Below are positions 1 through 64,000 of a stretch of 64,000 nucleotides of DNA, piece by piece. Under the pieces are notes generated by a model. It searched no databases. It saw only the letters and a program-made list of their open reading frames with translations, and was not told where the DNA came from. Source of the DNA: Terriglobia bacterium (GTDB lineage: Bacteria > Acidobacteriota > Terriglobia > Terriglobales > Acidobacteriaceae); the NCBI GenBank assembly GCA_020072845.1, contig JAIQGF010000013.1:39463-103462 (forward strand). Reading direction: 5' to 3'. Numbering within the stretch: position 1 is the first letter of the stretch; every line of letters begins with the position of its first letter. The position numbers were made by a program, and so were the translations under genes.

Positions 1-1
1 T

Positions 2-559
2 GATGGCGCCCCCATGCTGGTCCGCCGTGCGCTTGGAGACCCGGACGACGAGGAGTTCTTCAAACAAGCGCTGGAGTTTTTCATTCTCTATTACCGCGCG
101 CACAAATTGGATACGACCGTGGTCTATGGCGGAATCGTGGAAGCGTTGCGCGCAATGCGCAACGGCAACGGCTTTGAGCGGCGTATGGCGGTGCTCTCCA
201 ACAAGCCGGTGAACCCGTCGCGCGGGATCGTCGAGGCGCTCGGGCTCGGTGAATTTTTTGTCCAGGTATACGGCGGCAATAGTTTTCCCACCAAGAAGCC
301 CGATCCGCTGGGCGCGCTGACGCTGGCCCGGGAAAACGGGGTGGAGCCCGGCCAGGCGCTGATCGTTGGCGATTCCGACATTGACGTCCTCACCGCGCGC
401 AATGCCGGCATGTGGAGTTGCGGGGTCAGCTACGGTTTCTCGCCCCATTCCCTGGAGCAGGCGCCGCCCGATGTCTTGGTGGATTCGCCGCACGAGCTGC
501 CGCTGGTCTTCGAAAACAAGCCGCCCGAGTCCGACGACATTCCCGGCGTTCCGGTGTGA
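2..559 (+). CDS. HAD-family phosphatase, phosphoglycolate phosphatase-like (5' end cut by window)
   Basis: The frame is open from base 2, so the N-terminus, including the DxDx(T/V) nucleophile motif, lies outside the window. Visible parts are the end of the cap domain, the motif II segment AVLSNKP (Ser-Asn then Lys), the motif III region TKKPDP and the motif IV loop VGDSDIDVLTARNAG with the paired acidic residues that hold Mg2+. This order is typical of Gph/PGP-type HAD hydrolases, soluble enzymes that dephosphorylate small phosphoesters such as 2-phosphoglycolate. The substrate cannot be told from sequence. The gene ends 12 bases before a 7-bp repeat block. Confidence 0.8.
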   Translation, partial: DGAPMLVRRALGDPDDEEFFKQALEFFILYYRAHKLDTTVVYGGIVEALRAMRNGNGFERRMAVLSNKPVNPSRGIVEALGLGEFFVQVYGGNSFPTKKPDPLGALTLARENGVEPGQALIVGDSDIDVLTARNAGMWSCGVSYGFSPHSLEQAPPDVLVDSPHELPLVFENKPPESDDIPGVPV

Positions 560-570
560 TTTCCGGCGCT

Positions 571-600
571 CGGTACTCGGTACTAGGCACTCGGTACTAG
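571..600. repeat. Period-7 tandem repeat (CGGTACT-type)
   Basis: Units CGGTACT, CGGTACT, AGGCACT and CGGTACT follow each other without spacing between two convergent genes. The stop codon of the minus-strand methyltransferase falls inside the second unit. No inverted arm is seen here. Confidence 0.75.
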
Positions 601-1347
601 CTGTCCGTAAAACATCCTCGTTTCCTGTTCCAGCCTCACCACGCCCCCGCCCTGGTACTCGTCAAACAAATTATCAATCGCGCCCAGCATCGGCGGAAAC
701 GACGGATGTCCCCGGTGCGGCATGTACGACGCCGAGAGAATTCTGCCCGTCAGGCAGTGGCGGTCCAGGGTCTGCGGGTTGTCGAACACTGCCTTTTGAA
801 ACCCTGCCTTGCCAAAGAATTCGGGCAGCGAGTTCTTGCTCCACAGCGGCTTCACCTTGTGGTAATCAACGCCGAAGCGCACCAGGAGCTGCTCGTATGC
901 GGTCATGAACGGAGTGGCATCCGTGCGGCGCTCGTTCCACAGCAGCACCACCCACCCGCCCGGCTTCAGGATGCGGGCGAACTCGCGGTGCGCTTCCCGC
1001 GGCTCGAACCAGTGAAAGGATTGCGCCGCGGTCACCAAGTCCACCAACCCCGATTTCAGCGTGGTCGCTTCCGCGCGGCCGAGCACGGCGACAAAATGGG
1101 CGCAGTCGCGCAGCGATTTGCGCGCGGCATCCAGCATGGACGCATTCGGCTCGACCCCGAACACGCGATTCCCGGCGTCGCACAACAGGCGCGACAAGAT
1201 GCCGGTACCGCAGCCGACGTCGGCAATCACCGACTCCGCTGTCAGCCCACATTCCCGGCGCATGGTTTCCAGCACCTGCGGCGGGTACCCGGGCCGATAC
1301 CGGGCGTAATCTTGCACGCGATTCGAGAAGCGACGAGTTGGATCCAT
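583..1347 (-). CDS. Class I SAM-dependent methyltransferase
   Basis: The predicted protein has 254 residues. The SAM-binding Rossmann motif I (VIADVGCGTGILSRLL) is near residue 40, an acidic motif (VFGVEPN) about 20 residues later, and the post-motif segment AAQSFHWFEPREAHREFARILKPGG is typical of UbiE/YcgJ-like methyltransferases. The start was placed at the ATG opening MDPTRRFSNRVQDYARYRPGYP, because that stretch is the conserved family N-terminus; an in-frame ATG 25 codons upstream adds only low-complexity residues. The methyl acceptor is unknown. The last residues and the stop codon lie in a period-7 repeat, so the C-terminus has probably been remodelled. Confidence 0.85.
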   Translation of the reverse strand: MDPTRRFSNRVQDYARYRPGYPPQVLETMRRECGLTAESVIADVGCGTGILSRLLCDAGNRVFGVEPNASMLDAARKSLRDCAHFVAVLGRAEATTLKSGLVDLVTAAQSFHWFEPREAHREFARILKPGGWVVLLWNERRTDATPFMTAYEQLLVRFGVDYHKVKPLWSKNSLPEFFGKAGFQKAVFDNPQTLDRHCLTGRILSASYMPHRGHPSFPPMLGAIDNLFDEYQGGGVVRLEQETRMFYGQLVPSA

Positions 1348-1433
1348 GCTTGAATGTGGCGCGGGCGCCCTCGCCCGCGATCCTCTTCGATGACGCGATG
1401 CTTGCGCATTCGCGCCCAGCACCGCATTATTGC

Positions 1434-1526
1434 AGTTTCAAGGCTCAGTTTCGAGTTACTGCCGGAGTGCGGCTCCGGTGCTCGCCCTGCGACTCCGCTG
1501 AAACCGAAACTGAAACTGAAACTCTC
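1434..1526. repeat. Inverted pair of AGTTTC/GAAACT tandem units
   Basis: The left arm (1434-1460) holds AGTTTC twice plus a partial copy. The right arm (1500-1526) holds GAAACC, GAAACT, GAAACT, GAAACT in a row. The arms are complementary and enclose about 40 bases, so a hairpin is possible. The right arm ends one base before the ATG at 1528 and leaves no room for a ribosome binding site. Confidence 0.65.
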
Positions 1527-1527
1527 A

Positions 1528-2142
1528 ATGCCAAACAACTCGCATCTTCAATTCTCTCCCGCGGAGCTGCGCAAGGTCCGCTCGCTGAGGACTCCTTACG
1601 GAGTCCAGAAATTTCTCGATTCCCTTCCGTACCACCTGGAAGACACCTCGTGGTCGCCGCGCAAAGTGCTGCACCACGGGACCGCGCATTGTTTGGAAGG
1701 CGCGATTTTCGGGGCGGCGGCGCTCCGGGTGCTCGGGTTTCCCCCGCTTCTGTGGGACCTGGAGGCCGACTACGACACCGATCACGTGCTGGCCATCTTC
1801 AAGGTCCGCGGCCACTGGGGTGCGGTAGCGAAGTCGAATTGGTCGGGCTGCCGCTATCGCGAGCCGGTCCATCGCTCCCTGCGCGAACTTGCCCTCACTT
1901 ACTTTAACCTTTACTGCAATCGCCGCAAGCAGCGTACCCTGCGCCGATACTCGCGTCCGGTCAACCTGGCGCGTTTTGATCACCTCAACTGGATGATCGC
2001 GGAAAAGGACCCCTGGTTCATTGCCGAGTACCTATGTGAGATACCGCACATTCCATTGCTGAAGCCTTTGCACGTGAAGCGGCTCTGCCCGGTGGATGAT
2101 CGCCTGTTTCGCGCCGAATTGACCGATCATCGGTGGAAATGA
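1528..2142 (+). CDS. Transglutaminase-like cysteine-protease-fold protein, function unknown
   Basis: This 204-residue protein carries a Cys in HCLEGAIFGAAALR (near residue 55), a His in DTDHVLAIF and a following aromatic-rich strand HWGAVAKSN. The spacing fits the Cys-His core of the transglutaminase/NlpC-like fold, where the Cys opens a helix and the His sits on a strand. There is no signal peptide or membrane segment. The start ATG was chosen where the conserved part begins (MPNNSHLQFSPAELRK). Upstream in-frame codons cross a repeat and are not convincing. Fold assignment is inference; no substrate can be proposed. Confidence 0.65.
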   Translation: MPNNSHLQFSPAELRKVRSLRTPYGVQKFLDSLPYHLEDTSWSPRKVLHHGTAHCLEGAIFGAAALRVLGFPPLLWDLEADYDTDHVLAIFKVRGHWGAVAKSNWSGCRYREPVHRSLRELALTYFNLYCNRRKQRTLRRYSRPVNLARFDHLNWMIAEKDPWFIAEYLCEIPHIPLLKPLHVKRLCPVDDRLFRAELTDHRWK

Positions 2143-2156
2143 CACCGTTTTGCGGC

Positions 2157-2235
2157 CTGAGTGAGCCCTGAGCGTAGCGGAGGGGCGAGCGGGAGACCGC
2201 AGGCGTTATCCTGAGCGAAGCGAAGGATCTCTTTT
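2157..2235. repeat. Dispersed repeat, CCTGAGCGAAGCGAAGGA type
   Basis: Two related segments occur: CCTGAGCGTAGCGGAGG near 2167 and CCTGAGCGAAGCGAAGGA near 2211. A similar block is seen at about 59565-59610. The AAGGA inside the last copy lies about 10 bases before the MutS-like start and may act as its ribosome binding site. Confidence 0.55.
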
Positions 2236-2238
2236 CGC

Positions 2239-4029
2239 ATGACCGCGCCCACACCAGCTTCCGAGTACACGCGTCGGGCCGAAGCCCGCGCCGCGGACGC
2301 CGCGCGCCTGGACCGCCGCTCCGTCTGGCTCGGCAACTTGAAACTGGCCGCGGTGATCGTGTTCTTCGTCGCCGGCGCCTTCTACGTCAAGCAGCACGCC
2401 TTCTCGCCCTACTGGCTGCTCATCCCGGTCATCGCATTTTTGGCGCTGGCCGTGGTTCACGACCGCGTGATCAACGCCCGGCATGCCGCTGAAAAGGCTG
2501 CCGAGTTCTATCGCCGCGGAATCGCGCGCATTGAGGACCGGGGCGAAGGCGACACCGGCGAGCAGTTCCGGGTTGCGGACCACGTTTACGCCGACGATCT
2601 CGACCTCTTCGGCAAGGGCAGCGTTTTCGAACTGCTGTGCTGCGCCAGAACTCCGATGGGCCGGCAGACGCTGGCGCGCTGGCTGCTCGCCCCGGCGCCG
2701 GTGGATGAAGTCCGCGAGCGGCAGCAGGCGATTGACGAACTCCGCTCCCGCCTCGATCTCCGCGAAGACCTCGCTATCACCGGGGACGATCTGCGCTCGC
2801 CGCGCCAGCCCGACTGGCTGGTCGAATGGGCGGAATCACCCGTTGTCCTGAAAAACCCGGCGCTCCGCGTCCTCTCCTCCCTGGTGGCGCTCGCCGCCGT
2901 TGCCGCGCTCGTCTATCGCGGCCTCGGCGGTGATTGGATCCCGCTGCTGGTGATCATCGGCGCAGCTTCTCTCATCGCCTCCAGGCTGCGCGACCGCGTG
3001 CACTCGCTGCTGGACGCCATCAGCGCCGCCGCCGATGAACTCGCGCTGGTTTCCGCGCTATTGGCGCGCATCGAGCGCGAGCCGTTCACCGCCGCCTGGC
3101 TGCGCGCCCGTGCCGCCGGCCTGGAATCCACCGCTGCGACTCCGTCGCGCAGTCTGGCGCGCCTGCGCTATCTCGCCGATCTCGCCAACGGCAGCCACAA
3201 CTTGTTCGTGAAGTTGATTGACGTGCCGCTGCTGTATTCGGTGCAGGCCGCCTTCGCGGCCGAGTCATGGCGCCGCCAGCACGGCCATTCGGTGCGGCAG
3301 TGGCTGGACGCGCTCGGCGACCTGGAAGCGCTGGTCTCTTTGTCGGCGTACGCGTTTGAGCACCCCGACGACCCCTTCCCCGAATTTCTGCCGGAGCGCG
3401 TGCCCGCCATCTTCGACGCCGAACGGATGGGACATCCGCTCCTGCCCGCCGCGCACTGCGTTCGCAATAGCGTGCGCCTCGGCGACCCCGCGCAACTGCT
3501 TTTGGTCAGCGGCTCGAATATGAGCGGCAAGAGCACGCTGCTGCGCGCCATCGGCGTGAACGTGATGCTGGCGCAGGCGGGCGCGCCGGTTCGTGCCGCG
3601 CGCCTGGCCATGTCACCGGTGCGGCTGGGGACCTCAATCCGTGTCACCGACTCGCTCCAGGCCGGCCGCTCCGGCTTTTACGCTGAAATCGTGCGCCTGC
3701 GCCAGGTCATGTCGCTCACCGACGGCGGCCAGCCCGTGCTCTTCCTGCTCGACGAACTGCTGCACGGAACCAACTCGTACGACCGGAAAATCGGCGCTGA
3801 AGGCATCGTGCGCGCGCTGCTGGAGCGCGCCGCCATCGGGATCGTCACCACCCACGATCTCGCGCTGACCGCGATCGGCACGACCGCCGTGGACGGCCGC
3901 GTCCGCAACGCGCATTTCGAAGATCACGTCGAAGACGGCGCCATGCGCTTCGACTACCGGCTGCGTGACGGCGTGGTCACCAAGAGCAACGCCCTGGAAC
4001 TGATGCGCAGCATCGGACTGGACGTCTGA
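2239..4029 (+). CDS. Membrane-anchored MutS-family ATPase
   Basis: The protein has 596 residues. Two hydrophobic segments lie near residues 33-75 (LAAVIVFFVAGAFYV, then WLLIPVIAFLALAVV), and a further hydrophobic pair near 215-250. The middle is helical (MutS core/lever-like). The C-terminal third is a MutS ATPase: Walker A GSNMSGKST near residue 425, Walker B LFLLDELLHGTNS around Asp505, and the H-loop TTHD near 540. The mismatch-recognition domain I with its Phe-x-Glu motif is absent, so this is not the classical repair MutS. Such membrane MutS-like proteins are known but uncharacterised. It is followed by uvrB on the same strand about 100 bases on. Confidence 0.85.
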   Translation: MTAPTPASEYTRRAEARAADAARLDRRSVWLGNLKLAAVIVFFVAGAFYVKQHAFSPYWLLIPVIAFLALAVVHDRVINARHAAEKAAEFYRRGIARIEDRGEGDTGEQFRVADHVYADDLDLFGKGSVFELLCCARTPMGRQTLARWLLAPAPVDEVRERQQAIDELRSRLDLREDLAITGDDLRSPRQPDWLVEWAESPVVLKNPALRVLSSLVALAAVAALVYRGLGGDWIPLLVIIGAASLIASRLRDRVHSLLDAISAAADELALVSALLARIEREPFTAAWLRARAAGLESTAATPSRSLARLRYLADLANGSHNLFVKLIDVPLLYSVQAAFAAESWRRQHGHSVRQWLDALGDLEALVSLSAYAFEHPDDPFPEFLPERVPAIFDAERMGHPLLPAAHCVRNSVRLGDPAQLLLVSGSNMSGKSTLLRAIGVNVMLAQAGAPVRAARLAMSPVRLGTSIRVTDSLQAGRSGFYAEIVRLRQVMSLTDGGQPVLFLLDELLHGTNSYDRKIGAEGIVRALLERAAIGIVTTHDLALTAIGTTAVDGRVRNAHFEDHVEDGAMRFDYRLRDGVVTKSNALELMRSIGLDV

Positions 4030-4106
4030 GCGCCGCGATATAATCAAGAGATGCTCACCGGCCAATACTCAGCTCTGTGGCGACAGCGTTCAGTCGGCCT
4101 CGGGTA

Positions 4107-4127
4107 CTAATTGCTAATCGCTAATTG
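4107..4127. repeat. Period-7 repeat directly before uvrB
   Basis: Three units, CTAATTG, CTAATCG and CTAATTG, end five bases before the uvrB ATG. They fill the place where a Shine-Dalgarno sequence would be. Confidence 0.7.
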
Positions 4128-4132
4128 CTTCC

Positions 4133-6124
4133 ATGCCCGACTTTAAGCTCGTTTCCGACTACCAACCCCGAGGCGACCAGGAGAAAGCGATCGAGTCGCT
4201 CAACCGCGGTGTCTTGGACGGCGACAAGCACCAGGTCCTGCTGGGCGTCACCGGATCGGGCAAGACTTACACCATGGCGAAGGTGATCGAGCAGATCAAC
4301 CGCTCCACGCTGGTTCTGGCCCACAACAAGACCCTGGCGGCCCAGCTCTACCACGAGTTCAAGAGCTTTTTCCCGCACAACGCGGTCGAGTACTTTGTAT
4401 CGTATTACGACTATTATCAGCCGGAAGCCTACATTCCCGCCGCCGACGTCTACATCGAAAAAGAAGCGACCATCAATGATGAGCTCGACAAGCTGCGGCT
4501 CTCGGCCACCAAGTCGCTGTTCGAGCGCCGCGACTGCATCATCGTCGCCTCGGTGAGCTGCATCTACGGCCTGGGCTCGCCCGAGGCCTACTACGGCATG
4601 CTGCTTTTCCTGGAGAAGGGCCAGAGGATCAAGCGCGAGGACATCTTGCGCAAGCTGGTTGAAATCCTCTACGAGCGCAGCGATTCCGACTTCCGCCGCG
4701 GCACCTTCCGCGTCCGCGGCGACGTCATCGAAATCTTTCCCCCTTACGACGACAACGCCTACCGCATCGAGCTTTGGGGCGATCAGGTGGAATCGCTCAG
4801 CCAGATTGACCCGCTCTTCGGCACCGTCAAGCAAAAGTACGCGCGCCTCCCCATCTACCCCAAGACGCACTACGTGATGAAGCCGGAGACCAAGAGCGCG
4901 GCGGTTGACTCGATCCTGAAAGAGCTGGCCTGGTGGGAAGCCGAACTGGAGAAGCAGGGACGCCTGGTGGAATCGCAGCGCGTTCACCAGCGCACCCGCT
5001 TCGATGTCGAGATGATGAAGGAAGTCGGCTACTGTCACGGCATCGAAAATTATTCCCGCCATTTCACCGGGCGGCTGCCGGGGGAGCCTCCGCCCACGCT
5101 GCTGGATTACGTGGCGCGCGATTTCCTGCTGTTCATCGACGAATCGCACCAAACCATCCCGCAACTCCACGGCATGTGGCACGGCGACCGCTCGCGCAAG
5201 GAAACCCTCATCGAGTACGGCTTCCGGCTGCCCTCCGCGCTCGACAATCGCCCGCTCACCTTCGAGGAGTTCGAGCACCGCGTCAACCAGGTGGTCTACG
5301 TCTCCGCCACACCCGGACCTTACGAGCTGACCAAATCGGCCGGCGTGGTCGTCGAGCAGATCATCCGTCCGACCGGGCTGATTGATCCGGAGGTCGAAGT
5401 CCGTCCGGTCAAGGGCCAGATTGATGACTTGCTGCACGAAATCCGCGCCCGCGTCGAACACGGCGAACGCGTGTTGGTCACGACGCTCACCAAGCGCATG
5501 GCCGAAGACCTGGCGGAGTACTACAGCGAGGTCGGCGTGCGCTGCCGCTACATGCACTCCGAGATCGAAACCCTGGAGCGGGTGAAAATCCTGCGCGACC
5601 TGCGCAAGGGCGAGTTCGACGTGCTCATCGGCATCAACCTGCTGCGCGAAGGCCTGGATCTGCCGGAAGTCTCGCTGGTGGCCATTCTTGACGCCGACAA
5701 GGAAGGCTTCCTGCGCTCCGCCGGATCGCTGATCCAGACCATGGGCCGCTGCGCCCGCCACCTGCATGGCCGCGCCGTTCTTTATGCCGACCGCATGACC
5801 GATTCCATGAAAAGGGCGATCGACGAAACCACGCGCCGCCGCGCCATCCAGCGGGCCTACAACGAGGAGCACGGCATCACGCCCGAGTCCATCGTGCGGC
5901 CGCTGGAAATGTCGCTGGCGCACATCGTGGAAGCCGATTACGTGGATATCACCGAGCAAGCCGAGGGCATCCCGGAATTCAAGTCGCAGGAAGAACTCAA
6001 CGCCTACATCGCCAAGCTGGAGGTCGATATGCGCGAGGCGGCCAAGCGCTTCGAGTTCGAAAAGGCCGCCCAGCTGCGCGATACCATCCGCGACCTGCGC
6101 ACCAAAGAATTTCTTTTCGCCTGA
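4133..6124 (+). CDS. uvrB: Excinuclease ABC subunit B
   Basis: UvrB is the damage-verifying helicase-like subunit of nucleotide excision repair; it is loaded by UvrA and recruits UvrC. The 663-residue length is normal. Visible motifs: Walker A GVTGSGKT near residue 38, the beta-hairpin [10 protein letters not shown] near 97, the DEAH-like box FIDESH near 337, SATPGPYE near 385, the helicase motifs LTKRMAEDL and [13 protein letters not shown], and a C-terminal UVR domain ([13 protein letters not shown]). The ATG start matches the family N-terminus, but no ribosome binding site precedes it because a 7-bp repeat occupies that place. It appears intact. Confidence 0.98.
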
Positions 6125-6130
6125 ACAGGT

Positions 6131-6202
6131 CTAGCCACAGAGGACACCGAGGAAAACCAAGGTCAAAACGCCTTCCTTGATGTTCCTGACCTTTGTGGCT
6201 AG
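6131..6202. repeat. Inverted repeat with period-9 units between convergent genes
   Basis: CTAGCCACAGAGG (6131-6143) pairs with CCTTTGTGGCTAG (6190-6202) with one mismatch. The left arm continues as CACAGAGGA, CACCGAGGA, AAACCAAGG, a period of about 9. It sits between uvrB and the convergent MCP gene and could serve as a bidirectional terminator, though it has no long T run. Confidence 0.65.
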
Positions 6203-6240
6203 GTGTTCTTACTAGCGTCCGCGGGCTTGATCGCGCGGAA

Positions 6241-7677
6241 TCACGCCTGCCCGATCACCGCCGCCGAGATCGCTTCCGGCTTCTCCGTCCTTACCGCCGT
6301 GGGCGCCGGCGCCGGCCGGATCGGTGCGACCGCCTGCGTGAGCTGCTCGGATGAGCGCGCAACCTGCTCCATGATTTTTGCGCCCTGGCGCGCCTTGGTC
6401 GAGTTCTGGCGCAGGTTGGCGGCGATCTCCTGCACCGCGGCGGCAACGCTTTCCGTCCCTTGCACCTGTTGCGACGATGCCGCCGCAATCGCTTCGGCAA
6501 AATCGGCGGTCTGGTGCAGAACCGTGGCAATGCCGGTGAACGCTCGGTCTGCCTGCTCCATGAGCTGCGCGCCATTTCCCGCGACGCGGTTCCCCTGCTC
6601 CATCACCGCCACCGCTTCGTTGCTCTCCGCCTGGATGGATTTCAGCAGGGTCACGATGTCGTGCGTCGCCGAACGCGAGTGGTCCGCCAGCTTTTTCAGT
6701 TCGGCCGACAGCACTTCCGTGGTCTGGCCGCCCTGCCCGCCGCGCGACGATTCCAGGATCGCGTTCTGCGCCAGCAGGTTGGTTTCGTGGATCAGGTTAA
6801 TGACGTCGTAGACCTCCAGCGAACGGCTGGCCAGCGACTTGATCTTTTCCGCCGTCGCTTGCATGGCGGCGCAGATGCGCTGCATGCTTTCGGCACTCTC
6901 ACGCACCGCCCGGCTGCCCTGGTCGGAGAGGTCGAGCGCGCGCCGGGCCGCTTCGTGGGCCGCCGTGGCATGGCCGGAAACCTTTTGCGTGCTCTCGGCA
7001 AGCTGCGCGATGGCAGCGGCGGCGTCCATCGTCGCCTGCTCCTGCTGCGACGCCCCGCTGGCCATCTCGGAGGCCGCCGCGATCACCTGCGTGGCCGAGG
7101 CCGCGATCTCGGCGCTGGCCGCGCGGGCGCGCTCCATGCGGCGCGCATAATTGTCGGCCAACACATTGAACGATTCAGTCACCGCGGTCAGATGGGGATG
7201 AGCCGCGGCCTGGGCTCGGCCCGCCAGGTCGCCGCGCGATACTTGGTTGATGACCTTTTCCAGTTCCGCCAGGTCGGACCGCAGCAATTCTTCGCCTGTC
7301 TTGATCGCCGCCGCCTGCGCCAGATTCTCCGCCGCGCGGTTCCAGTTCTCGGCAATCACGCCGAAGTCGTCGGGCGTGACGTTGGCGCGCGTCTCGTAAT
7401 CGCCCGCGACCAGTTTCTCGGAGAATTCCAGCAATTCGCGGGTCGGCTTCACCACCTTGCCGCCGAGTTGCAGCAGCAGCGCCACGCTGGCCGCCAGCAC
7501 CAGAAACAAGGCCGCCAGGAACTCCAGGCCCGCCACCTGCGGCAGCGCGCCGAAATCCAGCAGCGACAGCCCGCCCGATCGCGCACCGGCGGCATAAGAC
7601 AGTCCCAATACCACGATCAGCACGAAAGCATTCACGCCAACCAACGTCCACACACGCGACTTCACTCGGTCCTTCAC
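6241..7677 (-). CDS. Methyl-accepting chemotaxis protein, PilJ-like
   Basis: The protein has 478 residues. Transmembrane helices lie near residues 10-28 and 50-70, with only a short loop between them, so there is no large periplasmic sensor. A HAMP-like segment (KVVKPTRELLEFSEKLVAGDYETRANV) follows, then a long coiled-coil signalling domain. The hairpin tip reads VINLIHETNLLAQNAILESSRGG rather than the canonical [21 protein letters not shown]. That is still recognisable as the CheA/CheW contact site but divergent, as in PilJ-type receptors of twitching or surface systems. It ends in a flexible Pro/Ala tail. It lies convergent to uvrB, near a signalling cluster. Confidence 0.88.
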   Translation of the reverse strand: MKDRVKSRVWTLVGVNAFVLIVVLGLSYAAGARSGGLSLLDFGALPQVAGLEFLAALFLVLAASVALLLQLGGKVVKPTRELLEFSEKLVAGDYETRANVTPDDFGVIAENWNRAAENLAQAAAIKTGEELLRSDLAELEKVINQVSRGDLAGRAQAAAHPHLTAVTESFNVLADNYARRMERARAASAEIAASATQVIAAASEMASGASQQEQATMDAAAAIAQLAESTQKVSGHATAAHEAARRALDLSDQGSRAVRESAESMQRICAAMQATAEKIKSLASRSLEVYDVINLIHETNLLAQNAILESSRGGQGGQTTEVLSAELKKLADHSRSATHDIVTLLKSIQAESNEAVAVMEQGNRVAGNGAQLMEQADRAFTGIATVLHQTADFAEAIAAASSQQVQGTESVAAAVQEIAANLRQNSTKARQGAKIMEQVARSSEQLTQAVAPIRPAPAPTAVRTEKPEAISAAVIGQA

Positions 7678-7789
7678 AAATCTCTCCGGATTAGGATTTC
7701 AGAAAGAACGTAGACGGCTGGGGGAGGGTCGTCAGCCCCACTGTACTCAAGAAATGCGTCCGCGAACACCGGAAATTCGGACATGCACT

Positions 7790-8467
7790 TCAGCGCACGG
7801 CAGCGTAGGTAGGCGAGGGCGGATTCGTCTCAGAGTGAGATTTGGCGGCGAACTTCATTTCCGACTCCATCGAGCTGAAGCGCTGCACGATGTCGTGGAT
7901 GCGAAGCGCCATGGTGTGAATGGTTGCCAGTTGATCGCGGATCTCGGCGGAAAACGCGCCTGGCTCCAGCAACATCAGTTCGGCATTGCCCAACACCGAG
8001 GTCAGCGCGTTGTTCACGCTGTGACGCATGTCGAGCATGTACTTTCCCAGCATGGCGTGGCCTTCCGCCTGGGTCAGTGCCTGCTCGGCGCGGCGCGCGC
8101 GCGCGTTGGCGTCCAGGCGGCGCAGGCTTTCGGTGGCCAGCGCCACCACTACGTCCACCCAGCCTTCATGTTCCCGCACCAGCATGAATCGCGGATACTG
8201 GCTGCGCACGCGCTGTAAGTCAAGGCCATCCGGGGCCAGCAGAATCGCCGGCTTGCCCGATTCATCCAACTTCTTGAATAGCGGCGCTACAACTTCCTTG
8301 ACCCCGGCGATGACCGCCAGGTCGCACGATGCCACCAGCGGCTCGCTCCACGCCGGCGTCGTCGTCAAGAGAAATGTCGGCACGCTGCGTTCGGTTTGCC
8401 AGCGCGCCATCATGGTGGACGCGAATTCCGGCTCGTCGGAGATGATCAATACCGATGGTTGCGACAC
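7790..8467 (-). CDS. Receiver-like plus DHp (HisKA-like) protein without ATPase domain
   Basis: The protein has 225 residues. The N-terminal part (SQPSVLIISDEPEFASTMM) resembles a receiver domain, but the usual phosphoacceptor environment is degenerate. A helical C-terminal part carries MLDMRHSVNNALTSVLGN, which copies the histidine-kinase H-box (His followed by NN.L) at around residue 150. No N/G box or HATPase domain follows, so it cannot autophosphorylate by itself. It could be a phosphotransfer or dimerisation partner of the nearby kinase. The GTG start is chosen because GGAG sits seven bases upstream; an in-frame ATG 20 codons further out lacks one. Confidence 0.65.
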   Translation of the reverse strand: MSQPSVLIISDEPEFASTMMARWQTERSVPTFLLTTTPAWSEPLVASCDLAVIAGVKEVVAPLFKKLDESGKPAILLAPDGLDLQRVRSQYPRFMLVREHEGWVDVVVALATESLRRLDANARARRAEQALTQAEGHAMLGKYMLDMRHSVNNALTSVLGNAELMLLEPGAFSAEIRDQLATIHTMALRIHDIVQRFSSMESEMKFAAKSHSETNPPSPTYAAVR

Positions 8468-8656
8468 GTTACAGCTCCAAGGACGCTCCGTTGCGTCCCA
8501 CACTTCACAATGCACGGACAACTCCAAACTGCTGCTGGCCGTAAGTTATTGATGGTACAGGACTAGCGCCAGGATGGTGGAGCGCCGTCTCCGTCTCACC
8601 CTGAAACGCAGTCTCAACTCAGCAGAGTTCCTGGCCAGTGAGCCGACGACGGAGGC

Positions 8657-10087
8657 CTAGTTGTTCTGCGCCGCGCTGGCTGTACTTCCCTCGACGCCTG
8701 GGCCGGCGTCGATGTGGTAGCGCTTCAGCTTGCGGTACAGAGTCGCGCGGCTGATGCCCAGCATCTTGCCGGCGAGCGCCTTATCGCCTCCCACCTGCTG
8801 GAAGACGCGCTCGATGGTCTGCCGCTCGATGTCTTCCAGGTCGGTGGAATTCGGCGTCGGCGCAGGGGCTCCCGTGGCGGGCGCTTCCGCCGAAACCGGC
8901 AGGGCCGGACCGGCCATGCGAATCGCCGCGGGCAGATCCTGCACGTCAATCGTCTTGTGATTGCCCAGGGCGATGGCGCGCTCGATGCAGTTTTCCAGTT
9001 CGCGCACGTTGCCCGGCCAGTCGTACTGGAACAGGCTGTGCATGGCCGCGGGCGTGACCTGCACGTTTTCCTCCGGCGCGTAGCGCGCCAGGAACGAGCG
9101 CACCAGCACCACCATGTCGGACTTGCGCTCGCGCAGCGCCGGCAGATGAACGGTGACCACGTTGAGCCGGAAATAGAGGTCCTTGCGGAAGGTGCCGGCG
9201 CGATACGAGGCTTCCAGATCGCGGTTGGTAGCGGCGATGATGCGTACGTCCACTTTGACCTTGTCGTTACTGCCGACCGGACGAACCTCTTTTTCCTGGA
9301 GCACACGCAGCAGCTTGGCTTGCAACTCCAACGGCAGCTCGCCAATCTCGTCGAGGAAAATCGTGCCCGTATTGGCCGATTGGAAGAGGCCCTGCTTGGT
9401 TTTCATGGCGCCGGTAAAGGCGCCTTTTTCGTAGCCGAAGAGCTCGCTCTCGATCAGCGTCGGCACCAGCGACCCGCAATCCACGGCGACGAACGGCCGC
9501 TTCTGCATCGAGCCGCGGAAATGAATGGCGCGCGCCACCAGCTCTTTTCCGGTCCCGCTTTCCCCGGTGATCAGCACCGGGGTGCGCGTGTCTTTCAGCC
9601 GCGAGACCATGCGGAGCACATCCTGGATTTTGGCCGACGAGCCGTCAATGACGTTCAGCTCCTGCTGGTTGGTGACGCGGTCGCGCAGGTACTCGTTTTC
9701 GGCGACGAGGCGCACTTTTTCCTTCATGCGCTGCAGCACCAGCTTCAACTGTCCCGCGCCGAAGGGTTTGGTGATGTAGTCGTAGGCGCCCATCTTCATG
9801 GCTTCGACGGCGGACTCGATGGAGCCGTGGCCGGTGATGATGGCCACTTCCGTGCGCGGCAGCATGGCCTTGATCTGCCGCAGCAGGTCGTCGCCGCTCA
9901 TGGGGCCGAGCTGGCGGTCGAGCACGACGATGTCGGGCGACTCGGTTTCCAGATAGGCGAGCGCGGCTTCGGCGCTCTCCGCCTCGGCGCAGTCAAAGCC
10001 GAGCGAGGCGCCGATCGCCATGCACAACTTGCAGATGCTCTGCTCGTCATCCACGATGAGAAAACGGACACGAAAGTCGTCGTTCAT
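8657..10087 (-). CDS. Sigma-54-dependent response regulator, NtrC/AtoC family
   Basis: The predicted protein has 476 residues in three domains. The receiver domain (residues 1-125) has FLIVDDEQ and phosphoacceptor Asp in PDIVVLDRQ. The AAA+ domain (about 150-390) has Walker A GESGTGKE, the sigma-54 contact loop GAFTGA and Walker B FLDEIGE. A Fis-type helix-turn-helix (ISRATLYRKLKRY) is at the C-terminus. It activates sigma-54 RNA polymerase when phosphorylated. The ATG overlaps the preceding receiver gene by four bases, so the two are translationally coupled. A sigma-54-like promoter lies before the divergent tonB/che operon, a likely target. Upstream in-frame codons are in the shadow of two other genes and were discarded. 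Confidence 0.95.
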   Translation of the reverse strand: MNDDFRVRFLIVDDEQSICKLCMAIGASLGFDCAEAESAEAALAYLETESPDIVVLDRQLGPMSGDDLLRQIKAMLPRTEVAIITGHGSIESAVEAMKMGAYDYITKPFGAGQLKLVLQRMKEKVRLVAENEYLRDRVTNQQELNVIDGSSAKIQDVLRMVSRLKDTRTPVLITGESGTGKELVARAIHFRGSMQKRPFVAVDCGSLVPTLIESELFGYEKGAFTGAMKTKQGLFQSANTGTIFLDEIGELPLELQAKLLRVLQEKEVRPVGSNDKVKVDVRIIAATNRDLEASYRAGTFRKDLYFRLNVVTVHLPALRERKSDMVVLVRSFLARYAPEENVQVTPAAMHSLFQYDWPGNVRELENCIERAIALGNHKTIDVQDLPAAIRMAGPALPVSAEAPATGAPAPTPNSTDLEDIERQTIERVFQQVGGDKALAGKMLGISRATLYRKLKRYHIDAGPGVEGSTASAAQNN

Positions 10088-10476
10088 TTCGGGCCCCCGA
10101 AAACTTTGTCCACCACTCCGAGAAGCTGCTGCACGCGAAACGGCTTTTCGACGCAGGGGGCGCCGGTGCGGCGCAACGTGGCGGCGGTCTCCTCGTTGAC
10201 GATGTCGCCGGTGATGAAAATGACGCGCGCCACCAGCTCGGGTTTGTGGGCCGAGATCCAGGCGTGAACATCGGCGCCATCCACGCCGCCGGGCGTGCGC
10301 ATATCGGAAACCACGCCGAGAAAGTCGTCGCGGGCGAGCATGGTGAGCGCATCGGCGCCGCAGGCCACGGGCACGACGTTGTAGCCGGCGCGTTCCAGAG
10401 CGGCTTTCACGAACGAAAGCACGGCCGGCTCGTCCTCGATCACCAGCACGGGATACTTGCTTGCCGCGGGCATCAT
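10084..10476 (-). CDS. Single-domain response regulator (CheY-like receiver)
   Basis: The protein has about 130 residues and is a receiver domain only: acidic pair VLVIEDEP near residue 12, phosphoacceptor Asp in VVSDMRTPGG, Thr in FITGD and Lys in CVEKPF. It has no output domain. The start is the first of two adjacent ATGs, with GGGAGGG five bases ahead. The stop codon of the upstream histidine kinase gene overlaps this start, so kinase, receiver and NtrC regulator form one operon. It may be a phosphate sink or relay in that system. Confidence 0.9.
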   Translation of the reverse strand: MMPAASKYPVLVIEDEPAVLSFVKAALERAGYNVVPVACGADALTMLARDDFLGVVSDMRTPGGVDGADVHAWISAHKPELVARVIFITGDIVNEETAATLRRTGAPCVEKPFRVQQLLGVVDKVFGGPK

Positions 10477-13286
10477 CGTTTCCCTCCCGCGGCAGGGCCG
10501 ATGCCGGTGGGGGCGACGGGCAGGCGAACCCGGAAGGTGGCGCCGAATCCATCGTCGTTGTTCTGGCACAGGATTTCGCCGCCGTGCTCGCGCACGATGC
10601 CGTAGCAGATGCTGAGGCCCAGGCCGGTTCCCTTGCCCACCTCCTTGGTGGTGAAAAAGGGATCGAAGATGCGGTCGGGAAAGGAAATCCCGTGGCCGTT
10701 GTCACGGAACACCACCTCGGCGGAGGCCCCGTTCAAGGCGGTGGAGATTTCGATGCGCCCCTGGCGCTCGGTCTCGCGCACCGCGTCGTAGGCGTTGTTC
10801 AGAATGTTGAGGAAGACCTGCTGCAACTGGTGCGCATCGCCGATGATGTCGGGCACGCGCTCGTTGAGCCGCTCGACGACTTCCACGCCGTGGCTGGCAA
10901 AATCGTAGGAGCGCAGCGCCAGGGTGCGGCGCACGATGGTGTTCAATTGCACCGAGTCGCGCTGCGGCGGCATTTGGCGCGCGAAGCTCAGCAGGTTCTG
11001 CACGATCTGCTTGGAGCGCTGCGCCTCCTGCAGGATGACGCGAAGGTCTTCCTTGGCGGGCGCGGGAATTTCCCCGCTTTCCAGCAGCAGGTCGGTGAAG
11101 CCCAGAACCGCCGTCAGCGGATTATTGAGTTCGTGCGCCACGCCGGAGACGAGCTGGCCGACGGCCGCCATCTTCTCGGTGTGCATCAGCTTGGCCTGCA
11201 GCATGGCGGCGTCGGTGATGTCGGTCATCACCACCACGATACTGTTCACGTGGCCGGGCTCGTCGCGCATGGGGCTGAGGTTGATGGAAAACTGCCCGCC
11301 ACGGCCCTGTCCCAGCAGCACCGGCAATTCCAGGTTGTCCACCTGGCGGCCGGCCAGGGTTTCCGCCAATCCGTCAATGAGCGCCTGCCGCCTTCCGGGC
11401 GGAACCAGTTCCACCAGCTTGCGGCCGAGCAGGTCTTCCTGGGTGTAGCCGCCGGCTTCGAAGCAGCGCTTGTTGGCGTAACTGATGAGCCCGGCGGTGT
11501 CCACCACCAGGATCATGCTCTGAGTGTTGTTGAGGATCTTGTTGTTGAAGTCGCGCTGGCGCTGCAATTCGGCCTGGAAGTTTTTCAGCTCGGTGATGTC
11601 GAGCATCAGGCCGCGGTACTGCACCACCTTGCCCTGGCTGTCGCGGACGGCGAAGGCATTCTGCAGGCTGTAGATGAGCGCGCCGTCCTTGCGGCGCAGC
11701 GTCTCCTCGTAATTGCGCACCACTCCCTTGGCGTTGATCTCCTCCACGAAATGGCTGCGCTGGTCCGCCGAGACGTAAATCTGGCTGCCAATGTCCACCT
11801 GCAGGAGGTCTTCCCGGCTGTCGTAGCCGAGCATGCGCACCAGGGCGTCGTTCACCTCGATGAAACGGCCATCGGGCGTGGAGAAGAACAGGCCCTCCTG
11901 GATGGTATCGAAGAGCTCGCGATAACGGCGCTCGGCCTCGCGCCGGTCGGTGATGTCCTTGAGCACGTGGATGGTCTGCATGCCCTCGTTGGCGGCGCCG
12001 TGAATGCGCGAGGTCGAGACCAGGTAGGTGCGGTCGAGCACCGGATGAACGTATTCGTCGGTGAGGTCGGGGCCGCCGCGGCAGAAGGGACACGACTGCG
12101 CGCTCTGGTCGCTGGCCATGGCGATCAGCGCGCGCACGCTGACCCCGATCAACTCCGACGGGCGCACCCCGATGAAGTCGGCCAGCGAGCGGTTGACGCG
12201 CAGCACGCGGTAGGACTCGTCGTGCACCACGATCAGGTCGGTGATGGCGTCAAAAATTTCCATCCAGTGGCGGTTGGCCTGGTCCATGCGCGTGAACCAG
12301 CGCGCGTTTTCCAGGGCCACGGCGGCGTGCGCCACCAGCGCCTGCAGCAGATGACGGGCATCGTGGGGCAGCGCGCCGCCGCAGTCGGCCAGGCAGAGCA
12401 GCCCGAGGAATTCGCCGTCGCCGCCGCTGAGACGGGCGATACTGAGGTCCTTCCACCCCAGCTTGGCCGCCAGCGGGTCACCGAGCAGTTCGGCGGCGGT
12501 GCCGGAAATGATGTCTTCGGAGCGCTGGGCGGCGACGTCGGAGAGCGCCACGTCCAGCCGGCGGTGCGCGGTCGAGTCATGGCGCGCGCCCGGATCGTAA
12601 AGCACCACGGTGTCGAGAAGCTTGCCTTGCATCAGGGCAAGCGCGGCCGCGCGCGCCCCGAGCATGACGGCGGCGCGGACGGTGAACCCTTCCATGAACT
12701 GCGGCAAGCGCACGGTGGAGTTCAGTTCCAGCGCGGCCGCCATCAGGTTTTCCGAGCGCCGGCGATGCTGATCGGCGGCGTACAGGTTCTGCGTCGCTTC
12801 CAGGACCACGGCCGCTTCGGCGGCCAGCGTGGCGGCGCGGCGCAGATCTTCGGCGGTGACATTGCCGCCATCGCTGCGTTCCAACAGGCCGACAATTCCC
12901 AGCGGTTGGCGGTTGGAACCCAGCAGCGGAATGACCAGGCACTGCAGCGAGGTCAGCGCGGAGAAGGGCTCGGCGATGCCCTCGGCCCACTGGCTGATTT
13001 CGGTGGTCCAGAACGGCTCATCCACCGTCTGGGCTCGGCGCTCGAGCATGACGGGAAGCCGGGCGCGGACCGGACGCGCATGGCCGTGTTCCGCGACGTG
13101 GCGGATTTCATAGGAGCCGGATTCGGCCAAGGCAATGAAGACCCGGTTAAAACGGAGAAATTCAGCCGCCCGCAGGACGAAGCTCTCCAGGTACTCGTCC
13201 AGCATTTCCGCGCGCCGGCGCTCCAGCGCGACTGCGCTCTCGCCACCCGCAGAGGACAGCGCTACCGGATTTTCTCCAGTCTGCAT
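10473..13286 (-). CDS. Multi-sensor histidine kinase (GAF-GAF-PAS-PAS-PAS-HisKA-HATPase)
   Basis: The protein has 937 residues and no membrane segment, so it is a cytosolic sensor. Two GAF-like domains lie at about residues 20-165 and 185-335. PAS domains start near 345, 475 and 595. The phosphoacceptor is His718 in GVAHELNNPL. The ATPase has the N box LNNAYDAV and G boxes DNGHG and GKGTGLGL. The arrangement is NtrB/AtoS-like. The first PAS domain contains SCPFC, a Cys pair that could bind a metal or sense redox state. It is the first gene of the operon with the receiver and NtrC-type regulator downstream. The gene appears intact. Confidence 0.95.
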   Translation of the reverse strand: MQTGENPVALSSAGGESAVALERRRAEMLDEYLESFVLRAAEFLRFNRVFIALAESGSYEIRHVAEHGHARPVRARLPVMLERRAQTVDEPFWTTEISQWAEGIAEPFSALTSLQCLVIPLLGSNRQPLGIVGLLERSDGGNVTAEDLRRAATLAAEAAVVLEATQNLYAADQHRRRSENLMAAALELNSTVRLPQFMEGFTVRAAVMLGARAAALALMQGKLLDTVVLYDPGARHDSTAHRRLDVALSDVAAQRSEDIISGTAAELLGDPLAAKLGWKDLSIARLSGGDGEFLGLLCLADCGGALPHDARHLLQALVAHAAVALENARWFTRMDQANRHWMEIFDAITDLIVVHDESYRVLRVNRSLADFIGVRPSELIGVSVRALIAMASDQSAQSCPFCRGGPDLTDEYVHPVLDRTYLVSTSRIHGAANEGMQTIHVLKDITDRREAERRYRELFDTIQEGLFFSTPDGRFIEVNDALVRMLGYDSREDLLQVDIGSQIYVSADQRSHFVEEINAKGVVRNYEETLRRKDGALIYSLQNAFAVRDSQGKVVQYRGLMLDITELKNFQAELQRQRDFNNKILNNTQSMILVVDTAGLISYANKRCFEAGGYTQEDLLGRKLVELVPPGRRQALIDGLAETLAGRQVDNLELPVLLGQGRGGQFSINLSPMRDEPGHVNSIVVVMTDITDAAMLQAKLMHTEKMAAVGQLVSGVAHELNNPLTAVLGFTDLLLESGEIPAPAKEDLRVILQEAQRSKQIVQNLLSFARQMPPQRDSVQLNTIVRRTLALRSYDFASHGVEVVERLNERVPDIIGDAHQLQQVFLNILNNAYDAVRETERQGRIEISTALNGASAEVVFRDNGHGISFPDRIFDPFFTTKEVGKGTGLGLSICYGIVREHGGEILCQNNDDGFGATFRVRLPVAPTGIGPAAGGKR

Positions 13287-13567
13287 GGACAGGGCTAATT
13301 TTGCTTGTCTCGCTCAGAGAGAACCACGGTATCTCAATTTGAGTCAAGACAAATGCAAGTGCGGTTACCAACTCGCTAACCTGTTTGCGAGCAATCGCAA
13401 TCTCACGCTGAGATCGTTTGGAGCCGCCAATGCGTTGGAGTTGAGACAGAATCTCGCACGTTGGGACATGGTCGGGTCATAGACTTAGCCCGCTAGTAAC
13501 AAATATCACCCATCAATTCAGCTACTTACCTTAGTAATCGCAAACCGCGATAGGACCTGGACGGGGC

Positions 13568-13583
13568 TGGCAGCCACCGTGCA
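13568..13583 (+). promoter_or_regulatory. Putative sigma-54 (-24/-12) promoter for the tonB-MCP-che operon
   Basis: The sequence TGGCAGCCACCGTGCA has GG and GC separated by exactly 10 bases and closely matches the sigma-54 consensus TGGCAC-N5-TTGCA. It lies 34 bases upstream of the tonB-like start, and the divergent operon encodes a GAFTGA-containing activator. This is a match by eye, not a measured promoter. Confidence 0.5.
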
Positions 13584-13617
13584 ATTGCTGGCACTGGAGT
13601 TTTCCCTGGAGACGGCC

Positions 13618-13944
13618 ATGTTCGGGAAGGTAAAACCACGTTGGCTCTTGGCGGTGGTTCTTGGCGCCGCAATGTGCCGGGCGTCCACCGCGGCGGAACC
13701 AGACCGCAAGGTGGTGTTCCGGGTGAAGCCTGCGTATCCCACACTCGCACGGCAAATGAATGTAACCGGGACGGTGAAGATCGAGGTGGTGATCGCGGCC
13801 AACGGAAGCGTCAAGAGCCTGAAGCCGATCGGTGGTCACCCGCTGTTGATCCAGTCGGCAAGCGAAGCGCTGAAGAAATGGCGATTTGCGCCCGGCCCGG
13901 AGACGACAACCATCGTGGAATTCCAGTTCCACCACGGCGACTGA
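13618..13944 (+). CDS. TonB C-terminal domain protein (energy transducer-like)
   Basis: The 108-residue protein begins with a signal peptide or membrane anchor ([19 protein letters not shown]). The rest is one TonB C-terminal domain: [23 protein letters not shown], then [16 protein letters not shown] and the final KKWRFAP motif. It lacks the long Pro-rich spacer of true TonB, so it may act in the periplasm without spanning it. The start was set at the ATG with GGAG six bases upstream. It is the first gene of the run that leads into the MCP and che genes, an unusual neighbour for chemotaxis. Confidence 0.85.
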
Positions 13945-13970
13945 CGGTCCCCGACTGCGAAGGAGCAGCC

Positions 13971-15977
13971 ATGACGATCAGTAGAAAGCTGTACCTGAAT
14001 TTCGGGGCGATCCTGGCACTGCTGCTGGTCCTGTTCATCGTCAACCTCACCGCGGTGCGGCGCGAGCACGCGGCCCGCGCCTCGGCGTCGCGCGCGCTGG
14101 AACTGGCGCAGGAAGGCGCGTCGGTCCGCTTCCAGATGATGCAGAACCGGCTGTACCTGCGCAATTACCTGCTCAGCGGCGACTCGCGGGAAGTGGACAG
14201 GATGGAGGAAGGCATCGCGCGCCTGCATGCGAAGCTCCAAGACCTGATGTCCAAGGTGAATTCCGAGGGCCATCGCACCGCCCTGCAGCGCCTGAGCGAG
14301 GCCGAGCGACAATGGGAATCCGGCTTCGCGCGCCCGCTGCTGGACAAGCGCAAGCTGGTGGACACCGGCGCCACCACCGTGGCCGAACTCCAGATTTACT
14401 ACCTGCAGCTCAATCCCAGCTTGTGGATGAAAACCTCCACCGGGTTCCTGGACGAGGGCGAAGCCGCCAACACCACCCTGCTGGAATCGGAACGGAAGAA
14501 AGGCGAAGCCGCAACCTCGGCCACGATTGTCTTCAGCATCGTCGGCACGTTGCTGGCAATCCTGCTGGGCATCGTAATTTCGTACAAGACGGCGAAGTCC
14601 ATCACCGATCCGCTGCAGCAATTGATTGGCGTGGCCCGCGATATCGGCAAGTCCGGCGACCTGGACCATGAAGTGGACAGCAACCGCAAAGACGAGGTCG
14701 GAGAGCTGGCGCGGAGCTTCAGCTCGATGGTGACTTACCTGCGCGAGATGGCCGCGGTTTCCGAATCCATCGCCGGCGGCGACCTGGCGGTGGAAGTGAG
14801 CCCGCGGTCATCGCGCGACACCCTGGGCAATGCCTTCGTCAAGATGATCGAAGGCCTGCGCGCGCTGGTGAGCAGCGTCCGCGACAGCGCGGCGCAAGTA
14901 GCCAGCGGGTCCAACCAGGTGGCGGGGGCCTCCGACGAGTCGGCCAAAATCAGTCTCAACGCGGCCTCGGCGATTGATGAAGTCACCAGCACCATGCACG
15001 AGATGACGATCAACGTGCAGAACATGGTGAAGAACACGCAGGTGCAGGCCTCGAGCGTGAGCGAAACCTCGGCCTCGATCGACCAGATGGTCACCTCGAT
15101 ACAGCGCGTGGCCGACACGGCCAAGGTGTTGCTCGACATCAGCCAGCGGTCGCGGGACGAAGTGCAGAGCGGCATCAGCACGATGGAAAAGGCGACCGAC
15201 GGCCTGACGCGCATCAACCGCTCCATTTCGTCCTCCGGCGAAATCATCGGCGTGCTCGGACTGCGCGCCGACGATATCGGCAAGATCGTGGAGGTGATTG
15301 ACGATCTGGCCGAGCAAACCAACCTGCTGGCGCTGAACGCGGCCATCGAAGCGGCGCGCGCCGGCGAACACGGGCTGGGATTTGCCGTGGTCGCCGATGA
15401 AGTGCGCAAGCTGGCGGAAAAATCGGCGCAGTCCACCAAGGAAATCGCCGAACTCATCGCCAGCATTCAGAAGGAAGCGCGCAAAGCGGTGGACAACATG
15501 GAGAAGAGCACCGGCATCGTGAACGAAGGCATCAGCCTGGGCAACGACCTGAACCTGGCGCTGCGCAAGATCTCCACCGTGGTCACCGAGGTGTACAAAT
15601 TCGCGCAAGAGATCGGCGCCGCCACCAACGAGCAGTCCCACGGTTCGTCGCAGATTGCCCGGGCGACCACGCGCCTCAACGAGATCACCCACGAGATCAA
15701 CTCCGCCGTGGAGGAACAGGCTTCCGGCACGCAAGCGGTGGTGAAGGCCATGGACCGCATGCGCGAACTGGTGCAGCGCTCCACGTCGGGTTCCACCGAG
15801 CTGGCGGCCTCCTCCGAGCAGATGTCGAAGATGTCGCGCAGTTTGCTGGAAGCCATGGACCGCTTCGTGCTCGATGGCTACAACGGCAACGGCAACGGCC
15901 GCAAGGCGGCGCGGACGCCGGCGCCGGAGCGGAAACGCGTGTCACCGGAGAGCTACGCGGCCGTGGCGCAATCTTAG
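13971..15977 (+). CDS. Methyl-accepting chemotaxis protein with CHASE3-like sensor
   Basis: The protein has 668 residues. TM1 is near residues 11-30, a helical extracytoplasmic domain of about 150 residues resembles CHASE3/four-helix-bundle sensors, and TM2 is near 185-205. A HAMP domain ([12 protein letters not shown]) follows. The signalling domain has a canonical tip [28 protein letters not shown], the CheA/CheW contact. The last 25 residues are a basic, Gly/Asn-rich tail. GGAG occurs eight bases before the ATG. It is followed six bases later by cheW, so it is almost certainly the receptor feeding this che cluster. Confidence 0.95.
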
Positions 15978-15983
15978 AGGACG

Positions 15984-16442
15984 ATGGCGAAGGACCTACA
16001 GATCGTCGGCTTCCGCATCGGGCGCGAGACCTTCGGACTGCCGATCTCGCTGGTGCATGAAATCGTGCGCCCGCCGGAGATCACCAACGTCCCGCACGCG
16101 CCGGAGTACGTGGAAGGCGTGATGAACCTGCGCGGGCGCATCGTGCCGGTCATCGACCTGCGCCGGCGGTTCGGCGGCGCCGCCACCGAGAACAGCCGGA
16201 AAAATCGCGTGCTGGTGGTGGACGTGGAGTCGAGGGCGGTCGGGCTGATCGTGGACAGCGCCTCGGAAGTGCTGAAGATCAGCGACGCGCAAATCGAGCC
16301 CCCGCCCAATGTTCTCACCGATGCCGCCACCAGCTACGTGACCGGCGTGGCCAAGTACCAGGGACGGCTCATCATCCTGGTGGACCTGAGACGGATTTTG
16401 CAGAGCGGCGAGTTGCGCCTGCCCGCGGCCGCGGGCGCGTAA
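15984..16442 (+). CDS. cheW: Chemotaxis coupling protein CheW
   Basis: A single CheW domain of 152 residues. It opens with LQIVGFRIGRETFGLPISLVHEIVRPPEIT and contains the invariant stretch NLRGRIVPVIDLRRRF, which forms the CheA/receptor contact face. CheW bridges the receptor tip to the CheA P5 domain. It starts six bases after the MCP stop and ends ten bases before cheR, as expected for one transcript. The N- and C-termini look complete. Confidence 0.96.
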   Translation: MAKDLQIVGFRIGRETFGLPISLVHEIVRPPEITNVPHAPEYVEGVMNLRGRIVPVIDLRRRFGGAATENSRKNRVLVVDVESRAVGLIVDSASEVLKISDAQIEPPPNVLTDAATSYVTGVAKYQGRLIILVDLRRILQSGELRLPAAAGA

Positions 16443-16452
16443 GCAAACGATT

Positions 16453-17358
16453 ATGACGAGCGCGGCAGTTCCGTTGTCCGAACCCGAGTTGAAGCTGCTG
16501 CAGACCCTGGTCTACCAGGAATGCGGCATGTTCTTCGACGAGCGCCGCGCTCATTTTCTCCAGGACCGCCTGCAGCGCCGGCTGCGCGCCTGCCGCCTGG
16601 AGTCGTTCTACAGCTATTACCGCCTGCTGACCAGCCGCGAGGGACGCACCGAACTGGCGGCGTTGCTGGAAAACTTGACCATCAACGAGACCAGCTTCTT
16701 CCGCAACAAGCCCCAACTCGACCTGTTTCACAAGGTGACGATGGAAGAGCTGATGCGCAAGAAGCATTCCGAGCGCGACTTCTCCATCCGCATCTGGAGC
16801 GCGGGCTGCTCCACCGGCCAGGAGCCGTTCACCATCGCCATGCTGTTGTGCGACGGGCTGGCGTACTACACGCTGCGCAACGCGCCCCCGGCCGGCCTGG
16901 ATCTTCCCTCACCCAAGCCGCTGGTTCCGCACCCGTGGAAGGTGGAAATCCTGGCGTCGGATATCAGTTATTCCGCCCTGCGAACGGCGCAGGAGGGCAG
17001 TTACAGCGAGCAGCAGATGGAACCGGTGGATTTTATGTACCGCCTGCGTTACTTCGACAGGATCGGCGCGCATTACACGGTCAAGGACTCGGTGAAACAG
17101 GTGGTGAAGTTCGATTTTCACAATCTCAAGACCGAATACCTGCCGCAGGGCATGGACATTATTTTCTGCCGCAACGTGATGATCTATTTCGACGAGCCGG
17201 AACAGAAACGGCTGGTGGAAAAGCTCTACCGCTGCCTGCGTCCCGGCGGGTATCTATTCGTGGGCCACGCGGAATCGCTGTTTGGGCTGAGCGACAAGTT
17301 CCGCATGATCCACCAGAACAACGGGACCGCCTACCAGCGCAACGAGGTGCAAGCGTGA
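16453..17358 (+). CDS. cheR: Chemotaxis receptor methyltransferase CheR
   Basis: The protein has 301 residues. The N-terminal all-helical domain (about 1-80) is followed by the SAM-dependent methyltransferase domain with motif I IWSAGCSTGQEPFTIAM, the NETSFFRN signature before it, and MDIIFCRNVMIYFD plus LRPGGYLFVGHAESL at the end. It methylates glutamates of the MCP signalling domain using SAM. There is no C-terminal TPR extension. Its TGA overlaps the GTG start of cheA. Confidence 0.97.
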   Translation: MTSAAVPLSEPELKLLQTLVYQECGMFFDERRAHFLQDRLQRRLRACRLESFYSYYRLLTSREGRTELAALLENLTINETSFFRNKPQLDLFHKVTMEELMRKKHSERDFSIRIWSAGCSTGQEPFTIAMLLCDGLAYYTLRNAPPAGLDLPSPKPLVPHPWKVEILASDISYSALRTAQEGSYSEQQMEPVDFMYRLRYFDRIGAHYTVKDSVKQVVKFDFHNLKTEYLPQGMDIIFCRNVMIYFDEPEQKRLVEKLYRCLRPGGYLFVGHAESLFGLSDKFRMIHQNNGTAYQRNEVQA

Positions 17359-19469
17359 GCTCTCATTCCGACGAACGCGCGACCGAAATGCGGGACTTGT
17401 TCTTCCAGAGCGCCCAGGAGCTGTTGCAGGCGCTCAACGAGCAGGGTCTCGCCCTAGAAAAGGATGCGGCCAACCGGGAGGCGGTGCGCGAAATCCGCCG
17501 CGTGGTGCACACCCTGAAGGGCGATTCGGCCGCCTGCGGTTTCCGTGAACTCAGCGATCTGGCGCACGAATTGGAAGACGTTTTGTCACCCGAAATCGCC
17601 GCCTCCAACGCCGCCTCGCTGCCGGAAATCGTGCTCAGTGCCGCCGACATGTTCGACGCCATGTGCGCCGCCTACCGCGCCCGGTTGGACCCGCCGAACG
17701 GCGATCCGCTGCGCGCCATGATCTGGCGCATGGCCCAGCAGCCATCCGCGCCCAAAGTCCTGGGAAAGATGAAGCCCAGTTTCGCCTGGACCGAGTACGA
17801 GCAACTCGCCATGGCGGAAGCGGCGGGCCGCGGGCTGCACGTTTACGAAATCGCCGTCGCCATCGAGGCCGGGTGTCCCCTGCGCGCCGCCGGCATCGCG
17901 TTGCTGAAGAAAGTTCTGCAGGAAGCGGGAACCCTGCTGGCCAGCTCGCTCGAGGAAGCGCGATGGGCGGACGCCGGCCAGGTGGAATTCGCCATCGCCA
18001 GCGATCGCGATCAGCATTGGTTGAGCAACAAGTGCCGCCTTCCGGGGGTGGTGGCGCAAGTTGCGGTCGAAAAGTTTGTACCAGCGTTGGAACTCACCCA
18101 TGAGGACGTCGCCGCGGCAACCACTGCGGCCGCGCCCTCTGCGGTGGGCTCAACCCAGGCCGCTGCGGCGCCGCCGAACCACCACGGCGCTCCCGACGCC
18201 GCCGTGAACCGCATCGCCGCTTACGCGGAAAACACGCTGCGCGTGGATGCCGAGCGCATTGACAACCTGCTCGACCTGGTGGGCGAGCTGGTGATCGGTA
18301 AATCCATGCTGCACCAGTTGCTGCACGAATTCACGTCGAGGTCGCCGAAAGATCCGCTGCGCGCCAAGTTCGCCGATGCCCTGGCCTTCCAGTCGCAGGT
18401 ATTGAACGCGCTGCAGCGCTCGGCGATGAAAATCCGCATGGTGCCGGTTGACCAACTGTTCCGCCGCTTCCCGCGCCTGGTGCGCGATGTCGCGAAGCTC
18501 TGCGGCAAGGATGTCACCCTCGAGATGAGCGGCCAGGAAACTGATCTCGATAAGGGGCTGCTCGACGCGCTTGCCGAACCGCTGGTTCACCTGATCCGTA
18601 ATGCCGTGGATCACGGCATCGAAACGCCGTCGGAGCGCAGCGCCGCGGGCAAACCTGAGCAGGGCGCCATCCGCCTGCATGCCTGCCATCAGGGCAACCA
18701 GGTGGTGATCGAGATCAGCGACGACGGCCACGGAATTGACGCCGCCGCCGTGCTGGCCAAGGCGGTGTCGCGCGGGCTGGCGACCCCCGACCAGGCGGCG
18801 CGGATGAGCGAAACCGACGCCGTCGAATTCATTTTCGAGCCCGGCTTCAGCACCGCCGAGCGCATCAGCGAAATCTCCGGGCGCGGCGTCGGCATGGACG
18901 TGGTGAAAACCGCCCTGCAGAAGCTGAAGGGCAACATTAGCATCGAGACGCATCCCGGCCGCGGCACCACCTTCCAGTTGCGCCTGCCGCTGACCCTGGC
19001 CATTATCCGCGCCATGCTCTTCCGCGTTGCCGAGCGCCTGTATGCCATCCCGCTGGAGTCGGTGCTGGAAATCGCACGCGCCAGTGAGGCCGACATTCAC
19101 CGCGTGGACAGCCACGAGGTGCTGCAACTCCGCAACGAGGTGCTCACGCTGGTCCGCCTGAACCGGCTGGCGCCCGCGGCCACCGGCCACGAAGACGGGC
19201 GCGTCTTCGTCATCGTGATCGGCAGCGGCGAGCGCAAGTTCGGACTGGTGGTGGACAAGCTGGTGGGCGAGGAAGAACTGGTGATCAAGCCGCTGGACGA
19301 GACCGTCGTCGCCAGCGAACTGGTCAGCGGCGCCTCCATTCTCGGCGACGGGACGGTGGTGCTGATCCTCAACGTCGGCGAAGTCCTGCGCAAGTTCGCG
19401 CGCGCGCGCCTCAATCCCGCTTCGATTCCTGCTGCCGGCAACGGACGGTCGATGGAGGCCACGGCGTGA
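17355..19469 (+). CDS. cheA: Chemotaxis histidine kinase CheA
   Basis: The predicted protein has 704 residues. An Hpt (P1) domain carries phosphoacceptor His52 in VVHTLKGDSAACGF. The P2-like region and an Ala/Pro linker follow, then the dimerisation helices (LLDLVGELVIGKSML), the HATPase domain (HLIRNAVDHGIE, DDGHGID, GRGVGMDVV) and a C-terminal CheW-like P5 domain. Phosphoryl groups go from His52 to CheY and CheB. The GTG start overlaps the cheR stop and has GAGGTG five bases ahead; the first ATG is 11 codons in. All kinase motifs are intact. Confidence 0.96.
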   Translation: MSSHSDERATEMRDLFFQSAQELLQALNEQGLALEKDAANREAVREIRRVVHTLKGDSAACGFRELSDLAHELEDVLSPEIAASNAASLPEIVLSAADMFDAMCAAYRARLDPPNGDPLRAMIWRMAQQPSAPKVLGKMKPSFAWTEYEQLAMAEAAGRGLHVYEIAVAIEAGCPLRAAGIALLKKVLQEAGTLLASSLEEARWADAGQVEFAIASDRDQHWLSNKCRLPGVVAQVAVEKFVPALELTHEDVAAATTAAAPSAVGSTQAAAAPPNHHGAPDAAVNRIAAYAENTLRVDAERIDNLLDLVGELVIGKSMLHQLLHEFTSRSPKDPLRAKFADALAFQSQVLNALQRSAMKIRMVPVDQLFRRFPRLVRDVAKLCGKDVTLEMSGQETDLDKGLLDALAEPLVHLIRNAVDHGIETPSERSAAGKPEQGAIRLHACHQGNQVVIEISDDGHGIDAAAVLAKAVSRGLATPDQAARMSETDAVEFIFEPGFSTAERISEISGRGVGMDVVKTALQKLKGNISIETHPGRGTTFQLRLPLTLAIIRAMLFRVAERLYAIPLESVLEIARASEADIHRVDSHEVLQLRNEVLTLVRLNRLAPAATGHEDGRVFVIVIGSGERKFGLVVDKLVGEEELVIKPLDETVVASELVSGASILGDGTVVLILNVGEVLRKFARARLNPASIPAAGNGRSMEATA

Positions 19470-20554
19470 GCCATCCCATCCGAGTGCTGGTGGTCGACGA
19501 TTCCGCCCTGATGCGGAAGCTCATCCCGAGGATGCTGGAACGGGACGGCTCCATCCAGGTCGTCGGCACCGCCATGGACGGCGCGTTCGCGCTGGCGAAG
19601 ATCGAAGAATTGAAACCGGACGTCATCACCCTCGACCTGGAAATGCCGCGCATGGATGGCACTGAAACCTTGCGCGAGATCACGCGCAAACACCGCATTC
19701 CCGTGATTGTGGTCAGCGCCCACACGACGGCGGGCGCGTCCGCGACCTTCAAGGCCCTGGCGTTGGGCGCGCTCGATTTCATCGCCAAGCCGGCCGACGC
19801 CGCCGCCGCGCGCATGGACGAAATCGCCGCCGAGCTGATTGCGAAGATCAAGGCCGCCGCCAGCGGCAAAGTCGGCGCCGTGCCCGCGATGACGCACGTG
19901 CCGCAGCCCGCCAAGCAGCCGCGGCCCCGCACCGCGCCCAGCAGGATCGTTGCGGTTGGAATTTCGACCGGAGGACCGAACACGCTGCAGTACGTCCTGG
20001 CGCAGCTCCCGGCTGATTTCCCCGGCGCGATTCTTGTTGTGCAGCACATGCCCGAGGGCTTCACCGAGATGTTTGCCCGGCGCCTGAACGACACGTGTGC
20101 GATCGAGGTCAGGGAAGCACGCTCGGGCGACCTGCTGGCCGCGGGCCGGGCGCTGATCTGCCCCGGCAACCGGCACCTGCGCGTGCGACGGATGCCGCTC
20201 GGGCCGGTCGCGGTCTTGTCGGATGAGGATCGCGTCAACGGACACCGCCCGTCGGTGGACGTGCTGTTCCGCTCCGTCGCGCAGGAATTTGGTCCCCGGG
20301 CGCTCGCGGTGCTCATGACCGGAATGGGCGACGACGGCGCCGACGCCATGGGCGCGGTCAAGGAGGCCGGCGGGTTGACGATCGCGCAGAACGCGGAGTC
20401 GTGCGTCGTATTTGGCATGCCGAAAGCCGCCATCGAGCGCGGCCATGCCGCCCGCGTGCTCTCGCTCGACGCGCTGGTGAATACGCTCCAGGCGCAATGC
20501 GGCGTGGTGCATGCGGCGCCGGCGGGCAATACCGTGCCGCAGCCGGCAGTGTAA
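19466..20554 (+). CDS. cheB: Chemotaxis methylesterase/glutamine deamidase CheB
   Basis: The protein has 362 residues. The receiver domain (1-125) has VLVVDDSALMRK and phosphoacceptor Asp in ITLDLEMPRMDG. After a Pro/Arg linker comes the methylesterase domain with the triad in GISTGGPNTL (Ser), VVQHMPEGFT (His) and MTGMGDDGADAM (Asp). It removes receptor methyl groups and balances CheR. The GTG start overlaps the cheA stop in a GTGA arrangement, showing translational coupling. The catalytic residues are all present. Confidence 0.97.
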   Translation: MSHPIRVLVVDDSALMRKLIPRMLERDGSIQVVGTAMDGAFALAKIEELKPDVITLDLEMPRMDGTETLREITRKHRIPVIVVSAHTTAGASATFKALALGALDFIAKPADAAAARMDEIAAELIAKIKAAASGKVGAVPAMTHVPQPAKQPRPRTAPSRIVAVGISTGGPNTLQYVLAQLPADFPGAILVVQHMPEGFTEMFARRLNDTCAIEVREARSGDLLAAGRALICPGNRHLRVRRMPLGPVAVLSDEDRVNGHRPSVDVLFRSVAQEFGPRALAVLMTGMGDDGADAMGAVKEAGGLTIAQNAESCVVFGMPKAAIERGHAARVLSLDALVNTLQAQCGVVHAAPAGNTVPQPAV

Positions 20555-20562
20555 GGAAATTC

Positions 20563-20631
20563 GGTCGTAAGTCGTTGGTCGTTAGTCGTTCGCAGGTTGG
20601 TTTTGCCCAACGACCAGTGGCCAACGGCCAA
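20563..20631. repeat. Inverted period-7 repeat between cheB and cheY
   Basis: The left arm has GGTCGTA, AGTCGTT, GGTCGTT, AGTCGTT. The right arm has AACGACC, AGTGGCC, AACGGCC. The arms are complementary around a short loop. The block lies inside the che operon and ends just before the GGGAGG ribosome binding site of cheY, so any hairpin would be in the mRNA. Confidence 0.75.
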
Positions 20632-20643
20632 GGGAGGTGGGTC

Positions 20644-21090
20644 ATGGAACAATTCGCGGCGCTGCTGCGCACCAAGGACAAGCAGCCGATCCGTTACCTG
20701 GTGGTGGACGATTCCATCTTCGCGCGCAAGAACCTGGCGCGCATGGTGGAGTCTTTCGGCGGACGCGTGGCGGGCGAAGCCGGCGACGGCTGTACCGCCA
20801 TTACCGAATACACCCGCACGCTGCCCGATGTCGTGCTCATGGACATCATCATGCCGCAGATGGAAGGCATTGAGGCGGCGGAGAAGATTCTCCGCTTGCA
20901 CCCGCAGGCGCGCGTGGTCATGGTATCGTCGGTCGGCTATCAGGAAAACATCATCGCCGCGCTGCAGAAAGGCGCGCGCCATTTCGTGCAGAAGCCGGTC
21001 AAGCCCGAAATCCTCTACGAAGTGGTCAAGTACGTGATGGACGAAGACGCGACCACCGCGGTGGCAGCGGCGGCAGGAGCGGCGCGATGA
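20644..21090 (+). CDS. cheY: CheY-like response regulator of the che operon
   Basis: A receiver domain of 148 residues with a 15-residue N-terminal extension. It has YLVVDDSIFARKNL, phosphoacceptor Asp in VVLMDIIMPQMEG, Ser in VMVSSVG and Lys in FVQKPVKPE. The family role is the soluble output signal phosphorylated by CheA. A strong GGGAGGTGGG precedes the ATG. Its ATGA end overlaps the start of the CheX-like gene. A short Ala-rich tail follows the domain. Whether it acts on a flagellar motor or another output cannot be told here, since no motility genes are present. Confidence 0.92.
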   Translation: MEQFAALLRTKDKQPIRYLVVDDSIFARKNLARMVESFGGRVAGEAGDGCTAITEYTRTLPDVVLMDIIMPQMEGIEAAEKILRLHPQARVVMVSSVGYQENIIAALQKGARHFVQKPVKPEILYEVVKYVMDEDATTAVAAAAGAAR

Positions 21091-21560
21091 GACTGGAACT
21101 GATCCAGCCGTTCATCAACGCCGCCGACGCGGTGCTGGCGCAAAGCCTGGCGTGCAACACGCGCGTTTCCAACGTCACCATGGAACCGGAGGTTTATCGC
21201 ACGCGTGGCCTGGCCGCGATCGTGACCATGAAGGGAGACATCGAGGGGCGAATCGTCTTCGATCTCGACCGCAGGATTGCCCTGCGTGTCGCCTCGGCGA
21301 TGGCCGGCAGCGAACTGTCGGATTCCGACGGCTTCGTCAGTGAAACCATCTGCGAGCTGGCCAACCAGGTGATCGGCAACGCCATCACCAGCCTCAACGA
21401 TCAGGGCTTCCACTTCCGCATCCAGCCGCCCGAAATCCACACCGCCGAACACGGTCTCGGCAGCAGCGAGGATACCGAGGCGCTGGTCATGTGCTTCGAT
21501 ACGCCGAGCGGCAGCGTGTTCATGAACATCGCGCTGCGCTTCCCGAAGTTTGTCGCGTAA
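21087..21560 (+). CDS. cheX: CheX-type CheY-P phosphatase
   Basis: The 157-residue protein opens MRLELIQPFINAADAVLAQ, typical of CheX. The phosphatase signature E-x3-LAN-x2-G-N appears as ETICELANQVIGNAIT near residue 90; the Glu and Asn act on phosphorylated CheY. There is one copy, as in CheX, not the two found in CheC. It overlaps cheY by four bases and closes the operon, so the system has its own signal-termination enzyme. Confidence 0.9.
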   Translation: MRLELIQPFINAADAVLAQSLACNTRVSNVTMEPEVYRTRGLAAIVTMKGDIEGRIVFDLDRRIALRVASAMAGSELSDSDGFVSETICELANQVIGNAITSLNDQGFHFRIQPPEIHTAEHGLGSSEDTEALVMCFDTPSGSVFMNIALRFPKFVA

Positions 21561-21569
21561 GAACGAGGC

Positions 21570-21670
21570 CACGGATTTCCGCGGATCGGCACGGATAAAA
21601 CAAAATCCGTGTGCATCCGCGCAAATCTGTGGCCCGTTTTTCCTCTGCGATCCTCTGCGCACTCTGTGGT
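21570..21670. repeat. Inverted period-10 repeat after the che operon
   Basis: The left arm has CACGGATTTC, CGCGGATCGG, CACGGATAAA. The right arm has AATCCGTGTG, CATCCGCGCA, AATCTGTGGC. A third set, TCCTCTGCGA, TCCTCTGCGC, ACTCTGTGGT, follows with the same period. It sits between the che operon and a convergent gene and may help end transcription. Confidence 0.75.
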
Positions 21671-21680
21671 TAAGAAGCGT

Positions 21681-22145
21681 TCACGAGCGCGCCAGCTCTT
21701 CGCGCGCGATCTTCTCCGCCTCCGTCTTCAGCGCTTCCAGCCAATCCTTGTGCATCGCCACCAGCGATTGCTTCATGCCGCTACCGAACAACGCCGCCAC
21801 CAATCCCGAAATGTCTTCCCAGGTCTTGATCAGCGTGGTCCCATCGGGCTGCGCCTCGAAGCTGAACCAGTGCTCGCCGGTAAAGCCGGTCGTCTTGCCC
21901 ACCCAACCGATCCGGTTCGGCGGAAGCGCTTCGATGATGGTGGGCCGGAAAGAAATTCTTCGCGGATACACCAGGTCCATCAGGAACTGGCTTCCCTTTT
22001 CCCACGGCTTTCCGCTCAGCCACTTTGCCCGCCCGACCACGCGGTTCCACCACGGCCACTCTTCCAGCTTGTGGAACTTCTGCCACACGTGTTCCGGCTT
22101 GCACTTCGCCGTGACGGAGTATTCCAGCCTGGTCGCCATCCTCAC
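21681..22145 (-). CDS. SRPBCC (START/polyketide cyclase-like) family protein
   Basis: The 154-residue protein has the helix-grip pattern: an opening strand RLEYSVTAKCKPEHVWQKFHKLEEWPWWN, the middle strands and the long C-terminal amphipathic helix (GMKQSLVAMHKDWLEALKTEAEK). The family binds hydrophobic ligands in a deep cavity or acts as a cyclase/aromatase. No catalytic residue is evident. There is no signal peptide. It stands alone between two repeat loci. Confidence 0.8.
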   Translation of the reverse strand: MRMATRLEYSVTAKCKPEHVWQKFHKLEEWPWWNRVVGRAKWLSGKPWEKGSQFLMDLVYPRRISFRPTIIEALPPNRIGWVGKTTGFTGEHWFSFEAQPDGTTLIKTWEDISGLVAALFGSGMKQSLVAMHKDWLEALKTEAEKIAREELARS

Positions 22146-22152
22146 CCCAAAC

Positions 22153-22246
22153 TAATTTGTAATTTGTAATTGGTAATTTGCAGTGTCAAGGAGCTGCTGC
22201 CGGCGGAAGTTCAAATTGCAAATTACAAATTACCAATTACAAATCC
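22153..22246. repeat. Inverted period-7 repeat, TAATTTG/CAAATTA type
   Basis: The left arm has TAATTTG, TAATTTG, TAATTGG, TAATTTG. The right arm has CAAATTG, CAAATTA, CAAATTA, CCAATTA, CAAATCC. The arms flank a GC-rich loop of 31 bases. This is the clearest example of the class and is very AT-rich in a GC-rich genome. Confidence 0.85.
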
Positions 22247-22252
22247 AGCTCC

Positions 22253-23344
22253 TCATTTGACTCCGCAAATCTCGCGCACTACCTCCAGCGCCTGTTCGCA
22301 GCCGGCGCGGTCAACGTCCATGTGGGTCACGAATCGCACCAGTTCGTTGTTCACCGTTCCGCAGAGGACGTTTTTCTCGCCGAGCTTGCGCGCGAAATCG
22401 GCGGACGCCATCCCGGTTCCGCTGATGTCGCAGATCAGGATGTTGGTCGCCACCTTGGCCGCATCCAACTTGAGCCCGGGCACGCGCGCCAACCCTTGCG
22501 CCAGGAATTTTGCGTTTTCGTGGTCCACGTGCAGGCGCTTGGGCATCTGCTCCAGGGCGATCAATCCCGCGGCGGCGAGCACGCCCGCCTGCCGCATGCC
22601 GCCGCCGAGCGATTTGCGATAGACCCGCGCTTGCGTGATGAATTGTCTGCTTCCCACCAGCAGCGAACCCACCGGCGCGCCCAGCCCCTTGGACAGGCAG
22701 AACATGACGGAGTCGAACTTGCGCGTGATCTCCGCCACCGGCTTGCCCAGCGTTACCGACGCGTTGAAGACGCGCGCCCCGTCCAGGTGGACCGGCAAAC
22801 CGGCGGCGTGGGCGCCGTCGCAAATTTCGTCCGCGACATCTTGCGGGTACACGGTGCCCCCGGCCATGTTGTGCGTGTTCTCCAGCGACACTAGCCCGGT
22901 CTGCGCGTAGTAATAAGTCTTGGGCGAGATCTTGCGCTCCACCTGCGCCCAGCGCAGGATGCCGTCCTCGCCGTGGATCGGGCGGGCCAGGCAGCCGGAA
23001 AAGTGCGCCATCATCGCCATCTCGTAGTTGAAGACGTGGCAGCGCTCCTCGCAAATAATTTCCTGGCCGGGCCGCGTATGGATCTTGATCGCGACCGTGT
23101 TGCCCATGGTGCCGCTGGGCACGAAAATCGCGGCTTCGCGCCCGAAAATTTCCGCTGCGCGCTGCTCCAGGCGGTTGATGGTCGGGTCTTCGCCGTAAAC
23201 GTCGTCACCGACCTCCGCCTCCGCCATCGCGCGCCGCATCTCCGGCGTGGGCTTGGTGACGGTGTCGCTGCGCAGGTCGACCGTGATGACGTGCGTGCGC
23301 TGCCCGGTGTTGGCCGCGGATCCGGTGGAGGTAAGGGTGCTCAT
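22253..23344 (-). CDS. ltaE: Low-specificity L-threonine aldolase
   Basis: A PLP enzyme of 363 residues that cleaves L-threonine or L-allo-threonine to glycine and acetaldehyde. Signatures: [16 protein letters not shown] at the N-terminus, [19 protein letters not shown] for phosphate binding, [10 protein letters not shown] with the PLP-contacting Asp, and the Schiff-base Lys in [13 protein letters not shown]. The first 20 residues (Ser/Thr/Ala-rich) are not conserved, so the true start may be nearer VDLRSD. It is transcribed away from a small membrane protein gene. Confidence 0.94.
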
Positions 23345-23462
23345 GGAAGTTCTCGTTGAAAACGATAGAATCGATTCGCCAGTCTAATGAATTCGACTTG
23401 CAGCGGGCAAGGTATCCACCCTGGATGACCTGAAGTCAAAGACGATCGGACAGTTAATTCTG

Positions 23463-23729
23463 GTGGTCGGTTCTATCTGGTACGTCCTTGTTTTTTTTTG
23501 GCTACCACCAATTGCGCTGGTCCTTGGTTCTCTAGGATTGCCGGATGTCGCGGGTAAGGCTGTTCTGCGTGCGGAATTTGCGGTTTCGGCTGCGTTGGCC
23601 GCCTTCGGGTTTGTAATTTGGCGCCGGGCGGTTGGAAAGCCGTGGCTGGCGACTTATGTTGTCGTCATCTCGTGCGCGCTTTTGGCCGTTTTCGGTGTCT
23701 TCTGGATGTATGACTGGATTCACCTGTGA
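23463..23729 (+). CDS. Small hypothetical membrane protein
   Basis: I do not recognise this 88-residue protein. Three hydrophobic stretches (around residues 3-24, 36-53 and 63-84) suggest three membrane helices. The GTG start is uncertain: the frame stays open to 23391 without an ATG and would add a polar leader (KVSTLDDLKSKTIG). No clear ribosome binding site is seen. GC content is lower than in the neighbours. It could be a short real gene or a 3' remnant of a longer one. It is followed by a cluster of palindromes. Confidence 0.45.
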   Translation: MVGSIWYVLVFFWLPPIALVLGSLGLPDVAGKAVLRAEFAVSAALAAFGFVIWRRAVGKPWLATYVVVISCALLAVFGVFWMYDWIHL

Positions 23730-23734
23730 AACTG

Positions 23735-23945
23735 AGAGGGCCGCCCCAGCGGGGCGGATGAAAATAGCCCAGCACTTCAGTGCTGGGAAGAAGCACGAAG
23801 TTTGTCCGCAAGTCCCGTAGGGACGACTGAATGGAACTGGACAGCACTCCTGCGGATGAACTCAATCGTCCCTACGGGACTCCGATCGTTGTGGCAACCA
23901 GACCCGGCGCTGAAGCGCCGGGCTATTTTCATCCGCCGCTGCGCG
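23735..23945. repeat. REP-like palindrome cluster
   Basis: A mosaic of perfect short palindromes: CCGCCCC/GGGGCGG (23741-23757), CCCAGCACTTCAGTGCTGGG (23769-23788), GTCCCGTAGGGAC (near 23812), the same core inverted (near 23869), and CCCGGCGCTGAAGCGCCGGG (23903-23922), each with ATAGCCC/GGGCTAT or GGATGAAAAT edges. Related clusters occur near 41.9, 46.8 and 59.8 kb. The last bases are also the end of hemW. Confidence 0.75.
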
Positions 23946-25317
23946 GCTCGAGGGACCGAGCGATCGATTGACCGATAGACCGAACCACCAGGAATTTCTG
24001 GAACACTTCATTCGACAGCAAGCGCCCGCGCGACGTCAGCCGTGTCGCCCCCTCACAGATCTCAACCAGGCCCAACTCACGCAGTTCCGCGATCTGCTCG
24101 CGAAAAACCGTCGCCGCCTCCGGCCCGTAGCGCTCCGCCAACTCGCGCGCCTGCAGGCCGCGATTTAATCGCAGCCCGAGGAAATACGCCTCTTCCAGCG
24201 CCGCCGGATAAGTCACCGGAGTACGCTCGTGCGGCTTGCCGGCCAGGTACGCGTCCAGCGAATCCGGCGTGGCCAGCCGCATCGACTCCACTCCCATGCG
24301 AGCGTAGAAATTGGAATCCTCCGACTCGCGCGCGCCACCGAAGTTCGGCGCGTGCTCCAGGTAGTCGCTGATCTCACGCTCCATCGCGGCGCGCGCCTGC
24401 CGCGAATCCGCCGCCAGCATGGAATGTGCGTCCACTCCGAAGCCGAGATACGGTTGCCGCGTCCAGTACTTCAGGTTGTGGCGCGACGAATACATCGGGA
24501 GATCCGGTGATCGGGTGATCGGGTGCTCGGCTGCGCCGGCGTGCAGGTTGCGGGCAAAATTTGAGATCTCGTACTGAACAATCCCCGCCGCGTTCAGCCG
24601 TTCGCACGCTTGCAGATAATAGTCGGCGGTCGCGTCGTCATCGGGGACAAAGTGCGCGTGGTACCGCGTGCCGCCGGCGATCAGCTCCCGTCCGAGGCGC
24701 GAGTCCTCGTCCACCTCCAGCATGTACACGCTGACGTGCGGCACGCCGGAAGCAATCGTCTCCGCCAGGGAAAACTCCCAGCTCTCAGGTGTCTGGTGCG
24801 GCAATCCGGCAATCAGGTCAATGCTGATGTTGGTGATTCCGGTGGCGCGCAGCCGCGCCAGGTCGTCGAGCACGATGGCGCGCGTGTGCAGCCGCCCCAC
24901 GCTCGCCGCCTCCTCATCCACGAACGACTGCACGCCCAGGCTGACGCGGTTCACGCCGCAGCGCCCCAGCGACTCCAACATCGGCGGCGTCAGCGTGCCG
25001 GGAGCGCACTCCACCGTGATCTCGGCATCGCCACGCACGCGAAATTTCGCGCGTACCGCCGCAAAAATCCGTTCCAGCTCCGCCGCCTCGAGCACCGTGG
25101 GCGTTCCGCCGCCGAGGTAAATGGCATCCACCTCGCGCTCGAACTTCGCGCCCATCTCCGCCGCCAGCCGGTCCGACGACTCGATATCCGCCGACACCCG
25201 CTCCACGTAGCGGGCAAAGACCGAGCGCGCGACGACGCCCGAGGCGAAGTTGCAAAAGCTGCACTTGGTCCGGCAGAACGGAACCGAGATGTAGATACCC
25301 AGAGACACAGATCTCAT
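23929..25317 (-). CDS. hemW: Radical SAM protein HemW-like (heme chaperone; coproporphyrinogen oxidase family)
   Basis: The predicted protein has 462 residues. The N-terminal radical SAM motif is YISVPFCRTKCSFCNF (three Cys of the CxxxCxxC cluster), then YLGGGTPT, VECAPGTLT, GVNRVSLGVQSF and SIDLIAGLPHQT, matching HemW, which binds heme and a 4Fe-4S cluster. The C-terminal HemN domain ends at TSRGRLLSNEVFQKFL. Two oddities: an extra stretch around EHPITRSPD before SRHNLKYW is encoded by a period-8 repeat, and the last 18 residues come from another repeat plus a palindrome. The ATG start was preferred over a TTG six codons upstream. Confidence 0.9.
   Translation of the reverse strand: MRSVSLGIYISVPFCRTKCSFCNFASGVVARSVFARYVERVSADIESSDRLAAEMGAKFEREVDAIYLGGGTPTVLEAAELERIFAAVRAKFRVRGDAEITVECAPGTLTPPMLESLGRCGVNRVSLGVQSFVDEEAASVGRLHTRAIVLDDLARLRATGITNISIDLIAGLPHQTPESWEFSLAETIASGVPHVSVYMLEVDEDSRLGRELIAGGTRYHAHFVPDDDATADYYLQACERLNAAGIVQYEISNFARNLHAGAAEHPITRSPDLPMYSSRHNLKYWTRQPYLGFGVDAHSMLAADSRQARAAMEREISDYLEHAPNFGGARESEDSNFYARMGVESMRLATPDSLDAYLAGKPHERTPVTYPAALEEAYFLGLRLNRGLQARELAERYGPEAATVFREQIAELRELGLVEICEGATRLTSRGRLLSNEVFQKFLVVRSIGQSIARSLEPRSGG
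23952..23983. repeat. Period-8 repeat inside the 3' end of hemW
   Basis: Units GACCGAGC, GATCGATT, GACCGATA and GACCGAAC lie in tandem and encode the non-conserved C-terminal tail of HemW. The unit resembles those at 43.5 and 56.1 kb. Confidence 0.65.
24501..24532. repeat. Period-8 repeat within hemW coding sequence
   Basis: Units GATCCGGT, GATCGGGT, GATCGGGT and GCTCGGCT lie in the middle of hemW and keep the frame. They encode part of an insertion (EHPITRSPD) not expected in the family. Confidence 0.65.
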
Positions 25318-25424
25318 TATCCCAGACACCGGCAACGCGTGGCCGAACGTGATTCCATTGTTTTCTCTTGCAAACCGGCTGCGCGCGCGTTACACAGATT
25401 GCACACCAAGGTGAGGAGCCTCCG

Positions 25425-26138
25425 ATGACCGCCTGCTTTGATTCGCAACAGTTCTGGACCGAGCTGCACGCTCGCGTGGCCACCTTCGATCTGCTGACGC
25501 ATCCGTTTTACCAGGCCTGGGCCGCCGGGCAGCTCAGCGCGCAGGATTTACGCCTTTATGCGGAGGATTACTATCCCCATGTGGCCGCGTTCCCCACATA
25601 CTTGAGCGCGTTGCACAGCCGGCTGCCCGACGGCGAAGTGCGTCGCGCGGTACTGCGCAACCTCGCCGAAGAGGAAATCGAGGGCCGCGCCCACAGCGAG
25701 CTCTGGCTCGACTTTGCGGAGGGAATGGGCGCCGATCGTGAAAAAGTGCGGTGTCGAGAGGCCCTCGATGAGGTTTCCGGCCTGCTCGCCACCTTCCGCG
25801 ACCTCGCCAACCACTCGACGACACCCGAGTGCCTGGCTGCGTTCTACGCCTACGAGTCTCAGGTGCCGCGTGTGGCGGAAGCCAAGTGGCAAGGATTGGA
25901 GCGGCATTATGGCGCCGATGCCCGAACCGGCGGATACTTTCGCCTGCACCGCACCGCCGACATTCGCCATGCCAGCGTTTGGCGCGCTTTGTTGACCGCT
26001 GCGCTGGAGAAGGACTCCCGGTTTGCCGCGGCCGCGCTGAGCGCCGCCGAACGTGCCGCCGCAGCGCTTTGGAAGGCGCTGGACGGCATCGAACGCAAGC
26101 GCCAGGCCCGCCTCGGCCTCGTCAAGGCGTGCACCTGA
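25425..26138 (+). CDS. CADD/PqqC-like heme-oxygenase-fold protein (folate-related)
   Basis: The 237-residue protein has the all-helical TenA/PqqC fold pattern with likely metal ligands in NLAEEEIEGRAHSELW (Glu, His) and AFYAYESQVPRVAEAKW (Glu), plus Tyr-rich AEDYYPHVAAF. These match the CADD family. In Chlamydia and Nitrosomonas, CADD proteins are dimetal oxygenases that supply p-aminobenzoate for folate from their own Tyr residue. The equivalent role here is inference. GAGGAG six bases before the ATG sets the start. It is divergent from hemW. Confidence 0.8.
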   Translation: MTACFDSQQFWTELHARVATFDLLTHPFYQAWAAGQLSAQDLRLYAEDYYPHVAAFPTYLSALHSRLPDGEVRRAVLRNLAEEEIEGRAHSELWLDFAEGMGADREKVRCREALDEVSGLLATFRDLANHSTTPECLAAFYAYESQVPRVAEAKWQGLERHYGADARTGGYFRLHRTADIRHASVWRALLTAALEKDSRFAAAALSAAERAAAALWKALDGIERKRQARLGLVKACT

Positions 26139-26235
26139 GTGATCTGCTCAGACCGGCCGATGTTCGGCGGCCGCGAATTTCAAGGACATTTTCCATCCTG
26201 AGCCTCCCCCGCCTCGTCTGATAACCTAGAGAGAG

Positions 26236-28230
26236 ATGGCGGCCAACATCCACGAAGAAGAGATCTTGGGAAAGGCCTATGACAGCCGGCTGATGAAGCG
26301 GCTGCTGGGCTACCTGAGCCCGTACAAATGGCAGGTGGCGCTGGCGCTGGCGGCCATCGTGCTGAAGTCCGTCGCCGACGTTCTCGGTCCCTATCTCACG
26401 AAAATCGCCATCGATAAGTACCTTGCTCCCGCTCGCGGCGCCCATTCGTTCCTTGACCGCTGGCTGAGCAGCACACCGCTTCGAGGCATCGCGCAGATCG
26501 GCGGCATGTACGTCGGCCTGCTGGTGTTCGGATTCTTCCTGGAATTCCTGCAGACCTACTTCATGCAGTGGACCGGCCAGAAGGTCATGTTTGACCTGCG
26601 CAGCCAGATCTTTCGCTACCTCCAAAGGATGCACATCGGCTTTTTCGACCGCAACCCGGTCGGCCGCCTGGTCACCCGCGTCACCACCGACGTGGACGCG
26701 CTCAACGAAATGTTTACCTCCGGCGTGGTGGCCATCTTCGAAGACATCTTTGTGCTCGCCGGGATCGTGGGCATCATGCTCAACATGGATTGGCGCCTGG
26801 CGCTGATCACCTTCGCCGTGCTGCCGCTGATCATGGTGGCAACCATGATTTTCCGCAAGCATGTACGCGATAGCTATCGCCGCATCCGCACCGCCATCGC
26901 GCGCATCAACGCCTACCTGCAGGAGCACGTCAGCGGCATGCTGGTCTTGCAGCTCTTCAACCGCGAGAAGCGCGCCTACGACCGCTTCGAGAAGATCAAC
27001 GCCAGCCACATGGAGGCGTTTAAGGACGCCATCCTCGCCTACGCCTTCTACTATCCGGTGGTGGAAATTCTGTCGTCCATCGCTATTGCCGGCGTCATTT
27101 GGTTCGGGGGCGGCCAAGTGATCCAAGGTGTCACCACTCATAGTCTGGTGGTTCACCTCACTCGTGCGAAGCTCATCAGCGTTCAGGTGGTACTGAACGT
27201 GGTGACGCTCGGTACTCTCGTGGCTTTCATGCAATACGCGCAGCGCTTTTTCCGGCCCATCCAGGACCTGAGCGAAAAATACAACATCCTGCAATCCGCG
27301 ATGGCCTCCAGCGAGCGCATCTTCAAGCTGCTGGATACCACGGTGGACGTGGAGTCACCGGCGGTTGCGAAGCAGGTCACCGGCCCGGGACGCATCGAGT
27401 TCGACCATGTCTGGTTCTACTACCGCACCGTTCCGGAGCGGAATGCGGAGGGCGAACTCAACCCCAACGCCGGCGAACCCGACTGGGTGCTGAAGGACGT
27501 CAGCTTCGCAGTCGAACCCGGCGAGACCGCCGCTATCGTCGGACACACCGGCGCCGGCAAGACCACCATGATCTCGCTCCTGCTGCGCTTCTATGACGTG
27601 CAGCAGGGCGCCATCCGCATTGACGGCGTGGACGTGCGCGAGCTCGACCTCACCGACCTGCGCCGGCGCTTCGGCGTGGTGTTGCAGGATCCGTTCCTGT
27701 TCACCGGCACGGTGGAGCAAAACATCCGCCTCGGGTCCGAACATGTTACCGACGAGCAGGTGGCGCGCGCCGCCGAAGACGTGAATCTCGCCGATTTCAT
27801 TCGCTCGCTTCCCGGCGGCTTCAAGGAACCGGTGCACGAGCGCGGCAGCACGCTGTCCACGGGCCAGAAGCAGCTCATCTCGTTTGCGCGCGCGCTCGCC
27901 CACAACCCCAAGATCCTGGTGCTCGACGAAGCTACCTCCAGCGTGGACACCGAGACCGAGCTGCGCGTCCGCGAGGCCCTCACGCGCCTGGTGGAGGGAC
28001 GCACGTCGCTGGTCATCGCCCACCGCCTGTCCACCATTCAGCGCGCCGACAAGATCATCGTCATGCACAAGGGACGCCTGCGCGAGATGGGCTCCCACCA
28101 GCAGTTGCTGGCCCAGCGCGGCATTTACTGGAAGCTCTACCAGCTCCAGTACAAGGATCAGGAATTCCCCGCCGGTGCCGCGACGGCGCAATTCGGCGGC
28201 CCCACCGTGCAGGTCAGCGCGGACGATTAG
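26236..28230 (+). CDS. ABC exporter, fused permease/ATPase (MsbA/MDR type)
   Basis: The protein has 664 residues. The first 340 form a type I exporter transmembrane domain with six helices, and the nucleotide-binding domain follows. It has Walker A GHTGAGKTT near residue 436, Q-loop VVLQDPF, signature STGQKQ near 540 (Thr in place of the first Gly of LSGGQ), Walker B ILVLDEATSSVD near 560 and H-loop IAHRLST. A homodimer or a heterodimer with another half-transporter would export lipids or drugs. The substrate is unknown. No partner gene is adjacent. The 3' end overlaps the convergent peptidase gene by 17 bases. Confidence 0.93.
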   Translation: MAANIHEEEILGKAYDSRLMKRLLGYLSPYKWQVALALAAIVLKSVADVLGPYLTKIAIDKYLAPARGAHSFLDRWLSSTPLRGIAQIGGMYVGLLVFGFFLEFLQTYFMQWTGQKVMFDLRSQIFRYLQRMHIGFFDRNPVGRLVTRVTTDVDALNEMFTSGVVAIFEDIFVLAGIVGIMLNMDWRLALITFAVLPLIMVATMIFRKHVRDSYRRIRTAIARINAYLQEHVSGMLVLQLFNREKRAYDRFEKINASHMEAFKDAILAYAFYYPVVEILSSIAIAGVIWFGGGQVIQGVTTHSLVVHLTRAKLISVQVVLNVVTLGTLVAFMQYAQRFFRPIQDLSEKYNILQSAMASSERIFKLLDTTVDVESPAVAKQVTGPGRIEFDHVWFYYRTVPERNAEGELNPNAGEPDWVLKDVSFAVEPGETAAIVGHTGAGKTTMISLLLRFYDVQQGAIRIDGVDVRELDLTDLRRRFGVVLQDPFLFTGTVEQNIRLGSEHVTDEQVARAAEDVNLADFIRSLPGGFKEPVHERGSTLSTGQKQLISFARALAHNPKILVLDEATSSVDTETELRVREALTRLVEGRTSLVIAHRLSTIQRADKIIVMHKGRLREMGSHQQLLAQRGIYWKLYQLQYKDQEFPAGAATAQFGGPTVQVSADD

Positions 28231-30397
28231 GTTCGCCGCCCAACAGCGCGCTTGTCCGTTGCAGCAATTCCGCATTGCGCGAAACCGCGCCCCGCAACAA
28301 ATCGAGTTGTTGCTGCGCCACCGGCCAGTTTTTCGCTTCGACGGCTTCGGTCAGCCCCGGCAATTCCAGGTGGGCGTAGGTGTAGCGCGCGCCGTACAAC
28401 AGGTGCTTGAACCACGGACGCCCGGGAATTCCCTCCGCATTCAACCAGTTCGCCTCCACCTGCATTTGTGCGCGATTTAATTTTTCGAGGACATCGGCGC
28501 CGGAATTTCGGCGCGCAAGTTGCCGGCGTACGGCGGCATTCAGGGCTCGGCCCTGCTGTTCGAAGGCGGCGATTGCCTTGAGCAGCGGCGCCGTGTCCAG
28601 TTGCCCTGCGAGCTGGTTGTGCTTCTGCAACTCCTCGACGAATTCGCGCACCGCCCGGCCGTAGGCGCCGAAATCAAACGGCAGTGCGTCCGCATTGGCC
28701 AGCCGCAGCGCCAGCACGCCCCAGAGTTGCGACATCAGGGCGTGATAGCGGAACCCGGGATCGCCAAAATGCTCGATCCAGAAGTGATCGTCGTACATCG
28801 AGTGATAGACGCCGTACGGGCCGTCGAACTGCAACCCGATGACGGGAACTCCCAGGAAATTGAGGAAGACGGTGTGATCGGAACCGCTGCCGATGCGCAC
28901 GTCGGCCAGGTTCGCTTCCGTGACCGGCTCTTTTTCTTTTTCGGTGCGTTGCTTGGCACGGCGCGAGCGCAACCACGCCGCGTAGAGCGAAGCGCCCGCG
29001 GGATCGCGCAGCGACTTCGTGGTCTCCACCAGCAGCGGCGCCAGCGATGCCACCGCGCTGCCGTCGAAATCCGGCCCTGACGCGGATGAATCCACGTTGA
29101 TGTACGCCACCGCCTTTTGCTTCAGTTCGTCGGCAAATTGCTCGCCCCACTCGGTGGAGCCGGTCAGCCCGACCTCCTCGCCGTCCCAACTGCAAATCAC
29201 CAGCGTGCGCCGCGGCCGGATGCCTTGTTGGAGCATCCCGCCCAAACTGCGCGTCATCTCCAGCATGGACGCGGTTCCGCTGCTGGGATCCACGCCGCCG
29301 AATTCCCACGCGTCGCGGTGATTGCCGAGAACGATCCATTCGTCCGGCAATTCAGCGCCACGAATGCGCGCCTCCACCACATAATTGGGCGCAACCCGGT
29401 TGTCCATGTCCACTTTCAAATGGACTCGCGCCTCGCCTCCGAGCCGGTAGGTGATGGGCAGCCCGCCTTGCCAGTCCTTGGGCGCGACCGGGCCGCCCAT
29501 GTGCTCCAGCAGCGGCTTGGCATCGTGCCAGGAGAGCGGCAGCGCGATGATCTTGGGCAGCGAGCGCGCTTCCTCCGGCGGCACGCGCTTGGCGCCCGGC
29601 ACTGACGCCCAGCCGGGTGTGAGCGGGTCGCCCGGCACGATGAAATCGTAGGTGATGGCGCCGCGCTGAAAGTGCGACTCCGGGCCCCACGGCCCGCGGG
29701 GAAACACTTTGCCCTGCTTGTATCCATCCTCGGCGGGATCGGAATAAATCACGATCGCCGCCGCTCCTTCGCGCTCCGCGGTCAGCGCCTTGAACCCGCG
29801 ATAGCTGTACGGATTCGAGTAGCGCACCAGCACGATCTTGCCGCGCACATCAATGCCGTTCTTGCGCAGCACTTCGTAATCCTCCGGATTGCCGCTGCGC
29901 GCGTACACCATCGGCGCCGTCACCTCGCCCGACGCCGACAAGCCCAGGTACGCGGACTTGACGCGCGGGTTCTGCGTGTCGGGATCCTCGGCATACCCCG
30001 CCTCGCGCATCTCCGCCTTATAGGTGACCGGCGACACCATTTCGAGTGACGTTTCCCGCGGAAAGGAGTTCAGCACGTCGTACTGGCGGATGGTCACGTC
30101 CTCCAGCCCCTGCTGTCGCCAAGTTTCGGCGATGTACCGCGCCAGTTCGTTGTTGCGCTCGGAGCCGGCGGGATGCGGCTCCGCGGTAAGAAAGCGGTGG
30201 AATTTCCGCTCCTGCTGGCGCGAAATCTGCGCCTTGAACTTTTGCTCCAGCGCCACCTGCTTGCGCGCGGAACGGCTGGTGAAGCCGGAAATGGGCGCAG
30301 GAGCCGTTTGCCCGGCCGCCCCGAAGGAAGCCAACGTCAGCACCAACAGCACGATGGAGCAAGCCGCGAATTTCCCCAGCTTCAGTTCACCGGTCAT
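28214..30397 (-). CDS. Secreted M28-family peptidase, glutamate carboxypeptidase II-like
   Basis: The protein has 727 residues. A signal peptide (residues about 10-30) precedes a PA-like insert (about 150-270) and the M28 domain. Di-zinc ligands appear in LGNHRDAWEFGGVDPSSGTA (His, Asp), DGEEVGLTGSTEW (Glu pair), YINVDSSASG (Asp) and YDDHFWIEHFGDP (His). A C-terminal helical TFR-type dimerisation domain completes the PSMA/NAALADase architecture. It likely trims C-terminal Glu/Asp or other residues from peptides in the periplasm. No strong ribosome binding site is visible before the ATG. Confidence 0.92.
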   Translation of the reverse strand: MTGELKLGKFAACSIVLLVLTLASFGAAGQTAPAPISGFTSRSARKQVALEQKFKAQISRQQERKFHRFLTAEPHPAGSERNNELARYIAETWRQQGLEDVTIRQYDVLNSFPRETSLEMVSPVTYKAEMREAGYAEDPDTQNPRVKSAYLGLSASGEVTAPMVYARSGNPEDYEVLRKNGIDVRGKIVLVRYSNPYSYRGFKALTAEREGAAAIVIYSDPAEDGYKQGKVFPRGPWGPESHFQRGAITYDFIVPGDPLTPGWASVPGAKRVPPEEARSLPKIIALPLSWHDAKPLLEHMGGPVAPKDWQGGLPITYRLGGEARVHLKVDMDNRVAPNYVVEARIRGAELPDEWIVLGNHRDAWEFGGVDPSSGTASMLEMTRSLGGMLQQGIRPRRTLVICSWDGEEVGLTGSTEWGEQFADELKQKAVAYINVDSSASGPDFDGSAVASLAPLLVETTKSLRDPAGASLYAAWLRSRRAKQRTEKEKEPVTEANLADVRIGSGSDHTVFLNFLGVPVIGLQFDGPYGVYHSMYDDHFWIEHFGDPGFRYHALMSQLWGVLALRLANADALPFDFGAYGRAVREFVEELQKHNQLAGQLDTAPLLKAIAAFEQQGRALNAAVRRQLARRNSGADVLEKLNRAQMQVEANWLNAEGIPGRPWFKHLLYGARYTYAHLELPGLTEAVEAKNWPVAQQQLDLLRGAVSRNAELLQRTSALLGGEPNRPR

Positions 30398-30482
30398 GGC
30401 GAGGCATTATATGGGTATTGCCCGCATCGGGACACCCCGCCGTTTTGACACTTGATGGCCTCACCCGGATAATCCCAACGTC

Positions 30483-31835
30483 ATGCATTCCCCTGCGCAC
30501 GCATCCTGGCCCTCGGCCTTCCCGCGCTCGTTCCACAAGCAGTACCCCCGCGCCGTCCGGGGAGAAGGGGCGTGGCTCTACGACGAGCACGGGAAGCAGT
30601 ACCTCGATCTGGCCGGCAGCGCCGCTGTTTCCTTTCTCGGACATGGCGATCCCGAAATCGCGCGCGCCATTGCCGCCCAATTAAGCGAACTCGAATTTGC
30701 GCACAGCAGCCAGTTCGCCACCGCCGTGGCAGAAGACTTCGCACGCGAACTGCTGGCCTTTGCCGGACCGGCTTTCGGTGGCGGAGCGGTGTTCTTCACC
30801 AGCGGCGGTTCCGAGGCGGTGGAGACCGCGCTCAAATTGGCGCGGCAATACCAGGTGGAAAGCGGCCATGACGAGCGCTGCCAGGTCATCAGCCGCCGCC
30901 AGAGCTACCATGGCGCGACCTTGGGCGCGATGGCGGTGTCGGGAAATTTGCGCCGCCGCCAGCCCTACCTGCCCATGCTGCGCGAGTTCGGCCACATCAA
31001 CACGCCCTACTGCTACCGCTGTGCTTACGGCGGCAACAACTGCGCGGCGTCCTATGCCGGCGAATTGGAGCGCGCGATTGGCGAGGCCGAGGGCAAGGCG
31101 GCAGCTTTCATCTGCGAACCGATTTCCGGCGCCACCCTCGGCGCCGTCGCTCCTCCCGACGGCTACCTGCAGGAAGTGCGCCGCATCTGCGATGCCCACG
31201 GGCTGCTTTGGATTGCCGACGAAGTCATGACGGGATGCGGACGCACCGGACGCAACTTCGCCTGCGAGCACTGGCAGGTCGCACCCGACATCCTGGTGGC
31301 CGGGAAAGGGCTTGCCGCGGGATACGCACCGCTGGGCGCCGTGATCGCCTCGCACGACGTGGTCGAGGCGATCGCCCGCGGCTCGGGTTCGTTGATTCAC
31401 GGGTTCACATTCAATGCGCACCCGGTGTCGGTGTCGGCGGGACGCGCGGTGCTGCGCCGCATCGGCGAGCTTGGGCTGGTGAAAGCTGCCGATGGCGGAA
31501 ATCCAGGTTCACTGGCGGCCGAGTTCGCGGTCGCCCTGCAAACGCTCCGCGATTGCGATCGCGTCGGCGACGTGCGCGGGCTCGGACTGTTGTGGGGCGT
31601 GGAATTCGTCGCTGACCGGCAGACTAGGGCGCCGCTCGATCCTTCTGCCGGCTTCGCCGTGCGCATCTTCGATGCCGCGCAACGCCGCGGCGTGCTGGTC
31701 TATCCCATGCAAGGATCGGTGGACGGCGTCCGCGGCGATCATCTTCTGCTGGCGCCGCCCGCCGTCACCACCCGCGCAGAAATTTACCGCGGCATCAGCG
31801 AACTGCGCCACGCCATCCGCGAGGCCCACCCGTGA
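30483..31835 (+). CDS. Class III PLP aminotransferase
   Basis: The 450-residue protein has all fold-type I signatures: FFTSGGSEAVETALKLARQY for PLP phosphate, RRQSYHGATLGAM, CEPISGA, IADEVMTGCGRTG with the ring-contacting Asp, and Lys in VAGKGLAAGYAPLGA as the Schiff base. It groups with omega-amino acid or diamine transaminases; the exact substrate is open. A Cys-rich stretch (YCYRCAYGGNNC) is typical of one subgroup. It overlaps the CoA-transferase gene by four bases (ATGA-type), so the two probably act on one amino-acid breakdown route. Confidence 0.9.
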   Translation: MHSPAHASWPSAFPRSFHKQYPRAVRGEGAWLYDEHGKQYLDLAGSAAVSFLGHGDPEIARAIAAQLSELEFAHSSQFATAVAEDFARELLAFAGPAFGGGAVFFTSGGSEAVETALKLARQYQVESGHDERCQVISRRQSYHGATLGAMAVSGNLRRRQPYLPMLREFGHINTPYCYRCAYGGNNCAASYAGELERAIGEAEGKAAAFICEPISGATLGAVAPPDGYLQEVRRICDAHGLLWIADEVMTGCGRTGRNFACEHWQVAPDILVAGKGLAAGYAPLGAVIASHDVVEAIARGSGSLIHGFTFNAHPVSVSAGRAVLRRIGELGLVKAADGGNPGSLAAEFAVALQTLRDCDRVGDVRGLGLLWGVEFVADRQTRAPLDPSAGFAVRIFDAAQRRGVLVYPMQGSVDGVRGDHLLLAPPAVTTRAEIYRGISELRHAIREAHP

Positions 31836-32527
31836 ATAAAGTGTTGGCCACCCCCGACGAAGCTGTCGCCGACATTGCCGATGGCAGCAGCGTGATGATC
31901 GGCGGCTTCGGCCTCTGCGGCATTCCCGAGAATCTCATTGCCGCTCTGGTGAAAAAGGGCGCGCGCGCGCTCACCACCATCAGCAACAACGTTGGGGTGC
32001 AGGGTTTCGGCGTGGGCCTGCTTCTGAGCAACCGGCAGATCCGGAAACATATCGGCACGTTCATGGGCGACAACCCGCTTCTCCAGGAGATGCTGGCGCG
32101 CGGCGAAATTGAGCTTGAGGTCATCCCCCAGGGCACATTCATTGAACGCATTCGCTGCGCCGGCGCCGGCATTGCGGCCTTTTATACTCCCACCGGCGTG
32201 GGCACGCTGGTAGCGCAAGGCAAGGAAACACGCCAGTTCGACGGCCATCCCTACCTGCTGGAGACCGCGCTGCACGCCGACTTTGCGCTGGTCAAAGCCT
32301 GGAAGGGCGACAGCTTCGGCAACCTCGTGTACCGGAAAACAGCGCGCAACTTCAATCCGGAAATGGCCACCGGGGCCAGGATCACCATCGCCGAGGTCGA
32401 GCAACTGGTGCCCGTGGGAGAACTCAATCCCGACCAGGTCCATACGCCCAGCATTTACGTGAACCGCATCATCCAGGGCTCGGCGTACGAGAAGCGAATC
32501 GAAAAGCGCACGGTGCGGAAAAGCTGA
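31832..32527 (+). CDS. scoA: 3-oxoacid CoA-transferase subunit A
   Basis: The 231-residue protein shows the subunit A pattern: DGSSVMIGGFGLCGIPENLI, TISNNVGV, the oxyanion-hole segment TPTGVGT and the end VEQLVPVGELNPDQVHTPSIYVNRI. The enzyme moves CoA from succinyl-CoA to 3-oxoacids. The catalytic Glu is on subunit B, normally the next gene, but no scoB follows: a mobile element starts 38 bases after the stop. Either scoB is elsewhere or it was lost on insertion, in which case this protein is useless alone. Confidence 0.93.
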   Translation: MNKVLATPDEAVADIADGSSVMIGGFGLCGIPENLIAALVKKGARALTTISNNVGVQGFGVGLLLSNRQIRKHIGTFMGDNPLLQEMLARGEIELEVIPQGTFIERIRCAGAGIAAFYTPTGVGTLVAQGKETRQFDGHPYLLETALHADFALVKAWKGDSFGNLVYRKTARNFNPEMATGARITIAEVEQLVPVGELNPDQVHTPSIYVNRIIQGSAYEKRIEKRTVRKS

Positions 32528-32565
32528 AGCTCGGTCGTCGCGTCAATGCCGCTTAAGGGAAATCG

Positions 32566-32586
32566 GGTAGTGGGCTACTTTGAATT
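32566..32586 (+). repeat. Left terminal inverted repeat of the 3.2-kb element
   Basis: It starts GGTAGTGGGCTAC, and GGT is also the first triplet of many IS1-family ends. It lies 38 bases after the scoA stop. Confidence 0.65.
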
Positions 32587-32629
32587 GACGGGGCTGGCAG
32601 GCTGGCACGAGATGTGGCATCATCGGGCT

Positions 32630-32893
32630 ATGCCAAAGCGGATTAGAAGCCGCCCGACCGATGTGAACGAAGCAGCATTTCAAATGGTTCAACGTTCCAC
32701 TGCTGAACCAGAGCCGACGGCAACGCCTGCCAAGCCTACCAGGTCTGAGATTTCGCGTGTGATGACCGCCATGGGGCGCAAAGGGGGAAGGGTCGGCGGC
32801 AAACGGCGTTTGGTGACCATGACGCCGGAACAGCGCAGCCAGGTAGCGCTTAAGGCTGCACAGGCGCGATGGGCGAAAAGAAAACAAACATAA
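32630..32893 (+). CDS. Small basic protein with KGG-type repeat motif
   Basis: The 87-residue protein has a Pro/Thr-rich middle and a basic C-terminal half with MGRKGGRVGGKRR and ALKAAQARWAKRK. This pattern is common in short bacterial proteins of unknown role that look like nucleic-acid binders. The ATG at MPKRIRSR was chosen because an upstream ATG would run across the element's terminal repeat. It is cargo of the 3.2-kb element. No further function can be proposed. Confidence 0.6.
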   Translation: MPKRIRSRPTDVNEAAFQMVQRSTAEPEPTATPAKPTRSEISRVMTAMGRKGGRVGGKRRLVTMTPEQRSQVALKAAQARWAKRKQT

Positions 32894-33112
32894 ACGCGCA
32901 CTACTGCTCCTTCGCATCCATGTCAAGTATAAAGAAAGTTACTAGCTTGGTGTAAAATGCGTAAGTTGTTGGATACATGAGGAAATTAGCTGTTGCATCA
33001 AAACTGCGAGGGCTGCATCATATATGCAGGGTTTGGGGGTTTCTGAACCCAAGATACTAGCTCAGTGTAATTCTGAGCGACCTCCCTGGACTCGGGGTAA
33101 AGAGCCAAAACG
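32894..33112. other. Non-coding stretch inside the element with a short direct repeat
   Basis: No gene seen. ACTAGCT-x2-GTGTAA occurs twice (near 32942 and 33055). The second copy overlaps a small hairpin CTCAG/CTGAG, and a GGGTTT/GAACCC pair lies just before it. The role is unknown. Confidence 0.35.
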
Positions 33113-33137
33113 GCCACCCGCAAGGGTGGCTATTTTG
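33113..33137. terminator. Bidirectional hairpin terminator
   Basis: GCCACCC-GCAA-GGGTGGC forms a perfect 7-bp stem with a GNRA-like loop, followed by TATTTT on the plus strand and preceded by AAAACG (TTTT on the minus strand). It overlaps the stop of the minus-strand gene, so it can end transcription from that gene. Confidence 0.65.
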
Positions 33138-33702
33138 TTGGCTCGGTGAAGGGCAGATTTCCTTCGCTCGGCGGCTGCTCACGCTTTGGCTTTCTGATCC
33201 ACTTCGGCGGCATCTTTACGAACTCCCCCAAGCGGTCTTCTTGCGTCAAGAATGAAGTCGTCACGACTCTCTGGTTCAATTCTTCATCAATCATGGTAAA
33301 CACTAATTTGAAGGCGGAACCCGCTTTCGCGTAACGCTTAACGTAGATTTCATCCCCCACTATTACGCCGTGTGCATTGTCGTGAATCGTGTCTGGATCA
33401 CCGATAATGCCAGGAATCCAGAAGAGAGTGCTAAACCGATTGCCATCGTAGGAATATTCTGATTCGTCCGGTGCTTCGGTCCGAAGATGCTGAATCGCTT
33501 TGTGCGCTTTGGCTTTTGTGCCTCGAAACTGTAACTGGATCAACTTGGGAAAATTGTAGTCCATGAACCAGACGCGCGTTCCGAGTGGATCGGCCACATA
33601 TGTTCCGACCAACTCCTTCTCATACCGCTTAAACATCCCTGTGATGGAGCAATAGCAGTATGGGGGGCATGGCGCGCCTTTTCGCTTGGATTTGTTGGAC
33701 AT
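33130..33702 (-). CDS. Hypothetical protein, possible barnase/EndoU-like nuclease
   Basis: I do not firmly recognise this 190-residue protein. A Cys cluster (CPPYCYC) follows the basic N-terminus. The C-terminal half has HDNAHGVIVGDEIYVKRY, then a strand FKLVFTMID and QRVVTTSF. That strand-His-strand-TT pattern recalls phage-associated barnase/EndoU-type RNases, a weak match by eye. The start was set at MSNKSKRKG, just four bases after the stop of the HTH-protein gene, so the pair is co-transcribed. If it is a toxin-like nuclease, the partner could be its regulator. Confidence 0.5.
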   Translation of the reverse strand: MSNKSKRKGAPCPPYCYCSITGMFKRYEKELVGTYVADPLGTRVWFMDYNFPKLIQLQFRGTKAKAHKAIQHLRTEAPDESEYSYDGNRFSTLFWIPGIIGDPDTIHDNAHGVIVGDEIYVKRYAKAGSAFKLVFTMIDEELNQRVVTTSFLTQEDRLGEFVKMPPKWIRKPKREQPPSEGNLPFTEPTK

Positions 33703-33706
33703 CAGA

Positions 33707-34474
33707 TTAGCTTGCTGCCCCCAGACCCTTGAATTGACCAGAGGATAATTTCTCGATTTTCTTCTGATGTGCAAGTTTCGCAAGGACCAAATTAGTAGTC
33801 TGAATCTTTAGTCCCAGCGCCTTGGCAACGTCGCCGGCCGTGACTTCGCGTTGGTTGGCCTTGAAGAAGCCGAGGATGCGTGGCTCGGGTTTGTCCTCTG
33901 GCGGTTTGATCTCAGAAATCTTTGTACTCACTTCGACTGTGGTGTTGGCCTTTGCAGCCGGAGCCTTTTCCTTTGCACGCTGAGTCTTTTTCGCTTTCTT
34001 CTTTAATCCCTTGGCAGAGGCGGGGGCGGCACCCCTGATGTGAGCCGGATACCAGCTTGCCAAGCCCCAGCCATCCTTAAAGCGCAGAACCTTCCCTGCT
34101 TTCTTGAGACCGAAGAGTGCCCCGGTCACGACATTTTCAAAGTTGCTCGCCTTGGATTCGACTCCGCCCTCACGGAGCGCAGCGGCAATTTCCTTGTTCG
34201 TCTTTTTCTCCTTTACCGCAGACAGGTACAGTTCAACGCAAACGGGAACACTCTTCCCCATGAACGCACCTTTCGGCAGATCGGTCGGTACTCCAGGGGC
34301 ATCGTTGCGGCCTGTTACTGATGGCGCGGCCAGTTTCATTCCTTCAAGTGGCTGGCCCAGAGCCCCCAACGCCGTTGCGGACTCGACAGACGCAAGGACG
34401 GCTTGCAGGGCAGCGATCTTCGCCTTGATGTGATTGATAAATTTGGCTGTGTAATCCAGCTTCTCCTCGGCCAT
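33707..34474 (-). CDS. Protein with HARE-HTH-like and winged-helix domains
   Basis: The protein has 255 residues. A helical N-terminus (1-45) is followed at about 72-145 by MGKSVPVCVELYLSAVKEKKTNKEIAAALREGG and LRFKDGWGLASWYP, which fits the HARE-HTH fold linked to chromatin and DNA-modification proteins. A Lys/Ala-rich linker leads to a C-terminal helix-turn-helix (REVTAGDVAKALGLKIQTT then LAKLAHQKKIEKL). It is therefore probably a DNA-binding regulator or adaptor. GGGGGC lies a few bases ahead of the ATG. It is the first gene of a two-gene operon in the mobile element. Confidence 0.6.
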   Translation of the reverse strand: MAEEKLDYTAKFINHIKAKIAALQAVLASVESATALGALGQPLEGMKLAAPSVTGRNDAPGVPTDLPKGAFMGKSVPVCVELYLSAVKEKKTNKEIAAALREGGVESKASNFENVVTGALFGLKKAGKVLRFKDGWGLASWYPAHIRGAAPASAKGLKKKAKKTQRAKEKAPAAKANTTVEVSTKISEIKPPEDKPEPRILGFFKANQREVTAGDVAKALGLKIQTTNLVLAKLAHQKKIEKLSSGQFKGLGAAS

Positions 34475-34835
34475 GTGGCGCCCCCTTTCAAAAAGACGCG
34501 AATCATGCTATACACAGAAACGCGAGAGATTTGTATGGGGGCGGCATTACCGCCCCCCACCCACGACGGGTGGCGATTCATCTACGCATACCAGCCTCGC
34601 TTTCTGATCTGGCGGGTTCGGTTCTTTGGCCGGAAAACCGTGAGCCGAGCCCGTCAGCCACTCCTTTAGTAACATAAAGAACAATCTGAGCACAACTCCA
34701 AAATGCAATAAATCTGGGATGATTTTCACGGACCAGATTGCTGACGCATTTTGGTGGCGTGACTCACGCCATTGATTACGCTATACCGCTTTAGCATTAA
34801 CCCAACAAATATGCCGAGTGCGCCCACTTTTCCGT
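34475..34835. other. AT-rich intergenic region with a strong hairpin
   Basis: No convincing gene. GGGGGCGG (34537-34544) pairs perfectly with CCGCCCCC (34550-34557) around a five-base loop. CGCTTTAGCAT (34787-34797) has an inverted partner ATGCTAAAGCG (34843-34853) in the promoter of the following transposase remnant. Confidence 0.45.
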
Positions 34836-34865
34836 TTGACATATGCTAAAGCGTATTAGTAATAT
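34836..34865 (+). promoter_or_regulatory. Sigma-70-type promoter of the transposase remnant
   Basis: TTGACA, an 18-base spacer and TAATAT lie 9 bases before the ATG at 34875. The spacer holds one half of an 11-bp inverted repeat (ATGCTAAAGCG), a possible operator. Confidence 0.5.
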
Positions 34866-34874
34866 ATAGACACT

Positions 34875-35373
34875 ATGAATCCCTTGGATTCCATTATGCG
34901 CGCACAGGTTATTGGATGCCTGATCGAGGGATGCTCCATTCGTTCCACTGTCCGCATGACTGGTGTTGCGAAGAAAACCGTCATGCGTGTGCTAGTTGAA
35001 GTCGGCGAAGTGTGCTCCGATGGAAAACGAGACGCGCTATTCCCCGGCAAAGTGCATCGGCTGCACCACCAAGGACGTGAGCGGCAATCCAGACCCGAAG
35101 CACATTTCTACTTCGTTTGTAGAGCGCCAGAATTGGACGGTTCGCACGAGTCTGCGTCGCTACACGCGCCTGAGCAATGGCTTCTCGCGCAAGTTAGAGA
35201 ATCATGCGGCAGCCGTCGCACTCAATTATTTCGCGTACAATTTCATCAAGATTCACCGTACACTGCGCACCAGTCCTGCGATGGCTGCCGGCGTCACAGA
35301 TCGGTTCTGGGATGTGAATGATCTTGTGGCCCTCTGGGAAGAGTACGAGCGGAGGGCGGAAAGAGCGGCATAG
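34875..35373 (+). pseudogene. IS1-like transposase, internally deleted and frameshifted
   Basis: The first frame gives the N-terminal helix-turn-helix (VIGCLIEGCSIRSTVRMTGVA, then KKTVMRVLVEVGEVC). From about 35030 the other plus frame carries the C-terminal part: RYSPAKCIG, GNPDPKHISTSFVERQN, LRRYTRLSNGFSRKLENH and FIKIHRTLRTSPAMAAGV. Both are typical of a widespread IS1-related transposase family of about 230 residues or more. The central catalytic segment is missing and the halves are out of frame, so no active enzyme is made. It probably marks the machinery that once moved this element. Confidence 0.75.
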
Positions 35374-35387
35374 GAGGTGAGTCCACT

Positions 35388-35762
35388 ATGGATGACAACC
35401 CGCTGGAACAAATCCGACAAAAAGACATCCAGCGCACGCAGTTAAAGATGGACTTGGTGAAGCACGTCTCAACGCTTTCCAGCGGATCAATTGTCATCCT
35501 GGCAGCCTTTGTAAACAAAACCACGGCATGTGCCCCTGCGGGCCGCTATTGGCTGATTGCCTCCGTGGTCTCTTTGATTCTGAGTCTAGTTTCGGCTCTT
35601 GTATATTTTTGGGCTTTTGGTCTTGCACGGCAGTTTCAGCGACTTGCCACTCCTAAAACTTCCACCCGTAGAATAGAGCAGATCATCGGCCTTTTGGTGG
35701 CTTTGGGTTTTTGCTCCGGTATCATATTTCTTGGTGTTTTCGTAATCACAAACTCAATGTAG
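35388..35762 (+). CDS. Small membrane protein of unknown function
   Basis: The 124-residue protein has a charged N-terminal helix (residues 1-30), then hydrophobic stretches near 32-42, 53-75 and 97-120, so two or three membrane helices. I do not recognise the family. AGGAGGTGA six bases before the ATG is a very strong ribosome binding site, which argues it is expressed. Its TAG stop lies inside the right terminal repeat of the element. It follows the transposase remnant by 15 bases. Confidence 0.6.
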   Translation: MDDNPLEQIRQKDIQRTQLKMDLVKHVSTLSSGSIVILAAFVNKTTACAPAGRYWLIASVVSLILSLVSALVYFWAFGLARQFQRLATPKTSTRRIEQIIGLLVALGFCSGIIFLGVFVITNSM

Positions 35763-35771
35763 CCCACTACC
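35751..35771 (-). repeat. Right terminal inverted repeat of the 3.2-kb element
   Basis: Inverted copy of the left end with two mismatches in 21 bases. It contains the stop codon of the small membrane protein gene. Confidence 0.65.
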
Positions 35772-35826
35772 AGCGCGAGCGTGGCGTGGCGCATTGTGCT
35801 CCGCTCCTGTATTCTGCTGAATTCCC

Positions 35827-36993
35827 ATGCGACTGCTGATCTCGGCCGGGGAAGCCTCCGGCGAAAGCTACGGCGCGCTGCTCATCGCCGCCCTGAAACA
35901 ACGTGAGCCATCGCTGGACTGCTTCGGCGTTGGCGGCGAACGCATGCGCGACGCCGGCTGCCGCCTGGTCGTGGACGCCAAGGACATCGCAGTGGTCGGC
36001 CTGGCTGAAGTCGTCACCCGCCTGCCGAAAATCCGGGGCGAATTCCGCAAACTGCTGCGCGCGGTGGATTCCGGCAAACCCGACGCCGCCGTGCTCATTG
36101 ACTTTCCCGACTGGAACCTCCGCCTGGCACGCCAGCTTCACCGGCGCGGCATTCCCGTCATCTACTATGTCAGCCCGCAGCTCTGGGCGTGGCGGCCGAA
36201 GCGCATCGCGCAGATCAAGCGCCATGTGCGCAAGATGCTGGTCATCTTCCCCTTCGAAGAGGCGTGGTATCGCGAGCGCGGCGTCGAAGCGGAGTACGTC
36301 GGACATCCACTCGCTGATCTGCCCGCGCCGGGACCTGCTCCGCCACTTCGCTCCCCGCAGATTCCCATCGCTGTGCTGCCCGGAAGCCGCAAGAAGGAAA
36401 TCACGCTTAACCTTCCTGCCATGCTGCAGGCGGCGCGCACGCTCGGCCGCAAGTACCAGTTCATCATTCCGGTCGCCTCCACCGTCAGTTCGAAGTGGAT
36501 GGTGGACCTGATTCACCGCGCGGTTGGCCAGGACCCCGGCATCAATCTGAAACTGGAAAGCGACGCGCGAGTGGTGCTCTCGCAGGCCCGCGCCGCGATG
36601 GTCGCCAGTGGAACCGCCACGGTGGAGGCCGCGCTGATTGGCACGCCCTTCGTGATGGTCTATCGCGTTTCGCGGCTCACCTGGAAGCTCGGCCGCCCGC
36701 TGGTGAGTGTCCCCTTCTTCGCCATGCCCAACCTGATCGCCGGACGCGAGGTTGTGCCCGAGCTGGTGCAGGACAATTTCACTCCCGAAAACATTGTGGC
36801 CCGCATGAACGAGATTATTGCCGACGGCCCGGCGCGGCAGTCCATGCTGGAGGGATTGAAGGAGGTGCGCGCGAGACTCGCCGCGCCGTCAGGCGCCGGC
36901 AGCGCCTCAGATCGCGCCGCCGCAACGGTGTTTGAGGCTCTAGGCTCTAGGCTTCAGGCTTCAGGCTTCAGGCTTCACGTCCGTTCTTCCTAA
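35827..36993 (+). CDS. lpxB: Lipid-A-disaccharide synthase
   Basis: LpxB joins UDP-2,3-diacylglucosamine to lipid X in the inner-membrane stage of lipid A synthesis. The 388-residue protein has LISAGEASGESYGA at the start, VLIDFPDWNLRLA, YYVSPQLWAWRPKRI, the Glu/Gly-rich VGHPLAD, LPGSRKKEI and ASGTATVEAALIGTPFVMVYR, all hallmarks of the GT19 family. The final 19 residues (EALGSRLQASGFRLHVRSS) are encoded by a period-7 repeat and the stop lies in its inverted arm, so the tail is not original. It shows a Gram-negative outer membrane. Confidence 0.96.
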   Translation: MRLLISAGEASGESYGALLIAALKQREPSLDCFGVGGERMRDAGCRLVVDAKDIAVVGLAEVVTRLPKIRGEFRKLLRAVDSGKPDAAVLIDFPDWNLRLARQLHRRGIPVIYYVSPQLWAWRPKRIAQIKRHVRKMLVIFPFEEAWYRERGVEAEYVGHPLADLPAPGPAPPLRSPQIPIAVLPGSRKKEITLNLPAMLQAARTLGRKYQFIIPVASTVSSKWMVDLIHRAVGQDPGINLKLESDARVVLSQARAAMVASGTATVEAALIGTPFVMVYRVSRLTWKLGRPLVSVPFFAMPNLIAGREVVPELVQDNFTPENIVARMNEIIADGPARQSMLEGLKEVRARLAAPSGAGSASDRAAATVFEALGSRLQASGFRLHVRSS

Positions 36994-37018
36994 CGCCTAA
37001 GGCCCAACGCCCAAAACC
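36935..37018. repeat. Inverted period-7 repeat at the end of lpxB, AGGCTTC type
   Basis: The left arm has AGGCTCT twice and AGGCTTC four times. The right arm has TAACGCC, TAAGGCC, CAACGCC, CAAAACC. The left arm encodes the LpxB tail and the first TAA of the right arm is its stop. Confidence 0.8.
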
Positions 37019-37034
37019 TGTTCTTCAATTTCAC

Positions 37035-38054
37035 TCACGGCGCTGTCGCATGCGACGCGCTCGCCTGTTCCTCCCGCGGGGTGAAATACCCGCGACGGCA
37101 CTGCGCCCGCAGCTTGTTGCGCCGCGGCACAATCTGGATGGTGCGGAAGGTCCCGTCGGGCTTGAAATCAGCCGGCTTGTACCCGATGGCGTATTGATTG
37201 CGAAGCGCGTCCTTCACCTTGTCGAAGGCGCGCGCAATTTCCGATTTGCTGTGCGCCGGCAAGACGCTGCCACCGGTCGGGCGGGTAACTAACTCCAGCG
37301 CCGCTTCCCCGGGAGGGTAATTGCGGTAGGCGAGGTCGTTCGAGCTCAAGGCGTAGATGACGGTCTCGGCGTGCAGCGCCGATTGGATCGCGTCGTACAT
37401 GATGGCCTTGCTGCGGGTGTCCTCGCCGTCGGTAATGAGGATGATGGCGCGCCGCATCAACGCCGGCCCGGAAGCGCTGCCCAGCTTGGCCGACGCGAAG
37501 CGTATGGCATCGTACAACTGTGTGTCGCCTCCGGCGTGCATCTCGCTCACCGCGTTCGACAGCGCCCCGATGTCGCTGGTGAAGTCGTGGTACAGGGTGA
37601 CGTGCGACGCAAATCCCACCAGGAACGCCTGGTCAACCTGCGGGCGCAGTACTTTCTGCAGGAAGGTAATGGCCGCCTTTTTCTCGTACGCGAAACGACC
37701 GGTGATGGAATCGCTCAGGTCGACGAGCACGCCGACGCGCAACGGCAGGTCGCTCTGCTGTTGGAAATAGCTGATCCGTTCCGGGGCGCGCCGGTTGTCG
37801 AGCACGTGCAGATCATCGAGCGAGATGTGGCTGATGAATCTGCCGGAGGCGTCGGAGACGGTGAACACCACGTTCACCTCGTCCACGCGCGCGCGGATGG
37901 TCTCGCTCGCCGGCAGGGCCGGCGCAGGCCCGGCGTTGGCATTCGTCAACAGGTTTTCCATGGCGGGAGGCGGCGTCTGCGCCAGTGTCGCGATCGCAAG
38001 CACGAACGGGCAGACGACGAGTGCGAGTGCGCGCACCCTGGTCAGAAAGGGCAT
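37035..38054 (-). CDS. Secreted VWFA-related domain protein
   Basis: The 339-residue protein has a signal peptide (residues 1-25) and a von Willebrand A domain. The metal site reads VDLSDSITG (DxSxS as D-L-S-D-S) with the later acidic motif ILITDGEDT. The N-terminal strand set (VDEVNVVFTVSDASGRFI) is the family hallmark. These VWFA-related proteins are abundant in Acidobacteriota and their role is unknown; binding of a protein partner or the surface is usual for the fold. It stands between lpxB and a protease-like gene. Confidence 0.88.
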   Translation of the reverse strand: MPFLTRVRALALVVCPFVLAIATLAQTPPPAMENLLTNANAGPAPALPASETIRARVDEVNVVFTVSDASGRFISHISLDDLHVLDNRRAPERISYFQQQSDLPLRVGVLVDLSDSITGRFAYEKKAAITFLQKVLRPQVDQAFLVGFASHVTLYHDFTSDIGALSNAVSEMHAGGDTQLYDAIRFASAKLGSASGPALMRRAIILITDGEDTRSKAIMYDAIQSALHAETVIYALSSNDLAYRNYPPGEAALELVTRPTGGSVLPAHSKSEIARAFDKVKDALRNQYAIGYKPADFKPDGTFRTIQIVPRRNKLRAQCRRGYFTPREEQASASHATAP

Positions 38055-38460
38055 CCCGACCTCCTCCGCCGACAGCCCGAGTACGGCTGCTTGCCTGGGG
38101 GATTTCCAAGACCGGAAAGAACTACCCCACCAATGCAGTGGCCGGATTTTACTCCGTTCCTGGCCGCGGGCAAGGGTTTTGGGACGTGCGGCGGCATGGC
38201 AAAGGTGAAATCCTCGCTGCGGCGCGACGAACCGGGCTCCGCTGGGTTAGAGTAGTGGGGGGTCAGTAGCCGCTCAGATGTTGTTTCCCCCGGTTCAGCA
38301 GTCGGAACCGTCCGTTCGCAGCGGAGCCCCTAGAACGCGGCGCTTTGGCGTGTTCTGGAGTGCTCGCAGATGCAACAACTGTGCCCGGAAGTGGCCTGAG
38401 CGCATCTTTTCTGCCCGCCCGCACATCCAAAACCAACGGGTACTTAGCCGGAGATTCTTC

Positions 38461-40533
38461 ATGCACCACGCACCACGGCCCCTAGGGCGCATCCTTATCT
38501 TTCTGGTGAGCGTTGCGGCGCTGGCTCTGCCCGCCGCGGCCGCCGAAAGACCGCGCCTCCGGGTTGACGATTACCAGATCCAAGCCGAGCTTCAGCCCAA
38601 GACCCACCGCCTGGTCGCGCACACGCGGGTGAAGTTCACCGCGCTGGAAGATATCAGCGTCGCCAGCTTCGAGCTGCATAACGCGCTGCGCCCGACGCGC
38701 ATCACCGACGCCGAAGGTCACACCCTCTCCGCCGAGCGCATCACCCAGGACAATGCCATCCGCATCGCGCTGCCCAGCGGTTTGTCGAAAGACGCCAGCA
38801 CGACGCTCGATATCGATTACGAGGGCACCCTCTCGTCCGCCGATGACAGCCCCGTGCAAGGCCTGAAGCTGGCTTACGTCGGCGACGACACCAGCTACTT
38901 GCTTTATGCCGGACGCTGGTTCCCGATGAGCGGCTATGGCACCAATCGTTTTACCGCCAGCATGAAGATCACCGTGCCCGCGGGCTGGACGGTGATCGGC
39001 AGCGGCGCGCAGGGTGCCGCCACCACTGAGCCTGCGCGTCCGGTGAAGGGACCTCTGCCGACGCGCGCTCGCGGCCGTGCCGCGCCCAAGCCCGAGCCGG
39101 AATCCGCTGTGCCCGCCACCTCCGGTGGCAAGACCTTCACCTTCGAGTGGACCAAGCCCAGTTTCCCTGGAACCATCATTGCCGGAAACTTCCAGCAGAG
39201 CAGCAGCAACGCGGTTGGATTGAACCTGCACGTCTTCTTCAAGCCGGTGCACAAGGACCTGGTGTCCAACTACACCGAAACCGCGGTGCGCGAGTTCCAG
39301 TTCTACACGGCGCGCCTTGGACCGCCGTTGTCCAACAGTCTGAACATCGTGGAAATGCCGGACGACACGGTGCCCACCGCCTGGGCGCCGGAAATCGCCG
39401 CCATGGCCTCGCGCGCGCTTACGGGAAAGGTGAATTACCGGCTGCTGGCGAACGCCATCGCGCACCAGTGGTGGGGCGCCGACGTCAGCCCCGCGACGCG
39501 CAGTGACTGGTGGCTGGGCGACGGCTTCGCGCGCTATTCCGAGGCGCGCTATGTCGAGTCCGCCGCCGGCCAGGCCGCATTCACCGAAGCCGTGAAGGAC
39601 ATGGAAGTCGGCGCGCTGGCCTACGACACCGTGCCGCTGTCCAGCGTGGCACGGTTGGACCCGTTCGCGCCGGAATTCCAGGCGCTGGTCACCGACAAGG
39701 GCGCCATCATCCTCAACATGCTGCGCTGGGTGATGGGCGACGCCGCCTTCGACAAGACGGTGCGCACTTTCCTGCAGCAGTACACGGGCAAGCCCGCCAC
39801 GGTAGACGATTTCCGCAAGATCGCGGAGCAGATCCATGGCGACAACCTCACCTGGTTCTTTTCGCAGTGGATCGATTCCACCGGCGCTCCCGAATTCAAG
39901 ACCAAGTACACGGTGTACCGCGTAGCCAAGGGCTTCCGCACCGTCGGCGAGATCTCGCAAGACCTGGACCTGTTCCGCATGCCGGTCGAACTGAAGATCG
40001 ACACCGACGGCCAGAGCGAGTCCAAGCGCATCGAAGTGGTGGGCACGAATTCCGCCTTCCAGGTGGAGACCTTCGGCAAGCCGCGGCGCATCACGATTGA
40101 CCCCGACAACCGCGTGCTCAAGAACTCGCAGGAGCTGAAGGTGCGCGCCTCCATCATGCGCGGCCAGGGAATGGTGGAGCAGGGCGACCTCGCCGCCGCG
40201 CTGCAGGAATTCCAGAGATCGCTGGACGCCAACAAGCACAGCTCGCTGGCGCATTACCGCATCGCCGAAGTTTTTTTCCTACAGAAGAACTACCAGGCGG
40301 CGGCCAATGCCTACCGCGAGGCGCTCAACGGGGATGGAGAACCGCGCTGGACCGAGGTCTGGAGCCACATCCAGCTGGGCAAGATTTTCGACGTCACCGG
40401 CCAGCGCGAGCGCGCCACCAACGAATATCGCCAGGCACTGCAAACCAACGACAATACCCAGGGCGCGATGAATGAAGCGCGCAAGTATCTTTCGGCGCCG
40501 TATCAGAGGAAAGAATCGAAAGAGGGGGAGTAG
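38461..40533 (+). CDS. M1-peptidase homologue, predicted inactive, with C-terminal TPRs
   Basis: The 690-residue protein has a signal peptide (1-29), an N-terminal beta domain and an M1-like gluzincin domain. The zinc motif HExxH reads N331-A332-I-A-H335, and the third ligand Glu, 19 residues after the last His, is Asp354 (WLGDGFARYSE). Two of the three zinc ligands and the general base are thus changed, so peptidase activity is unlikely. Residues from about 570 on are TPR repeats (GMVEQGDLAAALQEFQRSL and following). It may act as a periplasmic binding or scaffold protein. GGAG lies eight bases before the ATG. Confidence 0.85.
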   Translation: MHHAPRPLGRILIFLVSVAALALPAAAAERPRLRVDDYQIQAELQPKTHRLVAHTRVKFTALEDISVASFELHNALRPTRITDAEGHTLSAERITQDNAIRIALPSGLSKDASTTLDIDYEGTLSSADDSPVQGLKLAYVGDDTSYLLYAGRWFPMSGYGTNRFTASMKITVPAGWTVIGSGAQGAATTEPARPVKGPLPTRARGRAAPKPEPESAVPATSGGKTFTFEWTKPSFPGTIIAGNFQQSSSNAVGLNLHVFFKPVHKDLVSNYTETAVREFQFYTARLGPPLSNSLNIVEMPDDTVPTAWAPEIAAMASRALTGKVNYRLLANAIAHQWWGADVSPATRSDWWLGDGFARYSEARYVESAAGQAAFTEAVKDMEVGALAYDTVPLSSVARLDPFAPEFQALVTDKGAIILNMLRWVMGDAAFDKTVRTFLQQYTGKPATVDDFRKIAEQIHGDNLTWFFSQWIDSTGAPEFKTKYTVYRVAKGFRTVGEISQDLDLFRMPVELKIDTDGQSESKRIEVVGTNSAFQVETFGKPRRITIDPDNRVLKNSQELKVRASIMRGQGMVEQGDLAAALQEFQRSLDANKHSSLAHYRIAEVFFLQKNYQAAANAYREALNGDGEPRWTEVWSHIQLGKIFDVTGQRERATNEYRQALQTNDNTQGAMNEARKYLSAPYQRKESKEGE

Positions 40534-40548
40534 GCTTTAGGCTTTAGG
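40533..40548. repeat. Left fragment of the AGGCTTC-type period-7 array
   Basis: Two units of AGGCTTT abut the stop of the M1-like gene; the array is interrupted here by an insertion sequence and continues at 41598. Confidence 0.7.
40543..40548. repeat. Target-site duplication (left copy), TTTAGG
   Basis: TTTAGG directly precedes the left end of the insertion sequence and is repeated at 41598-41603 directly after the right end. Confidence 0.75.
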
Positions 40549-41494
40549 TGTGGTGTCTCAAGACGTTGTTCCCCTCCAAGCCGGAGCGGCTGATGGGTGG
40601 CGACTGGCCAAGACTAGCATGCGGGCGGTGCCAGTTGTACTGGTGGAGCCAGGGCTCCAGCTCCGCGCTACGTTCGGTTGAGTTGTGATAGAGACGGGCG
40701 TAGGCCCATTCGCGCAGCGCAGTCTGGATGAAGCGCTCGGCTTTGCCGTTGGTGCGCGGGGTATAGGGGCGGGTGAAACGGTGTCGGATGCCGAGTTGAC
40801 GGCAGGCGGCGGCCAGCAGGCGGGAGTGATAGCAGGGGGCGTTGTCGGTGAGCAGGCGGCGGATGCGGATGCCGAAGCGTGCATAGTAGGCGACGGCGGC
40901 ACGGAGGAAGGCGGCGGTGGAGTCGGCGCGCTCGTCGGCATAGAGTTGGGTGAAAGCGATGCGGGAGTGATCGTCGATGGCGACATGCAGGATCTCCCAG
41001 CCGGCACCGCGAGTTTCGTCACGCGGATCGCCGGTGACACGGTGACCCGGCTTGGTAAAGCGGGCCAGTTTCTTGGTGTCCAGGTGAAGCAGGTCGCCGG
41101 GATGTGGGTGTTCATAGCGGCACACGGGCACGACGGGGTCCAGGTCGCGCATGCGGTTGAGATGGTGGCGGCGCAGGATGCGGCTGATGGTGGCGCGGCT
41201 CAGGCCGGTGGTCTGCGCGATGTGCACGCCGGTCCAACGCTGTCGCCGCAGCACGAGGACCTGGTTCACGAGGTCGGCTCCGGTCTGGCGCGGTGAACGC
41301 TGCGGACGCGAGGAACCGTCGTAAAGGCCGGCACGGCCCTGACCACGATAGCGGAGCACCCACTTACGAGCGGTTTTGGTGCTGACGTGGAACGCGGCGG
41401 CCGCCGCGTTCCACGTCGCCTTCTCGTCAATGATCTTTTTGGCTAAAGCCTCTCGACTGCGGAGTGTAAGTCGGGCATTCTGGTGCAGGTCCAT
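40544..41494 (-). CDS. IS481-family transposase
   Basis: The 316-residue protein has an N-terminal helix-turn-helix (NAAAAAFHVSTKTARKWVLRY) and an integrase-fold core with DDE residues in LLHLDTKKLARF (Asp), RLLTDNAPCYHS (Asp) and RTNGKAERFIQT (Glu), then the C-terminal WHRPHASLGQ pattern. It is complete and probably active. The TAA stop, and part of the last codon, lie in the duplicated target DNA outside the element, so the end of the protein depends on where it inserts. The next-best label would be an rve-domain transposase of another IS3-related group. Confidence 0.92.
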   Translation of the reverse strand: MDLHQNARLTLRSREALAKKIIDEKATWNAAAAAFHVSTKTARKWVLRYRGQGRAGLYDGSSRPQRSPRQTGADLVNQVLVLRRQRWTGVHIAQTTGLSRATISRILRRHHLNRMRDLDPVVPVCRYEHPHPGDLLHLDTKKLARFTKPGHRVTGDPRDETRGAGWEILHVAIDDHSRIAFTQLYADERADSTAAFLRAAVAYYARFGIRIRRLLTDNAPCYHSRLLAAACRQLGIRHRFTRPYTPRTNGKAERFIQTALREWAYARLYHNSTERSAELEPWLHQYNWHRPHASLGQSPPISRSGLEGNNVLRHHT

Positions 41495-41597
41495 TCGGCC
41501 TTCTCCTTGGAAAGCGGATTGGTCAGCACCACCAGCTTCTCCGGTCTTGGTCGAATGGACTATTACCTGTTAGGGAACAACGTCCTGAAACTTCACA
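40549..41597. mobile_element. IS481-type insertion sequence, 1049 bp
   Basis: The imperfect terminal repeats start TGTGGTGTCTCAAGACGTTG on the left and, read inward from the right, TGTGAAGTTTCAGGACGTTG; 21 of 25 bases match and both continue TTCCC. A 6-bp target duplication TTTAGG flanks it. It carries one transposase gene. It landed within a period-7 tandem array, so the array is older than the insertion. Confidence 0.9.
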
Positions 41598-41886
41598 TTT
41601 AGGCTTTAGGCTTCTGGCTTCTGGCTTCTGGCTTCAGGATTCAGGCTTCAGCATTCAGGCTTCAGGCTTCAGCATTCAGGCTTCAGGCTTCTGGCTTCAG
41701 GCTTCAGGCTTCAGGCCCCAGGCTCCAGGCTTCAGGCTCCAGGCTCCAGGCTTCAGGCTCCAGGCTCCAGGCTTCAGGATTCAGGATTCAGGATTCAGGC
41801 TCCAGGATTCAGGATTCAGGCTCCAGGATTCAGGATTAAGGATTACTGGCTTTAAGATTACTGGCTTCTTACAGGCCTCAGGATTA
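41598..41886. repeat. Long period-7 array (about 36 units) of AGGCTTC type
   Basis: Units AGGCTTC, AGGCTCC, AGGATTC, TGGCTTC and AGCATTC follow each other with an unbroken period of 7 for about 240 bases and then degrade. A higher-order AGGCTTC/AGGCTCC/AGGCTCC pattern repeats three times in the middle. There are no spacers, so it is not a CRISPR. It shares its unit with loci at 36.9 and 46.6 kb. Confidence 0.9.
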
Positions 41887-41981
41887 GCCGCGAAGCGGCG
41901 CATGACAATAGCCCGGCACTTCAGTGCCGGGTTGATGCGCGACGACGATTTGAGTGCCGTAGGCACGACTGAAACTAGAAA
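41887..41981. repeat. REP-like palindrome cluster
   Basis: CCGCGAAGCGG, CCCGGCACTTCAGTGCCGGG and GTGCCGTAGGCAC occur in order, with ATAG before the large palindrome, as in the other clusters. Confidence 0.7.
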
Positions 41982-43136
41982 CTAAGAATCAGAGACCTTC
42001 CTGGCGAATTTCAACCCGCTCAACCGGGATGGGGTGCTGGCGTCGGCGCCCCGGCCCAGCACCAGCGCCTGAAACGCATCCCCCATTCCCACCGGCGTCG
42101 CCAGGTGCTTGAGTTGCAGCGCGACTTTGGCCCGCTCCAGCGGCAAGCGGCAGTCCTCGAACGCGTCGGCGAACTGGTTGTCTTCGCCGATTCCCATCAG
42201 CAACTGTGATTGCGTCACCAGCGCCAGCGGCTCCAGGCCAACCTGTTTTCCGACGTCCATGAGAGCGGTGAAGTTTACGTGCGCGGTGATGTCCTGCTCG
42301 CCCGGGGCCTCGTACGGGTTCTGCGAAATGGCGTGTTGGCGAAACGCCATGACGGTGTCGCGATGGCGCCCTGCCAACTGCTCCTGGCGCGTGTAGCCGT
42401 AATCAACCAACAGGCAGAACCCGCGCGCGCCCGCCGCCGGTGCGGCGGCGATGCGCCGCAAGTGATCGAGCGAAACCAGCGTCGCTTCCACTCGTTCCCC
42501 CGGCTCGGGATGGACGGAGTAGCGGTCGAGGAAATCCAGTTCTGCCGTTGACGGCGGCGCGAAGCTCTCGACGAATCGGCCATTTTCCACGCCGATGCGC
42601 AGTTCGCCGCGGTCCGCGACCACTTCTACCGGCAGCGCGTCGAAGAACTCGTTGGCAAAGACAAGGAACTCGCCTTCGATCTTCGCCGCCTCGATCGTTT
42701 CCACTACCTGCACCTTGCCCGCCGCGATCTGCGCGGCGAAGCGCTCATCCAGGCGCGCGCGCAATCCGGGCGAGGCTTCCACCAGCGTGCAATGAAGCGC
42801 GCGGTGAAACTCGGGAAGCTTCTTTGCCGTCCAGTCAAGCACGTCCTGCGCGAACAGGCCGCGGCCCGGCCCCAGTTCCACCAGATCAATCCGTAGCGGC
42901 GACTCCAGCACGCGCCACATCTCGTCGAACTGCCGCGCCAGCAAACGGCCGAACACGGCGTGCACGTCGCTGGAGGTGTAGAAGTCGCCCGCCTTGCCAA
43001 ACTGTTCTCGGGCACGCGAATAATACCCGGGCGGATCGCCGCCGGGCGCGCCGTAGAGGCACAGCTCCATGTAGCGCGAAAACGGAATCGGACCGCGTTC
43101 GCCGATCTCCCGCTCGATGTATTCGCGGAGGGTCAA
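41982..43136 (-). CDS. MidA/NDUFAF7-type SAM-dependent methyltransferase
   Basis: The 384-residue protein opens REYIEREIGERGPIPFSRYMELCLYGAPGG, then GYYSRAREQFGKAGDFYTSSDVHAVFG and the SAM motif LVELGPGRGLFAQDVL; FLVFANEFFDALPVEV and LLVDYGYTRQE follow. This is the MidA family, whose mitochondrial member NDUFAF7 methylates an arginine in complex I; the bacterial target is unknown. The TTG start (TTGA overlap with the upstream stop, AGAGGA nine bases ahead) is preferred, because in-frame codons further out are a shadow of the neighbouring gene. Confidence 0.9.
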   Translation of the reverse strand: MTLREYIEREIGERGPIPFSRYMELCLYGAPGGDPPGYYSRAREQFGKAGDFYTSSDVHAVFGRLLARQFDEMWRVLESPLRIDLVELGPGRGLFAQDVLDWTAKKLPEFHRALHCTLVEASPGLRARLDERFAAQIAAGKVQVVETIEAAKIEGEFLVFANEFFDALPVEVVADRGELRIGVENGRFVESFAPPSTAELDFLDRYSVHPEPGERVEATLVSLDHLRRIAAAPAAGARGFCLLVDYGYTRQEQLAGRHRDTVMAFRQHAISQNPYEAPGEQDITAHVNFTALMDVGKQVGLEPLALVTQSQLLMGIGEDNQFADAFEDCRLPLERAKVALQLKHLATPVGMGDAFQALVLGRGADASTPSRLSGLKFARKVSDS

Positions 43137-43456
43137 CTGCCGATGTCCTCTTCCGCCGCACGGGCGCGCGCGTCCGCCTTCTGCGTTTGCGGCGTGCGCA
43201 CAAACATCTCGATCAGATAATCGTGCAGGCAGGCAAAAAGCTGGTGCTGGAAGGTCCACTCGAACTGGGGATGATCGAGATCGCGCGGGTGCATGCTGAA
43301 GTAGTAGGTATGCACGGGCACGGCGGGATTGCGGAAATTGATGATGACCTCGACGCCCTCACCCTGCTCGCGCGCGTCGAACGCCAGCAGCGGGTGCTCG
43401 TACAGCTTGAGCTGATCGAGGACGCGCTGCAGGCGTGGATTGGGCGGGGACCTCAC
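43133..43456 (-). CDS. Conserved hypothetical protein next to midA-like gene
   Basis: The 107-residue protein has no signal peptide, membrane segment or known motif. A strand-rich middle (HPLLAFDAREQGEGVEVIINF, then VPVHTYYFSMHPRDLD) ends in an amphipathic helix. Its stop overlaps the TTG start of the methyltransferase gene by four bases, so the two are coupled and may work together. I do not recognise the family. The gene ends within 20 bases of a period-8 repeat on its 5' side. Confidence 0.6.
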   Translation of the reverse strand: MRSPPNPRLQRVLDQLKLYEHPLLAFDAREQGEGVEVIINFRNPAVPVHTYYFSMHPRDLDHPQFEWTFQHQLFACLHDYLIEMFVRTPQTQKADARARAAEEDIGS

Positions 43457-43475
43457 GATTGAATTGTACCGTGAT

Positions 43476-43560
43476 GGTCTGTCGGTCTATCGGTCCGTCG
43501 GTCTGTCCCCGGTCTGGGGTTTTTCACCGGCAGACCGAAAGACTGATAGACCGAGAGACC
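43476..43560. repeat. Inverted period-8 repeat, GGTCTATC/GATAGACC type
   Basis: The left arm has GGTCTGTC, GGTCTATC, GGTCCGTC, GGTCTGTC. The loop holds CCCCGGTCTGGGG. The right arm has GGCAGACC, GAAAGACT, GATAGACC, GAGAGACC. It separates two divergent genes, so it lies in both leader regions. The same unit type returns at 56.1 kb. Confidence 0.85.
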
Positions 43561-43603
43561 GCGCGATTAAAATAAATAGTTCGTCCTTCATGCAGGAGCC
43601 CTT

Positions 43604-45028
43604 ATGCCCACCACTCGTACCGGAGCGGCGCCGGAGTGGAATGCCTACGTCGAGGACTTCCGGCGCGCCGGCCACGAAGTCATTGACTGGATCGCTCACT
43701 ATTTGGAGCATACCCGCGACTATCCGGTGCTGCCCAAAGTCCAGCCGGGAGAACTGACCGACGCGCTGCCTCCCTCGGCGCCCGAGCAAGGTGAGTCCTA
43801 CGACGCCATTCTCAGGGATTTTGACAACCTCATTCTGCCCGCGGTCACGCACTGGAACCATCCGCGATTTCTGGCGTACTTCGCCAACAGCGCCGCGGCT
43901 CCGACCATCCTGGCCGAGGCGCTTGCGGCTGCGCTGAACACCAACGGCCTGCACTGGAAGACATCGCCCGCTGTCGCCGAACTGGAGCAGGTCGCGCTCG
44001 GCTGGCTGCGCCAATGGATGGGACTGCCGGACGACTACTTCGGCGTGATCTACGATACCGCGTCGGTGAGCAGCTTGCATGCCGTCGCCGCGGCGCGCGA
44101 ACTCACCGACCCCGAGGCGCGCGTCGAAGGATCGAAGCCGATGCTGACGTTGTACACCTCGGCGGAATCGCATTCCTCCATCGAGAAGGCGGCCATCGCG
44201 CTCGGCATCGGGCAGAGAAATGTTCGCAAGATCGCGGTGGACGCCGAATTCCGCATGCGTCCCGACGCGCTCGCGCAGGCGATCGAGGCCGACATCCAGC
44301 AAGGCAAGCGGCCGTTCTGCGTGGTGGCCACCGTCGGCACGACCTCGAGCACCAGCGTCGATCCCGTCGCCGCCATCGCCGACGTCGCTGAAAAGTACGA
44401 TCTCTGGCTGCACATTGACGCCGCTTACGCGGGCTCGGCTGCGATTCTGCCCGAGTGCCAACACATCCTGAAAGGCGCAGAGCGCGCGCATTCGCTGGTG
44501 GTCAACCCGCACAAATGGCTGTTCACGCCGGTGGACTTGAGCGCCTTCTACACCCGGCGGCCGGACATCCTGCGGCGCGCATTCTCGCTGAATCCTGAAT
44601 ACCTGCGCGCCAGCGAGGACCCGCGCGCCATCAATTTGATGGACTACGGCATCCCGCTCGGCCGGCGCTTCCGCTCGCTCAAACTGTGGTTCCTGATGCG
44701 CTATTTCGGACGCGAGCGCATGCAGGAAATCCTGCGCTCGCATATCGCGTGGGCAAAACGCCTTGAGCAGCTCATCCGGCGCGATCCGCGCTTCGAAGTC
44801 GTCGCGCCCGTGCCGTTCTCGGTGGTGTGCTTCCGCTTCCAGGGCACCGACGAGGACAACCGCGCGCTGCTCGAGTCGGTGAATGCCACGCGCGAGGTCT
44901 TTCTCTCCCACACCGTGCTCAACGGCAAGATCGTGCTGCGCGTGGCCATCGGAAACTTGCAGACCACGTGGGATGACGTGCAGAGGGCATGGGAATTGGC
45001 GCGGGACAATGTACCGCGCCCGGGCTAG
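43604..45028 (+). CDS. Group II PLP-dependent aromatic L-amino acid decarboxylase
   Basis: The 474-residue protein shows the AADC/TDC pattern: EVIDWIAHYLEH at the start, the active-site segment THWNHPRFLAYFA, LGWLRQWMGLP, TVGTTSSTSVD, HIDAAYAGSAAI with the PLP-contacting Asp and Lys in VVNPHKWLFTPVD. Such enzymes turn Trp, Phe, Tyr or DOPA into amines. Which one is preferred cannot be read safely. A weak AGGAG lies about 10 bases ahead of the ATG. Its stop overlaps the end of the convergent VOC gene. Confidence 0.93.
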   Translation: MPTTRTGAAPEWNAYVEDFRRAGHEVIDWIAHYLEHTRDYPVLPKVQPGELTDALPPSAPEQGESYDAILRDFDNLILPAVTHWNHPRFLAYFANSAAAPTILAEALAAALNTNGLHWKTSPAVAELEQVALGWLRQWMGLPDDYFGVIYDTASVSSLHAVAAARELTDPEARVEGSKPMLTLYTSAESHSSIEKAAIALGIGQRNVRKIAVDAEFRMRPDALAQAIEADIQQGKRPFCVVATVGTTSSTSVDPVAAIADVAEKYDLWLHIDAAYAGSAAILPECQHILKGAERAHSLVVNPHKWLFTPVDLSAFYTRRPDILRRAFSLNPEYLRASEDPRAINLMDYGIPLGRRFRSLKLWFLMRYFGRERMQEILRSHIAWAKRLEQLIRRDPRFEVVAPVPFSVVCFRFQGTDEDNRALLESVNATREVFLSHTVLNGKIVLRVAIGNLQTTWDDVQRAWELARDNVPRPG

Positions 45029-45399
45029 CTACGTCGCACTTGCTTCATCTCGCGCGCAACATTACGGCGGTTGGCGCGTTTGTCGGTGAACTGCAGTAGT
45101 TCGACGGGCGCACCGGCTTCCTCGATCATGGCCACGACAACGCCCGGCGAGGGCGAGTTCGGCCGTACGATTACTTTCCTTCCCTTGATCGCAGCCTTGA
45201 GATTATCCACCTCAAAGGCGACGTGCGGTACGGTACGCACCAAGTCGGGCACATCGCAGTGCTCGCCGTACATCATCCACTGGATGCCGAACGCATTCGA
45301 CTCGTGATCGGTGGCGTGAATTTTCAAATGCGGGATGTCCACCATTCCCGGTAGCTTTCGGCGCGTCGGTATGCCGACATGATGGTATTTGTATCTCAT
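45025..45399 (-). CDS. VOC/glyoxalase-superfamily protein
   Basis: The protein has about 124 residues with the beta-alpha-beta-beta-beta pattern: YKYHHVGIPTRR at the start with a His that could bind metal, VPHVAFEVDNLKAAIKG in the second module and a final strand APVELLQF ending in a Glu ligand position. The VOC fold serves lyases, dioxygenases and resistance proteins; no activity can be named. The start at MRYKYHHVG was chosen over an ATG seven codons earlier, because it matches the usual family start. Confidence 0.75.
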   Translation of the reverse strand: MRYKYHHVGIPTRRKLPGMVDIPHLKIHATDHESNAFGIQWMMYGEHCDVPDLVRTVPHVAFEVDNLKAAIKGRKVIVRPNSPSPGVVVAMIEEAGAPVELLQFTDKRANRRNVAREMKQVRRS

Positions 45400-45434
45400 G
45401 GTGCTGCTGCGCGGCGCCATGCGGCCAGCCTGAA

Positions 45435-46334
45435 TTATTCGCTGCTCTTGCTCGCGGCTTCGGTAACCGGCCTCGGCGTCTGTTCCGAATACGTATAAAC
45501 CCCGCGTCCCGCCTTGCGTCCCAGCCGTCCGGCCTTGACGTACTGCACCAGCAGCGGCGACGGCCGGTATTTTTCGCCGAGCGTTTTGTGCAGGTACTCC
45601 AGAATGTGCAGGCGCGTGTCCAGCCCCACCAGGTCCACCAGTTCAAACGGCCCCATGGGATGGTTGAGGCCCATCTTCAGCGCTTTATCAATGTCCTCGG
45701 CGCTGGCGATGCCTTCCTGCAGCATGTAGAACGCTTCGTTGCCGATCATGGCGTTGATGCGGCTGGTGATGAACCCCGGCGATTCCTTGATCACCACCAC
45801 CTCTTTTTTCATCCGCCGCCCCACCTCGACCGCCGTCGCCAGCGTGTCGTCGCTGGTTTCCAGCGCGCGCACAATCTCCAGCAGCTTCATCTTGTGCACC
45901 GGATTGAAAAAGTGCATGCCCACGCACTTTTTCGGCCGGTAGGTGACCGACGCAATTTCCGTGATGCTCAGCGAGGACGTGTTCGAGGCGAGAATGGTTT
46001 CCGGCCGGCAGATTTTGTCCAGCAGGGTGAAGATCTCGATCTTCGACTCCATCTCCTCCGGGACGGCTTCGATCACCAGGTCGGCGGCGCGCGCGGCCTC
46101 ATCCACCGCGCCCGCGTATTCCATGCGGCCCATCGCCTCCTGGGCTTCGTCCGCGCTGACTTTGCCGAGTTCCACCGCCTGGTCGAGGTTGGCGCGGATT
46201 TCGTCGCCGGCGCGGCGCAGGGCGCTGGGCAGGATGTCCTCGAGGATGGTGCGATAGCCGCCGAGCGCGGCCGCGTGCGCGATGCCGCGTCCCATGATCC
46301 CGGCGCCGATCACCGCGACGGTGCGGACCTCCAT
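45435..46334 (-). CDS. 3-hydroxyacyl-CoA dehydrogenase (3-hydroxybutyryl-CoA dehydrogenase type)
   Basis: The 299-residue protein is an NAD-dependent enzyme of fatty acid or butanoate metabolism. It has the Rossmann motif VAVIGAGIMGRGIA, ASNTSSLSITEIA with the catalytic-site Ser, GMHFFNPVHKMKLLEIV with the catalytic His, VIKESPGFITSRI and the C-terminal domain ending NHPMGPFELVDLVGLD. The length fits the short monofunctional form (Hbd/PaaH). A 20-residue extension after the domain is unconserved. It overlaps a small upstream gene in a TAATG junction. Confidence 0.94.
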   Translation of the reverse strand: MEVRTVAVIGAGIMGRGIAHAAALGGYRTILEDILPSALRRAGDEIRANLDQAVELGKVSADEAQEAMGRMEYAGAVDEAARAADLVIEAVPEEMESKIEIFTLLDKICRPETILASNTSSLSITEIASVTYRPKKCVGMHFFNPVHKMKLLEIVRALETSDDTLATAVEVGRRMKKEVVVIKESPGFITSRINAMIGNEAFYMLQEGIASAEDIDKALKMGLNHPMGPFELVDLVGLDTRLHILEYLHKTLGEKYRPSPLLVQYVKAGRLGRKAGRGVYTYSEQTPRPVTEAASKSSE

Positions 46335-46522
46335 TACTTGGACTCCTTCTCCAGCCGCTGCATCAGGCCTTCGAAGCTCGGGTCGGCCTTGCGCATGTAT
46401 TCGGCCAGGCGCCTCTTCTCTTCCTCGGTCATGTACGGAACATTGGCGATGACGCGGCGCAAGGTGGCGGTAATGTCGTCCACGAAGTTCATCATCCGAA
46501 TCAGTTCACCGGTTGCGGGCAT
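46334..46522 (-). CDS. Small conserved hypothetical protein
   Basis: This 62-residue protein is mostly helical with DDITATLRRVIANVPYMTEEEKRRLAEYM in the middle. It has no known motif. It is judged real because AGAGGA lies eight bases before its ATG and its TAA overlaps the ATG of the dehydrogenase gene by one base, so both are on one transcript. It may be a small partner of the dehydrogenase; that is only inference. Confidence 0.6.
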   Translation of the reverse strand: MPATGELIRMMNFVDDITATLRRVIANVPYMTEEEKRRLAEYMRKADPSFEGLMQRLEKESK

Positions 46523-46634
46523 AAGTGGGTCCTCTTTCTGCGCTGAATTGATAATTGCATTGCCCGCGGCAGATGGCGCCGCGGACGCTTGAGCAAACGA
46601 CTATTGTCTGCTGCGCGGGGCAGTTTAGTAAAGC

Positions 46635-46686
46635 AGGCTTCAGGCGTTGGGCTTCAGGCTCCAGGCTTCAGGTTGCAGGTTTGAGG
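46635..46686. repeat. Degenerate AGGCTTC-type repeat
   Basis: AGGCTTC, then GGGCTTC, AGGCTCC, AGGCTTC and AGGTTGC follow with a period of 7 except one slip. Same unit as the loci at 36.9 and 41.6 kb. Confidence 0.65.
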
Positions 46687-46711
46687 GTGCAGCGTCTAGG
46701 CTGACGCGTGT

Positions 46712-46985
46712 AGAACCTCAGTCGTGCCTACGGCACTCACCGGTTTGTTCCACTTTCCCGCCGCTGAAGCGGCGGGCTATTGTCAATCGCCCCGCTGGGG
46801 CTCTTCACATTCAGCTCACGGGGACTGTTCATTTTGCGCCGCGGGCCCTGCATGATGTTCAGCCCTGCTGAGATGGGTGAAGTTTCTTCAGCCCCGAAGG
46901 GGCGAATCATAATAGCCCGGCGCTTTAGCGCCGGGAACGCTGTGACAAATTGCCAGAGTCCCGTAGGGACGGCACGGGCATAATA
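46712..46985. repeat. REP-like palindrome cluster
   Basis: Contains GTGCCTACGGCAC, CCCGCCGCTGAAGCGGCGGG followed by CTATTGTCA, GCCCCGCTGGGGC, AGCCCCGAAGGGGCG, ATAGCCCGGCGCTTTAGCGC with its partner, and GTCCCGTAGGGAC just before the hemerythrin gene. It fills the gap of over 400 bases between two genes. Confidence 0.7.
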
Positions 46986-46990
46986 GATAC

Positions 46991-47479
46991 ATGCTGCGCG
47001 ACCGCAACCTAATCCCGCTCTCTCACCAGCATCAACACGCGCTGGCGCTATGCGTCCAGATCGAGCGCGGGCTGCAATCCCAACATCCCGACCCACAGCA
47101 CTGGCAACAGGAAATCGCGCGGCTTTTCGAGAGTGAGATTCGCTACCACTTCGAGGCCGAAGAGAAGGTCCTGTTCCCGTTCGCCCAGCGCGCGACCTCC
47201 TTGCGCGACCTGGTGGATGAACTGCGCATCGAGCACGTTTCCCTGCGCCAGTACGCCGCCGGCGCCACCGCGGGACGCCTCACCGTGCCTGAGCTTCAAC
47301 TTTTCTCCGCCAGCCTGGCGGCGCATGTGCGCAAGGAGGAGCAGAAGTTGTTCGAGGGGTTGCAGGAATTGTTCTCGCTGGAAGATCTGACGAAGGCGGG
47401 CGCGGAGCTGGATTCCTACTTCCTGCACAGCGGCATGCCCGGGGCGACGTGCGCGCTAAGACCGCAGCGCAAGCCTTAA
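46991..47479 (+). CDS. Hemerythrin-like HHE cation-binding protein
   Basis: The 162-residue protein has the His/Glu pattern of a diiron four-helix bundle: LIPLSHQHQHAL, YHFEAEEKVLFPF, ELRIEHVSLRQ and AHVRKEEQKLFEGLQE. These give the expected His and Glu ligands on four helices. Members sense or store O2 or protect iron centres; the specific role is open. No clear ribosome binding site is seen since a palindrome cluster reaches to six bases before the ATG. The last 15 residues are unconserved. Confidence 0.85.
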   Translation: MLRDRNLIPLSHQHQHALALCVQIERGLQSQHPDPQHWQQEIARLFESEIRYHFEAEEKVLFPFAQRATSLRDLVDELRIEHVSLRQYAAGATAGRLTVPELQLFSASLAAHVRKEEQKLFEGLQELFSLEDLTKAGAELDSYFLHSGMPGATCALRPQRKP

Positions 47480-47549
47480 TCGCAGCGCGCTCGATGAAAT
47501 GCATAGATGCCGCGCTGCGCTCAGCATGACAATGGTTGATGGATCGGTC

Positions 47550-50012
47550 TCACCGCGGTTGCGGCAGTCCGACGCGGCGCAACAGGTCAGCAAAGCGTGG
47601 ATCGGAGCGGAGGCTGTCCAGGGAGGCAGACGTGGGCAGAGCAACCGCCAGGTAGTAGGAGCGTTGTTTGTACGCCTGATCGAGCCCGGCGAATGCCTGC
47701 TCCCTGTCTCCCAGGCCTGAGTACACGACCGCAAAGTTAAATGGCGCGACGTAGCCTTGCTCCGACATCGCCTTCAAGTGATCAAGGAGCTTTCGCGCTT
47801 CGGCTTTGTTCCCCGACACGGCGTAGGCGTAAGCAAGGCCGGCCCAGATCTCGGCGTTGTCCTTCTCCAACTCGAGCGCGCGTTGAAACTCGGCAATCGC
47901 TTCCGGCATTTTTCCTTTTTGCAGGTAGGCGCTGCCCAGGAACGAATGGAAAAACCAGAAAGTCGGGTCCAGCTCGATCGCTTTACGGAGCTCTACAATC
48001 GCCGGGTCCCACTGCCGGTTATAAACCAGGACCGATCCGACCCAACCATTCGCTAGCGAGGAGAGTGGATCGGCTTGCTGAGCCCGCCGGGCTTCCGCGA
48101 GCGCCTCGGCGTGTCGGCCCATGGTTGCCAGGAACCAGGAGTAGTATCCGTGCGCCTCCGCGTTGTTGGGACTCAGCTCAATTGCTCGTTTGAACTCTCT
48201 TTCCGCGGTGGCCCAATTCCACTCATGCCAGTGCGCTTCCAGGGCGAGGGAAAGGTGAGCGCCGACGTCCGACGGGTCAATCGCCAAGGCCTTTTCTGCC
48301 GCGTACTTTGCCTTGGGTCCCGCCTCGTTGGGAGGCATGAACCAATCGTCCTGATTCATGTAGTTGTAAGCCATGCCGCTATAGGCCAACCCATAATTTG
48401 GATCGACGGCGATGGCCTGATTGAAATAGTCGAGGCCCTTGCGAAACCCGTCTTTGGTCAGTTTGTTCGTGTGGTACTTGCCCTTGAGATAGAGTTGGTA
48501 AGCCTCGGGATTGTCGGTGGAGCCTTTCGTCAGCTTTTGCCGGTCGTCCGCCGAAAGCTGCGAGCGCAACCGCTGCGAAACTTCCTGGGCGATTTCATTC
48601 TTTACCGCCAGCAGATCGGCCAGCTTGCGGTTGTACTGCTCTCCCCAAAGCTGCTTGCCGTTGCGAACGTCGTCCAGCTCAACGCTGATCGTCAGGTTGT
48701 CGCCGCGCTGCCCGACCTGGCCGGTGAGCACGGCATTGACGCGCAGTTCGTCGCCAACCTTCTGCGCGTCCATCGCCTTCCCCTTGTAATGGAAAGCGAC
48801 ACTGTGGGGAATCACCTTGAGATTCGGCAGCCGCGTCAGGCTGTTGTTGATGCTTTCCGTAATCCCGTCGGAAATGTAGTCGGCGTCGGGGTCGTTGCTC
48901 CGATTCTCGAAGGGCAACACGGCGATGGATTCGATGGCGGCGGCGCTGCCGCGCGCGTGCAGATACACGCCGGCACTGACGGCGCCCGCGACCAGCAAAA
49001 CGGCAACGATCGCGGCAGCCAATTTGTGCGCCTTGATTCCATTGACGATGTACTCCGCACTGGAGGGAGGCGGAGAGATTGCACTGGCGGCCGATCCGGT
49101 TTGCGCACCGCCGCTTTCAACTCCATCCGCGCCCGACCCTTCCAGCTCGCGCCGCATTTCTCGCAGCTCGATGGCGACATCCTTGATCGTCTGGTAACGG
49201 TCTTCGCGATCTTTCGCCAGGCATCGCCGCACGATTCTCTGCAAATGAACGGGTGCGGCGGGACGGAAGTCGGTGATCGGAGCAGCCGGTTCGCGGATAA
49301 TCTTGTTGAGGGTATCAATCGCGTCTTTGCCGTCGAAGGCCTTGCGGCCCGTCACTGCCTCGAACAGAATGCAGCCGAACGAGAAAATGTCCGAGCGCTG
49401 ATCGATCTCCTTGCTCTTGCCTTGTGCCTGTTCGGGGGACATGTATCCCACCGTGCCCAGGACCACACCCGGAGTGGATTGCGGTTGCAGGATTGCGGTG
49501 GCCGCCTGGCTTGCGGCCTCGCTGCCTGTTTGTGAAAGTGGCTCGACGAGTTTCGCCAGGCCGAAATCAAGAATCTTGGCGTGACCATCGTGCGTGATCA
49601 TGATGTTGTCGGGCTTCAGATCACGATGAACGATGCCCGCGGCGTGTGCCTTGGCTAAGCCTTCCGCCACATGCTGCAAATGGCGCAGCAGCTTGGGCAG
49701 GTCGGGTTGCCGGTCGTAAATCAATTGGCGCAGCGTCTGGCCGTCGACATACTCCATGGCGATGAAGTTGGCGCCCTCGGCCTCACCAATCTCGTAGATG
49801 TGCGCGATGTTGGGGTGATTGAGCGCCGCCGCGGCCTTCGCTTCCTGAACAAAGCGCCGCATCCGGTCCTGGTTGGCAGCGACTTCGCCGGGCAAGAGCT
49901 TGAGGGCGACTTTACGATCCAGCTTCGTGTCCTCAGCCAGATACACCTCGCCCATGCCACCGGCGCCGATCGCCGAAGTGATGCGGTAGTGGGCGAGGGT
50001 GCGGCCGATCAC
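47550..50012 (-). CDS. Membrane Ser/Thr protein kinase with FlgO-like and TPR domains
   Basis: The predicted protein has 820 residues. The kinase domain (about 5-280) has the glycine loop IGAGGMGEVYLAED, the VALKLL lysine, HRDLKPDNIMI, DFGLAKL and the activation-loop SPEQAQG; all catalytic residues are present. One membrane helix (LAAAIVAVLLVAGAVSAGVYL) lies near 335-355. The outer part has a TolB/FlgO-like domain (IAVLPFENRSNDPDADYISDGI) and several TPRs. This layout is frequent in Acidobacteriota and suggests sensing across the inner membrane. The GTG start has AAGG seven bases ahead and precedes the family N-terminus IGRTLAHYRI. Confidence 0.92.
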   Translation of the reverse strand: MIGRTLAHYRITSAIGAGGMGEVYLAEDTKLDRKVALKLLPGEVAANQDRMRRFVQEAKAAAALNHPNIAHIYEIGEAEGANFIAMEYVDGQTLRQLIYDRQPDLPKLLRHLQHVAEGLAKAHAAGIVHRDLKPDNIMITHDGHAKILDFGLAKLVEPLSQTGSEAASQAATAILQPQSTPGVVLGTVGYMSPEQAQGKSKEIDQRSDIFSFGCILFEAVTGRKAFDGKDAIDTLNKIIREPAAPITDFRPAAPVHLQRIVRRCLAKDREDRYQTIKDVAIELREMRRELEGSGADGVESGGAQTGSAASAISPPPSSAEYIVNGIKAHKLAAAIVAVLLVAGAVSAGVYLHARGSAAAIESIAVLPFENRSNDPDADYISDGITESINNSLTRLPNLKVIPHSVAFHYKGKAMDAQKVGDELRVNAVLTGQVGQRGDNLTISVELDDVRNGKQLWGEQYNRKLADLLAVKNEIAQEVSQRLRSQLSADDRQKLTKGSTDNPEAYQLYLKGKYHTNKLTKDGFRKGLDYFNQAIAVDPNYGLAYSGMAYNYMNQDDWFMPPNEAGPKAKYAAEKALAIDPSDVGAHLSLALEAHWHEWNWATAEREFKRAIELSPNNAEAHGYYSWFLATMGRHAEALAEARRAQQADPLSSLANGWVGSVLVYNRQWDPAIVELRKAIELDPTFWFFHSFLGSAYLQKGKMPEAIAEFQRALELEKDNAEIWAGLAYAYAVSGNKAEARKLLDHLKAMSEQGYVAPFNFAVVYSGLGDREQAFAGLDQAYKQRSYYLAVALPTSASLDSLRSDPRFADLLRRVGLPQPR

Positions 50013-50178
50013 GCTTCCGCCTTCATTCGATGCCAAGCTGTCGCAAGCCTCCCCAGACTGATGCAGTGGGTACGGTACCACAGCGAAATCGCAAATCCGG
50101 GCTCAATCGTGGGGCGAGCGCGCTCTGACAATCTCACCGCCGCTCGCGGGCGAGCGCGCTGCGACGTGCATCTTGAAA

Positions 50179-50209
50179 AGAAAAAAAGGCGAGCCGCAAA
50201 GCTCGCCTT
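50179..50209 (-). terminator. Intrinsic terminator of the ECF sigma operon
   Basis: On the minus strand AAGGCGAGC, a six-base loop and GCTCGCCTT form a perfect 9-bp stem that runs into a tract of eight T. It lies 35 bases after the last gene of the operon. Confidence 0.85.
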
Positions 50210-50211
50210 CC

Positions 50212-50242
50212 AATCACAAATCATCAATCGCAAATCACAAAT
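50212..50242. repeat. Period-7 repeat, AATCACA type
   Basis: Units AATCACA, AATCATC, AATCGCA and AATCACA lie between the last gene of the ECF sigma operon and its terminator. Confidence 0.7.
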
Positions 50243-50244
50243 GC

Positions 50245-51759
50245 TTATAGCGTACCCGGCGTGTAGCTCCGCGGTGCTGGCACAACCACCCCGCGGCGGC
50301 CCCGGTAAAGGACCATGTGCCCGCGGTCGATCACCGCGCCGCGCTGCAGGCCCGGTGCGGGCGGAGCCTTGGGAGCTTGCGGCGGAGCAGGCGGCGATGG
50401 CAAGCCCGAGGACTGCCGGATCTGCACGTCGCCGTAATTATTGGTCAGCTTGATCTGCGGGCCGCTTTGGCCGGCGCCACCGACTGAGCCGCTGGCGTAT
50501 TGCGAATTGTGTTCGCTCTTGACCTGGATGGCCGGAAAATCGCTCTCGATATCGCCGCGTGTGGCGTGCACGTCGATCTGAAACGCAGCGTTTTTCGGCA
50601 GCATCACCTGCACCGTGCCGTGCTGGTTGTTGATTTCGACATCACCAAGGCCTTTGCCGGCGCGGTACTCCACCACGCCGTTGCTGTTCTCAATCTTCAG
50701 GTTGCCCGACACATCCTCGAGGTGGATGTCCTTGGCGCGGGTTGTCAGGTGCATCGGGCCGGCGATCGTGCGCGCACGCAGGTCGCCCGATTCCATCGTC
50801 AGGTCGCCGTCCAGGCGCGCCATCTGCATGTCGGTGCGCGTGGAATGGAAGCTGACGCTCTTGGCCACCTTCGCCAGGTTCATCTGTCCGAAGAAGTCTC
50901 CACTGAGGCGCACTTCTCCGCTGACATCGCTGATGTTGGTATCGTCCACGCGGCCGTCCACGCTGACGAATCCCTTGATATTGGTGGCGCGCACGTTGCC
51001 GCGGCGCAGGCTGATGTTGACATTGCCGTCGTTGTCGGCAACCGTGACGTCGCCATGCGAGCTGGTGGTGACGTTGCCCGTGCGTCCGGCAATACGGATG
51101 TCGCCACGCCGGTCGGAGACCTCCACGTTCGCCTTCTGCGGAACATAGATTTCCAGATCGCTGGCGACAGCTTTGTTGCCCGCGCCGCCGGTGTTCGCGT
51201 TCAGCGTCACCGTGGCGCCCGCCGTGGTGAAGCTGGGCTGCGTCTCGCCATCGATCCTCTTGCCCTGCTCTTCGTTGTCGGCCACCACTTTCTTGCGGAT
51301 CACGACCTTGATCTTGGGCTCTGCCCAGGTATTCACCACCACGTCGCCTCGATCGGAGACGACTTTCAGTTCGCTTCCGGCGGCAAAGGGCTGCTCCACA
51401 GTAGCGCTGAAGTTGTAGGAATTCCCGAACAGGCCGCCGAGGTCGTCATCCATATCCATCTGGCCGCGCAGCGCGTTCCAGTTGATGCGGTCGCTGGCGG
51501 TAAAGCCCATGCCCAGCAGGACGAGGAAGATGATCAGGACCACGCCGCCGCCGCCGATGCCGCGGGGCTCCAGCAGCTTGATGACGCCCCACAGGATCAG
51601 CAGCGCGGGCCAGTAGCGGGCGAAATAATGGTGCAGCGATGCCCAGCTCAGGTAATGCATGTTGCCGAGCAGGAAGATGACGCCGATCAGGATAAGCACC
51701 ATCGGCCCGGCCAGCGAGCGGCGCCGATGAACATGGATTTGCGGAGCGGGACTAGACAT
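50245..51759 (-). CDS. LiaF-like membrane protein with DUF4097 beta-repeat domain
   Basis: The 504-residue protein starts with three membrane helices (about 18-35, 44-62, 72-90; GPMVLILIGVIFLLGN type), the LiaI/LiaF-like anchor. From about residue 120 it is a long series of short beta strands (DVTVADNDGNVNISLRRGNV and similar), a right-handed parallel beta-solenoid of the DUF4097 type. The C-terminus is Pro-rich. The role is probably cell-envelope stress sensing or a surface scaffold. It is the last gene of the sigma factor operon and overlaps the preceding gene by eight bases. Confidence 0.85.
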   Translation of the reverse strand: MSSPAPQIHVHRRRSLAGPMVLILIGVIFLLGNMHYLSWASLHHYFARYWPALLILWGVIKLLEPRGIGGGGVVLIIFLVLLGMGFTASDRINWNALRGQMDMDDDLGGLFGNSYNFSATVEQPFAAGSELKVVSDRGDVVVNTWAEPKIKVVIRKKVVADNEEQGKRIDGETQPSFTTAGATVTLNANTGGAGNKAVASDLEIYVPQKANVEVSDRRGDIRIAGRTGNVTTSSHGDVTVADNDGNVNISLRRGNVRATNIKGFVSVDGRVDDTNISDVSGEVRLSGDFFGQMNLAKVAKSVSFHSTRTDMQMARLDGDLTMESGDLRARTIAGPMHLTTRAKDIHLEDVSGNLKIENSNGVVEYRAGKGLGDVEINNQHGTVQVMLPKNAAFQIDVHATRGDIESDFPAIQVKSEHNSQYASGSVGGAGQSGPQIKLTNNYGDVQIRQSSGLPSPPAPPQAPKAPPAPGLQRGAVIDRGHMVLYRGRRGVVVPAPRSYTPGTL

Positions 51760-52042
51760 GGTCCACCTGCCGCGGTTCGGAATTCTGGGTTGGCGCCGGT
51801 GGCGCTCCCGGAGGCGCCGGCGCGATCACGTCCGTGTGCCCGGTGGTGTCCAGGTTTCCAGCGAGCACCTTCACCAGGCCTATCACGATCAGCAGGATCG
51901 GCCAGGTGCGGTTGAAATGCGCCACCCCGAATTCGCTGAGCATGAAGAGCACGCCGAGGGTGATCAGCACCGCCGGGCCCATCAGGCCGCGGCTTCGGCA
52001 GCGCGTGCAGTAGCAAGTTCGGTTGGGCTGATAGTTATCCAT
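51752..52042 (-). CDS. Small LiaI/LiaF-like transmembrane protein
   Basis: The 96-residue protein has a Cys-rich N-terminus (CYCTRC), two membrane helices (GPAVLITLGVLFMLSEFGV and WPILLIVIGLVKVLAG) and a Pro-rich tail. The pair of helices with the LG-x-LFLL pattern is the same anchor found in both neighbours, so the three genes arose by sharing this module. Its tail overlaps the start of the next gene. The four Cys/His-like residues at the front could bind a metal. Confidence 0.8.
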   Translation of the reverse strand: MDNYQPNRTCYCTRCRSRGLMGPAVLITLGVLFMLSEFGVAHFNRTWPILLIVIGLVKVLAGNLDTTGHTDVIAPAPPGAPPAPTQNSEPRQVDHV

Positions 52043-52053
52043 GGCTCATCTCC

Positions 52054-52746
52054 TCACATCTCCCTCGTCGCGCCGCCCGGGGGTGAGAAGCGCTTCACCA
52101 AAAGCCACACGCCGATGACGATCAGGATCAACGGCCAGAGCCGGTGGATCCAGTACGCATGGAACAGCCCCATGGTGTTCAGCAGGAACAGAACGCCCAG
52201 GCCGATGAGCACCAGGGCGCCGACCGGAACCTGCTTGAAGTCCACGCGCTCGCCGCTGCCGAACGCCTTCGCCAGCCCGAACGGATCGGGCGCCGGCTGG
52301 CCCACGCGAATGGCGTGCGCGGAGCGCACCGCATCAATGATCTGGTAAATGTAGAAAAACGCGATGCTGAGCCCGAAGATCGGCCCGTAGGTGTCGCCCG
52401 TCTGCGAGGCGCCGAACACCAGCGCGATAAAGATCAGCATGTGCGCCAGGCCCTTGGCGTACTGGCCGTTGTAAACCGCGCCGACTCCGAACGGGAAAAA
52501 TCCTGCCAGCACGCCGGCAAGTCCCGGGCTGGGGCCGCCTGCCACCACCACGGGCGCGCCCGCGGCGCCCGGCACGAAGCCGCTGGCCGGCGGCGCCGAC
52601 GGCATGGTGTCGTGCAGGCGGGTGGCGATGCAGTCTTCGCAGTAAACGACGCCGCGCACGCTGTGCGAGCACTTCTCACACATCGCCTTGCCGCAGGTGC
52701 GGCAATACGAGGTCGCCGCGACGTCGGAATGGACCGTGCAGTTCAT
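52054..52746 (-). CDS. B-box zinc-finger membrane protein of the sigma operon
   Basis: The 230-residue protein has a B-box-like zinc finger at its start (CTVHSDVAATSYCRTCGKAMCEKC, with CEDC later), a Gly/Pro linker, then membrane helices near 75-95, 100-150, and a LiaF-like helix pair at the end (LVLIGLGVLFLLNT, WPLILIVIGVWLLV). The start is the ATG with AGGAGA six bases ahead; upstream in-frame codons are a shadow of the anti-sigma gene. It overlaps the anti-sigma factor gene by four bases. The zinc finger may contact the anti-sigma factor or the membrane; that is inference. Confidence 0.8.
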   Translation of the reverse strand: MNCTVHSDVAATSYCRTCGKAMCEKCSHSVRGVVYCEDCIATRLHDTMPSAPPASGFVPGAAGAPVVVAGGPSPGLAGVLAGFFPFGVGAVYNGQYAKGLAHMLIFIALVFGASQTGDTYGPIFGLSIAFFYIYQIIDAVRSAHAIRVGQPAPDPFGLAKAFGSGERVDFKQVPVGALVLIGLGVLFLLNTMGLFHAYWIHRLWPLILIVIGVWLLVKRFSPPGGATREM

Positions 52747-53471
52747 GAGTTTCTCCTGGCGAAAACCTGGCCGGCAAGCGGGGCAGCATCGAATAATCGC
52801 GCCATGGTGACGGCCTCCTGCTCCCGGCTGTAGTTCTGGTACCGCTTGTCCGGATTTTCGCTGTGGTCCTTTTGCTCTTTCGGTTTCTCCGCCGGGGGAT
52901 TGCTCTCCTCCGGCGTGGTCGCGCGCTTCAACTCCTGCACGCGCGATTCGATCTCGTACACGAAGCGGATATTCTGGTAGTACTTCACCACGCGGCCCTG
53001 CGCTTCGTAGGCGCCGCGCACAATGGCGTTGGGGCTCAGGTCGAGGTGCCGCAGGTTGCCGATCTTGACGCCGGCGAGGTTGAGCACCAGCGAAATCGAG
53101 AAGAACGCCATGGCAAACGACATGGCGAATTTCGGCTGCAGCACCGGACTGCTTCCCAGCCGCAGGCCCGCCAGGAACCTGTTCCACCAGCCTTCGCCGG
53201 CGTGCGCCGCCGGCGCCGCTTCCTCCACGCGTCCGATGGTCGCGGCCAGCACGTTGTGGACGAAATTCTCGGGAGGCTCCACCTGGGCCAGGCCGCGCAG
53301 CAATTGCATGCCGCGCCGGGCTTCGGCAAACATCGGGCCGCAGGTCGGGCACGTGGTCCGATGCGACTCGAACTGCTCGCGCTGGGCGCCGGCCAAGGTG
53401 CCGTCCATCGCCTCGCTGAGCAGCCCGTCGAACTCGTGGCACTGCATTCCGGGTTTGGATTCCTCGTACAT
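52743..53471 (-). CDS. Anti-sigma factor with zinc-binding (ZAS) domain
   Basis: The 242-residue protein has the anti-sigma zinc motif H-x3-C-x2-C as HRTTCPTC, with an upstream C and H (MQCHEFDGLLSE) completing the site. One membrane helix lies near residues 115-135 (FAMAFFSISLVLNLAGV). The C-terminal part outside the cytoplasm is charged and Pro-rich. It directly follows the ECF sigma gene (TGATG junction) and should hold that sigma at the membrane until a signal frees it. It seems complete. Confidence 0.88.
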   Translation of the reverse strand: MYEESKPGMQCHEFDGLLSEAMDGTLAGAQREQFESHRTTCPTCGPMFAEARRGMQLLRGLAQVEPPENFVHNVLAATIGRVEEAAPAAHAGEGWWNRFLAGLRLGSSPVLQPKFAMSFAMAFFSISLVLNLAGVKIGNLRHLDLSPNAIVRGAYEAQGRVVKYYQNIRFVYEIESRVQELKRATTPEESNPPAEKPKEQKDHSENPDKRYQNYSREQEAVTMARLFDAAPLAGQVFARRNS

Positions 53472-54070
53472 CAGGTCACCTGCCTATAAGTACGTGATAG
53501 CAGCCGTCCAAGTTCCGTCCGTCCCCGATTTATGCGCGACTTCACCGTTCCCTCCGGTACCTTCAGGGCTAAGGCGATTTCCCGGTAGTCCATGTCCTGC
53601 AGGTCACGGAGGATCACCGCCTCCCGCAGCTCGGGGGAGAGCTTCTGGAGCGCTTTTTGCACCATTTCCTGGGTTTCGCGGCTCCGGAGGCGGGCATCGG
53701 GCGAAGGACCGGAGTCCTCCAGCCGCGCCGCCACACTGATGGAATCCTCCTCGGCTGTGATCCCCTCGTCCATCGAGTCGGTCACCCGGTCCTGCTTGCT
53801 CTTGCGAAAATGGTCCACCAGCAGGTTCCGGGTCAGGGTGGCCACCCAGGTCATAAACGATCCCTTATCGGTATCGTAGGTTTTCAGGGTGCGGTAAATC
53901 TTGATGAAGACCTCTTGGGCGAGGTCCTGGGCGTCGTCCTGCGAGCCCGTAAACCTATAACAAATGTTGAAGATACGCCGATTGAAGCGCTCGACAATCT
54001 CCTCCCAGGCAACCGCGTCGCCGGCTACGCAGCGACGGACCAGAGAGGCCACGACTTGATTGTCGTCCAA
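53471..54070 (-). CDS. ECF-type RNA polymerase sigma factor
   Basis: The 199-residue protein has region 2 (FNRRIFNICYRFTGSQDDAQDLAQEVFIKIYRTL with the core-binding and -10 recognition helices) and region 4 (LRDLQDMDYREIALALKVPEGTVKSRINRGRTELG, the -35 helix-turn-helix). There is no region 3, as expected for group 4. The TTG start is set by GAGGAG six bases ahead. It heads a five-gene operon with its anti-sigma factor and three membrane proteins, suggesting control of an envelope response and of its own operon. The promoter was not recognised. Confidence 0.93.
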   Translation of the reverse strand: MDDNQVVASLVRRCVAGDAVAWEEIVERFNRRIFNICYRFTGSQDDAQDLAQEVFIKIYRTLKTYDTDKGSFMTWVATLTRNLLVDHFRKSKQDRVTDSMDEGITAEEDSISVAARLEDSGPSPDARLRSRETQEMVQKALQKLSPELREAVILRDLQDMDYREIALALKVPEGTVKSRINRGRTELGRLLSRTYRQVT

Positions 54071-54115
54071 CCAGCACTCCTCGGGAACTCCTGGTCACAC
54101 TGCCCCTGGGGATGA

Positions 54116-54256
54116 ATACGGCCCGATTGACCAGAATGTTCCGTCGGGTAACTCTGAGGAAACAATGGATTTTAGCAGGTTATGTGAGGTTGCCCCACCC
54201 CTTGCCGCTCCCGGTGGAGCCTGCGCTGAGCGCAGTTGAAGGGGATTTTGGTGAAG
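54116..54256. other. Intergenic region between sigma operon and glgC
   Basis: No gene seen. It should contain the sigma operon promoter on the minus strand, but no clear ECF or sigma-70 motif was found. A short CTGCGCTGAGCGCAGTTGAAGG element of the dispersed GAGCG class lies near 54220-54240. Confidence 0.35.
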
Positions 54257-54305
54257 GCTGATAGCTGAAAGCTGGAAGCTGATCGCTGACAGCTGATCGC
54301 TATTC
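54257..54305. repeat. Period-7 repeat at the 3' end of glgC, GCTGATC type
   Basis: Seven units: GCTGATA, GCTGAAA, GCTGGAA, GCTGATC, GCTGACA, GCTGATC, GCTATTC. The glgC stop codon is inside the last unit. Confidence 0.8.
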
Positions 54306-55550
54306 CGACGTGAAGTAGTCCACCGCCACCGGGCTCTCGAACAGCGAGTAATCGCGCGTCACCACGGTGATCCCGCTTTCGGTGACGAAGTAGCGCTGCC
54401 GGTCGGCCTCGGTGTCGTAGCCGATGATGGTCCCTTCGGGGATGTGCACGTCGCGGTCAATGATCGCCCGCCGGATGCGGCAATGCCGCCCGATATTGAC
54501 GTGGCTGAAGATGATGCTGTCGTCAACTTCGCAATACGAATTCACGCGCACGTCGGGCGAGAGCACGGAGTTGCACACCGCGCCGCCGGAGAGAATGCAG
54601 CCGGACGACACGATGGAATCCACCGCCGTGCCAGTGCGGTTCGGGTCGGAAAATACAAATTTCGCCGGCGGATATTGCCGCTGGTGGGTGCGGATCGGCC
54701 AACTCGAATCGTACAGGTTGAACACCGGCGACACCGCCACCAGGTCCATGTTGGCCTCGTAAAAGGCCTCCAGCGTCCCCACGTCGCGCCAGTACAGCGC
54801 CTCTTTCTTGTTTTCGTCGACGAAGTTGTACGAGTACACGCGGTACTCGTCCACCATCCTCGGCAGGATGTCGTGGCCGAAGTCGTGGGAGGAGGAGGGG
54901 TCCTCCGCGTCCTTCAGCAGCACCGGGATGAGCACGTCGGTGTTGAACAGGTACACGCCCATCGAGCCGGACACCATGCGCGGGTCGTAGGGCGAGCGGA
55001 TATCGGTGACTTGCGGCTTCTCCTGGAAGCCGACGATCCTGCCCTCGCGGTCCACGTCCACCACGCCGAAGCGGTGCGTTTCTTCCGGCTCGATCAGGAT
55101 GGTCGCCAGCGTCACGTCGGCGCCCGACTCCAGGTGCTGCCGCTCCATCCGCGAATAGTCCATTTTGTAAATGTGGTCGCCCCCCAGGACGAGCACGTGC
55201 TTGGGCTGCTCCGCGCCGATGGAGTAAATGTTCTGGTAAACCGCGTCGGCCGTGCCCAGGTACCAGTTCTCGCTGACCCGCTTCATCGGCGGCAGGATCT
55301 CGACGAACTCGCCCAGGTCGCGCGCCACGATGTTCCAGCCCTCGCGGATATGCCGGTTCAGCGACAGCGCCTTGTACTGCGTGAGGATGTACACCTTCCG
55401 CAGGTCGGAATTGATGCAGTTCGATAAGGTAATGTCGATGATGCGGTAAATCCCGCCGAAGGTCACCGCCGGCTTGGCGCGGTCGCGCGTCAGGGGATAC
55501 AGGCGCTCGCCCGCCCCTCCGGCCAGCAGCACTCCAAGCGTGTCTTTCAT
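54300..55550 (-). CDS. glgC: Glucose-1-phosphate adenylyltransferase
   Basis: GlgC makes ADP-glucose for glycogen synthesis. The 416-residue length is standard. Motifs: VLLAGGAGERLYPLTRDRAKPAV with the nucleotide-binding GG and catalytic Arg/Lys, IIDITLSNCINS, the GTADAVYQN loop, VLVLGGDHIYKMDY with catalytic Asp, and the C-terminal left-handed beta helix. The ATG was placed at MKDTLGV; in-frame codons further out cross a period-8 repeat. The stop lies in a period-7 repeat. No other glycogen gene is in view. It looks active. Confidence 0.95.
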   Translation of the reverse strand: MKDTLGVLLAGGAGERLYPLTRDRAKPAVTFGGIYRIIDITLSNCINSDLRKVYILTQYKALSLNRHIREGWNIVARDLGEFVEILPPMKRVSENWYLGTADAVYQNIYSIGAEQPKHVLVLGGDHIYKMDYSRMERQHLESGADVTLATILIEPEETHRFGVVDVDREGRIVGFQEKPQVTDIRSPYDPRMVSGSMGVYLFNTDVLIPVLLKDAEDPSSSHDFGHDILPRMVDEYRVYSYNFVDENKKEALYWRDVGTLEAFYEANMDLVAVSPVFNLYDSSWPIRTHQRQYPPAKFVFSDPNRTGTAVDSIVSSGCILSGGAVCNSVLSPDVRVNSYCEVDDSIIFSHVNIGRHCRIRRAIIDRDVHIPEGTIIGYDTEADRQRYFVTESGITVVTRDYSLFESPVAVDYFTSE

Positions 55551-55624
55551 CGCATCGTTCCCGGATCGGTGGTAGTTGCTCGCGGTCAGGAAGCCCAAGC
55601 GAGCATTCGATGGTAGCACAAGGA

Positions 55625-55652
55625 ATCGGATGATCGGGTGATCGGATGATCT
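55625..55652. repeat. Period-8 repeat, ATCGGGTG type
   Basis: Units ATCGGATG, ATCGGGTG and ATCGGATG upstream of glgC and of a divergent gene. The same unit type occurs inside hemW. Confidence 0.65.
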
Positions 55653-55750
55653 GCATGCCCGCCGCCTGGCGCCGGCAGCTTGCCGCCTGTTCCTCCACGT
55701 CACACGGTTTTGTGATTTATGACCAAGCTCCTGGGTTATGCGCTGCTAGA

Positions 55751-56092
55751 ATGGAGCCCGTGCTAGGCCTTTCCACCGCCCGCAAGCTGGGAATTTTCGG
55801 TCGCGTCGCGGCGCGCCAGGCGGGCCAGAGCCGATGGTTGCGCGCCGGCTACTCCGCCCTCCAGATCACCCTCCGGCACTTCGGGCGCGTCGTCCACCTG
55901 CTTTGGCTGGAGATCACGGGAGTGTTTTTCTTGTTCTTTGCCCTGGTAGGCGGCGTGGCCTGTTGGCGCGAGTACCTGAAATGGCAGGCCGGCAAGATCG
56001 GCCCCGGCAAAATGGTCCTGGCCGCCGGCTTTGCCCTGGTGTTCTTGTGGTTTGGTGTGAGTTCGTTCTGGCGCGTGAAGCGGAAAGCCTGA
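55751..56092 (+). CDS. Hypothetical membrane protein
   Basis: The 113-residue protein has an amphipathic Arg/Gly-rich N-terminus and two hydrophobic helices (VHLLWLEITGVFFLFFALVGG near 48-68 and MVLAAGFALVFLWFGVSSFW near 86-105) with a basic C-terminus. I do not recognise the family. The start at MEPVLGLS is a guess; no good ribosome binding site is present, and codons further upstream are not convincing. It ends just before a period-8 repeat. Confidence 0.55.
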   Translation: MEPVLGLSTARKLGIFGRVAARQAGQSRWLRAGYSALQITLRHFGRVVHLLWLEITGVFFLFFALVGGVACWREYLKWQAGKIGPGKMVLAAGFALVFLWFGVSSFWRVKRKA

Positions 56093-56093
56093 A

Positions 56094-56179
56094 AGTCTCT
56101 CGGTCTATCAGTCTATCGGTCACTCATTGCCGATCGACCTAAACACTGATCGACCGACAGACCGAAAGACCGATAGACG
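56094..56179. repeat. Inverted period-8 repeat before the mutase gene, GGTCTATC/GATAGACC type
   Basis: The left arm has AGTCTCTC, GGTCTATC, AGTCTATC, GGTCACTC. The right arm has GATCGACC, TAAACACT, GATCGACC, GACAGACC, GAAAGACC, GATAGACG. It ends 3 bases before the GGAGG ribosome binding site region of the mutase gene. Confidence 0.85.
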
Positions 56180-56191
56180 GAGGTTCCCCCC

Positions 56192-57820
<1,629 letters not shown>

Positions 57821-57904
57821 CAGTCGCTACGCCATGCATAAGTCCCCGTGCTCTGGGCCGCACTGAAACAACACCGGACAGGTGAGCTGAAGAATGACAA
57901 CAGC

Positions 57905-59341
57905 ATGAAACGGATTGTTTTCTATTCGTGGCAGTCCGATCTTCCGAACGCGACGAACAGAGGCTTCATTCAAACGGCGCTCGAAAATGCTGCCGCTGGT
58001 ATAGTCGCCGACGCCACCTTAGCCGTGCAACCAGTCGTCGACCGAGACACACAGGGGGTGCCTGGATCGCCAGATATCGCCGCGACGATCTTCGCGAAAA
58101 TCACAGCTTCTGATGTTTTTGTTGCAGATGTTTCGATAGTCGCGCGACCTGCCGACGGGAGAGCATGTCCCAACCCAAATGTCCTAATTGAACTCGGCTA
58201 TGCGATGAAGGCACTAGGTTACGAACGAATGATCCTTGTTTTTAATAACGCATTTGGGAAGATTGAGGAGCTCCCGTTTGATTTGCGCATGCGGCGGATT
58301 CTCGTTTACGACATGCCGGCCTCGAAACAGGAAAGAGCTCCAGAGCGAAAAAAACTGGAGGGGCAGTTCGATGGAGCACTTCGCGCTGCTCTCCAGTCGC
58401 TTCCCGCGCCCTCGACTGCTTTACCTTCAATTCCGTCCACAGCAGCAATCGAGAACGTTCAGCCCAATCGCGTCATCGTTCTTCGTCGCGATTTAGATGG
58501 AATTCTGGACGCCATACAACAGAGAGAGCCTCGCAAGCACCGAGACGGAGCGACGCCTGACGAATTAATTGCCGCAATTAGTTCTACTCAGGAACCCGTC
58601 GCGACTTTCTCCAAGATCGCGGAAACCGTGGCTATCATGGACGACACGGATGCGGCGCTGCAGTTGTATCGGTGGTTCGGCCGCGTATTCGAAAATTACA
58701 ACCTGCCGGAGAACTTCAGCGGACAATTCAGCTCTGCTGATCATGACTATTTCAAGTTTGTTGGCCACGAGTTATTCGTAACGTTCTTCGCGTTCCTACT
58801 TCGGGAGCAGCGCTGGGGCTCAATCGAGCAACTGCTAGGGGAACCGATTCCTATGAAGAATGTTCCTCGTGAGCACGGGACGGGGAACGTCTACTGGGAA
58901 TACGCATCGGAGCATCTCTCGCTGCTCATTGATGAGAGTCCGAAAAGGAGACGCATTTCTCTTCACGCCGACATATTGCACGAGAGACACACTACCGGCG
59001 GGCTCGCAGCGGTGCTGTCGTTTGATGACTTCGCTGCCGCGGATTACTTCCTTTTTCTCGCAGGAGAGCTACGTCACGAAACCCCTCCAGATACGTTTTT
59101 TGAATGGCGTCCGTGGAGTGCTCTGTACCTCAAACGAGCACCCACATTCCTACTCAATGCTGAAAAGACCAGCGTTGCTGTGCAGGTCGCGCGCGCTATC
59201 GGCGTGCCAAGCGTCGCCGAATTCAAGAAGCGACTTGCGGAGCGAGCGCCGCGCATAACTCTATTATTCAGGGGTAGTGGCGGCTTCTGGCATGAACAGC
59301 CGTTGCGGGACCAGGACATACAGCGAATAGCGTCGAGGTAG
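57905..59341 (+). CDS. TIR-like domain protein, candidate defence effector
   Basis: The protein has 478 residues. The N-terminal domain (1-170) opens KRIVFYSWQSDLPNATNRGFI and continues SPDIAATIFAKITASDVFVADVSIV and NPNVLIELGYAMKALGYERMILVFN, the pattern of TIR-like nucleotide-binding domains; Glu96 in NVLIELGYA is the likely NADase residue. The rest (about 200-478) is helical, unrecognised, and could be the sensor. It stands alone, is AT-richer than its flanks and is followed by a toxin-antitoxin pair, as in defence islands. Defence function is inference. The ATG at MKRIVF fits the domain start; there is no strong ribosome binding site. Confidence 0.75.
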   Translation: MKRIVFYSWQSDLPNATNRGFIQTALENAAAGIVADATLAVQPVVDRDTQGVPGSPDIAATIFAKITASDVFVADVSIVARPADGRACPNPNVLIELGYAMKALGYERMILVFNNAFGKIEELPFDLRMRRILVYDMPASKQERAPERKKLEGQFDGALRAALQSLPAPSTALPSIPSTAAIENVQPNRVIVLRRDLDGILDAIQQREPRKHRDGATPDELIAAISSTQEPVATFSKIAETVAIMDDTDAALQLYRWFGRVFENYNLPENFSGQFSSADHDYFKFVGHELFVTFFAFLLREQRWGSIEQLLGEPIPMKNVPREHGTGNVYWEYASEHLSLLIDESPKRRRISLHADILHERHTTGGLAAVLSFDDFAAADYFLFLAGELRHETPPDTFFEWRPWSALYLKRAPTFLLNAEKTSVAVQVARAIGVPSVAEFKKRLAERAPRITLLFRGSGGFWHEQPLRDQDIQRIASR

Positions 59342-59640
59342 AGTATTCATTTGGCGTACGCCGGGTGCCCCACCCTTCGCGGTTTTCGAAGGGTGGGTAA
59401 GCGACCGGACTCCAGCCCGCGAAGCGGGCGAAAGAAAGTAGCCCCGGGCGCGGGGTCCCCAACACGCGCCGCTTTTTGCGCGTGGTGGGGTGCTCGTGAG
59501 CCCGGGGTCAGGTTGGCAAGAAATCACTTCCGCTCTGCCGAAGTTGAGCCGGGTTGCGGGCGTGAGCGAAGCGGGAGCCCGCAGGCGAAATCCTGAGCGC
59601 AGCGAAGGAGCTTATTCGCATGCGCGCAGCCGCTCGCGGC
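59342..59640. repeat. Mosaic of dispersed GC-rich repeats
   Basis: No gene seen. Contains CACCCTTCGCGG with its inverted CGAAGGGTG, CCCGCGAAGCGGGCGAAAG, a GCCCCGGGCG block with GTGAGCCCGGGGTCAGG, and CCTGAGCGCAGCGAAGGAG. The CCCGCGAAGCGGGCGAAAG to CCCGGGGT stretch is present again at about 60830-60885 with small changes. Confidence 0.6.
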
Positions 59641-59702
59641 GGAGCGCAAATAAACAATCCCTTCGTACCCTGTCCTGCTTGAAGATAGGAACGAGCACGT
59701 CA

Positions 59703-59905
59703 GGTGACACCGTCGCGGTAGCGACGGAATGAAAATAGCCCAGGGCTTCAGCCCTGGGTGGCCGGCAGAACAATCTGAGTCCCGTAGGGACGACTGAAGC
59801 TCCACTTCAGCCGTCCCTACGGGACTTTGCGTCTCTGCGAATCTTTTCCCGGCACTGAAGTGCCGGGCTATTTTCGTCCGCCGCTACGCGGCTCAATCCA
59901 GTTAG
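59703..59905. repeat. REP-like palindrome cluster
   Basis: ACCGTCGCGGTAGCGACGG, CCCAGGGCTTCAGCCCTGGG, GTCCCGTAGGGAC, its inverted copy about 50 bases on, CCCGGCACTGAAGTGCCGGG and CCGCCGCTACGCGGC occur with GAAAATAG or CTATTTTC edges. It is the same set and almost the same order as at 23.7 kb. Confidence 0.75.
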
Positions 59906-59964
59906 ACAACCGATGCCGAGCACCCCACCTCTTGCGCGGCAAAGGGTGGGAATGCAGACCAACA

Positions 59965-60279
59965 TCACGCAGCGTTGACCGTGATCCGCCCGGCTTTCCT
60001 GACGCGCCGCGGACGAATCACGATTTCGACATCGCAGTTCAGGGCGGTGACGAACCCCAGCAGGCGCTCCACGGAAAAGCCGTCCAGCTTGTAGTTCTTC
60101 AGCGCCGACACCTTGGGTTGATTCACTCCCAGCCGCTCCGCGGCCTTCACCTGCGACAGCTTCATCGCGGCGAGTATCCGGTTGAGGGCCACGGCCAGCT
60201 TCACCTTCGTCTGCCGTTCTTCGGCGTCTTTGAACCCGAGGTCCGCAAAAACGTTCCCGGAGCTCGCCTTGATCTCCAC
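59965..60279 (-). CDS. higA: HigA-type XRE antitoxin
   Basis: The protein has about 104 residues. It begins with the family segment SSGNVFADLGFKDAEERQTK, then the Cro/C1-type helix-turn-helix LSQVKAAERLGVNQPKVSALKN near residue 55 and DVEIVIRPRR at the end. It would neutralise the adjacent toxin and repress the operon. The GTG start seven bases after the toxin stop is preferred; another GTG (60342) would overlap the toxin gene by 56 bases. The 3' end of this gene is partly duplicated at about 60766-60812. Confidence 0.85.
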   Translation of the reverse strand: MEIKASSGNVFADLGFKDAEERQTKVKLAVALNRILAAMKLSQVKAAERLGVNQPKVSALKNYKLDGFSVERLLGFVTALNCDVEIVIRPRRVRKAGRITVNAA

Positions 60280-60286
60280 ATCGTCA

Positions 60287-60685
60287 CTATTTCTTCTTTG
60301 CGGCACTGGCTTTCTCCTCGAAATTGATCCTGTAGTGCTCACGCGCAGCTTGCAGCCGTTTGTGAATCAACTCAACGTCCGTCTTCGCGGTCCGAATTCC
60401 CTTCGGCGACTTCTTCTGAAAGGCGTGCAGGACGTAAACCGCCAATTCAAATCTCACTGTGTACACGGCGCGATAGGTATTGGCTTCGTAGTCGTCCACG
60501 ATCTCGAATACGCCCGGCCCCTCGCCTTTCCAGGGCTTCGCCGATGGATGTTTCTCGCCGAACTGCGCCACTCCCAGCGCCCAGCCGATTTCATCCTTGA
60601 CCCGCTCAGGGAATGACATGAGTTCCTCGTGAGAGGAGCCCATCCAAAACAGCTTTTTCTCTCCTGGTGCCGGCTTGCGCGTCAT
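60287..60685 (-). CDS. higB: HigB-type RelE-superfamily toxin
   Basis: The 132-residue protein has the phage Gp49/HigB pattern: KLFWMGSSHEELMSFPERVKDEIGWAL, GVFEIVDDYEANTYRAVYTVRF and VYVLHAFQKKSPKGIRTAKTDVELIHKRL. The family cleaves ribosome-bound mRNA; basic residues in the last strands are kept. The toxin precedes the antitoxin, as usual for higBA. The ATG at 60685 follows a promoter and palindrome by a few bases, so the transcript has almost no leader. Confidence 0.88.
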   Translation of the reverse strand: MTRKPAPGEKKLFWMGSSHEELMSFPERVKDEIGWALGVAQFGEKHPSAKPWKGEGPGVFEIVDDYEANTYRAVYTVRFELAVYVLHAFQKKSPKGIRTAKTDVELIHKRLQAAREHYRINFEEKASAAKKK

Positions 60686-60689
60686 TAGT

Positions 60690-60724
60690 TATCCCAATTT
60701 TAGGATATCAGGCTCCTGTGTCAA
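60690..60724 (-). promoter_or_regulatory. higBA promoter with overlapping palindromic operator
   Basis: On the minus strand TTGACA (60724-60719), a 16-base spacer and TAAAAT (60702-60697) form a sigma-70 promoter. TATCC-N8-GGATA (60690-60707) is a palindrome that covers the -10 box, fitting autorepression by HigA. Confidence 0.6.
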
Positions 60725-60726
60725 GA

Positions 60727-61150
60727 AGAATTTATGCCGGGTACCCTACCTTTTGCGCGGCCAAGGGTGGGAATGCAAACCAACATCCCGCGGCATTGAC
60801 CCTGATCCGCCCGCACCGCACGTCGCCGGCCCGCGAAGCGGGCGAAAGAGAGGGTAGCCCCGGGCGTGAGCCCGGGGTTAGGTGCGCAAAGAAATCTTTT
60901 CCTCTCTGCCGAAGGCATGCGCGCAGCCGCTGGCGGCGGAGCGCACAGAAAACATTCTGCCGCCCGCTGAAGCTCGCTTCGGCGCTTCGCGCCTCGGTCA
61001 CGGCTGAAGCCGTGACGTACCCCCCAGCTAACCCCCGGCTTACGCCGGGGACTGCATATTCTGTCGCGCGCTCGGCGCGCTCAGGGAAAACCCCCGTCCC
61101 CTTCGACAAGCTCAGGGCGGCGGTGGACCTGACTGGCGGTCCGCGCCTAC
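60727..61150. repeat. Repeat mosaic including a copy of the higA 3' flank
   Basis: No intact gene. From 60727 to about 60812 the sequence parallels 59923-59990, including the last codons of higA, with many point changes. It continues with CCCGCGAAGCGGGCGAAAG, a GCCCCGGGCGTGAGCCCGGGG palindrome, GGCTGAAGCCGTGACG, and CCCCTTCGACAAGCTCAGG, a repeat also common in other soil bacteria. Confidence 0.6.
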
Positions 61151-61369
61151 GGAACTCGCGGTGCTTTGCTGTGTGCAAAGATTTTTGCTTTACCCTGTTC
61201 CTAAACCCATAGCATTACTTGCCAACATTTACTAAGTTCCCGCAAATCAACAAATTACGCGGCCATCCAAACGTTTCCCGAGTGGATGCTGAACTGCTGA
61301 AGAAGACCGACTGGGCACGGGGATAGGTCTGGATGGTCGGCGTCGGCCCTGGGTAAGGAGAGCACAAAG
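61151..61369. other. Leader region of the deacetylase-like gene
   Basis: No gene seen. AAGGAG lies nine bases before the ATG. No riboswitch fold or clear promoter was recognised in the AT-richer part (61195-61260). Confidence 0.4.
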
Positions 61370-64000
61370 ATGAACGCTTCTTCTCGCATAGTTCTGTGGG
61401 CTTTGATGGGATTACTTTTCCCGTTACAAATTGCCTCTGCGCAGGATCACCAGATCACGCCATGGAAGCACAATTATGCTGCAGCGGCCAGTTTAGGCTT
61501 CGACGACGGATTGCCGTCGCAGGTCGATTACGCCGTACCCCTTCTGAACGCCAGGGGTCTGAAAGCCACTTTCTTCGTCGTACCGAGCGGTGTTCCAGTC
61601 ATCCCCACCGGGGGGGATGTCACCTGGGACCAATGGCGGCAGGTAGCAGCGCAGGGCCATGAGATTGGGAGCCAGTCATTCAGCGACCCCGACCTTACGA
61701 CTCTCACCGATTCAGACCTACGCTACCAACTCAGTCAATCCCAACTCGTGATCAACCAGAACATTCCTTCGCAGTCGTGTATCACACTCGCCTATCCGTT
61801 CGGCACGAGCAATTCGCATGTGCAAGCCGTGACGAGCGAATACTACGCAACCGGGCGTGGCGCCTGGGCGGAACTAGAAGGCGGGGACCTGAACTTCTAC
61901 GAAGACCCTGATCCGGCCTGGCCGTTGCCGCCGAACGTCGACCTTGGGTCCTACAAAGCGGTAAATTTCTTCGACATAGCAGGTAACAACCTTCGTGATA
62001 CCTTGCCACTCTCGAATATTTACAACAAGCTTGACTTCGCCATTGCACACAACGCTTGGTACGACATGTATGTTCACGACATTGACTCAGGGTTCAGCAG
62101 CGACGACCTCGCAGCGCTTCTCGACTACATTGTTGCGAGGAACATCTGGATGGCTCGCTTGGGAGAGGTGGCGCAATACATGCGCGAGCGGAAGGAGTCC
62201 ACGTTGAGTGTTCTCTCGTCCGACTCTTCCGCGATCCAATTGAGCCTCACGAACTCGCTGAACGGCCTTCTCTATACGGAATCGCTGACGATCAGGAGCA
62301 TCGTGCCCTCCGCCTGGCTGAACGTTAGCATCACGCAAGGGAGCTCCTCCACGACCATCGCTTCCACCGTTGAAGGCGCCAGCACGGTGGTGTATTACGA
62401 TGCGCTACCGAATGGTGGAACAATAGTTCTCACCCAGGCAGGGCCGCTGAGCGGGGTGAGTATGAGCCCGGCGACGGTGCAGGGCGGGGTGTCGTCCACA
62501 GGAACGGTGACCTTGAACACGCCGGCGCCTGCGGGCGGGGCGGTGGTCAGCTTGACATCGAGCGACACGGCGGCGGCCCGGGTGCCGGCGTTGGTCACGG
62601 TGCTGGCCGGGGCCACGACCGCCACCTTCACCGCGACCACGAGCCCGGTGGCCTCCAATGAGACGGTGACGATCACGGCTCTCTACAACAGCGTCAGCCG
62701 AACGGCGACCTTGACGGTGACGGTGACGGCGCCGGTTGCCGCGCTGAGCGGGGTGAGCGTGAGCCCGACGTCGGTGCAGGGCGGGGCGTCGTCGACAGGA
62801 ACGGTGACGCTGGACGCGCCGGCGCCTGCGGGCGGGGCGGCGGTCAGCTTGACATCGAGCAATACGGCGGCGGCCCAGGTGCCGGGGTCGGTGACGGTGC
62901 TGGCCGGGGCGACGACCGCCGCCTTCACCGCGACGACGAGCCCGGTGGCCTCCGATGCGGCGGTAACGATCACGGCTCTCTACAACAGCGTCAGCCGGAC
63001 GGCGACCTTGACGGTGACGGCGCCGGCGCCCGCGCCAGACTTTTCGCTGAGCGCGATTCCGGCCAGCCAAGCGGTACTGCAAGGCACGCCGGGGAGCTAC
63101 ACCTTGACGATCAACCCGACGAACGGCTTCACCGGCGCGGTCACGTTGAGCGTAAGCGGATTGCCGGCGGGCGCGACCGGCAGCTTCACACCGAACCCGG
63201 CGACGGGATCGTCGACGCTCGCGGTGACGACGAGTTCGAGCACGCCCGTGGGCACCTACACCCTCACCGTCACGGGTGTGAGTGGCAGCTTGAACCACAC
63301 CACGACGGTTTCCTTGTCGGTCGTGACGACGCTTCCGCCTCCGGGCGTAGCATTCGATGCGGTTGGGCCAAGTGCTGGCGGAGCATCGGTGGCGAGCGGT
63401 TCCAGTTTGAGCTGGAACCACACGGTCGGCGCAAACGGAATGAATCTGCTGCTGATGGTGGGTGTCGCGGTGGGTGCGATGCCAGATACGGGGCATTCGC
63501 TCGCCGTCACGTATAACAGCGTCCCCATGACGTCGGTGGGCATTGTGCACAGCAATAATCAAACCTATGGGTATGTGCAGTTGTTCTATCTGACGGCTCC
63601 CGCAGTGGGCACGTATCCGGTCCAGGTCACCCTCAGCGGAGGGACTGCGTCACTCGAAGCGGGGTCAGTCAGCTTCACCGGCGTGGATCCGACCACTCCG
63701 GTTCGAAATATCGCGACCAGTTTCGGCAGCGGCGTGTCGCCGAAGGTTACCGTCACGAGCACACCAGGGGACATGGTGGTGGATGCTCTCGTCACCGGCT
63801 GCAATGGCACCATCACCTCCGGCAAGACTCTCCGCTGGCTCAAGCAAGTGAATTGCGCGACAGCCGGCGGCAACGGCGCACAATCAACGGCGGCCGGAGC
63901 TAGCTCGGTCACGATGGGGTATACCGTCCCGTCCGATTCGTGGGGCATGATCGGCGCGGATATCGTCGCGGCAGGTGGGCAACCCATCGATTTCACCTTG
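61370..64000 (+). CDS. Secreted polysaccharide-deacetylase-like protein with Ig-like repeats (3' end cut)
   Basis: The frame is open for 877 codons to the window edge. A signal peptide (1-25) leads to a NodB-like domain (about 35-285): FDDG at Asp45/Asp46, AYPFG, and VHDID near 236. Motif 2, normally H-S/T-x3-H, reads Gln102-S-F-S-Asp106 (GHEIGSQSFSDPDL), so both metal-binding His are missing. Two Ig-like repeats of 99 residues (start 62447 and 62744) are nearly identical in DNA, then a further Ig-like segment (63040-63310) and another beta-rich domain. It probably acts at the cell surface on glycans, by binding if the deacetylase is dead. Confidence 0.85.
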   Translation, partial: MNASSRIVLWALMGLLFPLQIASAQDHQITPWKHNYAAAASLGFDDGLPSQVDYAVPLLNARGLKATFFVVPSGVPVIPTGGDVTWDQWRQVAAQGHEIGSQSFSDPDLTTLTDSDLRYQLSQSQLVINQNIPSQSCITLAYPFGTSNSHVQAVTSEYYATGRGAWAELEGGDLNFYEDPDPAWPLPPNVDLGSYKAVNFFDIAGNNLRDTLPLSNIYNKLDFAIAHNAWYDMYVHDIDSGFSSDDLAALLDYIVARNIWMARLGEVAQYMRERKESTLSVLSSDSSAIQLSLTNSLNGLLYTESLTIRSIVPSAWLNVSITQGSSSTTIASTVEGASTVVYYDALPNGGTIVLTQAGPLSGVSMSPATVQGGVSSTGTVTLNTPAPAGGAVVSLTSSDTAAARVPALVTVLAGATTATFTATTSPVASNETVTITALYNSVSRTATLTVTVTAPVAALSGVSVSPTSVQGGASSTGTVTLDAPAPAGGAAVSLTSSNTAAAQVPGSVTVLAGATTAAFTATTSPVASDAAVTITALYNSVSRTATLTVTAPAPAPDFSLSAIPASQAVLQGTPGSYTLTINPTNGFTGAVTLSVSGLPAGATGSFTPNPATGSSTLAVTTSSSTPVGTYTLTVTGVSGSLNHTTTVSLSVVTTLPPPGVAFDAVGPSAGGASVASGSSLSWNHTVGANGMNLLLMVGVAVGAMPDTGHSLAVTYNSVPMTSVGIVHSNNQTYGYVQLFYLTAPAVGTYPVQVTLSGGTASLEAGSVSFTGVDPTTPVRNIATSFGSGVSPKVTVTSTPGDMVVDALVTGCNGTITSGKTLRWLKQVNCATAGGNGAQSTAAGASSVTMGYTVPSDSWGMIGADIVAAGGQPIDFTL
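62447..63034 (+). repeat. Tandem 297-bp coding repeat (Ig-like modules)
   Basis: Copy one starts at CTGAGCGGGGTGAGTATGAG (62447) and copy two at CTGAGCGGGGTGAGCGTGAG (62744). The copies differ only by scattered substitutions and are in frame, which points to a recent duplication or ongoing homogenisation. Confidence 0.8.

What the first reader, a model, noticed from the sequence alone, without database searches (positions are those of the whole stretch)
571..56179. Intergenic hairpin repeats with a shared architecture but different unit sequence
At least 17 loci carry 3-7 tandem degenerate units of 7, 8 or 10 bp (one about 9), often as two inverted arms: 571, 1434, 4107, 6131, 20563, 21570, 22153, 23952, 24501, 36935, 40533/41598, 43476, 46635, 50212, 54257, 55625 and 56094. 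Units fall into families (AGGCTTC; GGTCTATC/GATAGACC; ATCGGGTG; TAATTTG; GGTCGTT; GCTGATC; CACGGATTTC), yet period and arm layout are kept. Normal slippage would not give inverted arms each time with a new unit. A dedicated process, such as templated repeat synthesis or hairpin-primed copying, is conceivable. I know of no named family that fits, but it may exist.
Basis: partly seen in the sequence, partly recalled or inferred. Interest (0 to 1): 0.85.

Follow-up and report, generated by a model that had tools for sequence, protein, structure and literature searches.

The report
Inverted short-repeat scars between genes
About 30 percent of the gaps between genes sampled in this acidobacterium carry short repeats of 6 to 8 letters, often as two inverted arms, and the repeated word differs from gap to gap and is often exchanged or missing in close relatives, likely because both sides of a healed DNA break are each extended with the same short word.

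Summary
In 863 kb of this genome, 180 of 593 intergenic gaps carry arrays of period 6-8, mostly 7; shuffles give almost none. 172 of 425 arrays have an inverted partner of the same unit, against 31 of 421 by chance. The strand leading into the loop is G/T-rich in 40 pairs and reversed in 1; 28 are not polar. There are about 66 unit families, with shares that differ between sister species. In 127 distinct orthologous comparisons the unit is kept (39), another array unit is found (21) or none (67). Units have a constant core plus one or two freer positions. In inherited arrays core sites differ at 7.5% and free sites at 23%, mainly in unpaired arrays. The arms are not copies of one another, so hairpin-primed copying is rejected for 7-8 bp arrays. 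RT genes are not required but array-bearing genomes have them more often; Ku and Y1 show no clear link. Rehm 2015 describes the same layout with one unit type in Xanthomonas, so this is a new, many-unit variant of a known kind. The best mechanism, one degenerate repeat added to both 3' ends of a gene-end break, is inferred (about 0.3).

The parts
569..598 (+). 7-bp array (CTCGGTA / CTAGGCA), single, after a stop codon
1434..1523 (.). inverted 6-bp arms (CAGTTT ... AAACTG); right arm kept in G002 and G003
4107..4129 (+). 7-bp array CTAATTG just before the start of a uvrB-like gene
6131..6203 (.). imperfect hairpin with loose 8-10 nt words; weakest member
   Evidence: z -5.4; no TRF row
20563..20632 (.). 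inverted arms GGTCGTT ... AACGACC; G001 has AAGAAGT arms here, G002 no array
21570..21634 (.). hairpin with 10-bp words (CACGGATTTC type)
   Evidence: z -8.2
22153..22180 (.). left arm TAATTTG; G001 has GTCGGGA-type arms and G002 TTCATTC-type arms in this gap
22212..22244 (.). right arm CAAATTA
23954..23983 (+). 8-bp array GACCGATA near the end of the hemN-like gene
24494..24530 (+). 8-bp array GATCNGGT inside the hemN-like coding sequence; shared with G001 and G002, absent in G003
36935..36977 (+). 7-bp array AGGCTTC
36989..37014 (-). likely partner arm CCTAACGCCTAAGGCCCAACGCCC (weak pairing, fold z -1.5)
40531..40548 (+). AGGCTTT array, part before the IS481-type element
41598..41845 (+). 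AGGCTTC array of about 33 copies, part after the IS481-type element
43476..43507 (.). left arm GGTCNNTC between divergent genes
   Evidence: z -8.2
43532..43561 (.). right arm GACCGANN
46633..46692 (+). 7-bp array CAGGCTT, shared with G001
50210..50242 (+). 7-bp array CCAATCA
54252..54301 (+). 7-bp array AGCTGAN
55625..55651 (+). 8-bp array ATCGGATG, similar array in G001 and G002
56095..56121 (.). left arm GGTCNNTC
56152..56178 (.). right arm GACCGANN; core shared with G001 while NN differs in several units

Best explanation
Each locus is one short-unit array or an inverted pair of arrays, in polar pairs with the G/T-rich strand running inward from the gene edge, likely made when both 3' ends of a break near a gene end are each extended with the same degenerate short repeat and then rejoined over a filler loop. 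Shown: the arrays, their inversion, the polarity, the shared unit in both arms, the non-mirrored order of variants, the constant core with freer positions, and presence, absence or exchange between sister species. Inferred: that a break starts it, that synthesis at both 3' ends makes the arms, and that the free positions are already varied at birth. Unknown: the enzyme and the template. About 30% of arrays are found again with the same unit in a sister species; the others are not.
For: Same unit in both arms: 46 of 66 same-period pairs within 2 mismatches, null about 15%. Polarity G/T-left, A/C-right: 29 to 0 in 41 same-unit pairs and 11 to 1 in 28 others, the remaining 28 of 69 not polar. Arms are independent draws: 74 pairs, D 0.001 +- 0.07, against 1.23 expected if mirrored with 10% later divergence. 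Loops are mostly not shared: 37 of 47 hit only themselves in the stretches then held. Arrays without a counterpart are as variable inside as inherited ones (p 0.46), though some of them may be losses in the other species. Ends look ragged (15 alignments); at G001_C65:37346 the array replaces the last codons of a gene and supplies its stop codon. 90 of 261 G000 arrays have a called stop codon inside or within 12 bp, 38 a start codon.
Against: No break was observed and no strain-level pair was available. No enzyme was found: G011 has arrays but no RVT_1 and no Ku match. Conservation of inherited arrays points to selection, which this model does not need, and free positions change less in paired than in single arrays (6 of 49 against 13 of 33, p 0.007), as if the hairpin mattered. 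Empty sites hold the unit slightly more often than chance (mean rank 0.419 in 63, p 0.025; control 0.506), as slippage from a seed or decay to a remnant would give. 38 of 84 nearby array pairs do not share unit and period.
Confidence: 0.3

Rival explanations
1. Ordinary replication slippage of short seeds makes the arrays, and selection then keeps those that work, perhaps as RNA hairpins or binding sites at gene ends, which conserves the core.
For: One-direction count of inherited arrays: core 49 of 657 sites differ (7.5%), free 19 of 82 (23.2%), p 4e-5; third codon positions 32-39%. Free positions are slower in paired arrays. RNA fold z of -4.5 to -8.2 in five of the seven window loci I chose, -2.2 and -1.5 in the others. 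Gaps with strong inverted stems are rarely divergent: 6 of 73 against 122 of all 593 gaps. A published guess links period 7 to polymerase contact (PMC4692102 discussion).
Against: Slippage alone gives no inverted partner and no fixed polarity. Core conservation is similar without a partner (9.2% and 6.0%, p 0.14). Arrays as such are not depleted between divergent genes in the same degree (32 of 191). Orthologous gaps often hold an unrelated unit or none.
Confidence: 0.3
2. Dispersed mobile elements (MITE-like), each family with its own repeat-built inverted ends.
For: About 66 unit families, many dispersed over several loci, with shares that differ between species; presence and absence at orthologous gaps.
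Against: Loops are mostly unrelated between loci, arm lengths vary, ends look ragged and I saw no target duplication in 15 alignments. Y1 counts do not follow density significantly.
Confidence: 0.2
3. Hairpin-primed (fold-back) copying: one arm is made by copying the other.
For: Inverted arms with the same unit; the 10-bp hairpin at 21570 does look mirrored by eye.
Against: Order of variant units is not mirrored in 74 informative pairs with three or more units of 7-8 bp per arm.
Confidence: 0.07
4. A reverse transcriptase adds template-coded repeats to DNA ends, as DRT10 or telomerase does; this is a special case of the best explanation.
For: Short period, polarity like telomeric strands, template-like constant core. 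Among 19 sampled genomes arrays are denser with RVT_1 (8 of 9 with arrays, mean 13.4 per 100 kb) than without (5 of 10, mean 3.3; p 0.014, or 0.029 with one genome of our genus). G026 has an RT of the UG19 type. Bacterial RTs that make tandem-repeat DNA exist (PMC12632851, abstract and passages).
Against: No RVT_1 in array-bearing G007, G008, G011, G013 and G025. The RTs looked at in G002, G006 and G009 are group II intron maturases, which may just mark genomes rich in mobile DNA. Dozens of unit families would need many templates.
Confidence: 0.12

Closest known systems
GGGAATC / GGGGA(C/T)T heptamer repeats of Xanthomonas and Nostoc (Rehm 2015, PMC4692102; introduction, sections 10 and 14 and discussion read)
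   Same: Heptamer arrays of few units, intergenic, near the upstream gene, 70 and 75 inverted cases, scarce between divergent genes, unit with conserved positions 1-4 and 6.
   Different: [quoted passage not shown] Here about 66 unit families, no G-tract rule, and 39 of 127 comparisons keep the unit.
TAACTGA direct repeats of Beggiatoaceae, cyanobacteria and Bacteroidetes (MacGregor 2015, PMC4679880; abstract and section 10 read)
   Same: Intergenic heptamer arrays, patchy over phyla.
   Different: One heptamer studied; in the main genome 169 direct sets and one indirect, mostly just before start codons.
Tandem heptamers as the most abundant intergenic repeats of prokaryotes (SPADE 2018, PMC6344855; passages read)
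   Same: Same period in intergenic DNA; authors report no clear clue to function.
   Different: A census, without arms, polarity, unit anatomy or comparison of orthologous gaps in the passages I saw.
Cyanobacterial STRR repeats (recalled, Mazel 1990; not read)
   Same: Heptamer tandem repeats, several unit types.
   Different: Inverted pairs with exchange of unit are not part of what I recall.
REP/REPIN elements with RAYT Y1 transposases (recalled)
   Same: Inverted pairs between genes.
   Different: REPs are fixed palindromes of 20-40 bp, not arrays; Y1 counts do not follow these arrays significantly.

Membership tests
Bacterial heptamer SSR / STRR kind | tandem units of about 7 bp, enriched between genes | tested here: met
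   164 period-7 segments against 0.8 shuffled in gaps; 3.4 per equal length of coding sequence
Bacterial heptamer SSR / STRR kind | one or a few unit types per genome | tested here: not met
   66 families in G000-G003, 20 of them singletons and a few GC-rich 6-mers; about 107 exact unit types in the G000 sample
Xanthomonas/Nostoc G-rich heptamers | G-tract unit able to form a quadruplex | tested here: not met
   the five largest families are TTCAGGC, TGGTCGA, GTTGTCG, ATTTGTA and AGTTTC
Xanthomonas/Nostoc G-rich heptamers | inverted pairs in convergent orientation | tested here: met
   172 of 425 arrays with an inverted partner against 31 of 421
MITE | copies share internal sequence and fixed ends | tested here: not met
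   37 of 47 loops hit only themselves in the stretches held
MITE | target-site duplication | tested here: inconclusive
   none seen by eye in 15 alignments, but ends are ragged
REP/REPIN with RAYT | Y1 transposase tracks the repeats | tested here: inconclusive
   Spearman rho 0.35, p 0.14 over 19 genomes; G010 16 matches and G004 8 without arrays in 29 and 40 kb, G025 none with an array
DRT10 / telomerase-like synthesis | reverse transcriptase in every array-bearing genome | tested here: not met
   no RVT_1 match in G007, G008, G011, G013, G025, which carry arrays; association positive all the same; a very divergent RT could be missed
Known structured RNA | match to an Rfam family at the arrays | tested here: not met
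   only Acido-Lenti-1 reaches the gathering score, at other places in the window

The most novel reading that the evidence does not exclude
These genomes heal breaks by adding telomere-like, G/T-leading short repeats with a fixed core and a random position to both ends and then fusing them head to head, so each hairpin is an interstitial telomere-fusion-like scar, and the lineage's current word is written into whichever gap breaks next.
Probability: 0.14. Interest if true: 0.93.

Novelty: new variant of a known kind. Interest (0 to 1): 0.62.

Why it matters
Tandem heptamers are reported as the commonest repeats in intergenic DNA of many prokaryotes, with no clear clue to their function (PMC6344855, passages). 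A genus in which about 30% of sampled gaps carry them in its best-sampled member, with dozens of words and two species about 90% identical, makes their origin testable. The polarity, the non-mirrored arms and the core-plus-free-position anatomy narrow the possible mechanisms.

Tried and rejected
Fold-back copying: a first mirror test had no power, as my own simulation showed. A better one rejects mirrored arms.

Unit morphing in place: units at 'different' orthologous gaps are no more alike than random (34 directed rows, 11 or more of them reciprocal; mean rank 0.434, KS p 0.34). By eye at least 7 of the 34 rows do share a core, for example an 8-mer GTAATTTG against a 7-mer GTAATTT in both arms, so 'different' is an upper count.

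Selection for arm pairing as the only cause: single arrays show similar core conservation. Against this, free positions are slower in paired arrays.

Seed slippage: weak enrichment of the unit in empty sites.

RT, Y1 and Ku as required genes. Ku: 12 of 16 genomes with Ku and 1 of 3 without have arrays.

A common grammar of units: weak (7-mers IC 4.82, shuffled mean 4.08, maximum 4.64 of 20; 8-mers 6.67, 5.14, 5.94).

Hot gaps: G000 and G001 share array presence (15 both, 10 and 5 one only, 13 none of 43 gaps), but leaving out the 7 with same or near unit gives 8, 10, 5, 13, which I do not read as an association. In that call two of three G002 'different' cases are period mis-assignments of the AAACTG array.

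Plasmid search: few weak hits.

Limits of the divergence count: (50 pairs; core 6.3%, free 28.7%) holds some loci twice, in both directions; one search counts one direction (31 arrays; 7.5% and 23.2%) and drops 24 arrays as reverse direction, 7 for families under 15 units and 4 for low identity or gaps. Only recognisable arrays enter, so the core figure is a lower bound. In paired arrays alone the contrast is small (6.0% and 12.2%).
Full report
What is there. The window is part of a 4.23 Mb genome in 27 contigs; its nearest named relatives are Acidobacteria, mostly metagenome-assembled. I fetched 799 kb more of it and called genes with a home-made hexamer method, so gap coordinates are approximate. 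In 593 gaps (137 kb), period 7 gives 164 self-match segments against 0.8 in dinucleotide shuffles, period 8 gives 50 against 0.4, period 6 gives 20 against 0.2, period 10 gives 7 against 0.2; periods 5, 9 and 11 give 0, 4 and 1; coding sequence of equal length gives 3.4 for period 7. Arrays of periods 6-12 number 264, in 191 of 593 gaps; those of period 6-8 number 249, in 180 gaps.

Anatomy. Many gaps hold two inverted arms that nearly reach the genes on both sides, with a loop between. In gaps of 40-350 bp, inverted stems of score 15 or more occur in 59 of 161 array gaps and 14 of 308 other gaps, and in none of the shuffles. In stretches of G000-G003, 172 of 425 arrays have an inverted partner with the same unit within 260 bp, against 31 of 421 with a random unit, and 45 of 425 have a same-orientation neighbour. 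Adjacent pairs are polar: left arm G/T-rich and right arm A/C-rich in 29 of 41 same-unit pairs (0 reversed) and 11 of 28 others (1 reversed), the rest not polar. Arrays lie near called stop codons more than start codons: 90 against 38 of 261 G000 arrays within 12 bp. Of seven window loci that I chose, five fold with z between -4.5 and -8.2, two with -2.2 and -1.5.

The units. Arrays in G000-G003 fall into 66 families at one mismatch, 20 of them singletons and a few GC-rich 6-mers; the families' shares differ between G000, G001 and G002 (chi 73.7 against a permuted mean of 38.7, p 0.0005). Pooled by family, variation sits mostly in one or two columns: in GGTCTATC the A column varies in 50% and the T before it in 27% of 60 units, while five columns vary in 0-2% and the first in 15%; the last base of AGCTGAT varies in 47%; CAGGCTT is more evenly variable. 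Within arrays 49% (paired) and 43% (single) of deviations fall in the family's most variable column.

Relatives. G001, G002 and G003 are of the same genus. G001 and G002 are about 90% identical in 30.5 kb. Of 157 directed comparisons of array loci, 56 keep the unit, 34 have an array of another unit and 67 have none; without reciprocal repeats these are 39, 21 and 67 of 127. The kept share is flat: 8 of 27 at 89% flank identity or more, 11 of 38 at 84-89%, 20 of 62 below. Units classed as different are no more alike than random pairs, though at least 7 of the 34 rows share a core by eye. An example of exchange is the window gap at 22140: TAATTTG arms here, GTCGGGA-type arms in G001, TTCATTC-type arms in G002. 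In the hemN-like gene a stretch with a GATCNGGT array is present in G000, G001 and G002 and absent in G003. At G001_C65:37346 the array has replaced the last codons of a gene and supplies the stop codon.

After insertion. Counted in one direction, 31 inherited arrays differ at 49 of 657 core sites (7.5%) and 19 of 82 free sites (23.2%; p 4e-5). The earlier count with some loci twice gave 68 of 1074 and 43 of 150, near flanks 17.9%, third codon positions 32-39% and second 6-7%. Only recognisable arrays enter, so the core figure is a lower bound. The G000-G003 pair shows no contrast (core 5 of 127, free 1 of 19). Core rates are similar in paired and single arrays (6.0% and 9.2%, p 0.14), but free positions change less in paired ones (6 of 49 against 13 of 33, p 0.007); so the contrast comes mainly from single arrays, and some constraint on the hairpin is possible. 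Arrays without a counterpart are as variable inside as inherited ones.

Arms are not copies. In 74 inverted pairs with at least three units of 7-8 bp per arm the order of variants agrees no better than shuffled order (D 0.001, SE 0.07). Mirrored arms would give 2.03 with no later change, 1.23 at 10% and 0.94 at 15% divergence, and 0.23 at 20%. My earlier version of the test had no power. So one arm was not copied from the other, unless divergence was large or units were reshuffled.

Genes. RVT_1 is found in 10 of 25 genomes, Y1 in 22 of 25, Ku in 20 of 25. Array density in samples of 20-140 kb ranges from 0 (11 of 25 relatives) to about 30 per 100 kb. For the 19 genomes with both, density is higher with RVT_1 (8 of 9 with arrays, mean 13.4) than without (5 of 10, mean 3.3; p 0.014; 0.029 keeping one genome of our genus). 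RTs of G002, G006 and G009 are group II intron maturases, that of G026 is nearest to UG19; those of G000, G001 and G003 are partial matches, in G000 and G003 at contig ends, and were not typed. G011, with six period-7/8 arrays in 40 kb and one inverted pair seen, has neither RVT_1 nor Ku. Y1 counts correlate weakly and not significantly (rho 0.35, p 0.14). None of the three is required by every array-bearing genome sampled. Among 80 named loci, 15 have at least one period-7/8 array. (GTAATTT)-type arrays occur in 7 of 297 genomes of the phylum, G000 included.

Reading. Inverted orientation with one polarity, the same unit in both arms, independent variants, mostly unrelated loops and eroded gene ends fit addition of one degenerate repeat to both 3' ends of a break, followed by joining. 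That is inference; the break, the enzyme and the template were not seen. Slippage plus selection is an equally serious rival, because inherited cores are conserved. I hold 0.3 for each; the RT version (0.12) overlaps with the first.

Known or new. Rehm 2015 (introduction, sections 10, 14 and discussion read) describes the same architecture with one G-rich heptamer, including 70 and 75 inverted cases. [quoted passage not shown] MacGregor 2015 (abstract and section 10) treats TAACTGA. The listings of eight searches of the open library showed me no paper on exchange of unit at orthologous gaps; most subscription papers are not covered. I rate it a new variant of a known kind.

Noticed in passing
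window 40549-41597: An IS481-type element (LZ_Tnp_IS481 and rve domains) sits inside an AGGCTTC array, with TTTAGG on both sides as a probable 6-bp target duplication.
   Followed up: partly
window 23742-23948, 46757-46935, 59711-59893, 41886-41931: Seven Acido-Lenti-1 RNA hits, six of them as three oppositely oriented pairs about 90-115 bp apart, which looks REPIN-like.
   Followed up: no
G001_C65:3477 and its G002 counterpart: A GGTCTATC hairpin gap in G001 (and G000) holds in G002 a different sequence with two GTCCCG..GGGAC-type palindromes, which resembles an Acido-Lenti-1 pair by eye (not run against Rfam).
   Followed up: no
window 21570-21634: A 10-bp-word hairpin (CCACGGATTT type) looks almost perfectly mirrored by eye, unlike the 7-8 bp arrays; it may be a separate class with its own origin.
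   Followed up: no
window 62445-63122: A 297-bp tandem repeat of two copies, about 90% alike.
   Followed up: no
G000 C11:71755 and C11:110453: Arrays with higher-order duplication (units of about 12-70 bp containing AAGACTG/ACGACTG), which looks like ordinary later duplication.
   Followed up: no
L172 (G026), 253-2358, minus strand: A 701-aa reverse transcriptase nearest to the UG19 defence-type RTs in an array-bearing relative.
   Followed up: no
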